NCBI GenBank assembly: GCA_003116975.1 | Contig: BGKB01000028.1 | Span: 1-64,000, forward strand | DNA length: 64,000 nt | Source of the DNA: Aurantiochytrium sp. KH105 | Taxonomy: Eukaryota; Sar; Bigyra; Thraustochytrida; Thraustochytriidae | Direction of reading: 5' to 3' | In this document: positions 1 through 64,000 of the stretch, in pieces | How the letters are laid out: each line of letters begins with the position of its first letter | Numbering within the stretch: the stretch's first letter is position 1 | The notes under the pieces: model-generated | The model's input: only the letters and a program-made list of their open reading frames with translations | Databases searched by the model: none | Told to the model about the DNA's origin: nothing | Translations under genes and position numbers: made by a program

Positions 1-1
1 A

Positions 2-1279
2 GCCTGTATTGTGCGCATTCAGGGCGCCTTCATGCAGGACACGCATCAGGGCTGCATTCTGATGCCCTTTTACAAGGGTGGCGACCTTGATGCCTGGATT
101 CGAGACAACCCATTTGCAGACTTGGCGACGCGCAGGCGCATTGCCATCGGTCTTTTGTATGGTTTGCACGATTTGCACTCGCGAGGTTTCGTGCATTGAG
201 ACATCAAGCCAAAGAATATCTTCCTCGCACCAAGTCTTTCACCAGTGCTAGGGAACTTTGACGGCGTCCAGATGCACGACGTGACCATGACGCAGCCTTT
301 GCAATCAACCAAGCAATACATGGCGCCCGAGCTGCTGCGTGACGAAGTTGCTGACAAGGTTGAGTCTGCCGTGGACATGTTCTCTGTGGGCGTGGTTCTC
401 GCGAAGCTCTTCGAGAACACAGAGATGTCTGACGCAATCAAGTCGCTTATATCGTCTCTGCGGTCTGAAGATCCAGCGAAGCGGCCCACTGCACTCGAGG
501 CCTTGCATCACGAGGCCTTTCAGGTCGAGCCTGTGAAGGAGGCGTCGTGTAACATTTGCCTCGACATTTATCCCGCCGATGAGGGCGTCTCTTGCGCTGA
601 CGGTCACTTTACGTGCAAAGAGTGCTTGGGCCACTCAGTCCGTGCCGCGGCTCAGCCTGATGCTCACGTGAACTTCTTGCGTGATGGCAGCATGTGCTGT
701 GTCGCGTCAGACTGCGAGCTCCTCATTACGGGACATGCCATAGCAACTGCTGTCCCAGAAGACTTTGCGAATTGGCTCGACATCGTGCGCAAGCATTTTG
801 AGCGAGACGCCGCAGCCGAGCAGGAGCGCCAGCTCCAACTTCGTATCGATGCAGCTCTGCGTGAACATGGGCTGGATCCGACGACGCAGAATCACCTTCA
901 CACAATTCAAGATTCAGTCCTCGTCATGTCGTGCCCGCGCTGCTCGACAGCCTTTGCCGACTTTAACGGCTGCTGTGCTCTGTCATGCGGCGTTTGCCCG
1001 TGTCGTTTCTGCGCATGGTGTCTCCAGGATACAGGCAATGACTCGCAGGCTTGTCATCAGCACGTGGCGAGATGTGCGTCGAAGCCTGGGGGAGAAAAGG
1101 ACCCATTCTTTAGCGATTTCGCTGTCGTGCAGCAAGCATGGGCTCGACTTCGAGCACAGCGTCTCCGCGAGTACATGACAAATCGTATTCAGGATGCAGG
1201 CATACGTGCCAACGTCCAGACCAAGCTACGTCCACTCCTCACGCCGGACATTGTCGGCGAAAACTTTAGGTTCGACTAG
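2..1279 (+). CDS. Protein kinase-like / RING-IBR E3-like protein, 5' partial, with an internal TGA
   Basis: The frame is open from the window edge. It shows the C-lobe of a protein kinase (GDLDAWI hinge region, LHDLHSRGFVH, DIKPKN, STKQYMAPELL), then a RING-like cluster (CNICLDIYPADEG...HFTCKEC) and a Cys-rich IBR/RING2-like cluster (CPRCSTAF...CGVCPCRFCAWC). A TGA at 197-199 sits exactly where the Arg of the HRD/HxDIKPKN catalytic loop should be, and the same frame continues without another stop to TAG at 1277-1279. CGA to TGA is a C-to-T change at a CpG. The DFG motif reads NFD. The gene is therefore either a recent pseudogene, a sequencing error, or makes a downstream protein from the ATG at 245 (344 aa, pseudokinase tail plus RING-IBR). 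An E3 ligase role follows from the RING/IBR family; the kinase part is probably inactive. Confidence 0.6.
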
Positions 1280-2177
1280 TAAATGTTGCGAGAATGTTTG
1301 AAACGCCCTTGCCCTGAAAGGGTGCGCTCGCCGAGACCCAAGACGTTGCGACAGCCTTTTTTTTTGCCTTCCTTGCTGCTTGCTGCACACAAGGTCGAGT
1401 CGACGAAAGACGCGAGACGGCCTTTGCAGCTCGCGCGCCTCCATTCACCGCGGCTCGCCAAACGCAGCCACATTCCGGGCCACCGCTCCTCTCGTGGCTC
1501 GCTCGCGTCGGAGTCCGATTCGCTCCCGAAAGGGCCCAGAGCCAGCCTGAGGATTGCAAGGCATGGCGTTCTCATCAGCACGTGTGAGCGTGAGAGGCCT
1601 CCAGGTCGTCAGCGCTGCCGAGCATCGCTACACTGGAACCCGTCTATACACGCCAACTTGAACGACACCTGGCATGCCAGGCACCATTGACTATGTCCAG
1701 CATAGACACCCGTTTGAGTGTGCACACGCAAATACAAGTGAAAGTGTTCTTTCAAGTCACTTCACCCTGTCTACTCCCAAAATTTCCCTACTGCCCTCAC
1801 TGCCGCACTCACGCAGTCTCGCTTTCTCCGGCCTCCTCACCTCGCCTCCAGCCCCTCGCGCCCTTGCGACGCGGCGAAACAGGGTGAACTCTACCCGGCC
1901 GTTCGACCGCCCGTCCCCGCGACAGCGCGCCCGCCCCTGCGCGCCTGCCGTGCGCCCGCACGCCCGCCTCGGCGCCAACCCTTGCACGTGCCGCGCGCCG
2001 CACCCGCAGCCGTGGCGAGCGCCATCTCCGACCCTGCCTGCATCCTAGCTAGCTCGCCCAGGAGCTCGGCCGCCCGGACTTCCGCCACTCAGCCCCGCCT
2101 TCGCCCCGGCTGCCGCCTTCACCGCGCCCACGCCCGCGTGGAGGCCGACGTGGGCGCGGGGCCAAGCGAGGGCGAAT
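1280..2177. other. Intergenic, upstream of the ANK-TIR gene
   Basis: About 900 bases between two plus-strand genes. The first part has a T9 run and mixed composition; the last 300 bases are C-rich on the plus strand (many CGCCC, CCTCG words) and lead into the ATG at 2178. Open frames here are by-products of high GC and show no domain. No tRNA or repeat is visible. Confidence 0.5.
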
Positions 2178-4712
2178 ATGTCGGGGCGCAAGGCCACCTC
2201 AAAAAAGGTAGGTATTTACGACCTCATCGAGGATGGCGACCTCGCCGGCGTGCAGCGCGCCGTGCATAAAGATCCCGACCTGCTTAATGCGATGGTCTCG
2301 TCAAGAAACCACACTCCGCTTTTGTGGGCCCTTGAAGTCTGCAAGAACTCTGGGGCCCAGCCCGCTATCGCGCAGTGGCTCGTCGACCGGGGCGCCAACC
2401 TCAATTTGCAGACCAAAAACGGATGGACCGCGCTCATGCTTGCGTGCCGCTACGATCAGACCGACACGGCCCGATTGCTCATCAAGCGCGGTGCCAAGCT
2501 CGACCTGCAGGCCGACGATGGATTGACCGCGCTCATGATTGCCTGTGCCTGCGCACAGCCCGGCATGGCCTACATGCTTATCAGGCGTGGCGCCAAGCTC
2601 GACTTGCAGAATAACAACGCACGGACCGCGCTCATGTTCGCGTGCCGCCTCAACAAGCCCGGCGTGGCCCGAGTGCTCATCAAGCAGGGCGCAAAGCTCG
2701 ACCTACAGGCCGACGATGGCTTGACCGCGCTCACGATCGCATGCGCCTGCGTACAGCCCGACACAGCCGAGATGCTCATCGGGCGTGGCGTGAAGCTCAA
2801 CCTGCAAGAGAATCTGGGATGGACCGCGCTCATGGCCGCGTGCCGGTACGGCCAGCCCGACACGGCCCAAATGCTTATTGGGCTTGGCGCCAAGCTCAAT
2901 ATGCAGAACAGCAACGGATGGACTGCGCTCTTGTTTGCGTGCCGCTATGACCAGCCCGACACGGCCCAGGCTCTCATCGAAAGCGGCGCAAAGCTCGACC
3001 TGCAGAACAATGATGGATGGACCGCGCTCATGTTCGCGTGCCGCTATGACCAGCCCGACACGGCCCAGGCTCTCATCGAGGGCGGCGCAAAGCTCGACCT
3101 GCAGAACAATGATGGATGGACCGCGCTCATGTTCGCGTGCCGCTACGGCCAGCCTGACACGGCCCAGATGCTCATCGAGCGAGACGCCAAGCTGGACCTG
3201 CAGCAAACGGATGGATGGACCCCGCTCATGTACGCGTGCCGCTATGGCCAGACTGACACGGCCCAGATGCTCGTCAAGCGCGACGCCAAACTTGACTTGC
3301 AAACGAACGATGGAGTTACCGCGCTCATGTTTGCATGTCGCCGCGACAAGCCTGACACTGCCAAGTTGCTCATCGAGTGTGGCGCCAAGCTCGACCCGCA
3401 GGCCGAAGACGGATGGACCGCGCTTATGTACGCGTGCCGCTACAACCAGCCTGATACAGCCGAGATGCTGATCGAGTGCGGCGCCAAGCTCGATCTTCAG
3501 AACAGTAGTGGGTCGACCGCGCTCATGATCGCCTGCGCCTGCACCCAGCCCGGCACGGCTCAGATGCTTCTCCAGCATGACGCCGATTTTGACCTGCAGA
3601 ACAAGAACGGATGGACTGCGCTCATGCTCGCGTGCCAATTTGACCAAATCGACACGGCCCAGATACTCGTCGAGCGCGACGCAAAGCTCGACCTGCAGAA
3701 CAACAATGGATGGACCGCGCTCATGTTCGCGACCCGCTACAATCACCCCGATATGGCTCGGATGATCATCGAGCGCGGCGCCAAGCTTGATCTGCAGGAC
3801 AATCATGGGTGGACCGCGCTTATGTTGGCATGCCAGCCGCCATTTGCGTGGCATCACTCCGAGGAGGGTCTTCTGCGCTGTATCGAGCTTTGCTTCGCGG
3901 CGGGCGCCGATCTGGATTTGAAAAATAACAAAGAGCGGGACGCGCTATGGGTGGCCAAGTACTTTCATCGCGCTGACGCTGTCGCATTCCTGGAGTTTGC
4001 AACGGCGTCGGAGGTGGCGAGGGTCCTTTTAGGCAGGCTGCGGCAGCCGCGGAGCTTCGTGGTGGCTTTCTATGAGGAGGGCCTTCTCACGAAGAGGGCC
4101 TGTTCGGTGCTGCAGGACTCGGACCTCCGGGGCATGGGCGTGACACCGTCGCTGAAGCGACGAATAATCCTGAATGAATTTAGCTCCAACGCTGACCAGG
4201 TCTCACGCGAGTCGCTACCTAGGTGCGCGTCGCGGCGGCTGGTGCGCGTGGCGCGGCGCATCTCCGGGCTTTATCAGTACGACGCTTTCCTCACGCACGA
4301 CTGGGGCAAGGGCGGCGCGAACCACGAGGTTGTTAGGTCGGTGAACGCGAAGCTCCGGCACGCGGACACGAACACATGGTTTGATGGGGAGCGCCTCCGC
4401 GGCGACATCGTCCAGCAAATCACGCACGGCATTGAGAACTCGCGCAAAGTGGTGGTCTTCATCACCGAGCGATATATGCACAAACTTGAGACTGAGGGCA
4501 ACGACTACTGCAGGGATGAATTCATGACGGCTGTTCGCATTCACACGCCAGCGAGAATGATCACCGTCGTCCTGGAACCAGCGATGCTCGACCAGTCGTT
4601 GTGGCGAGGGCCGCTGCAGTTTAGCCTCGGTGGCCATCTTTACATCGACTTTACAACGCCAGCCAAGCATGAAGAGAACTTCTCTTTTCTGCTCAGTCGC
4701 ATTAATTCCTGA
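2178..4712 (+). CDS. Ankyrin-repeat protein with SAM-like and C-terminal TIR domain
   Basis: 844 aa. Residues about 25-590 hold roughly 17 ankyrin repeats of 33 aa (consensus DGWTALMFACRY..PDTA..LI..GAKLDLQN). Residues about 610-670 resemble a SAM domain (VVAFYEEGLL, LRGMGVTPSLKRRIL-type end). Residues about 698-844 are a TIR domain: YDAFLTHDWG, then TWFDGERLRGDIVQQI, VVVFITERYM, and CRDEFMTAV, in which Glu781 aligns with the catalytic Glu of SARM1 and plant TIR NAD hydrolases. The repeats are highly alike, and two neighbours (about 2985-3150) are nearly identical in DNA, so the array is being homogenised. The role is probably sensing plus a TIR output (NAD+ cleavage or scaffolding); this is inferred from SARM1 and TIR-NLR families. 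No NB-ARC is present. The protein is cytosolic: no signal peptide or TM segment. The start codon follows a long C-rich leader with no other in-frame ATG nearby. Confidence 0.9.
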   Translation: MSGRKATSKKVGIYDLIEDGDLAGVQRAVHKDPDLLNAMVSSRNHTPLLWALEVCKNSGAQPAIAQWLVDRGANLNLQTKNGWTALMLACRYDQTDTARLLIKRGAKLDLQADDGLTALMIACACAQPGMAYMLIRRGAKLDLQNNNARTALMFACRLNKPGVARVLIKQGAKLDLQADDGLTALTIACACVQPDTAEMLIGRGVKLNLQENLGWTALMAACRYGQPDTAQMLIGLGAKLNMQNSNGWTALLFACRYDQPDTAQALIESGAKLDLQNNDGWTALMFACRYDQPDTAQALIEGGAKLDLQNNDGWTALMFACRYGQPDTAQMLIERDAKLDLQQTDGWTPLMYACRYGQTDTAQMLVKRDAKLDLQTNDGVTALMFACRRDKPDTAKLLIECGAKLDPQAEDGWTALMYACRYNQPDTAEMLIECGAKLDLQNSSGSTALMIACACTQPGTAQMLLQHDADFDLQNKNGWTALMLACQFDQIDTAQILVERDAKLDLQNNNGWTALMFATRYNHPDMARMIIERGAKLDLQDNHGWTALMLACQPPFAWHHSEEGLLRCIELCFAAGADLDLKNNKERDALWVAKYFHRADAVAFLEFATASEVARVLLGRLRQPRSFVVAFYEEGLLTKRACSVLQDSDLRGMGVTPSLKRRIILNEFSSNADQVSRESLPRCASRRLVRVARRISGLYQYDAFLTHDWGKGGANHEVVRSVNAKLRHADTNTWFDGERLRGDIVQQITHGIENSRKVVVFITERYMHKLETEGNDYCRDEFMTAVRIHTPARMITVVLEPAMLDQSLWRGPLQFSLGGHLYIDFTTPAKHEENFSFLLSRINS

Positions 4713-6208
4713 GCCCGATGCATCCGGAAGCGAATCTAATGCGATTCGAAGGCTGCCATGAAAAGTAGACGCCGCACGGCCGCAATGGAATCTTACGTGT
4801 GTTCTTTTGAATTCTAGGTGTGGCGTTAATGAAGGAGACAAGCGGAGAAGCTACGGCACTTTCCGCGAAGGATGGTATCGCTCCGAACGAAACAGCGGTA
4901 GCGTCGAGGATCTCAACGAGCATTAGAGGCTGCATTGTCATCGGACAGTTTCCATGGCAGCTGTGGAACGAACAAAACCAAGCAGATCAAGTACTGTGCC
5001 AATCCAATGCATTTTGGCGGTACCAAATATGACTTCGTCGTTTCATCGCAATCTTGATTCCCACATCATAGCTGCTACGTAAAATCGCCTGGGTTTTGGG
5101 GGTGGAGGGGTTGAAGGCCAGCCTTAAATATACACCAAAGGATAACGACTCCGCGCTTGTACCTTTTCTACGCTACTTTTCTCAGGATGTACGCCTACTT
5201 GTGTCAACATTAATATGCCTACGTTTCCTTGATGGGAATACATTTGATCATAATACGTGGGCAACTCCTCATCTCATTCACACTGAGCAGAGAAGTCACG
5301 TAGGGCCGGGTTAGCAGTGTGATAGGGGACTGCACGCGAAGTCCCGGTGTTTTTATTTATTTTCGAGCACGACGATTCTTTTGATGCACGTCCTGCGGAG
5401 CTTGGGCTGTCAAGCTTGGACAAGTAAATTCTAGCATACAGACCGAGCGCTCCGTCTTTTGATGACCTCTGCGAGTCTTCGCACGATGATGAGGAGTGGC
5501 GATACTTTGCATTGCAAAAGTACTATCGAAGCGAGAGCTGAGAGTACGTGAGGACGACCGAACTGGGTGCGGTAGTATTGACAAACCAAACGTAAGTCTG
5601 AGCGGCGAATGAGCGAATTTACTGCAGATCACGCGGCAAAGGTGAAATATTTTCATATTAAAAATAGAGTTCACGTATCTGCTTGAAGCTCGGGCCTGCT
5701 GCTGACGAAATTGGGCAGTCTTTGCTTGATGTCATTACCTCTTTTATCAAGTTACTCTCCTGCTTACTCTGGCGTCCCTCTTCGTTTGGCGTTGAACACG
5801 TCGGAAATAACGTACTAGAGAGAATGCCCATCCACTGCAGCCATGTCGAAACGTGCGGCGCAAGCGCGCATTCTCGAGACACACGCCAATGATTTACCTT
5901 TTCAAGTGACCCGTGCGCTACACGCCGCACGCGGACAGCTGAAAGTCCACGTGCTCTCAGTCGCGCTGCTTTCCCTCACTTTCAAGCAACAAACCAAAGT
6001 TCTTGCGCCCATTGTCGGGAAGTTTGGCTGCGCAACGCGATTTGCGCAACCCATTTTGCGCAACGCATTTTGGCAATTTGCGATCAATGTTGCAAGTCGT
6101 GTTGTATGCATGACTTTTTCAAGGCCTGAAAAAACTCTGTCGTAGATTCCCGGTATAAACAAAGGTAAAATGATGAAAAGAAGAGTGATGATCAAGGGAA
6201 AGTGAGGG
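4713..6208. other. AT-richer intergenic spacer between convergent genes
   Basis: This 1.5 kb spacer separates the 3' ends of the ANK-TIR gene and the leftward membrane-protein gene. Composition is balanced and the open frames are short and featureless. At about 6015-6090 the word TTTGCGCAACGC and close variants recur four times within about 75 bases. Nothing else is recognised. Confidence 0.5.
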
Positions 6209-7609
6209 TCAGCGAAGGACGGCCATCTTGACGGCAAAGGCTACGACAACGAGCGAAGCCTCAACGGCAAGTCGCGTAGCGAGCGCGCTGGCATAGGGGA
6301 GCTGACCGGGTCCGTCCTGCTTGATTTCAATGCCAAGTTCGCGCATCGAATTAGAACCAGGCGTACGAGGGTCATAGTACAAGTCGTCCTTGACATCCTC
6401 GGGAAGCAGCGCGAGCACAAAGCTGTGCGCGACCTGGACAGAGCCGCAAAAGACGGAGATGGCGCCTGCATAGGTGTTTTGCATCTCTGCAAGAACTGGG
6501 CTTTTGCAAGCGGTGAGAGCAATAGCCTTGCGAGACGCCGCGACACTGCAGTAAGCGCGAGTGGCTACAATAAATGCAACCCCCAAAATATTAAAGAGCA
6601 TTTCGTTGCTCACGGCCAAGAGGTAGCCGGCATATCCTTTGAGAGCAAGATCTGCTGGCGCCAGGGGAATGTCACCCGTGAGGCAGCCGAGAAAGGCGAA
6701 AATGTAAGAGAGTCCAAGCGTGGGCGAGAAGTGCTTGAGGAGCGCCACGGCGCCAATGTACGAACAAAGGTAGGGAAGCCAGCGTGCAAGGAGTATGAGA
6801 TACTTGCCGCCCTCGTCGTCCTCGAGCACAGTCTCATTGAGACGACCGCCGACGCGGAGACCGGCTTCGTGTGCAATTATGCCCAATACCATCGTGCCTG
6901 CAAAGTAGGCGATACCTGCGCCGATATCGGGGAGGTCCTGGGCCGCCATGACCACCATGCCGGCAAAACTCGTCCAGACGCCACAAAAGGCGCCGCGAAA
7001 AAGTTCTAGCGAATGAACCGATTCGTCGCGGTACACAACGTGGTGCTGAATAATGATACCGAGCGCCGCACTGATAAAGGCGCCCGAGGTGTTGAGAAAG
7101 AGGAGTTCCTGCCAGGACCCACCGCCAAACCGAGTGGCCGCGATACCCGCTGCTGTGGTGGCAAAGACAGCCACGTACAGTTGCGAAAGGTATTCTGCGC
7201 GATGGCGCATGCGCCGGTGGCTGACCAAAAAGTCAGTCACAGCAAAGACGGCAAAGGGTCCGACCAGACCGGCGAGGTTAAAGAGCACCTCGCGGCCGTC
7301 TTGCGCCAACAACGCGAGCATAGAGAGCCCTGCGGTTCCGAGCACAAAGTTCATGTGAGCTTCCTCGTACGTGATGATGGTGCTGCGTCCGCGGGGGCGG
7401 CTCTTGGTGGACGCCGTGGATTCGCCCCTCGGCCTGGCCCCCTCGTTCTTGCTCGTGGACGCTGACCTCGACCTGGACCTCGATCTCGACCTGGACCTCG
7501 ACCTCGTCCGCAGCTTGCCGCTGCCGCCGCTGCCATCGTCTTCGACCTCGGCCTCGGGCAGCGCGAGCGCCACTGCCGCCGCCGCGGACGAGGCTCGTCT
7601 GCGCTCCAT
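6209..7609 (-). CDS. Multi-pass membrane protein, possibly CrcB/FEX-like
   Basis: 466 aa from the ATG at 7609 (MERRRASS...); an in-frame ATG at 7831 would add 74 basic residues of low complexity. The N-terminal region is disordered with an (RS)n run. About nine hydrophobic segments follow. A segment reading FLNTSGAFISAALGII, then RGAFCGVWTSFAGMV, resembles the NxxGSFLLG and GFCGGLTTFS elements of CrcB/FEX fluoride channels, which in eukaryotes are two fused copies. The match is weak: the Thr-Thr-Phe core reads Thr-Ser-Phe and I cannot delimit a clear second copy. It could be an unrelated integral membrane family. The gene faces the glycosyltransferase gene across a short divergent promoter. 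Confidence 0.75.
   Translation of the reverse strand: MERRRASSAAAAVALALPEAEVEDDGSGGSGKLRTRSRSRSRSRSRSRSASTSKNEGARPRGESTASTKSRPRGRSTIITYEEAHMNFVLGTAGLSMLALLAQDGREVLFNLAGLVGPFAVFAVTDFLVSHRRMRHRAEYLSQLYVAVFATTAAGIAATRFGGGSWQELLFLNTSGAFISAALGIIIQHHVVYRDESVHSLELFRGAFCGVWTSFAGMVVMAAQDLPDIGAGIAYFAGTMVLGIIAHEAGLRVGGRLNETVLEDDEGGKYLILLARWLPYLCSYIGAVALLKHFSPTLGLSYIFAFLGCLTGDIPLAPADLALKGYAGYLLAVSNEMLFNILGVAFIVATRAYCSVAASRKAIALTACKSPVLAEMQNTYAGAISVFCGSVQVAHSFVLALLPEDVKDDLYYDPRTPGSNSMRELGIEIKQDGPGQLPYASALATRLAVEASLVVVAFAVKMAVLR
7465..7503. repeat. Hexanucleotide tract encoding (Arg-Ser)n
   Basis: Imperfect tandem CTCGAC/CTGGAC/CTCGAT hexamers on the plus strand. In the leftward gene they encode the RSRSRSRSRS stretch near the N-terminus, so the repeat lies inside coding sequence. 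Confidence 0.7.
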
Positions 7610-8272
7610 GGACCGTGACTTGCTTGCTGGCCAGCGAACGCGTGTTCGCGAGTCCACGCCCGCGTCCGTCGCCCCCGCGTCGCGGTCTGCGCCGCGGTCT
7701 GCGCCTGCGCCGGGTCTCGCGCGCGCGCCTCCTTGCTCCGCGCGCCCGCGCGTGGCCGCTCGACTCCCCTCGTGTGCGCGCCGGCACGTGCACGTCCCAG
7801 GCCGCTTGTTGTTATTCCTGGACTGCTTCACCTGGCCGGCCGCTCAGACGAGAGTGGCGACACTGGGGGCCCTGACTCGAGCAGAGCGGCCTCGCCCGCT
7901 CCCTCCATCAATGCCTCGTCTTTGTGGCGACGAGCAGGCGACGATGTTCGACGCTATCTCACGCCGCTCGCCCCGCTTTCTCCGACGCTGGAGTCCTCAC
8001 CGCTCTGTGCGGCCGCCCGCCCGCAGAGGCAGTGGCACTCAAAAGACAGCGACACAGACTGTAGATTGCGTGGTCCTGGATCCGGTATTACAAAATAAAT
8101 TCAACTGCATATGGTTTCAAAGTAACGGAATAGGAAGCGTCGCGCGAGGGAAACCAAGCAGGACATAACGTCAATCGATTGACATCTGGAGCATGCTGCG
8201 CTGGTAGAGACGAAGGGTCACGCGGGTCGGCGCGCCGAGGGGGAAAGGGAGGGGAGGACGGGAGGGAGGCTC
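7610..8272. promoter_or_regulatory. Divergent spacer between membrane-protein and glycosyltransferase genes
   Basis: About 660 bases with divergent starts on both sides. It carries an 11-base alternating CG tract at about 7718-7728, some 110 bases upstream of the leftward ATG at 7609. No TATA box is obvious. If the leftward gene starts at 7831, the spacer is only 441 bases. Confidence 0.4.
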
Positions 8273-9814
8273 ATGCAATGGACCGGGAAACCCGCTTCAC
8301 TAAAAGCTGCCACCTTTCTCGGTGCGGTCGCGCTGCTTGGCTTCGTTGGCCTCTTGCGCGCCGTGGACCATCTGGGCCAGGACGTGCTGTACGAGGACAG
8401 CAGTCGAGTGCTTTGGCAGCATCTCGATGGCCTCGACTCACTTTTAAAGCCTGTCAGTCTTGCTGCGAGCGCAAGCCAGCCCGAAGCGTCCAGGACTAAA
8501 AGTAGCAGTCGGAGCAGCTGCGAGTCACCTTTTGTTTTGCGCATTGGATCCATTAGCGATTTGTCGAGCATTGGCGCCGAGCTTGCCAACGCAGGCATCG
8601 ATTTGTTCAAGAGTTCAGGCTTTTCCAACAACGTCAAAGGCATCGCTTCTTGGTATCAGCCACAGCTTGCGCGCTTCTTGTGCAAAGATACAAGTGTGCA
8701 AGATTGGCACGAGCGGTACGGAAATGCCTCCGAGTATGATCAATTGTGCGCGGCCCGGACCTCGAGTATAGTGCGTAGCACGTGGACGCACGCTACAATG
8801 GACCCAGTGTTCCGCTTATCACCAACCCTCAAAACAGGTTGGCCGGTTCTTTATTTTGGGACGGGAACGGGTCCCGGCATTATTGTCCAACACGAAGGAG
8901 CGATTAGGATGCGCGAAGGCCTCGCGCTGCAGGGCGCTAATTGCTGCTATTGTGAAGCCTTTCTGGAAATGCATGACGCGGAATCCTCGTGCGCATGTCT
9001 CAATGAACAATTTCCTTGCGCCCTTGCGCAGCACCAAAAGGTCTTTTCGATTGCCCAAGTATTCGGCTACGGATATGCACATTTTGTCAAAGAAGTGCTG
9101 CCTCGCCTGGTCCCATTTGCCGGGTTTTTGCGCGCGAACAAGGACATTAAAATTCACGTAAAGACCTTACATGACGGTCCTCCTGGGCACTTTGTAAATG
9201 ATTTCCTGGGCCTCTTGGGTCTTGACCCAGCACGAGTCATTTATGGTGATGTAGTCGCCCAGGAGGCGTGGATTCCATTGTGGACCACATGCGGCATGGC
9301 TTCAGCTCAGCACAGTTTACTTTTAGCCACAAGGGACCTCGTCTGGCGCGCCGCGGGACGAGACGACAACGGCGCCCCTCTCGTGATTGTCATTGAGCGG
9401 CGGGCAGGAACTCGCACCTGGAAGAGCATACCTGACCGGTATGAAGCTCTTGCGACAGCTGTACGCCAGGGTGTACCTGCACATGGCGGACATGTAATTG
9501 CGCGCCTCCGCGACGACAATGAAGATTTATTGCAATGTGTCGCTTGTCAAGTGCGCCTCTTTCGACGCGCCGACATCGTCATTGGTATGCATGGCGCAGG
9601 TCTTTCCAACGCGCTCTTCATGCCGTCAGGAGGCTTGGTCGTCGAGCTTGGATGGCCAGGCCAGCAAACCGAGTACACGGTTCTTTCGCATGTGCTTGGT
9701 CACAGATATGTACTATATGATGCCGAGAAAATTGCTCGCGATGCGTGGACCGGGCTCACGCGCATTCTCGCCGAGCACTTTGCGACCATGGGGCACGTGG
9801 GTTCGCATACTTGA
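8273..9814 (+). CDS. Glycosyltransferase family 61-like type II membrane protein
   Basis: 513 aa. An N-terminal hydrophobic anchor at about residues 14-30 (LGAVALLGFVGLLRAV) gives a type II Golgi/ER topology. The C-terminal third carries the GT61/DUF563 signature: VIERRAGTRTW, a conserved VRLFRRADIVIGMHGAGLSNALFMPSGG block and VVELGWP. Known GT61 members include plant beta-1,2-xylosyltransferase, EOGT and POMGNT2; the acceptor cannot be told from sequence. The many cysteines in the middle (NCCYCEAF, SSCACLNEQFPCAL) fit a lumenal, disulfide-bonded domain. The 3' end lies 70 bases from the convergent IQ-WW gene. Confidence in family is good; substrate is unknown. Confidence 0.85.
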   Translation: MQWTGKPASLKAATFLGAVALLGFVGLLRAVDHLGQDVLYEDSSRVLWQHLDGLDSLLKPVSLAASASQPEASRTKSSSRSSCESPFVLRIGSISDLSSIGAELANAGIDLFKSSGFSNNVKGIASWYQPQLARFLCKDTSVQDWHERYGNASEYDQLCAARTSSIVRSTWTHATMDPVFRLSPTLKTGWPVLYFGTGTGPGIIVQHEGAIRMREGLALQGANCCYCEAFLEMHDAESSCACLNEQFPCALAQHQKVFSIAQVFGYGYAHFVKEVLPRLVPFAGFLRANKDIKIHVKTLHDGPPGHFVNDFLGLLGLDPARVIYGDVVAQEAWIPLWTTCGMASAQHSLLLATRDLVWRAAGRDDNGAPLVIVIERRAGTRTWKSIPDRYEALATAVRQGVPAHGGHVIARLRDDNEDLLQCVACQVRLFRRADIVIGMHGAGLSNALFMPSGGLVVELGWPGQQTEYTVLSHVLGHRYVLYDAEKIARDAWTGLTRILAEHFATMGHVGSHT

Positions 9815-9884
9815 ATATGACTGCATTGGCAAAGGAGCAAGCAGATGCTGTTGTATAGAAGATTATTGACTACTACTAGCACTA

Positions 9885-12800
9885 CTACCACATGTTGTCT
9901 TTAAATGAGGCAAGTTTGGAGTCACTCATGTCTCGAAGGAGCGTTGGCTTTTCCCATGTTGCCTCATTCGTGTCGAGGTTGATATAATACAGATTTCCCT
10001 CAGCATCATGAGCCTTGGCAATGTAGCCAGTGAGAACCTCTCGAAGCCGCGAAATGGCGCGCCTGCCTCGGTACCACGACTGAATCATTGTGGCAGCCTC
10101 GGCGGGGGCGAGCATTGATGCGCTCTTGTAGAGTCCGGCGTCCCGGCGCTTTTGCGCAAGAGCACGCTGTTTGCGCCTTCGTGGCGTCATTGGATTGACA
10201 TTCGCGAGAACACTCGGCTTGGTCCACGAGCTTGTATTCGTCAGCGTGTTAAAGTAGTATTCGTTGCCATCGCCGTCGATGGCTTTTTCGATGACGAGCA
10301 AGAGCATAGCTCGCACCCGATCACGGGCTCTTTTGCGTCGGTACATGGCCTGGAGAACAGACGCAGCCTCATTTTCAGACTGATACTTTCGTGGCGTGCG
10401 TTTCTCTTCGCTCTCAGCAAAGAGCGTTCGATACGACCCGAGCTTTGAGTCTGTGAGCTTGCGCAAGAGCGTCGGCTTGACGTACGAGGCCTCCATGGTC
10501 TGTGTGTTTACGTAGTACATGTAGCCGTCAGGGTCGCGCGCTCGGACAATGATTTCTTGGAGTAATTGTCGTACTCTTTCTCTCGCCCGGTTGGCCCGGA
10601 AGATGCGCTGAACCATGCTTGCAGCCTCTTGCTCGGTCATGTCTTTGGCACTTCGAAAGTCGCCGCGCGCCTTCTTCGCCTCGAGAGCTGCCTTTCTGGC
10701 TCGAGCCCGAGGCGTAAGAACCTTGTCGAGCAAGACTGGAACTTGCCAGGAGGTCTCGTTGGTGACTGTATTGAGATAATATGCTTCTCCCGAGTCGGGG
10801 TCCACGTGTTTTTCAAAGCGTGCTTGGAGGAGAGCCCGAATGTGATCGCGTGCTTTTTTGCGTCGGTACATGCCCTGCAGCGCGACTGCAGCCTCATTTT
10901 CAGACTGATACTTTCGTGGCGTGCGCTTCTCTTCACTCTCAGCAAAGAGCGTTCGATACGACCCAAGCTTTGAGTCCGTGAGCTTGCGCAAGAGCGTCGG
11001 CTTGACGTACGAGGCCTCCATGGTCTGCGTGTTTACGTAGTACATGTAGCCGTCAGGGTCGCGCGCTCGGACAATGATCCCTTGGAGTAATTGTCGTACT
11101 CTTTCTCTCGCCCGGTTGGCCCGGAAGATGCGCTGAACCATGCTTGCAGCCTCTTGCTCGGTCATGTCTTTGGCACTTCGAAAGTCGCCGCGCGCCTTCT
11201 TCGCCTCAAGAGCTGCCTTTCTGGCTCGAGCCCGAGGCGTAAGAACCTTGTCGAGCAAGACTGGAGCTTGCCAGGAGGTCTCGTTGGTGACCGTGTTGAG
11301 AAAATATGCTTCTCCCGAGTCGGGGTCCACGTGTTTTTCGAAGCGCGCCTGGAGAAGTGCCCGAATGCGTTCGCGTGCCTTTTTGCGCCGGTACATGCCC
11401 TGCAGCGCAACTGCGGCCTCGTCCTTACTCTTGAACTGACGTGGTGTCCGCTTTTTGCCTTGTATAGCGAGCGTCCGATACGAGCTAATCTTGGAGTCCG
11501 TGAGCTTGCGCAAGAGCGTCGGCTTGACATACGAGGCCTCCATGGTCTGCATGTTGACCCAATACACGTTTCCATCGTCATCAGAGGCTCGAGCAATCAT
11601 GGAAAGCAAGAGCTTTCGTACTTTTTCTCTCGCTCGGTTGGCCCGAAAGACGCGCTGGACCATACTTGCAGCCTCCTGCTCGGTCATGTCCTTGGCGCTT
11701 CGGAAATCTCCACTTGCCTTTTTCGCCTCGAGGCTTGCCTTTTTCGCCTCGATTGCGGCTTTATTTGCGCGAGCGCGAGGCGTAAGGACTTCGTCGAGCA
11801 AGACTGGAGCTTGCCAGGAGGTCTCGTTGGTGACCGTGTTGAAAAAGTACACCTCACCAGAGTCGGGATCGACGTGTTTTTCAAAGCGTGCTTGGAGAAG
11901 TGCCCGAATGCGATCGCGTGCCTTCTTACGTCGGTACATGCCCTGCAGCGCAACTGCAGCCTCGTCCTTGCTTTTGAACTGACGTGGTGTCCGCTTTTTG
12001 CCTTGTATAGCGAGCGTCCGATACGAGCTAATCTTGGAGTCCGTGAGCTTGCGCAAGAGCGTCGGCTTGACATACGAGGCCTCCATGGTCTGCATATTGA
12101 CCCAATACACATTTCCATCGTCATCAGAGGCTCGAGCAATCATGGAAAGCAAGAGCTTTCGTACTTTTTCTCTCGCTCGGTTGGCCCGAAAGACGCGCTG
12201 GACCATACTTGCAGCCTCTTGCTCGGTCATATCCTTGGCGCTTCGAAAATCTCCACTTGCCTTTTTCGCCTCGAGGCTTGCCTTTTTTGCCTCGATTGCG
12301 GCTTTATTTGCGCGAGCACGAGGCGTGAGGACTTCGTCGAGCAAGACTGGAGCTTGCCAGGAGGTCTCGTTGGTGACCGTGTTGAAAAAGTACACCTCAC
12401 CAGAGTCGGGATCGACGTGTTTTTCAAAGCGTGCTTGGAGGAGAGCTCGAATGCGATCGCGTGCCTTCTTGCGTCGGTACATGCCCTGCAGCGCAATTGC
12501 AGCCTCGTCCTTGCTTTTGAACTGACGTGGCGTCCTTTTGCGTTCGTCCGTCGAGGCAAAGCTCTTGACCGAGAGATCCTGTAAAAGTTTTGGCTTGACC
12601 CAGGTCGTCTCATTGGTGAGCTTGTTGTAAAAGTAGACTTGGTTCGTTTCGGGGTCGCGGAGCTTCCGAAGATGCATGCGAAAGATCTGCTCGACACGTT
12701 TGCGATCCTTGCGGGCCCGGAAAGAGGCTTGGATCATGCGCGCTGCGGTGTTTTCGTCGAGGGAACGAGCAGACCGAAAGTTTCCGGCTTTCCTTTTACG

Positions 12801-14954
12801 ATACGCACGCTCGCGAGCCGCGCGTGTTCGTGGAGAGAAGATCTGGGCTCCAATCAGATGCGCAGGCCTCTGGTTTATCCAAAATCGCTGGCCTGTTCGC
12901 GGATTGTGCACAAAGAACTCCTTTGATTGCGGGTCGTATATTTTTTCGTACGAGCAGAGAACAATTTCTCGAATGCGGTCTCGCGCAAGCTTGCACTTCC
13001 AGAGCCGCTGAAGCATGCGTGCCGCTTGGTCGGGTGTGAGATCACGTGCTTGGCGAGGCGTGACAAACGTCTTGATTTGGTCATCGCCAATGGTGTCCAG
13101 GAGCGCTGGTTTTTCCCATGAAGTTTGTCCCGAGGTCGTGTCGAAATAGTATGTTTTCCCCAATTCCGCGTCGACAATTCTGCGTAGCCTCTGCAAGAGT
13201 ATAGTTTGTATCTTTTGTCGACATTTGCGGGCTCGAAACCGACTTTGAATCATGCTCGCAGCGGCATCGGGCGATAGCTTGTCGACCGACTTGAAGATGC
13301 CGCGCTGACGTTTCTCATAGACGTGTTTGCGTCTGGCTCGGGTACGAGGCGTGAGAATAGTAACCTGACGGACAAATGCCGGGGCGCTTTCTTCCCAATA
13401 CGTAACGCCCGTGCCGTGGCTGTAATAATAGACCTTGTTTGTCGCTGGGTCAAGATGACGTTCGAGACTGAGTTGGACAAGCTCGCGAATGCCAGCGCGT
13501 GCGCGCCGTTGTCGAAAGAGCGCCTGCACTCGTGAGGCTGCCTGGTTCTTGTTCATGCGAGGCTTGCGAAGGGCGGGCTTCGTAAAGGAGGACCTCTTTG
13601 TAATCGAGTTGTAGTAAAAGGTCTTGCCGGTGTTTGGGTCGACATGGGCAGATACGTTGCTGCGGAAAAGGCGGTATAGCTTGGTTTGCGCTTGTCGCGC
13701 GCGCCACGCGCTTTGAATCTTCATGGCGGCCTCCTGGGTTGAATAGCTTTTGGGAAGCCGCTTGCGCAGCGCACGAAGCGTTTCTGCCGAGATGTCGGCG
13801 CGAGCGGCTGCCTGCTCGATGCGCGATACGACCTCGTCGACTTCGGTCTCGGGTCCTTTGGATGGAGTGATTCGGTCGTTTGGTTTTGCAGAAATAATCT
13901 CAAGAACGTCCTTGTACTGCAAGACGCGGCGCTCAATCTCGAGGCGTTGCATGTGGATGCGCCATTCCTGTTTGAGTGGTGCCGAGTCAATGTCATTGAT
14001 GCGAATAAAATTGTGCTCAAGCCTGTGCGCGGGATGACTATGAAGGAAGCAGCTTTTGCAAAAATGACCTTGCAAGAGCGGATCAAATTTGATGCAGCTG
14101 AAGCACTTAATGACGGCGGGCGTGCCTCGCTTACAGCGGACGTTGCAATGGCAGAGCTGCTCAAATTCAGCGCGATCCGACATGTGTTTGAGTATCTCGT
14201 AATTGTTTGCGCGCTCCGACTGCCATGCCACATTGAGTTCTTTGCGCTGGTTTTCAGAGTGAGCCTCGGAGAGCCTTCGCTTGGTGGACTCGCGACGCTC
14301 GAGTACATGCAAATGCGTGGAGCTGCCCAGGGCGTGGCTCGTATTGATGGAAGATTGCGTGCGCTCTTCGAATTCCCGTCTGCGCTTTCGCGTTGTCTGC
14401 ATCGCAGGGGGCTTGCGAAGATGTGGAAGACGGGCATCGTGGCAGGCGAGTTTTAGGTTGTGTGTATCTGCGTTGAGGATCTGTGCGACGCGAGAGGGCA
14501 GAATGGCGGTGATGCCGCCAGTGCCCGCGGCTCCGGCGTTACCCCCCTTTTTAAGGTTGCGGCGCTGGTGTGCTTTGGAGATTCTCTCTTCGACGGTCGC
14601 GGCATCATCGTTGTCGTCATCGTTGTCATCATCGTCGTTGACGTCATCGTCTTCGTTGACCTGGTCCTCGTCTCCGTTGCTTTTTTTGTTTTTTCTACGC
14701 TTGGACCTTGCGTTCCGTGGATTAATACCGGGGGCCTTTGCGATGCGCATCCACTGCTCCTGCTTTGCCTGGATGAGATCAAACTCGCGTTTGCGCAGAA
14801 GCGTGGTGCCGACGAGATCAAAGTCATTGTGAACGTGTCGTGCGTGAAGTTTGGCGCGATACTTTTCGCCGTGTTTGTCGAGGTTGCCAATGGGCTCAGC
14901 CGGGAAAGACGGCGAGGCCTCTGGCCGCACGCTGTCGAGCGGGGCCTCGCGCAT
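9885..14954 (-). CDS. Giant B-box / 15 x (IQ-WW) repeat protein
   Basis: 1689 aa. The N-terminal region is basic and acidic in blocks (DDDNDDDND run), followed by a B-box-like zinc cluster (CHCNVRCKRG...CFSCIKFD...HFCKSCFLHSH). From about residue 400 to the end I count 15 modules, each an IQ-like helix (AASMIQSRFRARK...) followed by a WW-like unit (YYFNTxTNETSWxKP) and a linker with TPRARxxKA and GDFRSAxxMTxxEAA. In several modules the second Trp of the WW core is replaced by Tyr (MEASYVKP). IQ motifs bind calmodulin or myosin light chains and WW domains bind Pro-rich peptides, so a calmodulin-decorated scaffold is likely; this is inference. Four central double modules are recent tandem copies. 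The gene is head-to-head with an IQ-WW-FKBP gene of the same module type. Confidence 0.9.
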   Translation of the reverse strand: MREAPLDSVRPEASPSFPAEPIGNLDKHGEKYRAKLHARHVHNDFDLVGTTLLRKREFDLIQAKQEQWMRIAKAPGINPRNARSKRRKNKKSNGDEDQVNEDDDVNDDDDNDDDNDDAATVEERISKAHQRRNLKKGGNAGAAGTGGITAILPSRVAQILNADTHNLKLACHDARLPHLRKPPAMQTTRKRRREFEERTQSSINTSHALGSSTHLHVLERRESTKRRLSEAHSENQRKELNVAWQSERANNYEILKHMSDRAEFEQLCHCNVRCKRGTPAVIKCFSCIKFDPLLQGHFCKSCFLHSHPAHRLEHNFIRINDIDSAPLKQEWRIHMQRLEIERRVLQYKDVLEIISAKPNDRITPSKGPETEVDEVVSRIEQAAARADISAETLRALRKRLPKSYSTQEAAMKIQSAWRARQAQTKLYRLFRSNVSAHVDPNTGKTFYYNSITKRSSFTKPALRKPRMNKNQAASRVQALFRQRRARAGIRELVQLSLERHLDPATNKVYYYSHGTGVTYWEESAPAFVRQVTILTPRTRARRKHVYEKRQRGIFKSVDKLSPDAAASMIQSRFRARKCRQKIQTILLQRLRRIVDAELGKTYYFDTTSGQTSWEKPALLDTIGDDQIKTFVTPRQARDLTPDQAARMLQRLWKCKLARDRIREIVLCSYEKIYDPQSKEFFVHNPRTGQRFWINQRPAHLIGAQIFSPRTRAARERAYRKRKAGNFRSARSLDENTAARMIQASFRARKDRKRVEQIFRMHLRKLRDPETNQVYFYNKLTNETTWVKPKLLQDLSVKSFASTDERKRTPRQFKSKDEAAIALQGMYRRKKARDRIRALLQARFEKHVDPDSGEVYFFNTVTNETSWQAPVLLDEVLTPRARANKAAIEAKKASLEAKKASGDFRSAKDMTEQEAASMVQRVFRANRAREKVRKLLLSMIARASDDDGNVYWVNMQTMEASYVKPTLLRKLTDSKISSYRTLAIQGKKRTPRQFKSKDEAAVALQGMYRRKKARDRIRALLQARFEKHVDPDSGEVYFFNTVTNETSWQAPVLLDEVLTPRARANKAAIEAKKASLEAKKASGDFRSAKDMTEQEAASMVQRVFRANRAREKVRKLLLSMIARASDDDGNVYWVNMQTMEASYVKPTLLRKLTDSKISSYRTLAIQGKKRTPRQFKSKDEAAVALQGMYRRKKARERIRALLQARFEKHVDPDSGEAYFLNTVTNETSWQAPVLLDKVLTPRARARKAALEAKKARGDFRSAKDMTEQEAASMVQRIFRANRARERVRQLLQGIIVRARDPDGYMYYVNTQTMEASYVKPTLLRKLTDSKLGSYRTLFAESEEKRTPRKYQSENEAAVALQGMYRRKKARDHIRALLQARFEKHVDPDSGEAYYLNTVTNETSWQVPVLLDKVLTPRARARKAALEAKKARGDFRSAKDMTEQEAASMVQRIFRANRARERVRQLLQEIIVRARDPDGYMYYVNTQTMEASYVKPTLLRKLTDSKLGSYRTLFAESEEKRTPRKYQSENEAASVLQAMYRRKRARDRVRAMLLLVIEKAIDGDGNEYYFNTLTNTSSWTKPSVLANVNPMTPRRRKQRALAQKRRDAGLYKSASMLAPAEAATMIQSWYRGRRAISRLREVLTGYIAKAHDAEGNLYYINLDTNEATWEKPTLLRDMSDSKLASFKDNMW
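10376..11430 (-). repeat. Two further ~525-bp tandem units inside the IQ-WW gene
   Basis: A second pair of double IQ-WW modules ends in RTLFAESEEKR, with landmark CAGACTGATACTTTCG at 10376 and 10901 (525 bases, 175 codons). They are close to the 543-bp units but lack the extra EAKKAS segment, so the array grew in at least two steps. Confidence 0.85.
11450..12535 (-). repeat. Two near-identical 543-bp tandem units inside the IQ-WW gene
   Basis: The landmark TTGAACTGACGTGG recurs at 11431, 11974 and 12517, a spacing of exactly 543 bases (181 codons). Each unit encodes two IQ-WW modules ending in RTLAIQGKKR. The copies differ at only a few positions, so the duplication is recent or maintained by gene conversion. 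Confidence 0.9.
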
Positions 14955-15341
14955 GGCGTCTCACGCGGACGACGCGCGCATGTCTGGGCGCCCGATCGCT
15001 CTGTCTGTCTGCCCGACTACCGCTTGCGTTGGACGACTAGGTCAGTGAGTGCGTTCTTATGTATGTGTGTGTATGTGGGGCGGGGGGTAGGTACACACCG
15101 TTTTTCCAAGCAGCGGCGCCATAGAGCACGTCGGCATGGGGACCCAAGGGGTGTGTACCCTGAACGGATCGCTCGCGCTTGGCCGATGTTTCTTACGCGG
15201 CTCTAAAATGGCAAGGAGTGCGAGCAGTAAACAAGTTTGGTCCACGGAGGCTGCGCGTGCGTGCGTGTGAGCGCGCACGCGCACGCGCGCGCGCGCACAC
15301 ATACACGTACACATACACCCGCGGACGTGTCAGGACGCAAG
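14955..15341. promoter_or_regulatory. Shared divergent promoter with an alternating purine/pyrimidine tract
   Basis: The two IQ-WW genes start 387 bases apart on opposite strands. From 15271 to about 15318 the plus strand alternates purine and pyrimidine without a break (GCGCGCAC..., then CACATACACGTACACATACAC), preceded by TGCGTGCGTGTG. Such tracts readily adopt Z-DNA. The tract sits 25-70 bases upstream of the rightward ATG at 15342. Confidence 0.6.
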
Positions 15342-16931
15342 ATGGGCTTTGTCGAGTATGACGAGGAGGACCGCCTGGAGGCGGCGTGCACGTTGCAGGC
15401 CTGGTTCCGCGCGTTGCGTGCGCGCGTGCAGGTGAGGACGCTGGCCAAGACGGTGTTTGAGCGCGTCTACGACGAGGGCAGTGCCGCCTGGTACTATCGC
15501 AACACGACGAACGGGTCGACGAGCTGGGAGCCGCCACTCTTGCTGCCTGGAGCCGACAATGTATTGACGCCCCGTGCGCGGCGGCGCTTTGCAGCGCAAG
15601 AGGCCAAGCGCAAACGAGGCGCGCTCAAGCGTGCCAGCGACATGACGGAAAGCGAGGCAGCACGCTTTATCCAGAACCTCTTTCGCACGCGCGCTGCGCG
15701 AAATCGGCTTAAAATGCTCATTGCGACCGTGTATCAAAAGGCGTTTGACGAGGACGGCAATGTGTTTTACTACAATACGCGCACGGGCGAATCATCGTGG
15801 GACAAGCCGGCGTTTCTCGGGGCCGAGGATTTGGACGATATTTTGGACGTTGAGGAGGCAGCAGCGCGGCAGCGACAGGCTGACGATGACCACTATGGCA
15901 AGTACAAGTCGATGGAGGAGTGCGCCCGTTTGCGCGCGGAAGAGGGTCTTGCAGAGGTGCAGCGTTTTCTAGAGGTGCACAAGCTCGAGGTGGTGTATGA
16001 TCGCCTCGTGGAGGAAGGTTTCGACGACATGGACGCCTTGGCGGCGATGCAGCCGTCGGATGTTGATGCGCTCGGTGTCCGGGAAAAGTTCAGGGAACCG
16101 CTGTACAGCGCAGTGGTGGAGTACCGCATCGCGAATAACCTAACAGGACCTCTTTACGGTCGTCTTGGAGGTGACGACGGCGACGACGACGACGATGATG
16201 ATGATGATGACGGTGATGACGGTGCGGGGCCGGGCGCGTACAGCGACGAGGATGGTGGATCTGCGTTGGACGGGGAGCTCCCGGAGAATGATTTTGGAGG
16301 CGACGAAGGGAAGCGCAATGTAGAGGGCAAGCGAGGATTTGATGACTTTGACGACGAGGATGATTTAAGTGAATCCGAGGCAAGTCGCGATGACTCGTAC
16401 TTGGACTCGGACAGTGTCACGTGCGAGGACGATCTCGAGGGCATGGAGATGGAGCGTGTGTTTCCGGGTGATGGCGTACACTTTGCCCGCAAGGGCCAGT
16501 TTGCCATGGTACATTATGTGGCTTCGCTGGAGAACGGAAGTGTATTCGAGTCGTCTCGCAAGCGCGGACGGCCCTTTGATTTTCTGGTGGGTGCGGGACA
16601 TGTCATTCCCGCATGGGACAAGGCCGTGCGACTCATGTCGCGAGGGGAGCGCATCAATCTTCGGGTGGAGCCTCGCATGGCGTACGGTCCTGTTGGACGG
16701 CCGCCGGTTGTCCCTCCCGACGCCACGTTGCGCTTCGAGATTGAGCTTATTGACACATATTACGCACCCGTCGGTCAGCTCATTGACGATGAGGAGCTCG
16801 AGGACGACGTTGAGGACAATGTAGTTGTCGAGGGAAACAATGACAATGAAGATGGTGGCGATGATGTCGATGATGATAATCATGACGACGAGGATGGCGA
16901 CGATGCGGACGATGAAGGGAAACGAAGATGA
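15342..16931 (+). CDS. IQ-WW / SAM-like / FKBP-type peptidyl-prolyl isomerase fusion
   Basis: 529 aa from the ATG at 15342, chosen because the upstream open frame is the alternating CG/CA tract. Residues 10-66 and 105-158 are two IQ-WW modules joined by the same LTPRARRRFAAQEAK linker type as the neighbouring array protein. Residues about 205-262 look like a SAM domain (FLEVHKLEVVYDRLVEEGFDD). Residues about 275-380 are strongly acidic. Residues about 385-490 are an FKBP domain (FAMVHYVASLENGSVFESS, FDFLVGAGHVIPAWD, RMAYGPVG, LRFEIELID). The tail is Asp-rich. FKBPs catalyse prolyl cis-trans isomerisation; WW domains bind Pro-rich targets, so both ends may act on proline motifs. It is probably nuclear or cytosolic, as no signal peptide is seen. 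Confidence 0.9.
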   Translation: MGFVEYDEEDRLEAACTLQAWFRALRARVQVRTLAKTVFERVYDEGSAAWYYRNTTNGSTSWEPPLLLPGADNVLTPRARRRFAAQEAKRKRGALKRASDMTESEAARFIQNLFRTRAARNRLKMLIATVYQKAFDEDGNVFYYNTRTGESSWDKPAFLGAEDLDDILDVEEAAARQRQADDDHYGKYKSMEECARLRAEEGLAEVQRFLEVHKLEVVYDRLVEEGFDDMDALAAMQPSDVDALGVREKFREPLYSAVVEYRIANNLTGPLYGRLGGDDGDDDDDDDDDDGDDGAGPGAYSDEDGGSALDGELPENDFGGDEGKRNVEGKRGFDDFDDEDDLSESEASRDDSYLDSDSVTCEDDLEGMEMERVFPGDGVHFARKGQFAMVHYVASLENGSVFESSRKRGRPFDFLVGAGHVIPAWDKAVRLMSRGERINLRVEPRMAYGPVGRPPVVPPDATLRFEIELIDTYYAPVGQLIDDEELEDDVEDNVVVEGNNDNEDGGDDVDDDNHDDEDGDDADDEGKRR

Positions 16932-17907
16932 TCCAATATTTTGGTTTGCTCACATGCAAGTTTCGCCGAAGAAGCGGGGAGGCAGGTTACTGGGTCAATA
17001 AATGAGTTCTACCCTTTGAAGTTGTGTCAAACTCGAGATTTCCGATCAACCCATGTTTTTTTTTCGAAATTCACTTCGAATCAACATTGAATTTTGCGGG
17101 CTGGCCAGATGATATCTGACATGGCCCCGCCTCTTGCTGTTCTTGCTGCAAGCTTGCAAGATCATTCACCAGCCAGGTAGAAAGCTCGCGCTTGACCCCA
17201 AACTTGACGAGGGCTTGTGATGCCAATGATGGTAGAGAGGTGGCCGGCTAAATTTTTGATTTCCGAAGTCGCCAACTTTTAACAGCGCAGATTTAGGCGG
17301 TGAGATTTTGAAAAAACAAACAAATACGAAAGTCAACACGGGCTTACGGCGCCGTCGAACTGTAAATAAGCTGTTCGAAAGGCAACGAGAGAAACGTTAC
17401 CACCTCACGTCCTAGCCACAGAGCGGAAAGACTTTTGCGTTTGGCCAACACAACTCCTTTTTTCCTTTTCTTTCGAAGTTACCTTCGACTGTGTTGTGGG
17501 CTCCCGGCGCGAAGCCTTTTGCTCACGTATGGGACGGGGCAGAGACAAGTTCTTTTCTCCTCTGATATGAGATTGTTTATCAAACAGAAAAGGGTCAAGT
17601 AGCCTACAGTCGCATCAGACATTCGTCCCGATCGTGACGAGACGCTTGCTCTCTGGTTTTGATATGAGGTTGCTGGGCAAAGAAGAGTCTTAGTTCGTGA
17701 GCCTTCGAGAGGGTGGCCCTTGCCTTCGCTCGGGCTTGCTCATTTTCCGCACTCATTGAATCGCCCGAGCACCACTCGCCGGGATCGCCTTGCCACCTTT
17801 GCGCGGCCCTTTTTGCAAGATTTTTCTTCGGTTGCGGTGATGAATTGACGACGGCCGGGACGCCCAAATTCGGAATCGGGACTGACTGCCGAGGGCGAGT
17901 GACCCCC
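16932..17907. other. AT-richer intergenic spacer before the RING-H2 gene
   Basis: About 980 bases with poly-T and TTTTCGAA words and no domain-bearing frame. An open frame continuous with the RING-H2 gene begins at an ATG at 17713, so the last 195 bases may be an N-terminal extension of that gene. Confidence 0.45.
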
Positions 17908-18799
17908 ATGGGCGGGACGAGCTCGCGCACAGCGGAGGCGGCGTGGCCGGTCCTGGAGGAGGTGACGCTGCTGCAGCTGGCGACGGTCCGAGGAGAGGCG
18001 CCCCGGTCTGGCGTTGATGGGCAACGTCCCAGCAGCCTTGGCGACACGGTCGAGGATGACGAGGACGAGAACGACGAGGACGAGGACGAGGACGACGAGG
18101 GCGACGAAGACGAGTGGGCGCGGCTGTTCGACTCGAACGGAAGTGAAAAGACGGCTGTGTGCGAGGGTCAAGTCGTGGCGCGATCCGCGTTCAAGGTGGT
18201 TCGTACGGTGCCGCGAGGCGTGGTTGGGCGCGTGGAGGTCGGCAAGACGCGAGTTCGGGTGCAATGTTGTTTTGCGGCGTCGACCAATGCGGCTCCGCTG
18301 GCGGACGCGCGCGTTGACAAGGTGCTTTTGCACGCTGTGCAAAGAGACGGGGGAGATGCAAGGGGTTGGGCATCGGCTGTTGAGCAGAATCCTCGTGTAT
18401 GTCTGGATGCCCTCCAACAAGTTGTGGACCTCCTCAAGTCGAGCGGATCTCGCTTGCATGTGACTGAAGGGCAGAGCGTGTTCACAGCGGAAGGGCATAG
18501 CTTTGTCGTGCGCGCATGCGAGCCGCGCCGCGGTGGTATCATCTGTGCGGACACAGAGATTCATTTTGACGTCAGGTCGCAGATTCCGCAGGTGCAGCAT
18601 GTGCGACTCTTGCCTGTGGACGATACGGTCGTGGAGCGAGCAGGGGTGGCTGGTCCGTTGGGCGCCTTACTGGCGTCGCATTTGCGGGAAAGGAGTCCTA
18701 TGTACGTGGAGCGTGGTCAGCGGCTATGGTTTCCCGTGTTTCAACGTGAGGTGCCACCTCGCGGCGTGGTTGCGGTTCGAACAAATAATAGAGAAATCG

Positions 18800-18830
<31 letters not shown>

Positions 18831-19836
18831 AGCAGCATCAGCATCAGCATCAGCATCAGCAACACTATTGGCAAGAGGATCTGTATGGGGGTCTCGGGAA
18901 GAGGTTCGTCAGCGACGTTTGGCGTATTACGATCAACGTCTTGGCGATGGACAAGGACATCCTCAAGACCTCTTGCAAAATAGTGAGCAAGACGATGAGC
19001 AAAATGATGAGGCAAATGATGAGCACGATGTGAACGTGTCTGAGGTGTTTATGGTGCAGTGGCGCGTGGTGGACGTGAGTCCAGATGAAGGCGGCCTATT
19101 GAGCGGAGAGACGCGTTTGTACACGGATGCAAACGCTGCGGGCCGCGTGGAAGATCTCGTGGACGCGCAGCTGGATGAAGACGGGGCTGGCAGCTTGGGT
19201 GCAGAGAGACAAGAGGTTGTAGAAGGCACGTACGAGAGCGCGCACGAGGGTGGCGACGTCTCATCGCTGTGTTTGCGGTGCGGAGGTCTCGCGGAAGCGC
19301 CACGCGATGCTTTGCAGTGCACGATATTCTGCTGTCCATGCGGGCAGCCGATTCCGAATCCGCAGAGCCCGCTGTGGCAGTCTGTGGATCATATGCTTTT
19401 GAGTGCGAGGGAGGCGCAGCGTCCAAGTGTGTTATTTCTGCACGAGCTGCGCGAAGTCATTGCGGTGATGCCAATGCGCGATGCTCGGACGCCCGTATTA
19501 CATTCGTCGTTGAACGTGTTTCCGACGACGGCTGATGGTGGTGTTGATTTTAATCAGGCCGATCGTTTGGTGCTCTTGATCATGCCCTCTTTGCGGCGTC
19601 GATCACGCGGGGTAGACCCGGGTGTTCTTGCGCGGTTGCCGGTGTCGAGGTTTGCATCGATTCGCGAGAGCGCTTTGCGAAGGGGGGAGACCAGCTGCTG
19701 CATTTGCATGCAAACGTATGTTGACGACGACGAGCTGCGCACGTTGCCATGTTTCCATTTCATGCATAAGACGTGCGTGGACCGCTGGCTTGGGGTTGCC
19801 AAGACGTGTCCGATTTGCAAGTATGCGGTCGAATGA
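17908..19836 (+). CDS. RING-H2 E3 ubiquitin ligase-like protein
   Basis: 642 aa from the ATG at 17908 (CCCATGG context); an in-frame ATG at 17713 would add 65 residues. An acidic run (DEDENDEDEDEDDEGDED) follows the N-terminus. A central region of about 130 residues of unknown fold includes DLLKSSGSRLHVTEGQSVF. A polySer/polyAla/(Ala-Ser)n run is encoded by TCA/GCA repeats near 18800-18860. The C-terminus is a complete RING-H2 finger, CCICMQTYVDDDELRTLPC then FHFMHKTCVDRWLGVAKTCPIC. A Cys-rich patch (CLRCGG...CTIFCCPCG) lies upstream of it. RING-H2 proteins recruit E2 enzymes for ubiquitin transfer; the target is unknown. The last 14 codons are part of a tandemly duplicated segment. Confidence 0.85.
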
Positions 19837-20190
19837 CTGCAAAGCCAGCTAAACGAAGAGGAGGTGAAGAAGATTGCTTACTTTTGACTCTGCAGCTGAT
19901 GATCTCTTGTTGCACTTTGTGATAGGGGTTGCCAAGACGTGTCCGATTTGCAAGTAGGCGGTCGAATGACTGCAAAGCCAGCTAAACGAAGAGGAGGTGA
20001 AGAAGATTGCTTACTTTTGTCTCTGCAGCTGATGATCTCTTGTTGCACTTTGTGATAGGGGTTGCCAAGACGTGTCCGATTTGCAAGTAGGCGGTCGAAT
20101 GACTGCAAAGCCAGCTAAACGAAGAGGAGGTGAAGAAGATTGCTTACTTTTGACTCTGATGATCTCTTGTCGCACTTTGTAGTAAGGCCT
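19795..20190 (+). repeat. Three 133-bp tandem copies of the RING-H2 gene 3' end
   Basis: Starting at GTTGCCAAGACGTGTCCG, the last 42 bases of the gene plus about 91 bases of 3' flank repeat at 19795, 19928 and 20061, a period of exactly 133. Copies one and two differ at about two positions. Copy three is shortened near 20150. Copies two and three carry TAG in place of the Tyr codon, so they are not coding. Confidence 0.92.
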
Positions 20191-20371
20191 CCTCTCCTCG
20201 TCAAAAACCATGGAGAAAAGGAATGAACAAGACGATGGAGAAGAAGGATGTGTGTTTGGTGGAAGCTGAACGAATGGAAAAGCAGAAGCATAGTGATTTT
20301 CAAATAAGTTACGTACGATGCGCGCGCCACACTCGAGTGAGTTGCAGAGTGAGCGACGCATGGCTTTTTTT

Positions 20372-22267
20372 TTAATACATGGTGCGAGGGACCTTGAGGT
20401 GATGATGCGCGTGCACGTCCAGGGCTGTTACATCCGAGACGGAGCGCTCCCTCTTGAATTGGTGGAGCATGGGCTTGCAGTACTGCTGCTGCTGCTGCTG
20501 CACATGGTCGACCGTGGTGAGGAGACTGTGCGTGGGCGCAAGCGTGAGCGATGCAGGCTGCTGCATGACATAGCTCGCGGAGCGCGCAGGTGACCCGCGG
20601 GGCGAAAAGGGCGCCGTGGCCGCGGAGGACGAGGCGTACGAGAGCGCCGACGAGGTCGAGCACGAGATGGCGAGCTGCGGCACATAGCGCATGTGCGGCA
20701 TTTGCGTGCCGACCGTCACCGTGGTGGACGAGTGCGCCAGGCAAGGCGGAGGCGGGAGCTGCTGCTGCTGCTGCTGCTGGGCGACCGCTGCTGCGGCGAC
20801 AACGGCAGCGATGCGGTCCATGGAGGGCGCCTGCTGCGTAGTCGATCCGGTAAGGTCCACAAAGGATGATTGCACGAGGTTGGGTTGGTGGAATTGCTGT
20901 GCCATTTGCTGCTGCTGCTGGTGACACTGCTGCGAAAAGTGGTGCAGGTTGACACCGGCGCCAAAGTGGAAGCCCGCTTGATGGTGGTGGTGAGCGTTGG
21001 TGTTGTTGAGAGTGTTGGGGTTCGAGCACGAGACAATTTCCACCGGGTCCTCATCGATGATGAGGGGATCAAGGGCGTCAGAAGGAGCCCTGGAGATGGC
21101 GGCAAAGGTCGATGGCACCATGGTGGGCGGCGGGGTAGTGAGCGGGGCGACAATGGCAGAGGGCGGCAGCATCTCTACGCTAATGCCATAGTTATCGGCA
21201 AGCACGGAAGCAATGGTGTTAACAGCAAGACCGACGGGTGCGCGCATGGTAGCATCGACGCGGAGGAGCTCCTCGGCGAGAATGCACATGCGGTTGAGGA
21301 CGGCGGGAGACCAGTTGCAGCGCGTGTACTTGCGCATGTAGACGACGGGGTTAAACTTGCGGACCGTGGTGGAGTCGTAGTCGAGGTAAGGGGATGCGGC
21401 AGTGGTGGCGCCAATGAGGAGGAGCACGCCAAAAGCCCATGCATCATCTGCCTCGGTGTGAATGCCCGAGTTGTCCATGCGTTCGGGGCTGTAGTAGCCC
21501 TTTGTGCCGCCAACGACGCCGAGGTCGAGGCCAGGGACGCAGGAGCGGTCAAAGTCACCAAACTTTGCCCGTGCGTCATCCTTGCCAACCAGGACGTTTT
21601 CTGGCTTGAGGTCGCAGTAGACGATGCCCGAGGCATGGAGAACGTGGAGGGCAAGGGCGGTAGAGTGCAGCGCACGGAGGATCCAGAGTCCAAAGTCGGG
21701 CACGGTGGCGGAGCGCTCAATCATGGTGAAGAGATCGGTGTCAACGAGCTCGAGAGCGAAAAAGACTTGGCGTTGGCGCGCGATGGTGGCCGTGACGCCT
21801 CCAAGGCAGGTCACGACGACATCGCGGGCAGGTCCCTCGAGGGAGCGAAGGAAGCGGTGGATGCGCCACTCGCTCGCCCAGGGGCTGTCGAGGCCCTTCT
21901 TTTTGGGTCCATAAGGGACGCATTTCAGGGCGATGCGCAGGGGAAGGCCTGCGGCGGCGGCCTCGTGGGGCGCCTCGGCCTCGAAGGCGGCGACGCATCC
22001 GTGAGCGCCTGCGTGAGAGCTGAGGTCCTCGTGCGTGTTGGGGAAGACGTCGAGCTTGACGAAGCGGACGCCGTCAACGAGGCACCACTTGGGGATGTGG
22101 ACAAGCTTGCGCTTGCTGCTGAGACCAGTCTCGTACTCGCGCGCGGGCGCGGGCACGAGGACGTCGCGGGAGGCGGCGGGCACCGGGCGCGCGCGCTTGA
22201 CGCCTGCCTCTTGCGCGCGCACAGGGACCTCCTCGTCCAGCTGCGTCTGCTTGGCGAGCCGCACCAT
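20372..22267 (-). CDS. Degenerate protein kinase with polyQ C-terminal region
   Basis: 631 aa. Residues about 45-330 are kinase-like: LRIALKCVPYG (beta-3 Lys), FFALELVDTDLFTMIE, LHASGIVYCDLKPENVLV, KFGDFDRSC and GTKGYYSPERMDNSG, then ADDAWAFGVLLL. The catalytic loop reads Y-C-D instead of H-R-D, and DFG reads DFD. Asp, Asn and Lys of the active site are kept, so activity is uncertain rather than excluded. The C-terminal half is disordered, with HHHH, poly-Gln and Gln/Pro/Ser-rich runs, typical of a regulatory tail. The DFD variant is shared with the NFD of the kinase-RING gene at the left edge, which may mean a common lineage-specific kinase family. The start is the first ATG of the frame; its upstream region is the first short-word island. 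Confidence 0.8.
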   Translation of the reverse strand: MVRLAKQTQLDEEVPVRAQEAGVKRARPVPAASRDVLVPAPAREYETGLSSKRKLVHIPKWCLVDGVRFVKLDVFPNTHEDLSSHAGAHGCVAAFEAEAPHEAAAAGLPLRIALKCVPYGPKKKGLDSPWASEWRIHRFLRSLEGPARDVVVTCLGGVTATIARQRQVFFALELVDTDLFTMIERSATVPDFGLWILRALHSTALALHVLHASGIVYCDLKPENVLVGKDDARAKFGDFDRSCVPGLDLGVVGGTKGYYSPERMDNSGIHTEADDAWAFGVLLLIGATTAASPYLDYDSTTVRKFNPVVYMRKYTRCNWSPAVLNRMCILAEELLRVDATMRAPVGLAVNTIASVLADNYGISVEMLPPSAIVAPLTTPPPTMVPSTFAAISRAPSDALDPLIIDEDPVEIVSCSNPNTLNNTNAHHHHQAGFHFGAGVNLHHFSQQCHQQQQQMAQQFHQPNLVQSSFVDLTGSTTQQAPSMDRIAAVVAAAAVAQQQQQQQLPPPPCLAHSSTTVTVGTQMPHMRYVPQLAISCSTSSALSYASSSAATAPFSPRGSPARSASYVMQQPASLTLAPTHSLLTTVDHVQQQQQQYCKPMLHQFKRERSVSDVTALDVHAHHHLKVPRTMY

Positions 22268-22535
22268 GCTCTTGCTGCTTCTTGAGCTTGCGGCTTGGCT
22301 TGGCCTTGCTTGGCTTGCTGAGACAGGAGCGACGGGTCCCCCGGCTCAGGCCTCGCCTTGTTCAATTTATTACGGAGTTTGTTTGTTGCACTTGCGGCCG
22401 AGCGGCGCAAGTGCGTTATGGGCGAAGCTGCCCTTTTACCGGCACCGCACGCTTGCGGCGCCGAGGCTGCGAAGCGAAGAGGTTTTGTTGGCCGCCTGCG
22501 CCATGGCTCTCCTGCTTTTTGTCTGTTTCCGCTTT

Positions 22536-23730
22536 CACCCCCTCTTTTCTCCGTCTTTACTTTTTCTTTCCTATTTCATTTCTTTTTCTTCTTCTTTTAG
22601 TTTTCTTTTACTTTTTCTCTCTTGGCACCGCGCTGCGCTGCGCTGCGCTGCGCTGCTCAGAGCTGCTCAGAGCTGTTCAGTGCTGCGCTGCGCCATGCAG
22701 TCAGTAGTCAGTAGACGGGCTGTCCTATTCTCGTGCTGGCGTGCCTGGCCGCTCGCCTGCTCTGACGCCTTGCTCGAGACCAATCCAATAAAAAGCCCAG
22801 TCCACTTGGCCGCCTGCCTCATGGACGGAAAAGTGAGCGGTGAATCCTTCCGCCTCCTTTTCCTTTTCTCCTTTTCTCCTTTTCTCGATTCTTTCTTTCT
22901 TTCCCTCCCTCGCTCACTCACGCACTCCTGCCATCTTGCTTGCTTGCTTGCCTGCTTGCTTTCTTTCTTGCTTTTTTTCTTTCATGCCTTCATTCTTTCA
23001 CTCGTTCATTGGCCATTCTTTCCTTTCCTTTCCTTTCTTTTCCTTTCGCATTCATTCTCTCTCTCCCTCTCTCTCTCTGGCTGCCTCCGGCGCTTCCTCC
23101 CCTCGGCTGTCCTTCTTTCGGTGCCCGCCCTCCCGCGGCTCGACCCGACTCCAGGCCTTGACGCCTCTGCCCGACGGACGCGCTCCCGGCCGCCCTGCGC
23201 AGGCCGCGCCGCCACTCCCTCCCTCCTCTCCCCTCCCTCTCCGCGTCCGCGTCTCCCTCCCGCCCCTGGCTCCTGGCTCCTTCTCCCCTACTCCTCGTCC
23301 CTCCGGGCGCCTCCGAGTCCCGCCTCGCGCGGGGCCCGGAGCCGCTCCCCTCCTCGCTTCCCTCTGCCTCTGCCTCCGCCCGTGCTCGGCCCGGCCGCGC
23401 CTAGAGGGGAGAGGGAGGGAGGGAGCGGGGCGCAGGCGCACTTGCCGGCAAGGGAGCGAGGGAGGGAGGGAGGGAGGAAGCGGCCGCGCCTTCCGCGCCG
23501 CGGCGGCTGAAAGAAAGAAAGAAAGAAAGAAGAAAGAAGGCAGGCGGGCAGGGCGGCCAGCACGGAACGGAACTCAAGCAGCGCGAGAGAGAGGGAGCGG
23601 GAGAGAGGAAGGGAGTCCAGGGCGGGCGCGATCGAGCGGAGGCAGGGAGAGAAAGAAAAGAAAGCATGAAAGAAAGAAAGGAAAAAGAAAGCGGGCGCGA
23701 CGGGAGGGAGGCGAGGAATCAATCAGTCGC
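22536..23730. repeat. Pyrimidine-rich then purine-rich strand switch
   Basis: The plus strand is strongly C/T-rich from about 22536 to 23400 (CTTTCTTT, CCTCCCT words), then strongly A/G-rich from about 23401 to 23730 (GGGAGGGA, GAAAGAAAG). The two halves are roughly complementary in type, so long imperfect foldback, H-DNA or R-loop structures are possible. Confidence 0.6.
22631..22656. repeat. (GCTGC)n pentanucleotide tract
   Basis: Five tandem GCTGC units about 365 bases upstream of the kinase gene start, followed by two GAGCTGCTCA-type words. Confidence 0.8.
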
Positions 23731-24630
23731 GCGATCGGGCAGGCGGGCGAGCGGGCGACCGGCGGTGGATCGATGGATCGAGCGGCAGGGCGCTGGAGCG
23801 GCCGGTCAGCCAGTCAGCGAGGCGAGCTGCGCGGGGCGGCGAGTCGTCGGCGAGTCGGTGAGCGGCGAGTCGATCGCTCGCTCGCTCGCCCGACCGAGTG
23901 AGTGATGCATCGACCCCTCCCTCCATCGACCGGATCGACCGGGCGATCAAGCAAAGCGGCGGCCGTCTGCTCTGCTTCGCACTGCTTCGCACTGCGCAGC
24001 CCTGCCTGTCCTGCGCTGCACTGCGCTGGGAGGCCCGGCGGGGCGGAGTGTAGGAGTGGACGCGGGGCGCGCGACGGCGACCCTGGCGACTGCAACTGAC
24101 CGACGCATGCGTGCGTGCAGTGCGTGCATGACGAGTCGACCCGCGTCGAAGCGTGTCGCAGTCGCGCGCCGACCGGGCGGGCCGCCGACCGCACGGGTCG
24201 GCGGCGCCGCACCGCACCGCGTCGCGCCGCCTCCCTGAGCTCGCTCGCTCGCTTTCTTTTATTTCTTTTCTTTTTCCTCTCAGCTTTCGCTGTTTCCTTC
24301 CTTCTTCCCAGCGCTCTTATTGGCCATCCGTTGATACATTCCTATTCCAGCATTTCTTTATTTTCTATTCCAAACAATAAATTCACTTTTTTGTTGATCA
24401 CTCATTTATTCATTCGCTTCACAGGCCAAGCCAAGACCCGAACAAAAGTATACACATACAACTAACTGGAAAAAAAAAGAAAGAAAGAAAGAAGGAAACA
24501 AATAATGGAGGCCGGCCGGGGAAAGAAAAGCAGCCACCGGCCACCGCGCCAGCTCAGCCACTACACCAGTCGAATCCTGGCCGGCTGCTTGGTTGGCGTT
24601 TTTTCTCGCACCGAGATCGCCCGTCTCCCT

Positions 24631-24692
24631 GCCTTGACTGCCTTGACTGCCTTGACTGCCTTGACTGCCTTGACTGCGTGCCTTGACTGCCT
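24631..24692. repeat. 9-bp minisatellite TTGACTGCC
   Basis: Five tandem copies of TTGACTGCC, one slightly altered, then a further copy after GTG. Confidence 0.85.
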
Positions 24693-25962
24693 GCCACCGT
24701 GGCTGCTCAGTTTCCCCTTTCCGCTGTCTGGCCTGTGAGGGCCGCGCTGCGGGGACACGGTCCGGGGCCCCCCTCCCCTGCCTGGCCCCTTGCGAGGCGG
24801 GACCCTCCCCGCACCTCGCGCCCGCTTCCTCCCTCGCCCTGCCGCTGCTGCTGCTTGCTCGCCACCCCGCCGTCGGCCCCGCAGCCGGCTCGCTAGCTCG
24901 ATCGCCCGACTCGCCCGCCCGGCAGCTAGCTCGCGCCTGCCTGAACTGGCCGGCGCGAGTCAATCGCCCTCTCGGCTCGGTCCCCGTGCGGCGTGCGAGC
25001 GTGCGAGCGTGCGTGCGTGCGTGCGTGCGTGCGTGAGGGAGGGAGGGACGTGACGAGCGCACGCAGGGCCGGCGACGCCGGGACCGGGAGAAGCAGCAGC
25101 ATGCAACTGCAGAGGATGTGCAGACCGCAGCGGCGGGTCGATGGATCGGTCGATCCTCCCTCCCGGTGCCGGCCAGAAGAGGAAGAAAAGAGGGCCCTGG
25201 TAGTTGGGCGCGCTGAGGGGCGCGGGGAGACACGGCGAGCACGCGATGCGATGCGAAGTAGAGGCTAGCCGTAAAGGCAGGCAGGCAAGCAAGCAAGCGA
25301 GGAACTGGGAGAAAAGGATGGACGCGGTAGCGCACGCTGCGCTGCGATGCGACGCCATGCAGGCGTTACGACGCGGTGCGGATCATGCATCGGGGGGTGG
25401 GTGGCGGGGAAGGGAAGCGACAGCGAGGCGAAGCGAAGCGCAGGTCACGGAGTCCATCCCGCGGGAGCCTGGTCCGGCCTCGCCTGGCCTGGTCTGCGTA
25501 TCGACCGGCCCGGCCCGATGAGACAGACCGCCGCCCTGCTTGCTCAGCTAGCTTCGATGGCTGCTGCAGACAGACAGACAGACAGCTAGCTACAGTGAGC
25601 GGGTGGATAAGTGCGTGAGTGCGTGAGTGAGTCGGCACACAGAGAGACAGGGCGCCCGCGGGGACCAGCAAGGCCAGCAGTGGCAGGCCAGGAGAGGGAG
25701 GTCAGCGCCCGAAAGAAAGAAAGTGAAGCAAACGAATCCATCCTTGCTTTCTTCCTTTTTTCCTTTTTTCCTTGCTCGCGTCCATACCGCGCATGTGCAT
25801 GCTGCATCCATCCATCTATCCACCCGCTCCCGCCTGGCCGCTCACCCGTCATCCAGCCACCTACCCACCCACCCACGCCCGTATGGCCATGATCCGTCCG
25901 TCACACGATGGCCTGTTGCGTTCCCGCTCCATACCTTGCTTCTTACCTCCTTGCTTTCTTGC

Positions 25963-26019
25963 GTTCGTTCGTTCGTTCGTTCGTTCGTTCGTTCGTTCGT
26001 TCGTTCGTTAGTTAGTTAG
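25963..26019. repeat. (GTTC)n then (GTTA)n microsatellite
   Basis: Eleven or so perfect GTTC units run directly into three GTTA units and then TCGA/GGTCGATC words: one tetramer family changes into another by single-base substitution. Confidence 0.9.
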
Positions 26020-27442
26020 TTCGATCGATCGGTCGATCGTCCGCTCGTTCCTTCGTCCGTCGCGGCTCCTGCCCTGATTCTTGCTTGCCTAACTTGCCTT
26101 ACCTGCCTTCCCTCGCCTCGCTTCGCTTCTTCCTCTCTCCGCTCGCTGCCCACCGCCTGCATCGCAGCGTAACCCTGAGGCAGACAGTCGCCACGCCGGC
26201 CAGTAAGCCAGCCATTGAGGCAGCCTCCAGCCAGCCAACGCTGCGCCACGCTATCTTCCCCGCAGGCAGGCTGCCGCCAGCCAGCTGCAGCAGCAGCTGC
26301 TTCCCAACTACCTCCACTGCTGCTGCTGCCTCGCTCGCCTCGGCCGTGGCTCAGCCGCGCCCGCCTGGAGGCGCTCCGCCCGGTCGCGTCTCGACTCGTC
26401 TCGTTGCGTCGCATTCACATCGCATCGCTTTTCATCGCAGTGCGCGCAGCGGGAAGCTTGGTGAGGACAGAGAGATCAAAGAAAGAGCGGAGAAAATTGG
26501 GCTTTTGGGAGACACACACACTCTGGGGCGAGGGAGAGACGGAGGGAGAGGGAGGCTACCACTGGCCTCGATGGCGGTCATTCATGCACGCATGCTCTGC
26601 CTGGCCTGCTTGGCTGCAGTGGCCATGGAGGCTGCTCAAGCAGAGTCAGCTGGCTTGCTGCAGACGCGCGCAACCGCGGAATGCGCAAAAGGCCGTGGTT
26701 CCGCAAGAATGGCGCAGTCAGCCAGCCACGCAGCCAGTCAGCCAGCCACGCGGCCGGCCAGCGGGGCCGCTTGATCGGGCCGTCTATCCACCACCCATCG
26801 ATCAATCGATGAGTCGATTGATCGACCGATTGATCGACCAATCGAACGAACGAACGAACGAACGAAGGATCGGCCAATCGATTGATCGCCATCCTTCTTT
26901 TGGTGCGCCTGGCCCCGGGTGGATCAAGCCCCTCCTTCCCTCTTCTTCCTTCCTCTCCTGTCCTCCAACGGAACAAAAGAAAGAAGGAAATACAGAATGA
27001 AAGAATGAAAGAAACTACTAGCGCGCAGTCAACCGCAAATGAATGCTCGCTTCACAAGCGCAAGGAGGCGCGCAGCCAGCCTCCTTCCTCTGCGCGCGCC
27101 TGCACTCCCCGCTCGCCTTCGCTCACCGCCTTCGCTCACGCGCGCGCTGAGCCGGGCCGGCGTGGCTGGCGTGACGTGGCGCGCGGCTCGGCCCCGGACG
27201 CGTCGCAGCGCATCGCATCGCGTCGCGTCGCAGCGCATCGCATCGCGTCGCGTCGCGCCTGCGTCGCGCCTGCGACTCGCGTAGGCCGCGTCGCGGTCGC
27301 GGTGCGCCTGAGCGGGCTGCGACTCGCGCGTGGCCCCGTTGCCGGCGCGGCGCGTCCACTCCCGCAGCGGCGTATAACCCACTTCCGCCCTCGCCAGCTT
27401 CAACTTGCCCTGCGCCCCGCAGCCCGCCCTCCCCGCCGCCAA

Positions 27443-27495
27443 GCCAGGCAGGCAGGCAGGCAGGCAGGCAAGCAGGCAGCCAGCCAGCCAGCCAG
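27443..27495. repeat. (GGCA)n / (GCCA)n microsatellite
   Basis: Tandem GGCA units change into AGCA and then GCCA units within 50 bases. Confidence 0.8.
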
Positions 27496-27771
27496 TCTCG
27501 TTCGCACAAGCAAGCCGAAAGAAGCTCTTTCCGCGGGCCCATTCTCGACTTGCGCCCGACCAACAACTAACTGTAAGTGCGCAGCCAGCCTGGCCGCCTA
27601 ACCGTCTTTCCGGCGCACCTTGACCTGCCCTCGCTGCTGCAGCTGGCCGGCAACAGCAGGCAGCAGCAACAGCAACCAACTCGCCCGGCCCGGCGCCACT
27701 CGACGCGACGCGACGAGACGCCGCACCCAGCGTCTTCCGCGCGTCTTCCGCGCTGGGCTCCGGCCTCGCGC

Positions 27772-27803
<32 letters not shown>

Positions 27804-28029
27804 CTCACCCGACTCGCCACGCGGCCAGGACCAGGCGCGAGGAACTCGAAGAGGAAGGAAGCGAGCGAAGGCGCGAACGGATCGCCAGGGGCGCTCGCCG
27901 GTCGCCCGCGCTCTGTCCCTCCTTCTGGCTGTCTGTCTGTCTGTCTCTCTGTCTGCAGCCAGCTGCAGCAGCAGCCAGCTGCTTTCGTGCGCCTGCGGCG
28001 CCGCCATCGCGCCCAGGCTCGGCCGGCCG

Positions 28030-28098
28030 TCCGGTCGGTCGACCGGCCGGTCGGTCGAGCAGTCGGTCGGTCGGTCTGTCGGTCGGTCGGTCGGTTAG
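28030..28098. repeat. (GGTC)n microsatellite
   Basis: Tandem GGTC/GGTT and CGGT units, partly interrupted by GACCGG, which gives local self-complementarity. Confidence 0.8.
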
Positions 28099-31000
28099 TC
28101 GCCGGGTCGTCCGTGGAGGCGAAGCTGGCCGCACTTGGGAGTCAGCCAGGCGAATGCGCACGGGGCCTTTATTGCGCGCGCCCTCCCTCCCTCCCTGCTC
28201 GTACTTTCTCGCGCGGGGCACGCACGCATGCACGCACGCACGCTCGCTCGCAAGAGCACGGGCCGCCGGCCGGCGCGGGCGGAGGCAGAGCGCCGGCCGC
28301 GCCTCGGCCCCGGCCGGCCCGCGCGGTGCCCTCCCTCACTCCCTGGCCGCGCCTCGGCGCCGCGCGCGTCGCTGGCCGCCCGCCGTGACTCGGCCGAGGC
28401 GAGCCGGACGGCAGCCTGCACCCTGCAGCGGCTGCGGCCTATGAGCTATAACTGTAATCTCACCGGAAATCGCCAGCCAGAGAGGATAGTCGATGGCACG
28501 CACTGCGAGTCGGCTAGGAGAGGCTGTGACGCGAGGGGATGAATGTGAATCATTCAGCCATGGCAGGGGGAGCGGAAGACACACGAGAAAACGGCGCAAG
28601 TAATAGCAACTGCATGTATAGTACATTATAGGCAAGAGAAAAAATGAAAGCAAGTAAGCAAGCAAGCAAGCAAGCGACACCAGCATGGTTGTAGCAGCGT
28701 GCTGGGCCTGATGGGGCTCAAGTTGACCGCACTTCGACTGACGCAGAGCGCGTGTCCCTTGGTCTGGCGGCAGCTGGTCGGGGGGGGAGCCCGAGCCAGC
28801 CAGCGCAGCTTTTCACAAGAAGGTAGTAGTGTGAGTCATTTATCCGTCGATCGCGTGCGAGTGAGTTGTGCGTGGCAAGAGTGTTTCCGTAAGACCCCAT
28901 CTGGCTGGCTCGAACCGAGACTCGCTTGCTTGCTCGGCGAACACCTGTCCACCACTAGCCCGCTTTAACCACTATCTACAGTGAACTCGCCGCAACCTTA
29001 AAAAAAAGAATAAAAAAGAATGAAATAACAGGGCCTTGATGCGGCCCAAGTTCGAGAACCACGCAGCCCGCACCCACGCCCCACCGCGACTTTCTTGCTT
29101 GCTAGCAAGCTCGCTAGCTACGCTCAAGCGAGTCTCGGCAGCAACAGAGAGAGGCTCAGCTCCCGTCGCCTTGCCTCTACTCGCACGGCATCGCGCGGCC
29201 CCCAGCCACCGCTTCCAGCCAGCCAGCTCTTTTAGCTTCTTTCTCCCTCCCTCCGAGCGCCGGTCTTTCTTTCTCCGCAGCTGCCACGCCGCCTGGACCG
29301 GACGCTCAAGAGCGGAAACGGAAGCTGCACAAGCAGCGCCGCGGTTCTTCCCTTCCACACCTCGCACGCTCCTCCCCCGAGTGGGAGAGACGGAGGGAGG
29401 AAGGGAAGAAGGGAGGACCCTGCATCGGGGCGCGGCGTCTCCTGCCGCGTGGAGTGTAGTAGGGTTTGTTTGGCCTGGTTTACGGCTATGGTTATAGCGA
29501 CGGCAGGCGATCTCCACCGCGAGGCGGCTTGCTTCCAGGAGCCTGCTTCCGAGTAACGCTCGTCTTGTGTGCGCGCACAAGAGCAGCTTCTCGGAGGAGG
29601 AAGCAAGGACCGAAGGAAGGACCGAAGGATGGATGGATGGAGGGAGGAAATGAAAATTGGCGGATGAATGGCTGGGGAGAGACACGCACATGAGGAGAGG
29701 ACCGATGCGACGCGCGGCGAGCGAAGGTATGGATGGACACAGCCTGGAGCCAAAAAAAGCGGCCCGAGCTCTCCGCGTCGCCAACCCGTGCCATACCACC
29801 CCGTTGCTCGGCCGTTGCAACCGCGACTCGCCGCTGGCACGGCCACTGCGGTGTGCAGCAAGGCCTGCCTTCCCGGCGAGTTACAGCCACCTGGCCATTC
29901 TTCCCACACCCCTGGTCCGCGCGCGGCGTGGTGTGCGCGAGGGAGTGTGCGCGTGTGCTCATGCGTGCACCGGGTCTGCGAGCTGCCCTGTTGCGAGCCG
30001 CCTCCTTTTGCGGCCTGGGCTCCCCGCAGCGCGGCCGAGCCGACCTCGCGCGGTCGGTTGGTCGATTCGGCAGAGACAAGCCAAGCCGAGACAAGCCGAG
30101 ACAAGCTGAGCCGAGACAGGGGAAAGAAGCCGGAGGTCAAGAACAAGAACGACGAGACTCTCGACCGGCCGGCTGCCGGTGGCCGGTCACGTCGGCCGGC
30201 CAGGCCGCGCTGGCCGATGGATCGATGGATCGATGGAGCGATCCATCGATCTTCCTTCCCGACCGCGTGGCTGCCATGGCCAGTCTCGGCCAGCGAGGAG
30301 CGCGGAACACGCACGCTAGCGAGCTGCAGCTGACTGGCGTGGATGTCGACTTTCATTAGCCTCGCGCGCCAGGGTCCAGGCCCGGGAGGACGGTGGCGAC
30401 GGCGCCTCGGCCACTCTGCATTTGCAGCCACTTGCGCGCGCGTTTCGATCGACAGACAGACTGACAGACAGACGGAGAGACAGACAGACAGTCAGACAGT
30501 CAGACGCGGAGACTGTGAGTCGGAAGCAGATGCAGACGCAGAGCTGCAGCAGCAGCAGCTTCATTCAGCCCAGGGACGCGGCCTGCTTCAGGCTTATCCC
30601 ACGCACGGCGCACCGGAACCAGAGAACCAGAGCCAGGCACGGCGAGCAAGCAAGAGAGCAAGCAACAAGCAAGGCCTGGCTGCGCGGTATCGGAAGCGCT
30701 CGTTCGTCGCTCGTGCCGTGGCTGTGGCTCGCGTCGTGATAAACCCGCCGCCGCTGGCCAGCCTGCGTTGCCAGACATCGCGTAACGGCCCTCGCCAGCC
30801 GCCGCGCCTCCGCAGCCACGCGGCCGCCTGCGGATTCACACAACAGCGCGGCAGTCAGGCACGGCAGCGGCAGCGGCGTCACGGCGCTGCAGATCGTCCG
30901 ACAGACAGACACAGTTAAGAGACATAGATACAGGAGAGGGACGGCCCTGCTGACCGAGGACGACGCAGATGCGACGCAGACAGGCGAGGCCAGCATGGCG

Positions 31001-32530
31001 CTTCCCCCAAGCGGGCCTGGCCTCTGTGACGCGGCTGCTGCCTGACGGAGCGTAGAGACAGACAGACGGTCGGCCTCGCGCCAGCGCTGCCCGATCCCGA
31101 GCCGCGGGCCCTCCGCACCGCGCTCAGCTTCTTGTGCGGCTGCGCGTCGTACGGTCGGCCCGGCTGCGGCCCGGCCGGACGTAGTCGGTCGGAGGTCGCC
31201 AGGCAAGGCAAGGCAGGTCGGTCGCGGCCGGCCGGCCAGCCAGCTGGTTGTCCGAATCTTGGCTTCTTGGCTGCTCTTCTTGGCTCCTGAGATCAGCCAG
31301 CTGCAGGCTGCCCTGCTTGCATCTAATTCTTTTCCTCTCCTTCCCTTTTCTTTTCTTTCCCGAGGCGCCCGACCGAGGCTGCGAAACTCGCGACCCACAG
31401 CGCGCCCGCAGCAACGTGCTGGCGCGCTGCGGGCTTCCTCTCGCCGGCGCGGGAGCCGCCGCTGCGGGGCGCCTGCGAACTTTCTGTTATTCTGTCCTTC
31501 CTTTTTCTCCCTCCGGCCACGGCTCCTCCATGACTTGCGCGTTTCTGCGCCTCTACCCCGCGGACGTACGCCTCTTCTGTCTACCTCTGCGTCTCCGTGT
31601 TCACGTCTGCGACGCATCCGCATCCACCCACGCGTCCGGGCGCGGCGGGGTCGCAGTTGCCACCTCGGCCCGGCCCACACCGCGCCGCCGATCCTGGCAG
31701 TGGTGGCTGGCTGATCGGCCCTGGCTGGCATGCATGCAGGCTCTTGAGGCGGCAGTGCCTGGCTGGTGCTAGGCGTTGCACGGTGGCCGGGGCCGACTCG
31801 TCGAGGGAGGAAGACCTGTTTTAGGTCATGTAAAAGTCTGAGGAAGAAGGAAAACGTCCGCGGGAACGGGTCTGGCTGCTCGAGCACGACCAGCCATCAG
31901 CGCAGCCAGCAGCAGCAGCAGCTAGCTACCCTGAGGAGGCGCGGTCCGCTGCCGGCCAACGAAACTCTCGAATTTCGAGCTTTTTCCAAATGTTGAGCCG
32001 AGAGCGGCCCGCAGAATAAAAGCTTGGCTGTTCTTTTGGCTGCCTCGCCGAGTTGCGCACCTCATTGTCCCTTTTCTGTGTCCGCTTGTAAGAGAGATCA
32101 TTTCGCCAACATTTGTCTCTTTGCCATAAGTCAGATGCCAATGATGTGAGGACCGTATGCAATTTTCGCATTTCCTCTTTTCCATGCTTGCACCTTGTCC
32201 TCGAATTGTAGCTCGTGGCAACAATTGTTTTGGAGTCTTGGCTTGGTCTCAAGTTGTATGTATAGTACATGCTTGCATGCCACATTATTATTGCATCCCA
32301 AGCGGCCACAGGCAGACAGACACTCCTTTTTTTTCTGGCGCGTGCTCTAATAGATGATCGAGCTTGAACGCTTTCTCTATTGCCACTAGGCTTCTACTTG
32401 TCAGGACAACGACTTGTCAGAACTCTGTCATGTGTGCATTTCCGATGCTTTGTCATAAGCAGTGCTTTTGCACGCATTTGGCCAAAGACAACCGTCATGA
32501 CAAAACCCTGTCTTCCAAAAAAAAAAAAAG

Positions 32531-33062
32531 TGCTCTTGCTGTTGTATGTATTTGCCATGATCACCTCGCTGCGTTCGTGTGGCCAAGATGTAATTGTTGT
32601 CTTGGCACCTGACAGTGCTCCTGCTCTTGCATGTATTTGCCACGATAACTCCGCCGCGGGCAGTACTTTTTCTCAAAACTTTGTTGTTGTAAAAGAAAAA
32701 GTGCTCTTTCATTTGCTGTTGCTCTTGATCTTGCTCTTGCTGTTGCTGTTGCTCTTGCTGTTGCTGTTGCTCTTGCTCTTTCATTTGCTGGTTGCTGTTG
32801 CTCTTGATCTTGCTCTTGCTCTTGCTCTTGCTGTTGCTCTTGCTCTTGCTCTTGCTCTTGCTCTTGCTCTTGCTCTTGCTCTTGCTCTTGCTCTTGCTCT
32901 TGCTCTTGCTCTTGCTCTTGCTCTTGCTCTTGCTCTTGCTCTTGCTCTTGCTCTTGCTCTTGCTCTTGCTCTTGCTCTTGCTCTTGCTCTTGCTCTTGCT
33001 CTTGCTCTTGCTCTTGCTCTGGCATACATTTGCCACGATATCTCCGCTGCGTGCGTGCGGCC
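32531..33062 (+). repeat. Three ~48-bp related repeats flanking the hexamer array
   Basis: Segments at about 32531-32584, 32615-32662 and 33011-33062 share TGCTCTTGCATGTATTTGCC, then ACGAT, CTCCGCTGCG and TGCGGCC in order. The hexamer itself (TGCTCT) is the start of this unit, so the array probably grew by slippage from one end of it. Confidence 0.75.
32716..33020. repeat. (CTCTTG)n hexanucleotide array
   Basis: From about 32815 to 33020 the plus strand is an almost perfect run of CTCTTG (about 34 copies). The 100 bases before it are a degenerate version with TGTTGC and TCATTTGC interruptions. All frames are open on both strands because no stop can form. Confidence 0.95.
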
Positions 33063-33151
33063 AGCAACACAAACACCTCTCAGAACTTTTTCTTTCGTTG
33101 ATGCGAGTTGATGTGAAATAAATGTCCCAGACAGCACCCGTGCTTGCTGGT

Positions 33152-33160
33152 TATAAAAAA
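33152..33160 (+). promoter_or_regulatory. TATA-like box of the AMP-binding gene
   Basis: TATAAAAAA lies 67-75 bases upstream of the ATG at 33227, a plausible core promoter distance with a short leader. Confidence 0.5.
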
Positions 33161-33226
33161 AAAATCGTCCCAGGCAGATCATGTGGTCATTCAAAACCCG
33201 TTGGCTGGCCAGGCGAAAAAAACATC

Positions 33227-34687
33227 ATGGCAGGCGAGGCCCGCCTCACCTTCGCGCAGACCGCAGGCCTTGTCGCAGCGGCGGCGCTCCTCGTGCTCGC
33301 GACCCAGTTCGGAGACCCCACCGAGCTCCGCAACGCGCGCGAGAGACCGCCCGCACGAGCAGCTCGACTTCGCTCGGCATCTTCTGCCAGAACACAAACA
33401 AACTCCGACAAAACAACCGCCAGCAAGCCGCAATATGCGCCTCTCTCGCTCAACATGACGCTTGCTTCGGCCGCGCGCTCGCATCCAAACCGCATCGCCG
33501 TCATCTACTCCGACGGGAGCTCATCCACCTACGCGCAGCTCACGCACCGCGCCGCTTGCGTGGCCACGGCCCTTTCGCGCAACCTCAAGCTCGAAACTGG
33601 CTCACGCGTCGCCGTGCTTGCGCTCAATGCTCCAAACCTTCTCGAGGTCTTTTGGGCATGCCCGCATGCTGGCCTCCTCCTCATCCCCGTCAACGCGCGC
33701 CTCGCACCGCCCGAAATCATCAACGTCCTCAATCGATGCGAGCCCATTGCACTCTTTGTCGATGACGCCTTCGCCGCGGCCATTCCAAGACTCCTTGATC
33801 AAGTGTCATCCCTCAAACACATCATTTACTTTGGCCACGCTCGCAACGAACCCGCTCCCGACGGCGCACTACACTACGAAACACAGCTCATTGATTCCAT
33901 CTCACAACCCATGGATCCCGTCACCGTATTGCGAGACGATTGTCTTGGCATATTCTTTTCCGCAAAGGATACCACCAGACATCATCATCACCAAAAACAA
34001 CAACAACAAGCCGTCATGCTCTCGCATGAAAACATTCTCGCTAGCGCTTTCTGCGCCCTGCGCGAACTCGCCATCACGCCGGACTCGAGGTACGCACACA
34101 TTGTGCCCATGTCACACATTTCCGACTTTGTCAATACGGTCGCCATTACGATGGTCGGAGCCGCAAACGTCTTTGTCCCCAAGTTCTCTCCTCACAAGGT
34201 TGTCAATGTTCTTCGCGAGCAAAACGTCGCCCAAACCTTCGTCTTTCCTTCCATGCTTGAAGCCATTCTCGACGCAGCAGAAGATAACACATTACCCGAC
34301 CTTTGCTCGATACTCTGCGGCGCAGCTCCCGTCTCTGAAGATTTGCTTCGTCGTGTGACTCGCCTCTTGGGCGATCAAGTTCGGTGTGTTCACGGGCTCT
34401 TCATGACCGAAGTCACCTTCCTCATGACCGTCCGTCAAGCTCATGACCCGCTAAACACGGTGGGCAAGTCTGTTCCTCATCTGGAAATTCGCATCGTCGA
34501 CGACAACGACAGCGAGGTCCCTCATGGTACCATGGGCCATCTCCAGGCTCGTGGGGCCTCCGTCATGCTTGGCTACCTCGACAACCAATCGGAAAACAAC
34601 GAGTCTATGCTCTCTTGTCACGGCTGGTTCACGACGGGCGTAAAAGCCCTCATTGACCCAGAAGGTTTTGTCCTTCTGCAAGAATAA
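33227..34687 (+). CDS. AMP-binding (acyl-CoA synthetase-like) protein, degenerate and short
   Basis: 486 aa from ATG 33227, with a hydrophobic N-terminal anchor (GLVAAAALLVLA). The ANL N-domain is recognisable: HPNRIAVIYSDGSSSTYAQL, VAVLALNAPNLLEVFWAC, LIPVNARLAPPEI, VMLSHENI, CGAAPVSEDLLRRV, GLFMTEVTFLM, GHLQARGASVMLGYL. However the phosphate-binding loop, normally Y-S-G-T-T-G-x-P-K-G, reads FSAKDTT followed by a His4/Gln4 insertion. The Thr-Gly-Asp motif reads TTGV. The protein stops at DPEGFVLLQE, so the whole C-terminal lid domain with its catalytic Lys is missing. It is therefore unlikely to adenylate acids in the usual way and may be a decayed or repurposed paralogue. The 3' end overlaps a leftward hypothetical frame. 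Confidence 0.8.
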   Translation: MAGEARLTFAQTAGLVAAAALLVLATQFGDPTELRNARERPPARAARLRSASSARTQTNSDKTTASKPQYAPLSLNMTLASAARSHPNRIAVIYSDGSSSTYAQLTHRAACVATALSRNLKLETGSRVAVLALNAPNLLEVFWACPHAGLLLIPVNARLAPPEIINVLNRCEPIALFVDDAFAAAIPRLLDQVSSLKHIIYFGHARNEPAPDGALHYETQLIDSISQPMDPVTVLRDDCLGIFFSAKDTTRHHHHQKQQQQAVMLSHENILASAFCALRELAITPDSRYAHIVPMSHISDFVNTVAITMVGAANVFVPKFSPHKVVNVLREQNVAQTFVFPSMLEAILDAAEDNTLPDLCSILCGAAPVSEDLLRRVTRLLGDQVRCVHGLFMTEVTFLMTVRQAHDPLNTVGKSVPHLEIRIVDDNDSEVPHGTMGHLQARGASVMLGYLDNQSENNESMLSCHGWFTTGVKALIDPEGFVLLQE

Positions 34688-35174
34688 TGGCAACTTTCTC
34701 CATTATGGACCCTGCGGGGCTAAAGCACCCGCAACCTGAAGTGCGTTTTTCCCGATGGAATTCCGATGGAATTGTCTTATTGGTTATATTCGTAGCCGGC
34801 GGAGCCGGTCTTGACAAAGGATGACTTGTAGAAGAAGGAGACTTGGGAGTAGATTTAGCAGATTTAGCGGCAGGAGAGGCTGTGGCTTGCACTTTTGACG
34901 CGGGCCTTTTAGGTGTGGAAGCAAAGGCGGAAACCTGGCTTGCTTGAAGGGATCGGGGAGGCTGAAAGTCGTCTCTCGCAGAAAAAGCAGGTGCAGATCT
35001 CGACGCAGAGAAAAGCTGGCGTCTCGTCGGCTGCCCTTGTTGAGTTCTGTCGAGGCGGTCTCTGAAAGCATCTTCGTCGTCCGTGAGCTGCCCATGCTCG
35101 CTGTCGTTACCGTCTATGGCCACACCCTGCGTCGCGTTGACTTTGTCCCCGCTATTTATGCGAGGTCGTATCAA
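34650..35174 (-). CDS. Hypothetical low-complexity protein
   Basis: 174 aa, rich in Ser, Ala, Pro, Thr, Lys and Arg (AKSAKSTPKSPSSTS), with no recognised domain and a CGCF motif near the C-terminus. It is tail-to-tail with the AMP-binding gene and overlaps it by 38 bases. The residue order looks more like a disordered protein than a GC by-product, but there is no homology evidence; it may not be real. Confidence 0.35.
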   Translation of the reverse strand: MIRPRINSGDKVNATQGVAIDGNDSEHGQLTDDEDAFRDRLDRTQQGQPTRRQLFSASRSAPAFSARDDFQPPRSLQASQVSAFASTPKRPASKVQATASPAAKSAKSTPKSPSSTSHPLSRPAPPATNITNKTIPSEFHREKRTSGCGCFSPAGSIMEKVAIILAEGQNLLGQ

Positions 35175-35739
35175 GCGAGCGCGCTTAAGGGAGCGTAGGA
35201 CTTGGTCGAATCACACCAGTAAGCGCAGCCTTCTCGATGATTGCCTTTTACTCCTCCACACAACCAAAATGCTAGAAAGCCATCCTTCCCCACCCACCCC
35301 CCCCAAAAAAGAAGTCCTAAATTATCTCGTTTACACAAGGGGCGAGTAAACATTCCATCAAAGTTGACAAAACTATCTGTTTGGGCATCTCCCACCCAAC
35401 GAACTTTCAATCATTTACGCAAGGACTGACGACGGACGCCTCCATCGTGAGGCCCAATTTTCTGTTGTGTGATCGAGACATGCCATCTCGCCACATTCAA
35501 GTCTTCTTCATCCCTGAATGAAGTTCTCGCCGATTGCATGAGACTCAGACGCAAATCAATAGGTTTCCTGGCTCGCTGCACAGCGTAGCGCACAGACGGC
35601 AGACGATACCACCGCGCGCGCGCCTGCACACACAGACGCGCGCACGTGCACGCCCCTGACTCTTCCTGTTGGTCGACGCGCGCGCGCGCGCGCGCGCATT
35701 GGCAAGCAAACAAGAAGGTAAGCAAGCAAGCAAGCGAGC
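35175..35739. promoter_or_regulatory. Spacer with (CG)n tracts upstream of the acyltransferase gene
   Basis: About 565 bases. Two alternating CG tracts lie at about 35613-35624 and 35675-35699, the second about 40 bases before the ATG at 35740. A (GCAA)n run (AAGCAAGCAAGCAAGCGAGC) directly precedes the ATG. Confidence 0.55.
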
Positions 35740-37062
35740 ATGGCGACCGAGCAGCCGTCTTTGCGGCGACTCTCCGCCAAAGAGACGCGACGCATCGAAC
35801 GTCGCCTCTCTACAACACGCAGGAGACGCAGGTCGCACCTCGAACTCAAAGAGGTCAACCCATTTCAGACGGACGAGGCCATGGACGCACAAGAATGGGT
35901 TCTCTTCGTGACCGGCCTCGTCGTACTTGCGCCGTTCCGCGTTCTCATCTTTCTCGTCACCATTCCCGTCGCAACTGGACTCGTCCTGCTCTCCGTCATT
36001 GGATGCGACGTCGACGAGCCACTCCCAGCATCTCGCGCTCGCATTCAGGCATACATTGTTTACGCCACGGCTCGCATCCTCCTCTCCTGCTTTGGCATCT
36101 ACACCGTCGACACGGTTGGCAAGCTTGCGCCTACAAGCAAGGCCCGCGTCGCCGTCGTTGGGCCTCACTCCACTCCCTTTGACGCTCTCCTCGCAGCCGC
36201 ATTCATGGACGCCCCCAGCTTTGTTGCAAAAGCTGATCTCACCGAGACCTTTGTCGGGCCCGTTCTCAAGGCCATGCAAACCATTCTCGTGGACCGCGAA
36301 AATATCTCTAGCAGGCACCTCGCCGCGGAGGCCATCCTACAGCGCGCCGATCGCACAGGAACCTGGCGCCGACGTCTTGCCGTTTACCCCGAAGGCACGT
36401 GCACAAATCGAACCAGTCTCATCCAGTTCAGACGTGGCGCCTTTGAGCCCCTTGCACCCGTACAGCCTGCAGTTCTCCAGTGGAACGTCGGGGCCTTCGA
36501 CCCCGCATGGACCGTCGGATCCCCCCGACGTAGTCTCATTGTCCTCCGCTGCCTTGCTCGACTCCAGCTTCACGTGACCGTTCAATTTCTGCCCATCATG
36601 GAGCCCCTGAAAAATGAGGACGCCGCGGCATTTTGCGACCGCGTGCGCAGCGCCATGGCCGACGCGCTCGGCGTGCCCACCACCGAGTACACCTATCCTG
36701 ATCTCTTTCTTGCAAAGATCGCCGCAAAGCGCAAAGTCAAGCCTGCTATCGTACTCCCATGGCCCTTCGTCGATGTCCAGCGCGCCTTTCCTGACGTTCC
36801 TGGCATCTTTGAAATCACAAGAGCCCTTTTGCTCCGCTACCTCGCAGCTCCTGGCGTACAAGCCAACGATGGACGCATGGACCACTCGGCATTCAAGGCT
36901 GTCGCTGCAAAGGCGGCTCGTGATGCCGGAATCAAGGGTGAGCCTCCTACCTGGGATCAGGTCGCGCGTGAAACCCACACCGACAAGACCGTCTCCTTTA
37001 CGGACTTCCTTCAAGCTCATCTCGAGTGCCTCGTTTCCAAGCCCACCTCCACATCTTCATAA
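35740..37062 (+). CDS. LPCAT/AGPAT-type lysophospholipid acyltransferase
   Basis: 440 aa. One long hydrophobic region at about residues 53-88 (LFVTGLVVLAPFRVLIFLV) anchors it in the ER. The PlsC acyltransferase motifs are present: GPHSTPFD with the catalytic His143 and Asp148, and YPEGTCTNRTSLIQFRRGAF, the motif III EGT block of the LPCAT branch. The C-terminal 130 residues include ITRALLLRYLA and a helix-rich FTDFLQAHLE segment that may be a decayed EF-hand, as in LPCAT1/2. The enzyme would transfer acyl-CoA to a lysophospholipid in the Lands cycle; head group and chain preference cannot be told. Start choice: first ATG of the frame; an internal ATG at residue 48 (MDAQEWV) is possible. The last ~70 coding bases have decayed copies downstream. 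Confidence 0.88.
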   Translation: MATEQPSLRRLSAKETRRIERRLSTTRRRRRSHLELKEVNPFQTDEAMDAQEWVLFVTGLVVLAPFRVLIFLVTIPVATGLVLLSVIGCDVDEPLPASRARIQAYIVYATARILLSCFGIYTVDTVGKLAPTSKARVAVVGPHSTPFDALLAAAFMDAPSFVAKADLTETFVGPVLKAMQTILVDRENISSRHLAAEAILQRADRTGTWRRRLAVYPEGTCTNRTSLIQFRRGAFEPLAPVQPAVLQWNVGAFDPAWTVGSPRRSLIVLRCLARLQLHVTVQFLPIMEPLKNEDAAAFCDRVRSAMADALGVPTTEYTYPDLFLAKIAAKRKVKPAIVLPWPFVDVQRAFPDVPGIFEITRALLLRYLAAPGVQANDGRMDHSAFKAVAAKAARDAGIKGEPPTWDQVARETHTDKTVSFTDFLQAHLECLVSKPTSTSS

Positions 37063-37310
37063 CGAGCCATTTTCATTCTGGGATCTCACATCGCGCACCA
37101 TGAAAACCCTGACGGACAACACCGAGTCCTTTTCAAAACGAACTTGCTCCAAGTCCGTCTCAAAAGTCTCGTTTTCAAGCTCATCGTGATGTGCTTTGTT
37201 GTTTCTCAATCGTAGGTCTCATCTCACACCGCACACGAAACCCACACGGATAATACCGTCTCTCTTTTACGTCACTTCTCCAAGCTCATCTCGACGACCT
37301 CACAATAGGA
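36945..37310 (+). repeat. Decayed tandem copies of the acyltransferase 3' end
   Basis: The block TGGGATC...CGCG...GAAACCCACAC.GACAAGACCGTCTCC ... TTCAAGCTCATC appears in the gene (GAAACCC at 36970) and again, with substitutions and small indels, at 37102 and 37237. The spacings are 132 and 135 bases. The downstream copies are in the 3' flank and non-coding. This is the same arrangement and nearly the same period as behind the RING-H2 gene. Confidence 0.75.
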
Positions 37311-37633
37311 CGTAAAATGTCCTCCTCATGAAGAAGGAAGATGGCCAACTTTGAATAACATACGAACGTAATTTCACGCTTCTTCCAAACAAAAAGAGAA
37401 ATGTACAGCGAGGAACAAGAACAGGTGCCATGATGACGTGCTATTGTGCTCGTAGTGAAAAGAAATGGAAGCGGAGTGCAGCGAGAGGCACAACAAGGCT
37501 TGAGACGTCTCCAGAATGACATTGCTACCGCCCTGCAAATGCTCACCTTCTCCTTGCCTTGTGCCGAGGAACAAGCTTGCCAACCAGAATCCGTTTTCTG
37601 GTCCTATTCTCAATACCTTGTTCAGAATCCCAT

Positions 37634-38749
37634 TCAGCCACTTGTTCGCGTAAGATCGAAAGAAGATGCCATATCTGACGGGCCCAAAACTGAGGTCTGC
37701 AGACCCGAGTGTTGCAGAATTGAGGTGTTGGACGCCAAAACCTTTGTGCGTTGAAGGTGTGTGCGCGTTTCTGCGTCGCGAGCCTTGGGTCTTCGCTTGG
37801 CCGCGAGCCTCGATGCCGCGTAGAATAATTGTACAAAAAAAATATGAAACGGCAATGCAAACTTGAAGAGCAAGAGGCCCACATCGCTCACGCTCAAAGC
37901 CAGCAAGCCAATGTCAAAGACTCCCATCATCACAGAGAGTCGAAACAGCATGGTCAGACGCTTTGTTGCACGTTTCGTGGCGGAATAGATTTTCGTGTCT
38001 TTAATGGCCAGGGTCCCATCCTGGCAGCGTATTGCAGTCACCAAGTCCTGCAAGACGCAATATGTAATGTGCCCGCCCAGAAAGGACAATCCCAAGTTGC
38101 TCATTGCAAAAATGATCATGCCCGTTTGAAAGAGAATACGACTTGCCCATGTCTTGGCCACGAGCGGACTGCTCAAGAGAAAGGGAGTCGCCAGGGCAGA
38201 GACGATTTGAACAATCATAATGCCACGCTCGTACACGACGAGCTGCATACGAACTCGAACCCCGAGGCTTATTCCGGCTTCACTTTGCAGGCGCAAATAC
38301 TGAAGATATCGAACCTGCGTGTTCGAAGTGATAGCCACACACAAGAATTGTGTCACGCCAAAAAGAAACAAGTACAAAGACCGACCTGGACCCCATGGTG
38401 CAGGCCACAGACTTCGCAGCATTCCCATCAATGCGCACATGCCACAAATGAGCACACTGGGGAACTGCCGACGGAACTTGCGCCTTCCGCGCGCGCTAAT
38501 AACCAACAGCCCCGCGAGGATGTACCCGACGATGCTACTCACGGTCGAAAGCAAGTCCAGTGACAGCCATGATGGAATGTCGCAAGCTGCGCTTTCGACT
38601 TGCATTTCGCGCAGCACAGGGCTTTGCCAAAAGTCGACCTCGAGCGTCTGTGTCCATCCTGGCCAACACTCGCACCTTGAGCCATTCACGCACTCGCCAT
38701 GCCAACATGCTGGCAAGCTCCCGACAGAGGCGCACCACGGCCCCGCCAT
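37634..38749 (-). CDS. EGF-like plus multi-pass membrane protein
   Basis: 371 aa. The N-terminus has an EGF-like cysteine pattern (CASVGSLPACWHGECVNG, then RCECWPGW). About six or seven hydrophobic segments follow, from LDLLSTVSSIVGYILAGLLV to LLLFKFALPFHIFFVQLFY, and a basic cytosolic tail. The topology fits a 7TM surface protein with an extracellular EGF-like head. No G-protein-coupled receptor signature is certain. A signal peptide is not seen in this frame, so the first exon or true start may lie upstream, between 38750 and about 38850. It is head-to-head with the F-box-like gene about 1.1 kb away. Confidence 0.7.
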   Translation of the reverse strand: MAGPWCASVGSLPACWHGECVNGSRCECWPGWTQTLEVDFWQSPVLREMQVESAACDIPSWLSLDLLSTVSSIVGYILAGLLVISARGRRKFRRQFPSVLICGMCALMGMLRSLWPAPWGPGRSLYLFLFGVTQFLCVAITSNTQVRYLQYLRLQSEAGISLGVRVRMQLVVYERGIMIVQIVSALATPFLLSSPLVAKTWASRILFQTGMIIFAMSNLGLSFLGGHITYCVLQDLVTAIRCQDGTLAIKDTKIYSATKRATKRLTMLFRLSVMMGVFDIGLLALSVSDVGLLLFKFALPFHIFFVQLFYAASRLAAKRRPKARDAETRTHLQRTKVLASNTSILQHSGLQTSVLGPSDMASSFDLTRTSG

Positions 38750-39851
38750 TGCGCCTTTACCTGCATCGTGAAGCGGATCAACATCTTCTCTCCCTGGAGG
38801 GTGCAGAGGGCCTTTGCGACGAGCTGTTTGTCCGGTAAGCCTCTCACACTTCCAGTCAGCAACAGTAGCTTTACAAAATAATAAGAGATGGATAAGTCGA
38901 CGCTAGCCTAGACTTTAAAAAATAGTACGCACCACCTCAGGGAAGTGATTCTTTCACAACGCGCTGCGGCCTCCGTGAGTCGACAATGTCGGCGGGTGGG
39001 CAAGCAAAGTCTCACGACGCTGCATCCAGGATCTGCTTCAACAGTCCGAAAAAGGCATTGAAACGTGGCCAGACAGCTTTGCTAACACTTCACCGCGAGC
39101 GTATACAGCAATGCTCCTCACTCGCCGAGCTCCCATTGATTGGCCCGTCAAGCAAAGAAGGAAAACTGCGGCGGCCGCAGACGGCCGCACGCGGCCGCCG
39201 CAAATGGCGACCCAACGGCCACACCTAGCTAGGCCTTCTTACTTGTGAGAAATCATCCCGCCTTCCTCCTCGGCAATTAACAGTGAGGCTGCCTTGCTTC
39301 GTCTCGCCACTTGCATGTCTTGTCTGCCTTTGCCTGCCCCCGGCCAAACTGAACGCAATCATACGTCGCGCGTGGCCAGAAACGAGGTCGTCATAATAGT
39401 GCGCGCTAGCGAGGACAGGACGGGATGCAGAGGTGGTCCTTCTCCCGTCACATCGCAAACTTCGCTTTGCTAAAAGTCGCCGTTCGGTGGCTCAGCGAAC
39501 TGATGTGCCTCTGGCTGGGAGCCGGGCCTTGATCGATTCCTGGGTTGACGCAAAGTTCTGCTGTACTCAATCGAATGATTGATTGCCATACACGCTCGAC
39601 CTCGGCCATGTGAGAGAGACTCCAGCCAGCATGGAATACGCGAGCACTCGCGACTGCGCTCGATCACGGCGGCAGAGACGGAACGACGCGGGAGGCGCGG
39701 CCCGCGCGCACGCGCGAGTGCGAGCCGAGCGAGGAGGCCTGGCGCGCGCGCGCGCGCACCTTCTGCCGGCGGGCGCTTGAAGAGTAAGTAAGCGACCAAG
39801 ACGACGCTGGTGGGCCGCGGGGCGGACGAGGACGAGGACCTCGCGGGGACG
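38750..39851. promoter_or_regulatory. Divergent spacer with an 11-bp inverted repeat and a (CG)n tract
   Basis: It separates the EGF-membrane gene (left) from the F-box-like gene (right). GCGGCGGCCGC at 39168-39178 is perfectly complementary to GCGGCCGCCGC at 39191-39201 across a 12-base loop. An alternating CG tract lies at 39742-39759, about 95 bases upstream of the rightward ATG. No gene is recognised. Confidence 0.55.
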
Positions 39852-41789
39852 ATGGCGAAAGGAAGGAGGAACAGAGCGTCTCGTGCGTCCGTGCGCGGCA
39901 GTCTGCTCGGGCAGACGTCCGAGGATGAGTTCGCCCAGGTCGCCTCGTACTGCGACGCGACGACGCTGGCCAAGCTCATGACGTGCAACACGGCCATCAG
40001 CGCCCTGTTGCGCGAGAGGGACGATATTTGGGCCGCATTGTACACAACACTTCCCCTGTCCGAAGAGCTCGCTGCGCCTTGCATGCACAAGAAGAACAGC
40101 TCGTGGCGCGGTGTTGTGCTGCGCGCCATCGCAGGCCAGATTCGCGTCGTTGTTCGTCCCATCAGTCACAACTCCGACGCGACCTTTGACATGGTCGTCC
40201 CAAGAACCACCACGCTCTTTGGGCTGAAAAAAATGGTCCGTCGCGCGCAACTGCTCGAACACGGTGTCATGATGCAAGACTTTGAGCTCGTCCTCGCAGA
40301 CTCCAGTCTCGCACTTGGGGTGCGAGGCCACGACGCGCTCCCGCCCTCCGACCTCACCGTTCTCTTTCTCTCATCCGATAGCCTTTTACGTTCCATGCAC
40401 GCAAACGAGTCGTTGCGCCGTCTCTTGCACCGAAATCAGCGTCCGGCGTGGCGTAAAACCCTGCGCACCGTCTCGGACGGCATCGAACTCGTTCAGGTCT
40501 TTGTCAGTCCGCAAGGACTCCTCGAGAGCCCTGACTTATCACAAAGCATCGCAGACGCTTCTGGCAGCGCTCCTCATGACCCATTGGCCTCCTCAGTACC
40601 CGATCCCGGCCCGGGCATCACCAACTTTACCGTTCCCTCACCCGTGCGCCTCTCTCGACGACGCCCACGTCTCGCGTGCTGCGATGCCCTGAAACGACTC
40701 AAGGCTGGCGAGCTCGATGAACTCGCCGAGATTGTTGCGGGAAAACTACAAAAGGGCTCGGACAAGGATGACATGCACATCGACTACGACGACCGTCTCG
40801 AGGCCCTCGAACGTATGTGCCACCTGCTGGACAGCGCACAGCGAGGCATTGGCTACAACGCACACAAGCCCTTTTGGAATGGCGGCGCTCTTCATCCGCT
40901 GCTACACGTGAGCATTGCCACGGGGACATCAATGCCGCTTTCGCTGCGTCGCCGCGCCCTTGCCGAGATGGTGCGCCTCTTTTTGCTGCATCTCGTGACC
41001 AAGCCCTTTCTTGTCGCGGCTGTGGCGCGCGGGATACTCCATAGCGGTTTTCCCTGTGCATTTGTTCGCCTCGTCACCTCTCTCGTGCCCCTGATTGTGC
41101 GCACGCAGGTCAAGCAAATCATGGAAGGCGAGATTGACTGGATTCCGCTCGTTTTTGCAACTAAATTTGTGGCTCGCGCTTCCCTCCTCGTCACACGCGC
41201 TCTCACACCCATTATGGGTCTCGCGCTCGCCCACGAGACGCTACTTTCCTGGGTGCGCACGCTCTACACGGAAGAATCAGAGCGCGACGATTGGCTCGTC
41301 TATGCAGCATTGCTGTTGATGTTTTACAAGCGCACGCCCCCGCCTCGTCCGGCCTCGCTCGACGAGCTTTCCATGCCGAGTCGTCTCGAAGAGCTCGCAG
41401 CGGCTTCAAAGGCAGCGCATCGCTCCTTTTGGCAGCGCCTTGGCCGTCTTGTACAGCTTGCGTTGCTCCGCACCTTTACGCTCGATGACCTTGCGCCGTA
41501 TACGCGCATGACGCGACGCGCCAGTCTTCGTCTCTGGCTCTATGCTGCCAAGCGCTTGCCTCGTCTCGCAAGCTGGCTTGACCACCTGCAGCGCGCTTTG
41601 CGTCACCAGGTCGTTGTACAGTATGTGCTCTCAAGTCTCTTGTGGAACCAGCTTGATGCTTCTCTTTCACACGCCACGAGCGTTTCGCTGCCCGTGTACG
41701 CCTATTCTGTGCCCTTTGTCCTGTCCATTATGCTCGTGCGTATCCGCATGGCCCTCTCCGACTCTTATTACTACCTCATCTACTTTTGA
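39852..41789 (+). CDS. F-box-like helical protein of unknown function
   Basis: 645 aa from ATG 39852 (the open frame extends to 39810 with a second ATG). Residues about 18-60 resemble an F-box (SEDEFAQVASYCDATTLAKLMTCNTAISALLRERDDIWAALY). Residues about 95-185 may be a ubiquitin-like or small beta fold (VVVRPISHNSDATFDMVVP, TTLFGLKKMV, FELVLADSS). The remaining 350 residues are helix-rich with several hydrophobic stretches (FLVAAVARGIL, LVTRALTPIMGLALAHETL), possibly an armadillo-like repeat or membrane helices. A substrate adaptor for an SCF ubiquitin ligase is suggested by the F-box alone. Confidence 0.75.
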   Translation: MAKGRRNRASRASVRGSLLGQTSEDEFAQVASYCDATTLAKLMTCNTAISALLRERDDIWAALYTTLPLSEELAAPCMHKKNSSWRGVVLRAIAGQIRVVVRPISHNSDATFDMVVPRTTTLFGLKKMVRRAQLLEHGVMMQDFELVLADSSLALGVRGHDALPPSDLTVLFLSSDSLLRSMHANESLRRLLHRNQRPAWRKTLRTVSDGIELVQVFVSPQGLLESPDLSQSIADASGSAPHDPLASSVPDPGPGITNFTVPSPVRLSRRRPRLACCDALKRLKAGELDELAEIVAGKLQKGSDKDDMHIDYDDRLEALERMCHLLDSAQRGIGYNAHKPFWNGGALHPLLHVSIATGTSMPLSLRRRALAEMVRLFLLHLVTKPFLVAAVARGILHSGFPCAFVRLVTSLVPLIVRTQVKQIMEGEIDWIPLVFATKFVARASLLVTRALTPIMGLALAHETLLSWVRTLYTEESERDDWLVYAALLLMFYKRTPPPRPASLDELSMPSRLEELAAASKAAHRSFWQRLGRLVQLALLRTFTLDDLAPYTRMTRRASLRLWLYAAKRLPRLASWLDHLQRALRHQVVVQYVLSSLLWNQLDASLSHATSVSLPVYAYSVPFVLSIMLVRIRMALSDSYYYLIYF

Positions 41790-42297
41790 AGACTTCATAT
41801 TTATTTATTTCGACAATTCTTTTTGTGCTGACAGATCGTGCAAACACGATATGCATAAAATTAATTTGCAGAGAGAGAGAGACAAATGGCACAATGGAAA
41901 GGCTTTTTTGTAAGCCTTTGCGGGTCACAGCCGCTCGCCCTTAAACGTGAGCAGTTTGCAAATGTAAAAGGCTTTGCAATTTCGAGCAATTCGCAATTAT
42001 TTGCAGGTCACAGCCGTTCGCCCTTTTACTTGAGCAATTTGCTGACGTGAAAGGCTTGATAATTCCGACGACAATCCTTGTTCATTCTTGTGTTGCAATT
42101 GTTGAATTTCGCTCACTGTCAATCCGATTCGACTTGCATTTTTGTTCCCCGATGCCGCCCAATGTTTGATACTGGCAGATCTTTCGATTCTCGTTTTCGT
42201 AGTATGCCAGCTTGGAGAGTATCTGCCAGCGTCAAGCTTGATTGTTGTCGGCTTCGGAAATAAAGACAGAGCTGCTTCGGCGCGCGCGCGCGCGGCG
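41790..42297. promoter_or_regulatory. Spacer upstream of the UBX gene
   Basis: About 500 bases, AT-richer. It holds an 83-bp tandem duplication and, immediately before the ATG at 42298, an alternating CG tract at 42280-42294. Confidence 0.5.
41921..42056. repeat. 83-bp imperfect tandem duplication
   Basis: CGGGTCACAGCCGCTCGCCC at 41921 recurs as CAGGTCACAGCCGTTCGCCC at 42004. Both are followed by a GAGCAnTTTGC word and a GTnAAAGGCTTG word. Confidence 0.8.
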
Positions 42298-43371
42298 ATG
42301 GGCTTCTTCACGGAAGGCAACGATCTGCAAGGGGCGCTGCAGCGGCTGCGCGCAGACCCGTTGCGACCGCTCGTGCTCGTGCTGGCGGCGTCGAATCTGC
42401 GCGGAGGCTCTGCGATACAAGATGACGTCGAGGCGCTCGAGACCGGTGCCGTCGGGCCAAGTCTGCGCGAGACGCGCCGCGTGCGTGTTGAGGGGAGCCG
42501 CGCAATGTCGTGGTTCCGCGCGCATTTCAAGATCCGGTCCCTGTGCGCGAGCGTCATCATGACCGGCGACGGCTGGTTCGAGGCCTACGAAGGCAAGGCG
42601 GATCTCGAAGACCTCGAGCGTCGTGCAAATCGTGCAATGCAAGAGCTCTCCCGGCGCGTCGGCCTTGGCCTGGCCATGGCACGCGCCGTAGAAGCCCTTT
42701 ATATTCCCAACGGCCGCCGCGTGGGTGCCAAAGAGTGGGCCTGCTCAAAACGGTACGCCAAGCTCGAGGGCGTGTGCTCAGTTGTGGCGGGTAGGCGGGC
42801 GCCCATCCTGTCGGCGCAGGATAACTTTGAGGTTAGCGTGCGCCTCCTCGATGGTGCCCGCGTAGCATCCCGCTTTGAGCCGCATTCTCTGCTGCAAGAT
42901 GTCGCCAATTTTGTCCAAGAATGCTGTCCCGGCGAAGTTGTGGGCGAAACGCTTCATCTCGGGACCGCCTTTCCGCGAAAGATCTTTACCCATGAGGACT
43001 ATGCGAACTCGCTCAGGGACCTCGGATTGGCCAAAAACTGCTTGCTTGTCATGTATCAGGGTGCAGTCCAATCTGCAAATGCCGACATGGCCCCCTATCC
43101 CTTTGCAGCGCTTCTGGTGTGGTTGGCTGTACTCTGGGCCTATGTCCTTCGCGTCTTGGGTTTCCGAGAACCTCCAAGGCAGATATCACCATTTGAGGAT
43201 GACAGCGCAACGTCAGGACATCCGCCGGCAACTTCGTCCACTATCCGTACGATGCGCGACTTGCGCGAGCCTGCGACGCGCGAGTCTGAGCAAAACGAAT
43301 ACTTTGGCGGCGACAGTACCGTGTTTCAGGGAGAGCCCGATGGCAATGATGCGGACACGGATTCCAAGTGA
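42298..43371 (+). CDS. UBX-domain protein, UBXN4/erasin-like
   Basis: 357 aa. The start MGFFTEGNDLQGALQRLRAD with the hydrophobic LVLVLAAS strand matches the thioredoxin-like N-terminus of UBXN4. Residues about 175-255 are a UBX domain (VRLLDGARVASRF, LHLGTAFPRKIF, LGLAKNCLLVMYQ), with the FPR loop at 225-227 that contacts p97/VCP. A hydrophobic segment at about 267-288 (YPFAALLVWLAVLWAYVLRVL) would sit in the ER membrane, as in erasin. The likely role is recruiting the p97 ATPase to the ER for ER-associated degradation. An earlier in-frame ATG at 42142 is less likely because the family N-terminus begins at 42298. Confidence 0.85.
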   Translation: MGFFTEGNDLQGALQRLRADPLRPLVLVLAASNLRGGSAIQDDVEALETGAVGPSLRETRRVRVEGSRAMSWFRAHFKIRSLCASVIMTGDGWFEAYEGKADLEDLERRANRAMQELSRRVGLGLAMARAVEALYIPNGRRVGAKEWACSKRYAKLEGVCSVVAGRRAPILSAQDNFEVSVRLLDGARVASRFEPHSLLQDVANFVQECCPGEVVGETLHLGTAFPRKIFTHEDYANSLRDLGLAKNCLLVMYQGAVQSANADMAPYPFAALLVWLAVLWAYVLRVLGFREPPRQISPFEDDSATSGHPPATSSTIRTMRDLREPATRESEQNEYFGGDSTVFQGEPDGNDADTDSK

Positions 43372-43535
43372 GAATTTGCTGAAAAAGGGGGGACAAGCGT
43401 CTTTCGTGTAGAGCGTCTAGTAAAATATTGTATGAATGTGTGCGGACATCATTCATCGTTCAGTCACTCATCATTGCTTGAGCGGCAAGGGAACACTCGA
43501 AAAAGGTTCTAATATTCAGTGAATAGAATAGAATG

Positions 43536-43634
43536 TTACTGGTCTTGTGCGGATGGGCCTGCTTTGTAGACGGTGTCGTTGTTTTGCGTGCGCTGCCGCT
43601 CCTGCTGTTGCTGTAGTTGCAGGAGAAGTTGTTG

Positions 43635-43684
<50 letters not shown>

Positions 43685-45929
43685 AAAGAGGGGACTGCAG
43701 CAAGAGCGAGACAGCGGCAGAATTGTTGGAAAGCAGTGGCCCAGAACTCGTCGAAGAGGGCGGGGCAGAAGAGGACGACGACAAGGTTGGTCTCAAAAGC
43801 GGGGATGTTGAAGACGTCAGAGCATTGTAAGCAGTCTCTCCAGAGGAGGCACGGTTGAGTTGTTGTTGTTGTTGTTGTTGTTGTTGCAGGAGCCAGAGTG
43901 GCTGTTGTTGCTGATGCAGTTGCTGTTGTTGTTGATGATGAAGCGAAGGTCCGCTGCCCGTGCTATTGAGGCTGCTAGAGCGATAGATGGGAGCGGAGCC
44001 GGAATCTAAACCGAGTCGGTGAGCAGAACTAGCGTAAGAAGAAGAAGAAGAAGAAGAAAGGCCCGACAAGAGGTCCAAGCGATCTCGCAGTCCCGCATCA
44101 CTGCCCAAGTTTCCCTGAATCGACGAAAGCGACGGGGCAAGTGCCGCCGAAGAAAAAGAGGACCGCGTTGAAGGGCCCGAAGAGCCATACCAGTTCATGT
44201 CACCCTGACTGAAGCTGGCGTTGTCGCGAAGAAGAAGTTGGACCGCCGCACGAGCTGCGCTTGGTTCGAGTTGTCGGAGATACTCGAGGGTCCCTGCAGG
44301 GAGACGGTCGAGCGAAAGACTGGACGCGGTTCCGCCCGCCTGGTGCGGGTAAACCTGTTGCTGCGTTTGCAACCCGGACAAATGCTGAGAACGCAATAAA
44401 TCGGCCGCGCTGGAGAAGGCTCCAAGCGACGCAAGTCGTTCGTCGAAATCCGCGCGCGTCAAGATCGAAGACTGCTGCTGGAGTTGCGACGGCGACGATG
44501 ACGACGAGGTTGATGACGAAGATGATGATGATGACAAGGACGCGACGCGATTGGCTGCGGCATTTGCTGCGGCGGCCTCTGCAGCCGCAGCAGCAGGAGT
44601 GGGCGCACCGGGCTGTTTCCAGGCCGAGGTGAGCCGAAAGGCTGGCGAGTCTGCGTGAGCCACACATGTCATGGTTTTCCGGGAGACGACGTAAATTGTA
44701 AAGACGTGCTCCTGTTTCATAGTGTGTTTGGCGAGCTTGCACAGGTAGCGCCAGCGGCGCTCTGCAATGAATTCGACGAGCCAGCGTCCCGCCGATGGCT
44801 CAAAGGATTTCCACTCACCGCGAAAGACCTTGTTTCTGCTGATGGGGTCCTCCTTGAAGAGTTTTCCGACGGTCTGGCCAGCTTCGTAGAGAAGGGGAGA
44901 GCTGGCCTTGCGAATTCCCGCGTAAAGCTCAAGTCCCAGAGCGTCGACTGCCGAGCGGTCGAGCATGTAGAGGTGAGCGCATACAGACTGTCCGCAGAAG
45001 CCGTTTTCCATGTGACGCGCGAGACACGCGGGGAAGCAGCGCAGGTTCTTGTGTCGCGTGCGTACGTACGAGGCCTTCCACTCGTGTACATTACAGAATT
45101 CAATGTCGCGGACGGGTCCCTGACAGCTCTTGGCGGGCGCGATGTTGCCGAGGGCGACGGCAGCGGGGCTCGAGCATGCGCTCGGTGCGTCGCTTCCGTT
45201 GTCTCGTTTTTGCGCCTTGCTCAGGGAGCCGTCGCTGCTCGCGGAGGGTGCGCGGGGTCTTTTGCGTGCAGAGTTCTCTTGGTTCGAGCCGGCGGAAGCG
45301 TTCTTGACGAGTTGGCTAGTGCTGTCGTGTGAGACTGATCGTGTCTGCTCTTGCAGTTGCGTCTGTCGCTGCTGCTGCTGCTGCTGTTGCTGCTGCTCTT
45401 GCTGCTGTTGAAAGGCGCGCATTGTTTCGAGGAGCATGTTTGGTGTCGTCGAGGACGATTGCAGAGCGGCTTGCAGGTGGGGCGGCAAAAAGGAAACGAG
45501 GTTTGGTTGCGAGAAGGACTCGAGAGCTGTCGCAGCTGAAGTTGCGGGCGCAGGGACAGGAAGACCTTGGCCTGCTCGCGGCGCGCCGGCCGCATTCGCA
45601 GTGGCATTTGCATTGGCACCGAACGAGGCGAGAAAGTCGTACTTGTTTTGCCTGAGCAGCTGAAAGTTGCGCCCCGCAAGCTCCTGGTCCTGGCGAGGGT
45701 TTTCCGACGTTGCGTGCGCGGAGGGCTCCTTTTTCACCGCATCGCTTTTTTGCGCGACGTTGGGTCCCGAGACGGCGCGAGAAGCTGCTGCCGCTGCTGC
45801 TGCTCCTCGATCATCCTCGTCTCCCGTGTCCGGAGCGTTGCCCTGCGTTTGTCCACCTTCTGCAGAGGGAGAAGCCCGCTGCTGCTGCTGCTGCTGCTGC
45901 TCGCGGTGCTCCTGGTCTGCGGGCGGCAT
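43536..45929 (-). CDS. PolyQ/Ser-rich protein with an orphan Cys/His-rich domain
   Basis: 797 aa from ATG 45929 (MPPADQEHREQQQ). The frame stays open to 46679, but that stretch is Arg/Glu low complexity from (TCCTC)n repeats and is probably leader. Gln runs occur at several places (CTG/TTG repeats), with Ser and Asn-rich linkers and a KRPR basic patch. Residues about 273-437 are the only ordered part: FCNVHEWKASYVRTRHKN, then RCFPACLARHMENGFCGQSVCAHLYM, then FRGEWKSFEPSAGRWLVEFI. The spacing C-x3-C-x3-H-x5-C-x4-C-x-H suggests zinc binding. The makeup is that of a transcription or chromatin regulator, but I recognise no named family. Confidence 0.7.
43638..43681. repeat. (TTG/CTG)n trinucleotide run in coding sequence
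   Basis: TTG units followed by about 13 CTG units on the plus strand encode a Gln run near the C-terminus of the leftward gene. It is likely length-polymorphic. Confidence 0.9.
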
Positions 45930-46900
45930 GTCCAAGAGCGCGCTCCGGGCGCGGTGGTCCCTGCCGGCCCCGCGGGCGGCGGCGGCGCCGGTGGCGCCGG
46001 CAGCAGCAGCAGCGCCAGCAGGCGCCGCCTGCGGCTCGTCGCCGCCGCCGGCCTTGTCGCGCGGCCTGCGCTGCGCCCTCTGCGCGCGCTGCGCGCGCTG
46101 CGCGCCCGCTGCCGCCGCCTCGACCGCGGCTGCGAGCAGGCACGGAATCTTGAGGACCGTGGATGTCCCGGTTCGCGCACGTGCCCGCCCTCGCGATCCC
46201 GCGCGCCCGCCCGCCGCGCCGCGCCTGCGCTCGCGCTGCGCGCCCTGCTCTCCTCTCCTCTCCTCTCCTCTCCTCTCCTCTCCTCTCCTCTTCTCTTCGC
46301 GCTCTGCCTGCCTGCCGCGCGCCCGCCCGCGCAGCTCCGCCCGCTGCGCGCCTCTGCTCTGCTCTGCTCTGCTCTGCGCCACCCCGTGTCGCGCCGTGTC
46401 GAGTCGCGCGTCCCCGCTGCTTCCTGCCTGCCTTCCTTCCTCCCGTCCTCCCTTCGTGCGACCTTGGTCCGCTGACCTCCTCCTGCACCTCGCGCTCTCG
46501 CCGCGGGCTCGGCGCGGGCTCTGCTCCGCGATCCTGCGCCGCCGTCCCGCGCTGCGCTGCGCTGCGCCGCGCCGCGCTGCGATGCGATGCAGCTGCGATG
46601 CGCTGCAGCTGCTCGCGCGACCCGGCTGGGTGCGCGGCGAGGGAGAGTCACTCGAGGGATCAAGGGACCTCCCGAGCACCCGCCACTGGGGCGGAGGACG
46701 GAGGCGGGTGGAGGGGGCGTGCGGGGAGGAGGAGGGCCGGCCGGCGGACGGCGCGGCACTCCGCGGAGGGTGGAGGCGGGCGAGCGAGCGGGCGGGGTGA
46801 ATCGAGCGGGAGCCCGCTCGATCGCTCCGTCGAAGGAACGACGAAGGGGGAGAGGGGCTGCTGCTTCCTGCGCGCCTTCCAAGCCTCGCGCGGGGAAAAA
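45930..46900. promoter_or_regulatory. 5' region of the polyQ gene: pentamer tracts and strand switch
   Basis: It contains (TCCTC)n at about 46248-46295, (GCTCT)n at 46353-46377 and GCTGC/GCGCTGCAGCTGC words at 46550-46612. The plus strand changes from pyrimidine-rich (about 46245-46480) to purine-rich (about 46620-46860). This mirrors the layout upstream of the kinase gene in island 1. Confidence 0.55.
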
Positions 46901-48279
46901 CCGAGCGCCGGGAGCCTTTCTTTCCTTCTTTCTTTTCTTTCTTTCCTTTTCTTTTCTTGCTTTTCCCTCGTTTTCTTGTCCGTTTGTTTCCTTTTCTTTC
47001 TTCCTCGCTGCTTACAGCCTAGCCTTGCAACGCGCCAATGCCAGGTCGCGTGCGAGGTCACCACCGCGCACCGCAGTAGTAGCCTCCCGCCCTCCAGGAG
47101 AAGCGCAGCACCGCACCGCGCCGCCGTTCAGGCGTAGCCAGCGAGATAGCTAGCCCTCTGCGCAGACTCAGAGCGCGCGAGACCGCCGCGCACGATGGTT
47201 TCGTTCTCCTCGAAGAACGAACGGAGACCCGCCACGCGAAGCGTACCGAAGCGACGCAGACGGGGAGCAGTCGTGACCTTGTTTCTTTCTCTCCTTTTCT
47301 TTCTCCCCCTCTGTCTGCGGAGGGGGTGTGCGCGCGGCGGTTCAGGCAACCGCGCGACCCGAGCCAATCTTGACTGGACGGGCCTCGCTCCGCCGCGCCG
47401 GCTGCTCTGCAGAAGAAAGAAGTCTGGGCGCAGGCCGGCCTTGCTCGTGAGCGTGCACAGGTTCGGGCAGGCTGCGCTCGCGCCGACGTGCCTCGGATGC
47501 ACGGAGGGGAATGGGATTCAAACGATCGTTCGATCGACCGATCGATCGATCGAACGAACGAACGAAAGAAAGAAACAAGAGAAAGAAAGGGGGAAAGCAA
47601 GAAAGATTCGCAGACAGCCGGCGCGGCGGCGCCTTTCTACTGTACCGGGGCGAGGCGAAGCCGAGCTTAGTCTCGCCGCCACGCCACGCAACGCCACGCA
47701 ACGCCACACCTCGCCACGTACGAACGAACGAAGCAGCACCGGCGGGTGGACGTGTGGATGGATGGATGGATGGATGAATAGACGGACGGTCGACGCGCAA
47801 GCCCGCCGTTCGGGGTTTGTTCGCCGGTCCTGGCTGCGCCGCGCTGCCCTGCTGCTGCAGCAGCCGCTGCTGCTTTCTTTCCCTTCTACTCGCTTGCCCG
47901 CCAGCCAAGCGCCGTATCTTTCGTTCTAGCTTTGCTCTGCTCAACGCCGCGATCCGGCTTTGCTGCCTCGCCCGCGGCGGTTTCCTCGCGCCAATGCAGC
48001 GGCCGCAAGAGGGAGTGAAGAAGCCCACGCGCCTTTCGGTTTTTGCCCGCAACGAGGCGGCGCGGCGTCCGAGCTTTCGATGAGCGCGCAGTGCAGAGGT
48101 TGTTGCCTGGCTGGCCGGTGGGAGGAAGAGGTCGCCGACGCCCCGCGGCTGCGTGCGTCTGAGGGGCGACCTGGAAGTGCGGGCCGCAGCAGGAAGAAAA
48201 GAAGTGCGCGGCCTTGGCGACAGGGGATCGCGACCAAGGCTCGTCACTCCACACCGCCGCCCGTCTCGCCCCTGCTTTG

Positions 48280-48345
48280 CTTCGCTTCGCTTTGCTTTGC
48301 TCTGCTCTGCTCCGCTCTGCTCCGCTCTGCTTCGCCTCGCCTCGC
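48280..48345. repeat. (GCTYY)n pentanucleotide tract
   Basis: GCTTT, GCTTC, GCTCT, GCTCC and GCCTC units follow one another for about 65 bases, a pentamer family drifting one base at a time. Confidence 0.85.
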
Positions 48346-48488
48346 CCGGCCTCACGGCAGCGAGATCTTCACGCTCCCGCCGCCGCCGGTGTGGTCCGGC
48401 GCCGACGCACGTTTGGACAATCCATACAAGACAAGACCGAACGTCATGGTCCGGGAGCACGGAGCCCTGCTTTGACGCAAGCCAGGAC

Positions 48489-48519
<31 letters not shown>

Positions 48520-49093
48520 CGCACGCACGCAGAAAGTTCGCAGCGGCCAACCGCACAGCGCAACAAACGCAGCGACAGTCCGGCCGGCCGACCGACAGCG
48601 TCTTGCTCCGCAGGCTGATCTCGGCTCTCCTCTCCTCACCTTGGCCGCCAGTCAGTCTGCGAGACCGAGACCACCCTCTGCCCCCGTGCTGCAAGACAGC
48701 CACAGCCAGCTACTTCCTTCCCTTGTCTTACCTTGGGCCCGACGGACTTGCACGCACGCGCACACTCACAGTTAGACACGCACACAGAGACAGACAGACT
48801 CAGACAGACAGACAGACAGACATGAGACAGAAGCAAACGCACGCACACACGCACGCACGCACGCACGCACGCCGGAGCCGCCTGCCTGCCTCCGTGCGTG
48901 CGGTGCGCGTGAAGTCGCTTGGCCCTCGGCACAGTGAGGCTCGCCAGGCCCTGCGCGGCCGCGGCTGCAGCTACACCCACTATAGTACCCTTTTGCGTCA
49001 TGTGGCTTTCTGCGCGCGACTCGCTGTGACGACGGCTGCGGCTCGCTCGTTCACGCTTTCAAGCAACAAACAACCCGCCCGCGCCTCCCAGCA

Positions 49094-49130
49094 TCCATCC
49101 ATCCATCCATCCATCCATCCATCCATCCAT
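49094..49130. repeat. (CATC)n microsatellite
   Basis: About nine perfect CATC units; on the other strand GATG. GCATG/GATGCATG words follow near 49250-49330. Confidence 0.9.
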
Positions 49131-52100
49131 GCGTCCTCCCATCCGTCCATGCTGGCCGCGCGGGCGGACCCGAACCGACGCGCGGAGGCGCTCGCTCGCA
49201 CTGACCGCGCGGCTCAGGGAGGCAGGCGCATGCCATGGCTGGCTGGTGCATGCATTGACGCTTGTAGGCATGCATGATGCATGGATGCATGGACGCATGA
49301 TGCATGGATGCCTCGATGGTCGATGTATGGATGCCCGGGACCGCCGCTTCACCGCGCGGTCCTTCCGTTCTTGCGTGCAGTGCAGTGAAGTGCGGTGCAG
49401 ACAGACACGCCCGTCGCACGGAGCCAAGGCCGCGCAGATGAGAAGACATAGATCGAGACATGTGCCCGACACGAGACCGCGTATCGCAGGCCATGCGGCG
49501 GCATCTTGCGTCGCAACTCCTGCGCCTCAACACAGCGGATGGACGGGCCCGCCGCGTGTACGCCTGCAGGTGCAAGCATGGCTGCCACCGCGTCCGCCGA
49601 CCCGGCCTCGCCGGGCGCGGAGGTCGTGCGTGCGCGAGCTTAGGCGCGAGGCGAGGCGTCCCTGTCTCCATCTCTCGCTTCGATCGATAGAGACGCGCTA
49701 GCCGCCCTGTCTGCAGCTTATTCCGCCTGGAAGCGAGGTCCTCACGATTGCGTATTAGTTACCGCTAGCCCCACGGCTCGCCGCCGTCGACTACCTACTT
49801 CATTCCCCCCGCCCTGCCTTCCTCCCGACTGCGGTGGCCGCTGGTGCTGGCGGAACGAAGCCTCCAAACGAGTACGCAGGAGCGGAGGCACGGAAGGACG
49901 CTTGGGCCTGCCTGCAAGAGCCGCGCCGCGAGACGTCCTTTCTTCCTTTCTCCCATTTCTTTTTCCTTTCTTTGGCCCCTCCTGTGTTCGCACGGACGAT
50001 GGACGTGCGGCCACGGAGCGCGAGATCGCGGCGACCGCCATCACCGGTCGCGCCGTCCCGCGCGCTCCGTGCCTCCTTCTCGCTCTGCACCGATCGCGTC
50101 GGTTCGGTGCGGCCGCTCCGTCGTAGCCAGCCAGATCTGCACTGAGATACCGAGTGCAAGAGCGCGCGAGACGGAGGCAGAGAATGCAGCCGAGGCAGGC
50201 AAGCAGGCAAGCAGGCAGTTTAAAACAAGCCCATGCCGTGTGGGCGCTGCCCTGCCGTCGCGGCCCCGCGGAGAACACCCAGCGCAAGATTGCGACTCGC
50301 GCCCTCCCTGGTCCCGACTTCGGAGTGGCCGCAGCTGCCCCTCTCGAGCCAACCGTGCGCGAGATTCTGCGGCCATCAGCGCGGTCCAGCCAGCAGCCAC
50401 AGCTGGCTGACTTATCCCTCCCTTCCCCGAAACTTCTGCGGGGATCCTCGGCGGGTCGTGCCACTAAGGCCCACAGTATAGGAGGCACTTGAACGGTGGC
50501 AAGGCCGCTGCGGGTGTGCGGCGCGCGTACGGCCTCGGCCATTGCGGCCGCTTCGCCAAATGGTAGCTGGGCGTTCGTGAGTGAATGAATGTATGTGGCT
50601 ACGGATGCAGCTCCGACAAAGAGGTAGAAAGGTGCGTAGCTAGCGAGTTGGCCATGGTAGACGAGACAGACGGCAAGGCAGGCAGGCAGGCAGGCAGGCA
50701 GGCAAACAATCAGACAGGCAGGCAGATAGGCAGGTCCCACGCACGGAAAGTTCTTGCGGCAGACGGAGAAACGAGGCGCGCGCGCGGAAGCCAGAAATAT
50801 GACAATCTACCCTCCTTCAGCTACCTCGCTGGCCGCCCGTTCGAACTCCGACTGTCTGGCTGGATGTCTGGCTGACTGCCTGACTGGAACTCCTGCTCGG
50901 CCCGCGAGGCAGGCGCCCCGAAGTCGGGTTGGACGGCAAGCAACCAAGTGGCGGTTTCCCTCAATCTCCGGTCCATCTTGCTTAGCTCATGGAATGCCAT
51001 GTGACCGATGCAACCATCCATGGCTCCATGCAATCTTGCGGCAGTTTCCCAAGCTAGCCGTGCCGCTTGCTTGAACTGCCGGCTTGCGGCTGCGTTACAT
51101 ACGCGAACGCGCTTGCTGGCTAGCCTGCGTGCTCATGAACTAGCTAGCTTGCTCGCCCAACTTGAGCCCGGCCGGCCATTATATCTCATGGCCATGATGG
51201 CTACCGCCCGGTCTTCGCTTCGTAGAGCCAAAAAAAATTGTTGCCCTTTCCGTAAGGTAACAGCATCAATGAGATTCCCGAGCGAAAGTGCTTCACGATC
51301 TCGGATTGATCAGACACAGCTAGCTGTCAGCTGGCTGTAGCTGCTGCTCTCGATTCATCATGTCGACTGCATCAACCAACGGAGCCAACGCATACTTAAC
51401 GCACGCCACTACCGTCAACGCTTCAAACAAAGCAGAGCAGCTCAACGCACACGTCTGACAGTGAGTGCTCGCTTGCTTGCTTGCTTGCCAACCAGCAAGC
51501 CATTCAAACAGCCAGCCACCAGTTCTACTACCTACCTTCCGTTCCTGGGGACAACACGAACTTCAATCACCCGCCAATTGAAGAGGACCGGTACACGCCA
51601 GTTTTCGCGTGCTTTCCCGCGTGAAAGGCACCAGCTAGGCAGCAGCAGCATGCGATCAATCTATCTCATTTATCCATCTATTGACAAGCTGCACGCCTCC
51701 TGCTGCAGCTGCCAGCTGCAGCGGCGGCGGCGTCGTCTCCCTCCGTCGCAGCTCGCCGTCGCCAGCAAGCCAACACGCGCGGCTAGGCCAACTCGAAAGA
51801 CGGCTCGCGCTCGCACAGCGTCAAGTCTTCCTGGCAGGCCCAGTGGAGAGGAAAATGCGCAAGCACTGCCGGCCCGAGCGGCGGTGTGCTCGCGGTAGCA
51901 CGAGCGGCGACTGTGGGATCGTCATCTTCCAGGAAGAAGCCGACGCTTTTCACGGTCATCTACCCGCAGCGGCACCAACCATGGCAACCACCACCACCAC
52001 CTCTTGGCAGAAAAGCGAACGCAAAGAAACGGCGAGAGCAGGTCTTCAAGACTGCCTGCCTGCCGCCCACCCAAGCCGTCGCCAAGCAGCTTGTCATGCC

Positions 52101-52620
52101 ATCTCCTGCTACGCGCTTGCTGCCAGCCAGCTGCAGCCGCATTGCAGGCGTGGCGCTCTTCCCGCTCGGTCTTGGGGCGCCTGAGATCGTTCGTACCAAC
52201 GAGCTTGGCAGCGAGATTTTCTCGCTCGTACAATTCCCCGCTCATTTGCTTGCTCTGCTCACACGGCGTTTGCTGCGCCGCAGGACGACGCACGCAGTCG
52301 CAGACGCAGGTTTGGATCGTCTCCACGCGACGTCAAGTGACGTTTCGGGGAGAAGCAGCGAGCATGCCTGCTGGCTTGGCTGCTCCGGCCCCAATCTCAG
52401 CCGCAGCGCCGGCATGGTGTACAGGCCAGATCCTACCACGCTCTCTACCAGCCTGAGGTCGGTTTGTGGTCGACTCATGCTCGCGACGCCCAGCCTGAGC
52501 CTATATGGGCGCACGCGGCCCGCGTCGACGGGAATTTGCGGCGACAGCCAAATGGAATGACAAACTGCCAGCCAACGGTCAGCCCAAAGGTTAGCCTGTA
52601 TCATCGTATTCCGGACGGCT

Positions 52621-54075
52621 GTGTTGTTAGCACCCCATGATGAGAGGCCGATGCCAAGAACTCGCGCGCTTGCATTTGCTCCGCCGCGCCTTGGTATGCG
52701 CAGCTTCAGCGGCCTTTACACACAAAGTCCAACTCGCCAGATTGTCGGTGGACTGACGTGACCATGCGTCTACCCTCGACTCGCTTCCGGGAACTATAGT
52801 ATTGTCCGAGTATGGAAGAAGCGCGGTTGGCCGGCGCCGTCGCGAGGCCCACCAGCCTACCGAGCGACCTCGAAAACCTCCATCTCGAGGCCTACAGAGA
52901 CAGGTAGGTGGCGGCTCGGGGAACTCGCAAATGAGAATAACCGCCTCTTCCTAGCGGCTCAGCAGCAGCTCATCTGGCTGGCTGACAAGAGACGCCGCTT
53001 CCGTCACGGATAGGTATTAATATGGACTGGAACGGGCCGCTCTGCCACAGAACAAATTTGAGGCCCGAGGAGTGGTCGTAGGTCCAGTATACCATCGCAT
53101 AGTCTTCGGAATAATAAGTCCGCGAGCGGCAACAAAGCGCCGCCAACCCGAAGCCAGCTTGAAAAGGTAGGCCACCATGCGTCCATTCACGTGAAGAAAA
53201 CAGGGGCTGAAAAACCGCAGTCGCTCGAAGCCTACGCAAGTCAGTGATACCATCATCATCAGCGTCTGCGTCAGACGCGTCCCCCCAAAAGCCGCCGTCG
53301 GCTGCAGCTGATGCAAGTTGCGCAGTGCGATTCTTCTATATCGCCAACCACCAGCAGGGAGACGAGGGGGAGGGGGAGGGTCTATAAAAGGTCGGAGAAT
53401 CACTCACTGTCAGAGCAAGCAAAGAGGAATAGATCCTGAAATTTTATCAAAAGACGCTCGAGAGAGACATGACGCCGGCGTGCGTCGCTAGCAAAAATCA
53501 CAAACTTCCGCTCAACAATAATCCCCCCGATGCAAGATCGACAGTAACCTGGCGGGCTGTTCAAGCTGAGCGTTGACCGTCCGTCCGGAATCGGAGATAC
53601 GCAGACGTTCTGTGGACGCGCGGCCCCCACACAACCGTTGAAAATGAAGATGTCGAACCGCAATCCATGAGCTTACCCCAGCTGCCGAAGTTGGAAATTC
53701 GTGGGTCTCTTGAAACGCTCCAACCAAGGACCCGGCCGCGCGGGATTCAGTCCTCCAAAGGGTCTTGTCAACGGCTGCGGCCCGGTCGCACATCGACACG
53801 ACCTGACGGTTCCACCACAGGCTTCACCACCCTCGGCATTTCGACGCGACAACGCCATGGCCGAAATTGAAGGCATTCACTGATGCGTCCTGGCCAAAGC
53901 CCGAGGTCGCCTCTCCTCGTGACCTACCTCGGGCCACAATGAGTCATTATGCAATAGCTCAAAGGGCTACGACTCGTTGATTCAACCTTTTACCATGTAG
54001 TAACCTCAAGAGCAACCGCCACCGACTTCGGGTTTCGCTTACAAGTTACTCCTAGGCCTGGATTTCAGGTTCTAG
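52621..54075. other. Ordinary-composition inlay inside island 2
   Basis: About 1.4 kb without the short-word texture, with balanced composition. Only short frames are present. A possible mini-exon at 52812-52903 (MEEARLAGAVARPTS...) ends at a consensus donor (CAG/GTAGGT), and a pyrimidine-CTAG acceptor lies 51 bases on, but the joined frame stops after about ten more codons. I cannot assign this segment; it may be a gene remnant or an unannotated non-coding RNA locus. Confidence 0.4.
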
Positions 54076-54988
54076 ATGTTATTACCCGTATCGGCAAACC
54101 TCTATTTGCGCGCCAAGCTCGAGTGTGCCTCTGGATTCTCTGGCCGCTCTCGCGCTCCCTCGTTAACTGCCTTCGCCGTCCCTCTTCCCAAGTATTCGCC
54201 CTTCCTCATCCATGGCCCTCCCCTCCGCGGCCGGGCCCGGCGCTGGCCGCTGCAAGCCTCCGACCGCGCTTGCCATTGCCATCTGCAAGCCGCCCTACTC
54301 CTTGCTCGCTGACCAGCACAAGCAAGCAAGCAAGCAAGCACACCGCACTATTACTTATACATACATACACTGCACTGCGCGCGTGCACACCATCGCGGCG
54401 CTCTCTCCCACTGTCTCTCTCTCTCTTTCCCCGTATCGCAAGTTGGCAAGCCACCGCCGCGTCCCTGGGCCTCTTCTCGCGCCCCCGCCGCAGGCGCCGC
54501 GCCTCACCACTCCCTTCCGCTCCGCGCCGCGCCGCTCCGCTCGCGCGCGACGCGCGCAGGCGCGGCCCCGCGCGCACGCCGCTGCCGCGCCGCCCTGCGC
54601 GACGGCGCGGCCGGGACGCGCGCGGCCTCGTGCTCGCGGAGATCGCAGAGGGAGGAGACGCGAGAAGGCGACGATGACGCAACCCTCGGAGGCCTCGGCG
54701 CAAGGCCGTCAAAGCGACAACGCGGAGGCGAGGCGACGCGAGGCGACGCGAGGCACGCGGCAGACGCGCGGGCGCGACGGCGAGGCTGCCGAGAGCGGAG
54801 CCCTGGCTGCCGGCCGGCCCTCTGAGCGAGCGGGCGTCGTCCGTCTGCGGGTCGAAGAGGAGAGGAGAGGAGATTGAGAGCTCCGCGCCGCGGTCTGTCG
54901 TCGAGCGCGCGGCCGCCGCGTCGGCGAGGGGTGCCAGACACCGCGAGCTGCTGAAGCAGTCGACGCCTCCGCAGACAGCTTCTTCACA
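54076..54988. promoter_or_regulatory. 5' flank of the fatty acid hydroxylase-type gene
   Basis: Short-word DNA resumes (GCAA at 54320-54340, TACA at 54355-54370, CTCT) and becomes very CG-rich at 54480-54620. The last 100 bases lead to ATG 54989 in the context CACAATGGCC. The upstream frames carry no domain. Confidence 0.45.
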
Positions 54989-55843
54989 ATGGCCATCAAC
55001 GTTGAGGCCATCATGAACGGGACCGAGGCCGCCCTGGAGATGGCGAACCAGGTCATCTACGCCTCCGACAAGACCGTGTGGAACCCATTGGGCCTCGAAC
55101 TCAACGTCTTCGTCGCCTTTGTGCTCTTCAAGAGCACTGCCATCGTCCTTCTCGACCCTGTTGTCCTCGGTCTTTGCTGGCTCTTTGGCGCCAAAAAGTT
55201 GCCATCGCGCGAACCCGTTCCCATCATGAAGGGTCTCGAGGCCCTCGAGCCCAAGGATTATTTTTTCTTGGTCTTTAACCAGATCATCGAGAGCATCGGT
55301 GCGCTCTACATGTTTGACGCCGCACTCTCCGCGCCCTACATTGAGCGCGACATGAGCAAAATCACCCTTGGCAACACCGTTGGCTTTGTCTACCTCATCT
55401 TCATCATTGACGACTTCATGTACTACTTTGCGCATCGCATCATGCACCACCCGGCCTTTTATGCATGGTGCCACAAGCATCATCACCGCCAGTCCATGCC
55501 CGTGCGCGGCTACTTTGACGCCGCCAACGAGCACCCTATCGAGCAGGTCATTGGTCTCGTACTCGCCACTTCGTCCATTCACATGGCGGCATACCTCTCT
55601 CCAATGGGTGGCCACGCCGTCGGCGTCCCGCTTTTCCTGGTCATTTATGCCGTAATGGCGCTGCTCAACCACACAAAGTACGATGTTCAGTTCGGGTTCC
55701 TTGGTCTCGGCTATTCTGTGCGCGCCCACGAGATGCATCACCGCTTCCCCCAGTGCAACTATGCACAGAACACCATGATTTGGGACCAAATCCTTGGTAC
55801 CTTCAAGCCTTACCGTGGTAACGAGCGGGCCAAGACCAAGTAA
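54989..55843 (+). CDS. Fatty acid hydroxylase / sterol desaturase superfamily protein
   Basis: 284 aa. Hydrophobic segments at about 38-66, 91-110, 127-148, 185-203 and 210-226 give an ER-type membrane protein. The di-iron histidine boxes are complete: HRIMHH (His149, 153, 154), HKHHH (His162, 164-166) and HEMHH (His247, 250, 251), with extra His182 and His228. The last box is followed by FPQCNYAQNTMIWDQILGTF, typical of the superfamily C-terminus. Members hydroxylate or desaturate sterols and fatty acids, or cleave alkylglycerol ethers; the substrate here is unknown. The start is the only plausible ATG and its CACAATGGCC context is strong. Confidence 0.9.
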   Translation: MAINVEAIMNGTEAALEMANQVIYASDKTVWNPLGLELNVFVAFVLFKSTAIVLLDPVVLGLCWLFGAKKLPSREPVPIMKGLEALEPKDYFFLVFNQIIESIGALYMFDAALSAPYIERDMSKITLGNTVGFVYLIFIIDDFMYYFAHRIMHHPAFYAWCHKHHHRQSMPVRGYFDAANEHPIEQVIGLVLATSSIHMAAYLSPMGGHAVGVPLFLVIYAVMALLNHTKYDVQFGFLGLGYSVRAHEMHHRFPQCNYAQNTMIWDQILGTFKPYRGNERAKTK

Positions 55844-56415
55844 GCTTACCAAAGTTCGTATGTGTCGAGCACGTAATGGACGAACGAGTGTGAGCGAGTG
55901 ACTTTTTTTAGTTCTCTCTAGTCTAGATCTCAAGAGGCGAATTAAGAAATGCGCAACGCTCAAGTTGTGTTGGTGCGCCCTGCTTTTTGTGATTTTTTCT
56001 TCTGAGACACGCTGTAAAACGAAGGCAATTGCTTTTCTTTTTGGAGAGAATAGTACCTCTAAATAAATGGTCGGGCAACTTCGTATTACTCGCACGGTTC
56101 AATCTTGGTTTTTTTTTTCCTATGCTTCATCCAGGAGAGCCACAACAGATGACGTTCGAGATAAAATACCGCAAGCCTGACTTCGGCCCTTCTTCATCTC
56201 TTTTCCGTTCAATCAATGCCTCACCTAGACTCCAACATGTGCGAAAAATTGGAGAAAACAAATCCCAAAACTTTCGACCACCGAATTTGTTTAATTTGAC
56301 CTTGTTGACCGATTCCCCTTCGCTGTGTTTCGACGTTCTCATTATTCCCGTGACGAAACTCTTTCATTTCCTGGATCAAGCGCAAAAGCTTGACGTCTCC
56401 ATACATTGGCAACCC
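55844..56415. other. 3' spacer between convergent genes
   Basis: About 570 bases between the convergent fatty acid hydroxylase-type and WD-like genes. AT-rich, with T-runs and an AATAAA word (56058-56063). A 183-residue plus-strand frame spanning 56029-56580 runs into the WD gene in antisense and has no domain. Confidence 0.5.
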
Positions 56416-57846
56416 TCATTTCGAGGATTGCTGCGCAGCCTTTATAGATCGCAAAGGCCCCACCTTGAGCTTGTTTTGATTCCCATATATGTCAAAGAGT
56501 ATGACCCGCGCTCGCGGCGTCAAGTACCCACCCACAACCGCATGCCGTGCTTTCAGCGCTTGCATGTTCTTCTTACCTAGATAACGACGGAAGAAATGCG
56601 TCCTCGCGCTCTCGTCCAGCGTTGTATAGCGTCGTAGCGTCGCGAAACGGTCCGTTTCCTCCATCGTTCCGGCATTCTGCGAGCCGTCTGCTGCCGAGAT
56701 CATTGACCCCACCGAAACGTCAGAAACAGCAGAATGTCGAGATTCCTTGTCTGCATGAACGCCAGCTGCCCCCGAAGCGGAAGACCCCGAGTCCCCGCTT
56801 CCGCTGCCGTCTTCTTCACTGCTATCACTGTCATCACTGCTGTCATTCCCACTGCTGTCGGCTTTGCTCGAGTCCGCCTGACTCCCGTATAGCCTATCTC
56901 TCTGTCTTTTCAAGCGAGTCATCGCATCTATAATGGCCTCTGCACTCGATGCTGTCTTTTTGGGTGGAGCTGGGTCGAGCTCAAAAAATGTTGCAAAGCG
57001 ATACGAGCCTGACATCTCAAAAGCGACGCTGTCGCCAGGTTCGTGGGACCAAATGACGACGAGTCGCTGATTCACGTCCATTCCCATGGGCGCCCCGCCC
57101 ATCAAATGATCGTGCTGCGATACGGGAGCACTTGCTTTGCGAGAATCCCAAATGCGCAGCGAGTTCTCGTGCGCAGTAAATATTCCATGCGACGGCGACA
57201 CAAACTTTTCCATTGCGCATATTGGGTCTTCATCAAAATTGTCCGATACCCACGCGGGCCCTTTGGGGGCACGCGCATCCACAGAGTACAAGAGATTCTG
57301 TGCAGCAATCGAAAACACCATGGGATGGTGATCAAAGGTCGCCAAAAGTGGGTGTCCACGGGCCTGCTCTGGCGGATCCACAGCAAGCGTGCGACGACCA
57401 AAAGGATGAGACGAAAAAGATTTCCCGGCAGTCGGTGGCAACGGGTTCACGTGCAGCACGGCCGCATCCGTAAGTGCTAGATGGCTCGTGGGAAAGAAGT
57501 GGCCCCAACGCGCATCCACAATTTTGTGCGCAGATTCAAAGCATCGCGAGTGGGCACGATCCCAGCTCCATTGGCCTTCCGACGAGCATGCCGCTTCAAT
57601 CATGACCAAATGACGACTGTATCGGAGAAAGACGGGCAGCGAAAACTCATGTTGCACGCCGTCATCAGGGCGTGCAAAGTGCGTCCCGACGCGTTGCTTT
57701 GCTATTGCATGCAGCACGCCAAATTCAGGCACGTGATAAGGTCGTGCAGAGTGCATTCGCCGTGTTCGCGGGTGCGACAGGACTACATTTGAATCCTTCA
57801 AGACGTGCACGACCGCCTCGTCGTGCAAGAGCGCCACCAGCGCCAT
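56416..57846 (-). CDS. WD40-like protein with Ser/Asp-rich linker
   Basis: 476 aa from ATG 57846 (MALVALLHDEAVVHV); the frame is open upstream to 58248, but that part looks like GC-rich leader. The first 290 residues look like beta-propeller blades (LLATFDHHPMVFSIAAQNLLYSVDARAP; HGIFTAHENSLRIWDSRKAS). A linker of about 60 residues is Ser/Asp/Gly-rich (SDDSDSSEEDGSGSGDSGSS), a likely CK2 substrate. The C-terminus is basic (FFRRYLGKKNMQALKARH). The layout is reminiscent of the RNA polymerase I factor TAF1C, but this is only a resemblance; a general WD scaffold is equally possible. Confidence 0.65.
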   Translation of the reverse strand: MALVALLHDEAVVHVLKDSNVVLSHPRTRRMHSARPYHVPEFGVLHAIAKQRVGTHFARPDDGVQHEFSLPVFLRYSRHLVMIEAACSSEGQWSWDRAHSRCFESAHKIVDARWGHFFPTSHLALTDAAVLHVNPLPPTAGKSFSSHPFGRRTLAVDPPEQARGHPLLATFDHHPMVFSIAAQNLLYSVDARAPKGPAWVSDNFDEDPICAMEKFVSPSHGIFTAHENSLRIWDSRKASAPVSQHDHLMGGAPMGMDVNQRLVVIWSHEPGDSVAFEMSGSYRFATFFELDPAPPKKTASSAEAIIDAMTRLKRQRDRLYGSQADSSKADSSGNDSSDDSDSSEEDGSGSGDSGSSASGAAGVHADKESRHSAVSDVSVGSMISAADGSQNAGTMEETDRFATLRRYTTLDESARTHFFRRYLGKKNMQALKARHAVVGGYLTPRARVILFDIYGNQNKLKVGPLRSIKAAQQSSK

Positions 57847-58489
57847 GATTGACCACCACGGCCACCAGCAAGCAGCACTCCACGCCAATGAAGGAGACCA
57901 GAGCCGGAGCGACAAAGGAAGCAACGCAAGAGTGAAAGGCGCAGACGTTGGGCCTGGGCCCCGCCAGCGAGGCCCCCGCCCCCGCGCCCACGAGGTGGCG
58001 TCGCGGGTCTTTCGCCACCTCTTCAATTTCTGATTTGGCCAATGGTTGAGTTGCGCGACAAAAGTAGAAGGAACATTGGGAACATAATTTTTTTTTAACA
58101 CGGAGTCCACGAGAGAAATACATGATTTTGCGAAGGCCAATCGGCACCTAGACCCCTCCGGCTTTGATTTTTTTTTCGAATCGGTTGGTCGACCGTTCGC
58201 CCACCGGCGAGAAACGTCGATTGCCGCAGTCTTGGTCTGCAAAGTCAACTCGTTGCAAAGTTAGACCGCGGGCGCCCCGGGGCGCCCTATATAATATATG
58301 GGCAGGCGGGCGCGTGAAGGGCGGAGCAGAAGGGGGAGGGCGGCGCGCCTAACGGCGGGAGCAGACGGGGATCGCAGGGGTGCGGCGGGCTCGCGGTGCC
58401 GCCGCGGGTGTACGGGCCTTGCTGCCCAGGAAAACCTGTGAGAGGGCGCGCGGTCAAGGGTAGCCTGTGCGCGTGGTTCACGCACGGGC
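57847..58489. promoter_or_regulatory. Divergent spacer with GC palindrome and TATA box
   Basis: It lies between the leftward WD-like gene and the rightward orphan gene. An 18-base perfect palindrome, GGGCGCCCCGGGGCGCCC, lies at 58270-58287 and is followed at once by TATATAATATAT (58288-58299), about 190 bases before the first ATG of the rightward gene. Confidence 0.6.
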
Positions 58490-59380
58490 TTGCGCAGGAA
58501 CAGGGCCATATGGAGGCAGCTGAAGAGGCGCCGCCGCCGGTTCTGCCGTGTGGATGATATGATGCGCAGCGACCAACCTGAGTACGAAGACGCGAGGGGT
58601 TTTGTCACCCCCATTGCAGACCGCAACCAGCCAGGCTGGGCGCACCGTCCCTCACACGGGAAGCTCTACGGCGAGAAGATCGACATGGAGCCGTGGCGAG
58701 CAACTATCCGCGAGATCTTCGAGCGAGGTATCCGAGACCAAGGCGCCAAACAGTCCGCTTCACTTATTCTCGAGAGCTTGGAGAAGCACTATCCCTTCAG
58801 GATGGACATACCGGGGGAAGCCGACATCAACACGGAGATCCAACGTCTTTTCAGACTTCAGAAGGAGGGTCGTCCTCTCGACACTCCAGCGGGCCGAGGC
58901 ATGGACAAGCGCTACGTCGCCACCCTTCGAGAAGCTATCGACCAGAATCTGACAAAGGACGAGACCCTCGACTACTTTCGGAGCAAATGGGGCGCCACTG
59001 AGGCCGCGTTGACCGCGCTCGGAGGGCCAAAGCCAAGCAAGTTCCTCCAGGACAAGACCATCATCAACAAGTGGGCACAGATGCGAAGAGCTCGGCAATC
59101 CGCTGGCCATGGGCAAGCAACGCAAAACACGCAAAGCAGCACGCAGAGCAGCACGCAAGGCAGCACGCAAGCAGAGCGTGCTCCCAAGCGGAAGCGCCAC
59201 CGGCTGGACCCGCGCTACATCGCAACGCTCCAAGAAGCACTCGAGCAATCCTTGACCACGATGGATGCCCTCCACTTCTTCCGCGAAAAGTGGGNAACCA
59301 CGAAGAGCGGCTTCGGGCTGCAGCTGGCTGACCGGCAGGCAAGGAATGATTTACACAACGTGAGGCATGTTCATGATTAG
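58490..59380 (+). CDS. Orphan protein with a repeated 30-residue motif, interrupted by an unresolved base
   Basis: About 296 codons if the N at 59295 is one base. Two copies of a ~30-residue motif are present: DKRYVATLREAIDQNLTKDE with LDYFRSKW, and DPRYIATLQEALEQSLTTMD with LHFFREKW. Upstream, the segment ESLEKHYPFRMDIPGEADIN resembles N-terminal regions of transposon-linked proteins in oomycetes; this is from memory and weak. After the N the sequence turns into GCTGGCTGACCGGCAGGCAAGG, the short-word texture of the islands, so the N probably marks an assembly join and the true C-terminus is missing. ATG 58559 is an alternative start. Function unknown. Confidence 0.5.
   Translation: MRRNRAIWRQLKRRRRRFCRVDDMMRSDQPEYEDARGFVTPIADRNQPGWAHRPSHGKLYGEKIDMEPWRATIREIFERGIRDQGAKQSASLILESLEKHYPFRMDIPGEADINTEIQRLFRLQKEGRPLDTPAGRGMDKRYVATLREAIDQNLTKDETLDYFRSKWGATEAALTALGGPKPSKFLQDKTIINKWAQMRRARQSAGHGQATQNTQSSTQSSTQGSTQAERAPKRKRHRLDPRYIATLQEALEQSLTTMDALHFFREKWXTTKSGFGLQLADRQARNDLHNVRHVHD
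59295..59295. other. Unresolved base (N), probable assembly join
   Basis: The only ambiguous base in the window. Composition and codon quality change across it. Confidence 0.8.
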
Positions 59381-59438
59381 AGTCTGTATGTGAAGAGAGT
59401 TCCCTTCTTTTTTTTTTGTTGTTGTAGTTGTTCAACCG

Positions 59439-60620
59439 TCAAAGCAAACTTTTGGGCGTAAACTCCAGTGCGGTGGACCGCACTGCTTCCTCAGCCCACG
59501 ATTCGGGATCGTAGTCCCCGTTGCTGCGTGACAGAAATCCGGAAAGGGCAGCGAAAATGGCGCGCTGAGATTCTTCCGAAGTGGTGAAACCACACACTTT
59601 GGATACACGCAACATGAAGCCGCGCATGGCAAATGCGAAATCGGAAAACTGCTGGTGACGCGTGCCAGGAATGTAAAAGTTGTGCTTGTCCAAAGTTGAA
59701 GAATTCGCAAACATGTCGTACGTCAAGGCTACCTCGCGCCCCGAGGCGAACTCGTCAGAGAGAATGCTCAGCACTGGCTTTGAAAATCCCTCTGCTGCAA
59801 TCTCGCGAGGTACAGGAAAGGGCCACACGTCAAGGAGTACGAAACCTTGTGCGTCTGCAGCCCACGGCTGCTGGCTCGCTACAACCGTCGAGGTGCCACC
59901 AAACGAGTGTCCAGCAAGCCAAAAGTTGTCGCGATCCACACGAGCAAAGACAGATTCAAGTCGCGCCAAATCGCTGTGCGGCTCCATTTTGGCGTCCGTG
60001 ACAGCCCCTTTGCGCATAAAATCAAGAGCTGCGCTTACCTCGCCCATCCGATGCTCCAAGAAGGGTTTGCGGAACTCAATCACGTTGTCTCGCTCATACT
60101 CGAGTCCTTTGGGAGGGCCTCGGTACGGCAATCGCTCGGACGCACCCTCTGGCTTGGCGTAACTTGCCGTACCGTCTTCGTGCTCGAGAGCGACGACAAC
60201 GAATCCAAGCGAGGCAATGTCGATGCAAGCCTTGGAGTACATTTCTGCAGAGCCTCCGAGACCGTGCGAGAAGAGCATAAAGGGGAACTTGCGCTGGCCT
60301 TGTCCACTTTCGCTCTCAGAGGTGTCGTCTTCTTCGATTTCCGCATTTAGCACAAAGGGATGCTCTACATTGGCGAGATTGCGCAGCAGAAATAACGGCG
60401 CCCCAACGAACTTGGAAAAGCCTTTCACGGCATCGGGCCGGAAGTACTTGACCGCGGGCCATCGAAAAGTGGCGGCACCGTCTGGTTTGGCTGGATAAAA
60501 GATTTGCGCGTACGTGGACCCAGGAATACGCAAGCGCAGCACACCGATGGTACGATGCGGGCCGTCTGGCGCCGGGATCGCGCCGTGCAGGCCCAGACAC
60601 TTGCTCGTAGAGCTGCCCAT
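59439..60620 (-). CDS. Platelet-activating factor acetylhydrolase-like lipase
   Basis: 393 aa from ATG 60620. The start MGSSTSKCLG is a textbook N-myristoylation signal with a palmitoylatable Cys8, and mammalian PAFAH2 is likewise myristoylated. The alpha/beta hydrolase fold shows LFSHGLGGSAEMYS (oxyanion region), the nucleophile elbow GHSFGG with Ser239, Asp264 in VLLDVWPFP and His322 in GTRHQQFSDF: a complete triad in PAF-AH order. Such enzymes remove short or oxidised sn-2 acyl chains from phospholipids without calcium. It should sit on the cytosolic face of membranes. Upstream frame to 60857 is pentamer repeat and excluded. The gene is tail-to-tail with the orphan gene. Confidence 0.9.
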   Translation of the reverse strand: MGSSTSKCLGLHGAIPAPDGPHRTIGVLRLRIPGSTYAQIFYPAKPDGAATFRWPAVKYFRPDAVKGFSKFVGAPLFLLRNLANVEHPFVLNAEIEEDDTSESESGQGQRKFPFMLFSHGLGGSAEMYSKACIDIASLGFVVVALEHEDGTASYAKPEGASERLPYRGPPKGLEYERDNVIEFRKPFLEHRMGEVSAALDFMRKGAVTDAKMEPHSDLARLESVFARVDRDNFWLAGHSFGGTSTVVASQQPWAADAQGFVLLDVWPFPVPREIAAEGFSKPVLSILSDEFASGREVALTYDMFANSSTLDKHNFYIPGTRHQQFSDFAFAMRGFMLRVSKVCGFTTSEESQRAIFAALSGFLSRSNGDYDPESWAEEAVRSTALEFTPKSLL

Positions 60621-61625
60621 GGTGGTCAGGCTGACTGTTCTGCTGACCCGTCGAAATGGAAATGTCAATCTCCAGTCCTGCGTTCTGTCGCGCGCCCCGG
60701 CAAGGCTCGATATCTGCTTCTTGTGCTGTGATGAGCTTTGCGCCGCCTCGCCTCGCCTCGCCTCGCTTCGCCTCGCCGCCTCCCGTCTTGGCGCGTCGCG
60801 CCTCGCTTCGCTCTTCTGCGATTCTGGTCTGGTCTGGTCTGCCTGCGGCCGAGTCACAGAGCCAGACCCTGCTACACTAGCAGTATACGTAGCATACTAC
60901 TACGTGGTAAAGTCAAAGCCTTGGCTTTATAAGGGAACAATCGAACGACCGAACGACGGAAGGAAGGCAGTCAACTTTTGCTACGCTGCCGCGGTACACT
61001 TGCTCCTCGTTTCTCGGCACCATGTCCAGGCCGGCCAGTCTCGTCTCTTAAGATTTGCACCGTGAAATGGCGCCAATACGATTGTGGCCTGAAGGGCGGC
61101 ATGACGACATCCATTCAGGGTGAGTGGCCGCTCGAAAACGCACCCACCAGCCGACCGACAGTGAGCGCGACGGTGAGTGCGACACTACGCCCTTTTCACG
61201 GGTCCATCTATAACCTCGATTGCACCACCATCGCATGAAATGTCCAAGCCAGGATCTACTTTGATTCACGACAGGAGGAAGGCCGGAAAATTAAAAATCA
61301 AATGAAGAAATGGCCTGGAGCCTCGCCTGAAAGTGGCCTCATCCAGCACGAGACGATACGGTACGGGACAAGAGTGTGCACCACCTACGACAAAGCCCTC
61401 GCCGACGAGATTTATGTAGAAAGCTTTATCACAGCCTCAGTTGAGCGGTCCAGGACGGAACGACACCAGCCTTTGAGCTGCCCTTGTCTTGCACCTCGCG
61501 TAGTACCACAGAACCATGCGGACCTCGCTCTAGATCAAGATCCCGCAAAAGACCGCCCAAATCGGGGCACAGACTTGTCACTAGCACGATGTGAGTGATG
61601 CTTCCCTCGAAAACAAACCAAGCTG
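60621..61625. promoter_or_regulatory. 5' flank of the PAF-AH-like gene and 3' flank of the TPR gene
   Basis: (GCCTC)n with GCTTC variants lies at 60744-60777, about 125 bases upstream of the leftward ATG. An ACTAGCAGTATACGTAGCATACTACTACG stretch of short words lies near 60880. The segment 61300-61600 is balanced in composition, and no convincing gene is seen. Confidence 0.45.
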
Positions 61626-62375
61626 TCAGACAGCTTTGACTGCATCGTACGAACTCGACGAGGTCGAGCTGAAACCTAACCATGAAAGGAAAGAGTCAAT
61701 AAATCGCTGGCAGGCGCCGCGACCCATGGCCGAAGAAGACGAAGACGAAGATGAAGGAGAGGAAGTTGAAGTCGAACTCGAATCCCAATTGGAAAAGGTC
61801 TCTGCTGGTGCGGTCGGGGACGAGGTTTGCTGCATCTTGCCGGCCCAAAGTTTGCGCGCCGCTACGTTTTCAGCTTTGAGAGATGCGACGACTTCGGCGA
61901 GCGCCTTGCGAACACCCTTGTCCTGTGGCGCCGCATGCGCGGCTTTGACCAGGTCATCCTTGGCTTTTTCGAGATTGCCCAGAGCCTGCTGACCTTGGCC
62001 GCGTCGAAAGAGCGCCTTGGCATTTTTGGCATCTTTTTCCAAAACTTTTGTGCAAAGTTCTATGGCGCGACGCGGCTCCCCGAGCCGCAGGCAGCAGGCA
62101 GCAGCATTGAGCTGCAGGGGCGCGCAGGTTTCGTCCACCTGAGCTCTGTGGGGGTCCATGAGCTCAAAGTTGTACTGCGTCTCGTCAAACTCTCCATGGT
62201 ACAGCCCTTGCTCGTACAGCTCGAGCGCCTCCCGCCACGCGCCTCCGCGGAACTTCTCGTTACCCTGCTCCTTGAGCTCCGTCGCGCGCTCGAGTCTCCG
62301 CTCGAAGATCGGCGACCGCTCTTCCTTGGCGGGCTCCTCCATCTCCCCTTCCTTGGCGCGCTCGTCCAGCGACAT
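61626..62375 (-). CDS. TPR co-chaperone with dicarboxylate clamp
   Basis: 249 aa. Three TPR-type helix pairs span about residues 30-170. The five clamp residues that hold the EEVD tail of Hsp70/Hsp90 are all in place: Lys35 and Asn39 (ELKEQGNEKF), Asn90 (LQLNAAACCL), Lys120 and Arg124 (AKALFRRGQG). The gap between helices 1B and 2A is long (about 25 residues), as in FKBP/AIP-type TPR domains. No PPIase domain is fused. The C-terminal tail is Ser-rich with a short hydrophobic segment (FIDSFLSWLGF) that may be amphipathic or membrane-associated. It is a co-chaperone by inference. Confidence 0.88.
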   Translation of the reverse strand: MSLDERAKEGEMEEPAKEERSPIFERRLERATELKEQGNEKFRGGAWREALELYEQGLYHGEFDETQYNFELMDPHRAQVDETCAPLQLNAAACCLRLGEPRRAIELCTKVLEKDAKNAKALFRRGQGQQALGNLEKAKDDLVKAAHAAPQDKGVRKALAEVVASLKAENVAARKLWAGKMQQTSSPTAPAETFSNWDSSSTSTSSPSSSSSSSSAMGRGACQRFIDSFLSWLGFSSTSSSSYDAVKAV

Positions 62376-62873
62376 CTCTCTCTCTAAACCTCAGGTCCAC
62401 TCCCAATGCCCTTTCTCGCTCGCTCGCTCGCTCGCTGGCGCTTCTACTGCTGCTATTTCTGCCGCTCGTGCGCTCGCTGCTGCTGTTGCTGTTACTCGCC
62501 ACGTCCGCCACGGTCTTCGCGATTTGCGCCGCAGCTCCTTGGCGGCGGCGGCGCGGCTTTCGCCCTTTCCTGTGCCCCCATGTCTCGCGGACACGGCGCC
62601 AAAAGCGACTGCCGCTTTTTATAATAGACAATATGCAGCGGTGCTCAGAATGGCCCGAAATCGTGCATTTTTTCCTTATCTACCCCCCTCCTTGACGGTT
62701 TAACTACTGATAAGCAGGGGGAAGGTCTTGTGAGGAAATCGATCAGAGCTGCACCTTACCGTAGCAGATTGCCTGCGCGCTGTCTGCACGTGCGCAGGTG
62801 CGTACGCGGGCGCAAAAGCAGCAAGCGCGCAGGAGTCGGAGTGGAGAAGCCAGAAGCATACTCTCGTGTTGTC
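62376..62873. promoter_or_regulatory. Divergent spacer between TPR gene and FEN-like locus
   Basis: About 500 bases. (GCTC)n at 62411-62435 lies just upstream of the leftward ATG, followed by GCTGCTGTTGCTGTT words. It becomes AT-rich from 62610. No gene is seen. Confidence 0.5.
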
Positions 62874-63905
62874 ATGGGCGTTACGGAGCTGCTCAAGCAA
62901 CTACGTTCGAAGCAACGCAACGTACAGCTCTACGAACTCTTGCGCGACAAGGATGTTGGGATTGACGCCTCAGTCTGGCTGCACATGTACGTAAGCGTGC
63001 AGCATGAAGAGGTCTCAAAGGGCAACTTCACTAGCGTCGTGCAGGGCTTCATTGGGCGGCTTAAGAAGCTGAAAACGTAGGGCGCTCGACCTATCGTCGT
63101 CTTCGACGGCGTTTCAAATGAAATAAAGGCAAGCACGAACTCTGCAAGAAGCAACAAACGCGATAAAATGGTCAAAGCTTTGATGGAAAACCTACAAGCT
63201 TGCCTCAACGCCGGCGAGGAGCCTTCGACCGCGCTCATGGAAAAGATCTCAAAGGCAAACGCTGGCGTCACCCGTGATCTTGTTTACGCGGTCATCAGGC
63301 AGTTGCGAGTGGAGGGATACCCTTGTGTGGTAGCACCCTACGAGGCAGATCACACGCTTGTGGCGTTGCTCCATGAAGTTTCCATCCAATACATTATCTC
63401 AGTTGACTCAGACATGCTCGTTCACCGCGGCGGAAATGTCGTTGTCATCCCACCGGGCTTTTGGCAGGACGTTTTGGGCATTTTCTACGACCAGCGGCAA
63501 ATACTGCGCAAGCAGATGAATCAAACGCGCTCTGCGACCGTCCACGTGACTTGGGTCTTATCATTGACAGAGTTGTAGGACAGCACGCATGCGAGCCGCG
63601 TGAAGCGACGGCTGCTGTGGGCCTTGCGTACGCGTTACTCGTGGATTCGGACTATCACAACCTTAAAGGCGTTGGGGCAAAAACGGCACTGTCCGTCATG
63701 GAGCTGCTCTTACATCGCGGGGTCACGCTGGAAAGCTGGAAAGACCCGGATCAGCTCGCGGACATTTCATCTCGCGCCTTGCTTTCGCGAAGTGCTGCTG
63801 CATCCGTTCTCTTATGACGATTGCTCCTATATATCGCGGAACTGCGGAATGGGCCTTGTTTGCGCTGGCACCATTGAAGAGAGCATGAACATTTCGTATT
63901 GCTAG
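62874..63905 (+). pseudogene. Damaged FEN1/EXO1-family (XPG) nuclease gene
   Basis: The start MGVTELLKQLRSKQ matches the N-terminal cap of FEN1/EXO1/GEN1 nucleases. The N-domain continues with VGIDASVWLH (first catalytic Asp) and PIVVFDG; the I-domain has YEADHTLVAL and YIISVDSDMLVHRGG (catalytic Glu/Asp set); LLVDSDYHNLKGVGAKTAL is the last Asp plus the helix-hairpin-helix DNA contact. The frame carries a TAG at 63078-63080 between conserved blocks (CAG would be a one-step ancestor), and the helix-hairpin-helix part is in another frame, with a shift at about 63520-63560. No splice sites explain either. It is a host gene remnant, or two sequencing errors. Family role: flap or Holliday-junction cleavage in DNA repair. 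The end is uncertain. Confidence 0.7.
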
Positions 63906-64000
63906 GCCATGTCACAGCCGACAGTTGCTCTGCAGGCGCGCCCGGCATCAGGCTCACGACGTGCGCGCAACCTAACCACCACTACGAAGGTAGACTTCGT
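63906..64000. other. Right-edge sequence
   Basis: About 95 bases with no recognised feature; it may still belong to the damaged nuclease gene or its 3' flank. Confidence 0.3.

Follow-up and report, generated by a model that had tools for sequence, protein, structure and literature searches.

Two long spacers between divergent genes consist of short tandem words, mainly tetranucleotides, consistent with replication slippage

What produces blocks of 6 to 10 kb in which short tandem words drift into one another, and why do two such blocks lie between divergent genes? The question arises from the window analyzed here, which covers 64 kb from the start of contig C28 (656,170 bases) in an assembly of 76.0 Mb and 367 contigs. 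Judged by its genes, the DNA is eukaryotic; the window contains a 5S rRNA gene (positions 5240-5359) and long unbroken frames with ankyrin/TIR, WW, FKBP, RING, kinase, and lipid-enzyme domains. Gene calls covered 264 kb of the contig and came from a home-made codon model that overlooked some genes; for the tallies of 5' and 3' ends and of spacer lengths, two genes with Pfam support were included manually. Near-identical gene pairs on separate contigs were common (14 MutS matches, for example, form 7 pairs), and nine locus pairs aligned with 95.6-98.3% identity. Given this pairing, two haplotypes are probably present in the assembly. The polyunsaturated fatty acid synthase family of PfaA type was also matched: the front part of the protein scored 930 bits, against a curated whole-family cutoff of 1010, the remaining parts of the family matched other contigs, and the opposite strand nearby carries a frame exceeding 2,000 codons. 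By this gene arrangement, the source is likely to be a thraustochytrid.

Island 1 (22290..32000; GC content about 65%) is a mosaic of short tandem words, mainly 4-mers, and island 2 (46200..52600) has the same texture, with chiefly 5-mers at 46.2-46.6 kb; both were recognized by their lag-4 excess and their repeat arrays. Each has a leftward gene on its left and a rightward gene on its right, as the initial annotation had described. Island 1 is flanked by a protein kinase gene on the minus strand (20372..22267; Pfam Pkinase, 4e-19) and by the gene of an AMP-binding enzyme on the plus strand (33122..34687; Pfam AMP-binding, 1e-59). The leftward neighbor of island 2 (43536..45929, minus strand) belongs to no family that we could find, and its true start is uncertain, as the open frame extends to 46679 with a GTG start; the rightward neighbor encodes a fatty acid hydroxylase (54989..55843, plus strand; Pfam FA_hydroxylase, 1e-19). 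Within this second spacer, the stretch 52601..54100 is free of texture (lag-4 excess, -0.001). A search for a transposon around this gap (52.6-54.1 kb) gave nothing convincing and turned up no more than a single 15-base direct pair and a single 20-base inverted pair. The resumption of texture reported for 54.1 kb was seen as a weak return at 54.1-54.5 kb in the 400-base scan; the segment concerned (54100..54988), upstream of the rightward gene, is pyrimidine-rich at first and purine-rich after. A TGCTCT hexanucleotide array of 53 copies (32702..33020; Tandem Repeats Finder) sits between island 1 and its rightward gene and is a repeat type unlike those of the islands.

The strength of the periodicity was measured as the excess of lag identity over dinucleotide-preserving shuffles. 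Per-kilobase lag-4 identity was 0.34-0.49 in the bins at 22-32 and 46-52 kb, versus 0.22-0.33 in the remaining bins. The lag-4 excess amounted to +0.133 in island 1 (z = 29) and +0.102 in island 2 (z = 23), and the lag-5 excess to +0.055 (z = 11) and +0.038 (z = 7), respectively. Autocorrelation at lags 4 and 5 was thus above that of shuffled sequence in both islands, and the description of 22.3-32.0 and 46.2-52.6 kb as mosaics of 4-mers and 5-mers is borne out. The islands gave in-phase echoes at lags 8, 12, 16, and 20, their period-4 coherence was lost over about 60 bases, and no excess over the shuffles was found at lag 2. As a coding control, 59 pooled frames had a lag-4 excess of -0.015. 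The 400-base scan set the limits of the 4-mer texture at 22.6-31.5 and 46.6-51.8 kb. The observed/expected ratio of CpG was 1.07, and there is therefore no sign of CpG decay.

Perfect arrays confirmed the preference for units of four. The 16,102 bases of island DNA contained 80 of them (55 tetra-, 10 penta-, 8 tri-, 4 di-, and 1 mononucleotide arrays and 2 with longer units), the other noncoding DNA (82,882 bases) contained 201 (61 tetra-, 37 penta-, 7 hexa-, 31 tri-, 32 di-, and 31 mononucleotide arrays and 2 longer), and the coding DNA (165,016 bases) contained 72 (46 tri-, 1 tetranucleotide, and 25 others). The islands had 34 tetranucleotide arrays per 10 kb, versus 7.4 for the remaining spacers and 0.06 for coding DNA; the share of such arrays was 55/80 in the islands versus 61/201 in other spacers (P = 5e-9). 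The repeat spectrum of the islands is thus unlike that of other spacers, and the islands are therefore not simply more of the same. They hold 16 tetranucleotide classes, with many motifs and short tandem words above shuffled levels, and hence have no single amplified unit. Satellite DNA, including a satellite centromere, was accordingly rejected, as it would consist of one unit in long arrays. Hidden genes were likewise rejected, since a Pfam scan of 10 island open reading frames (ORFs) (6 in island 1 and 4 in island 2) gave no match.

Beyond the islands, the texture is frequent in weaker form, the pooled lag-4 excess of the 68 other spacers in the 264 kb being +0.037; this qualifies the earlier view that spacers elsewhere mostly lack it. 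An excess above 0.09 was found in 58% of 156 island windows and in 7.3% of 614 overlapping outside windows. With the islands excluded, the lag-4 excess was 0.030 in convergent, 0.038 in tandem, and 0.039 in divergent spacers. Short patches thus occur between convergent genes as well, contrary to an association with divergent genes alone, whereas no long convergent island was found in the 264 kb. Among 200-base windows outside the islands, those closest to a 5' end had an excess above 0.08 in 38 of 212 cases and those closest to a 3' end in 11 of 121 (odds ratio, 2.2; P = 0.036). Orientation therefore matters little for the density of the texture, and proximity to 5' ends matters somewhat.

Of the spacer classes, the divergent one has the greatest length (median, 1,136 bases, versus 345 for the convergent one) and makes up 23 of the 72 spacers, so that the chance that the two longest are both divergent is about 0.10; the link of the islands to divergent genes is therefore partly an effect of spacer length. 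The two island-bearing spacers are the only ones longer than 4 kb within the 264 kb. The range of 0.1-1.5 kb initially given for spacers elsewhere was too narrow, as some reach nearly 4 kb by the rough gene calls. A divergent spacer of 3.4 kb at 256.7-260.1 kb is devoid of texture, and length alone is therefore not the cause. Six loci on other contigs were chosen because they match island 1 and are thus a biased sample; in three of these (L003, L005, and L008), lag-4 identity was raised across most of 3 kb, and the remaining three were patchy.

The base composition next to genes was compatible with promoter-side spacers. Sense-strand purines rise within 200 bases ahead of start codons (59 genes). 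With growing distance from the gene, the sense strand changes from purines to pyrimidines. This switch falls at about 23.3 kb for the leftward neighbor of island 1, at about 46.6 kb for that of island 2, and near 54.7 kb for the fatty acid hydroxylase gene to the right of island 2; the AMP-binding gene to the right of island 1 breaks the pattern, its immediate upstream region being pyrimidine-rich. Many additional purine/pyrimidine switches are present within the islands.

The words themselves are products of local tandem copying and not of snap-back, because direct 6-mers recurred at 13-21 times the shuffled expectation within 20 bases (about 2 times at 51-100 bases), while reverse-complement 6-mers recurred at only 1.3-2.2 times within 20 bases and at 1.2-2.2 times up to 100 bases. 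Since inverted copies were hardly enriched, templated copying of the snap-back or theta type was rejected as the main cause. Mirror-image 6-mers were enriched about 7-fold at 6-20 bases, which we tentatively attribute to array words such as CAGC. As for the unit size, the mismatch repair genes of the assembly were inspected. The best PDB match of locus L018 was MSH3 (E = 3e-95), those to MutS, MSH6, and MSH2 being weaker; this MSH3 homologue has an open frame of 1131 amino acids in both copies, with about 440 N-terminal residues lying beyond the stretch read at the locus. Frames at two further loci (L009 and L013) were recognized by eye as MSH2 and MSH6. Loss of MSH3 was thus rejected as the source of the tetranucleotide bias, and the preference for four therefore needs a different cause. 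Two toy simulations reproduced the observed lag-4 excess under no setting tried: in one, slippage was too weak for arrays to build, and in the other, the outcome tracked the seeding rule, with mainly tetranucleotide arrays arising solely when it was set to slip in fours. They decide nothing on the cause of the preference.

Comparison of haplotypes was carried out at a locus similar to the islands. A search of the assembly found no second copy of 26.0-27.0 kb, a weak result because the search skips simple repeats, and none of three flanking genes or of 126-132 kb; the matches to 2.3-22.3 and 44-64 kb were dominated by repeat families and are hence little informative. We therefore aligned locus L008 (contig C18) over about 2.3 kb with its second haplotype, L049 (contig C11), which the search had reported at 81% identity; this pair, picked for its likeness to island 1, is the sole island-like locus compared and is not an island of the window. 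The two differed by 11.1% substitutions and 14.9 indels/kb, versus 8.3% and 12.9 indels/kb in six ordinary spacers, which had hand-set limits and were drawn from six of the nine genic pairs; the coding side of these six pairs had 2.5% substitutions and no indels. The unit differences comprised eleven GGAT units, a TTTC tract, and CACT, GATC, AGGA, and CGTC units, and several indels were long and nontandem. Automatic classing assigned strict period 4 to 3 of 34 indels, versus 1 of 43 in the ordinary spacers; by eye, on the island-like side only and not blind, the count was 6 of 34, a weak difference (P = 0.04). Both haplotypes carry the texture, and in the nine genic pairs an excess above 0.06 was reached in just 2 of 120 windows. 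Unit slippage thus occurs at this locus, and its overall divergence is only modestly above that of ordinary spacers, so that a mutation rate above that of ordinary spacers is not established.

Taken together, we consider it probable that the islands are long, weakly constrained promoter-side spacers of divergent genes that were built by slippage and scrambled by point mutation. Slippage would repeatedly gain and lose short tandem units in spacers; arrays would be born, one word would drift into the next as mutated units spread, and the arrays would then decay. This explanation supposes that the spacers are under weak constraint, that the units were made by replication slippage and not by repair synthesis, and that the preference for four may be set by how such slips arise or are repaired here. 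It builds on what is seen directly, namely, the texture, the local direct repeats, the period-4 preference, the weaker presence in other spacers, and haplotype differences, made up in part of tetranucleotide units, at a single similar locus. The unusual slippage regime suggested by the initial annotation is well supported by these repeats, the preference for four, the distinct spectrum, and the unit gains at L008/L049. Slippage leaves unexplained the length of these two spacers and the strength of their tetranucleotide signal. A possible, more tentative account is a regional tetranucleotide mutator compartment, that is, a class of promoter-side spacers with a slippage spectrum shifted to units of four; it would call for replication, recombination, or mismatch repair to differ locally, the MSH3 gene looking intact.

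Other explanations tie the islands to particular functions or repair events. Recombination hotspots at divergent promoters, where slippage-prone break repair would add units and GC-biased gene conversion would lift GC content, would fit the island GC content of 64% versus 57.5% in other spacers, the promoter-side location, and the distinct repeat spectrum; however, GC content and lag-4 excess correlate only weakly outside the islands (r = 0.13), and we regard hotspots as unlikely. It is quite unlikely that the islands are selected regulatory DNA, with extended promoters in which tunable repeats are maintained: the presence of so many tetranucleotide classes and the quick divergence at the similar locus L008/L049 argue against it, although the texture is commoner near 5' ends and three of the four flanking genes show the purine/pyrimidine switch. 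The annotation's proposal of origins, fragile sites, or centromeres found no support. Replication origins or centromere-like regions with a mutation regime of their own would be long, distinct, and without called genes, as the islands are, and two per 264 kb were found; yet there is no common satellite, ordinary spacers carry weaker texture, and island-like loci occur on other contigs, which is still compatible with centromeres. Moreover, the predicted centromeres of the diatom Phaeodactylum tricornutum are described as low in GC content (PMC12227449), the reverse of the islands, and this possibility appears very unlikely.

Repair of breaks by polymerase theta with templated insertions would predict locally copied words and longer nontandem indels like some at L008/L049, but the inverted copies that it should leave are barely enriched, which makes it highly improbable. 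Finally, that the islands are low-complexity coding sequence or an assembly artifact is hardly credible. Long open frames on both strands could suggest the former, but the scanned ORFs lack Pfam matches and the codon model calls no island gene, although its first training round omitted island frames; an artifact is opposed by the texture in both haplotypes of L008/L049.

Seen against known systems, the islands are not a discrete element; they resemble microsatellite-rich DNA or cryptic simplicity, of which they are a strong case biased toward one unit length. Cryptic simplicity, as reportedly described by Tautz, Trick, and Dover in 1986, consists of scrambled, drifting short words above chance that are ascribed to slippage and mutation. 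The islands show such words too but are packed in blocks of 6-10 kb in which one unit length dominates. They resemble compound microsatellites and microsatellite clusters in their perfect and imperfect tandem arrays and in the unit differences at one similar locus, and they differ in that tetranucleotides lead. In 128 isolates of Phytophthora, another stramenopile if the source here is a thraustochytrid, dinucleotides are reported to outnumber trinucleotides and these tetranucleotides, which amount to 2.35% (PMC8967354), a rough contrast only, as those counts use other thresholds and whole genomes. In human cells, EMAST, an instability mainly at tetranucleotide arrays, is described as tied to MSH3 deficiency (PMC3507781), whereas here the MSH3 homologue keeps an open frame in both copies. 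A literature search at the level of listings returned no account of such islands and none on tetranucleotide microsatellites of Schizochytrium. If the shift to four is not regional, the islands would represent unusually strong cryptic simplicity and a warning against calling repeat-rich spacers elements. If it is truly regional, they would be a natural assay for slippage unit size in a genome that has kept its MSH3 homologue, and regional variation in indel mutagenesis would become directly testable.

A second haplotype of contig BGKB01000028.1 between approximately 20 and 132 kb was not found in searches with three genes of the window and with the segments at 26-27 kb and 126-132 kb; at 26-27 kb the negative result is weak, since the search passes over simple repeats. 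This contrasts with the many genes that occur in the assembly as near-identical pairs on different contigs. The region may be hemizygous, it may be homozygous and collapsed into a single sequence, or its second copy may be missing.

The window also contains repeats of several types. A dispersed repeat of approximately 1.2 kb (58085-59294), followed by one assembly N, had at least 34 matches elsewhere, and 28 of the 34 listed were 100% identical. When window 44-64 kb was used as the query, 30 of these 34 matches shared a common start at query positions 14085-14095, next to a T run, whereas the opposite end was partly variable among the matches listed, an arrangement somewhat like that of 5'-truncated LINE copies. 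A second dispersed family (62623-63766) is present at 92-94% identity in at least five other places, and a tandem array of a 133-base unit (19792-20158; 2.8 copies, 98%) spans the end of the RING-finger gene.

Loci L015 and L016 form one of the seven MutS pairs. Their nearest solved structure is MSH2, but among the 696 residues read the match covers only positions 328-689, and the pair may belong to the MSH2 class or to another.

Finally, many diverged copies of the segment 2675-6067, comprising the ankyrin/TIR gene and a stretch extending beyond the 5S rRNA gene, were matched elsewhere. Several are placed close to the start of their own contig, and their position suggests that this segment may have a subtelomeric setting.
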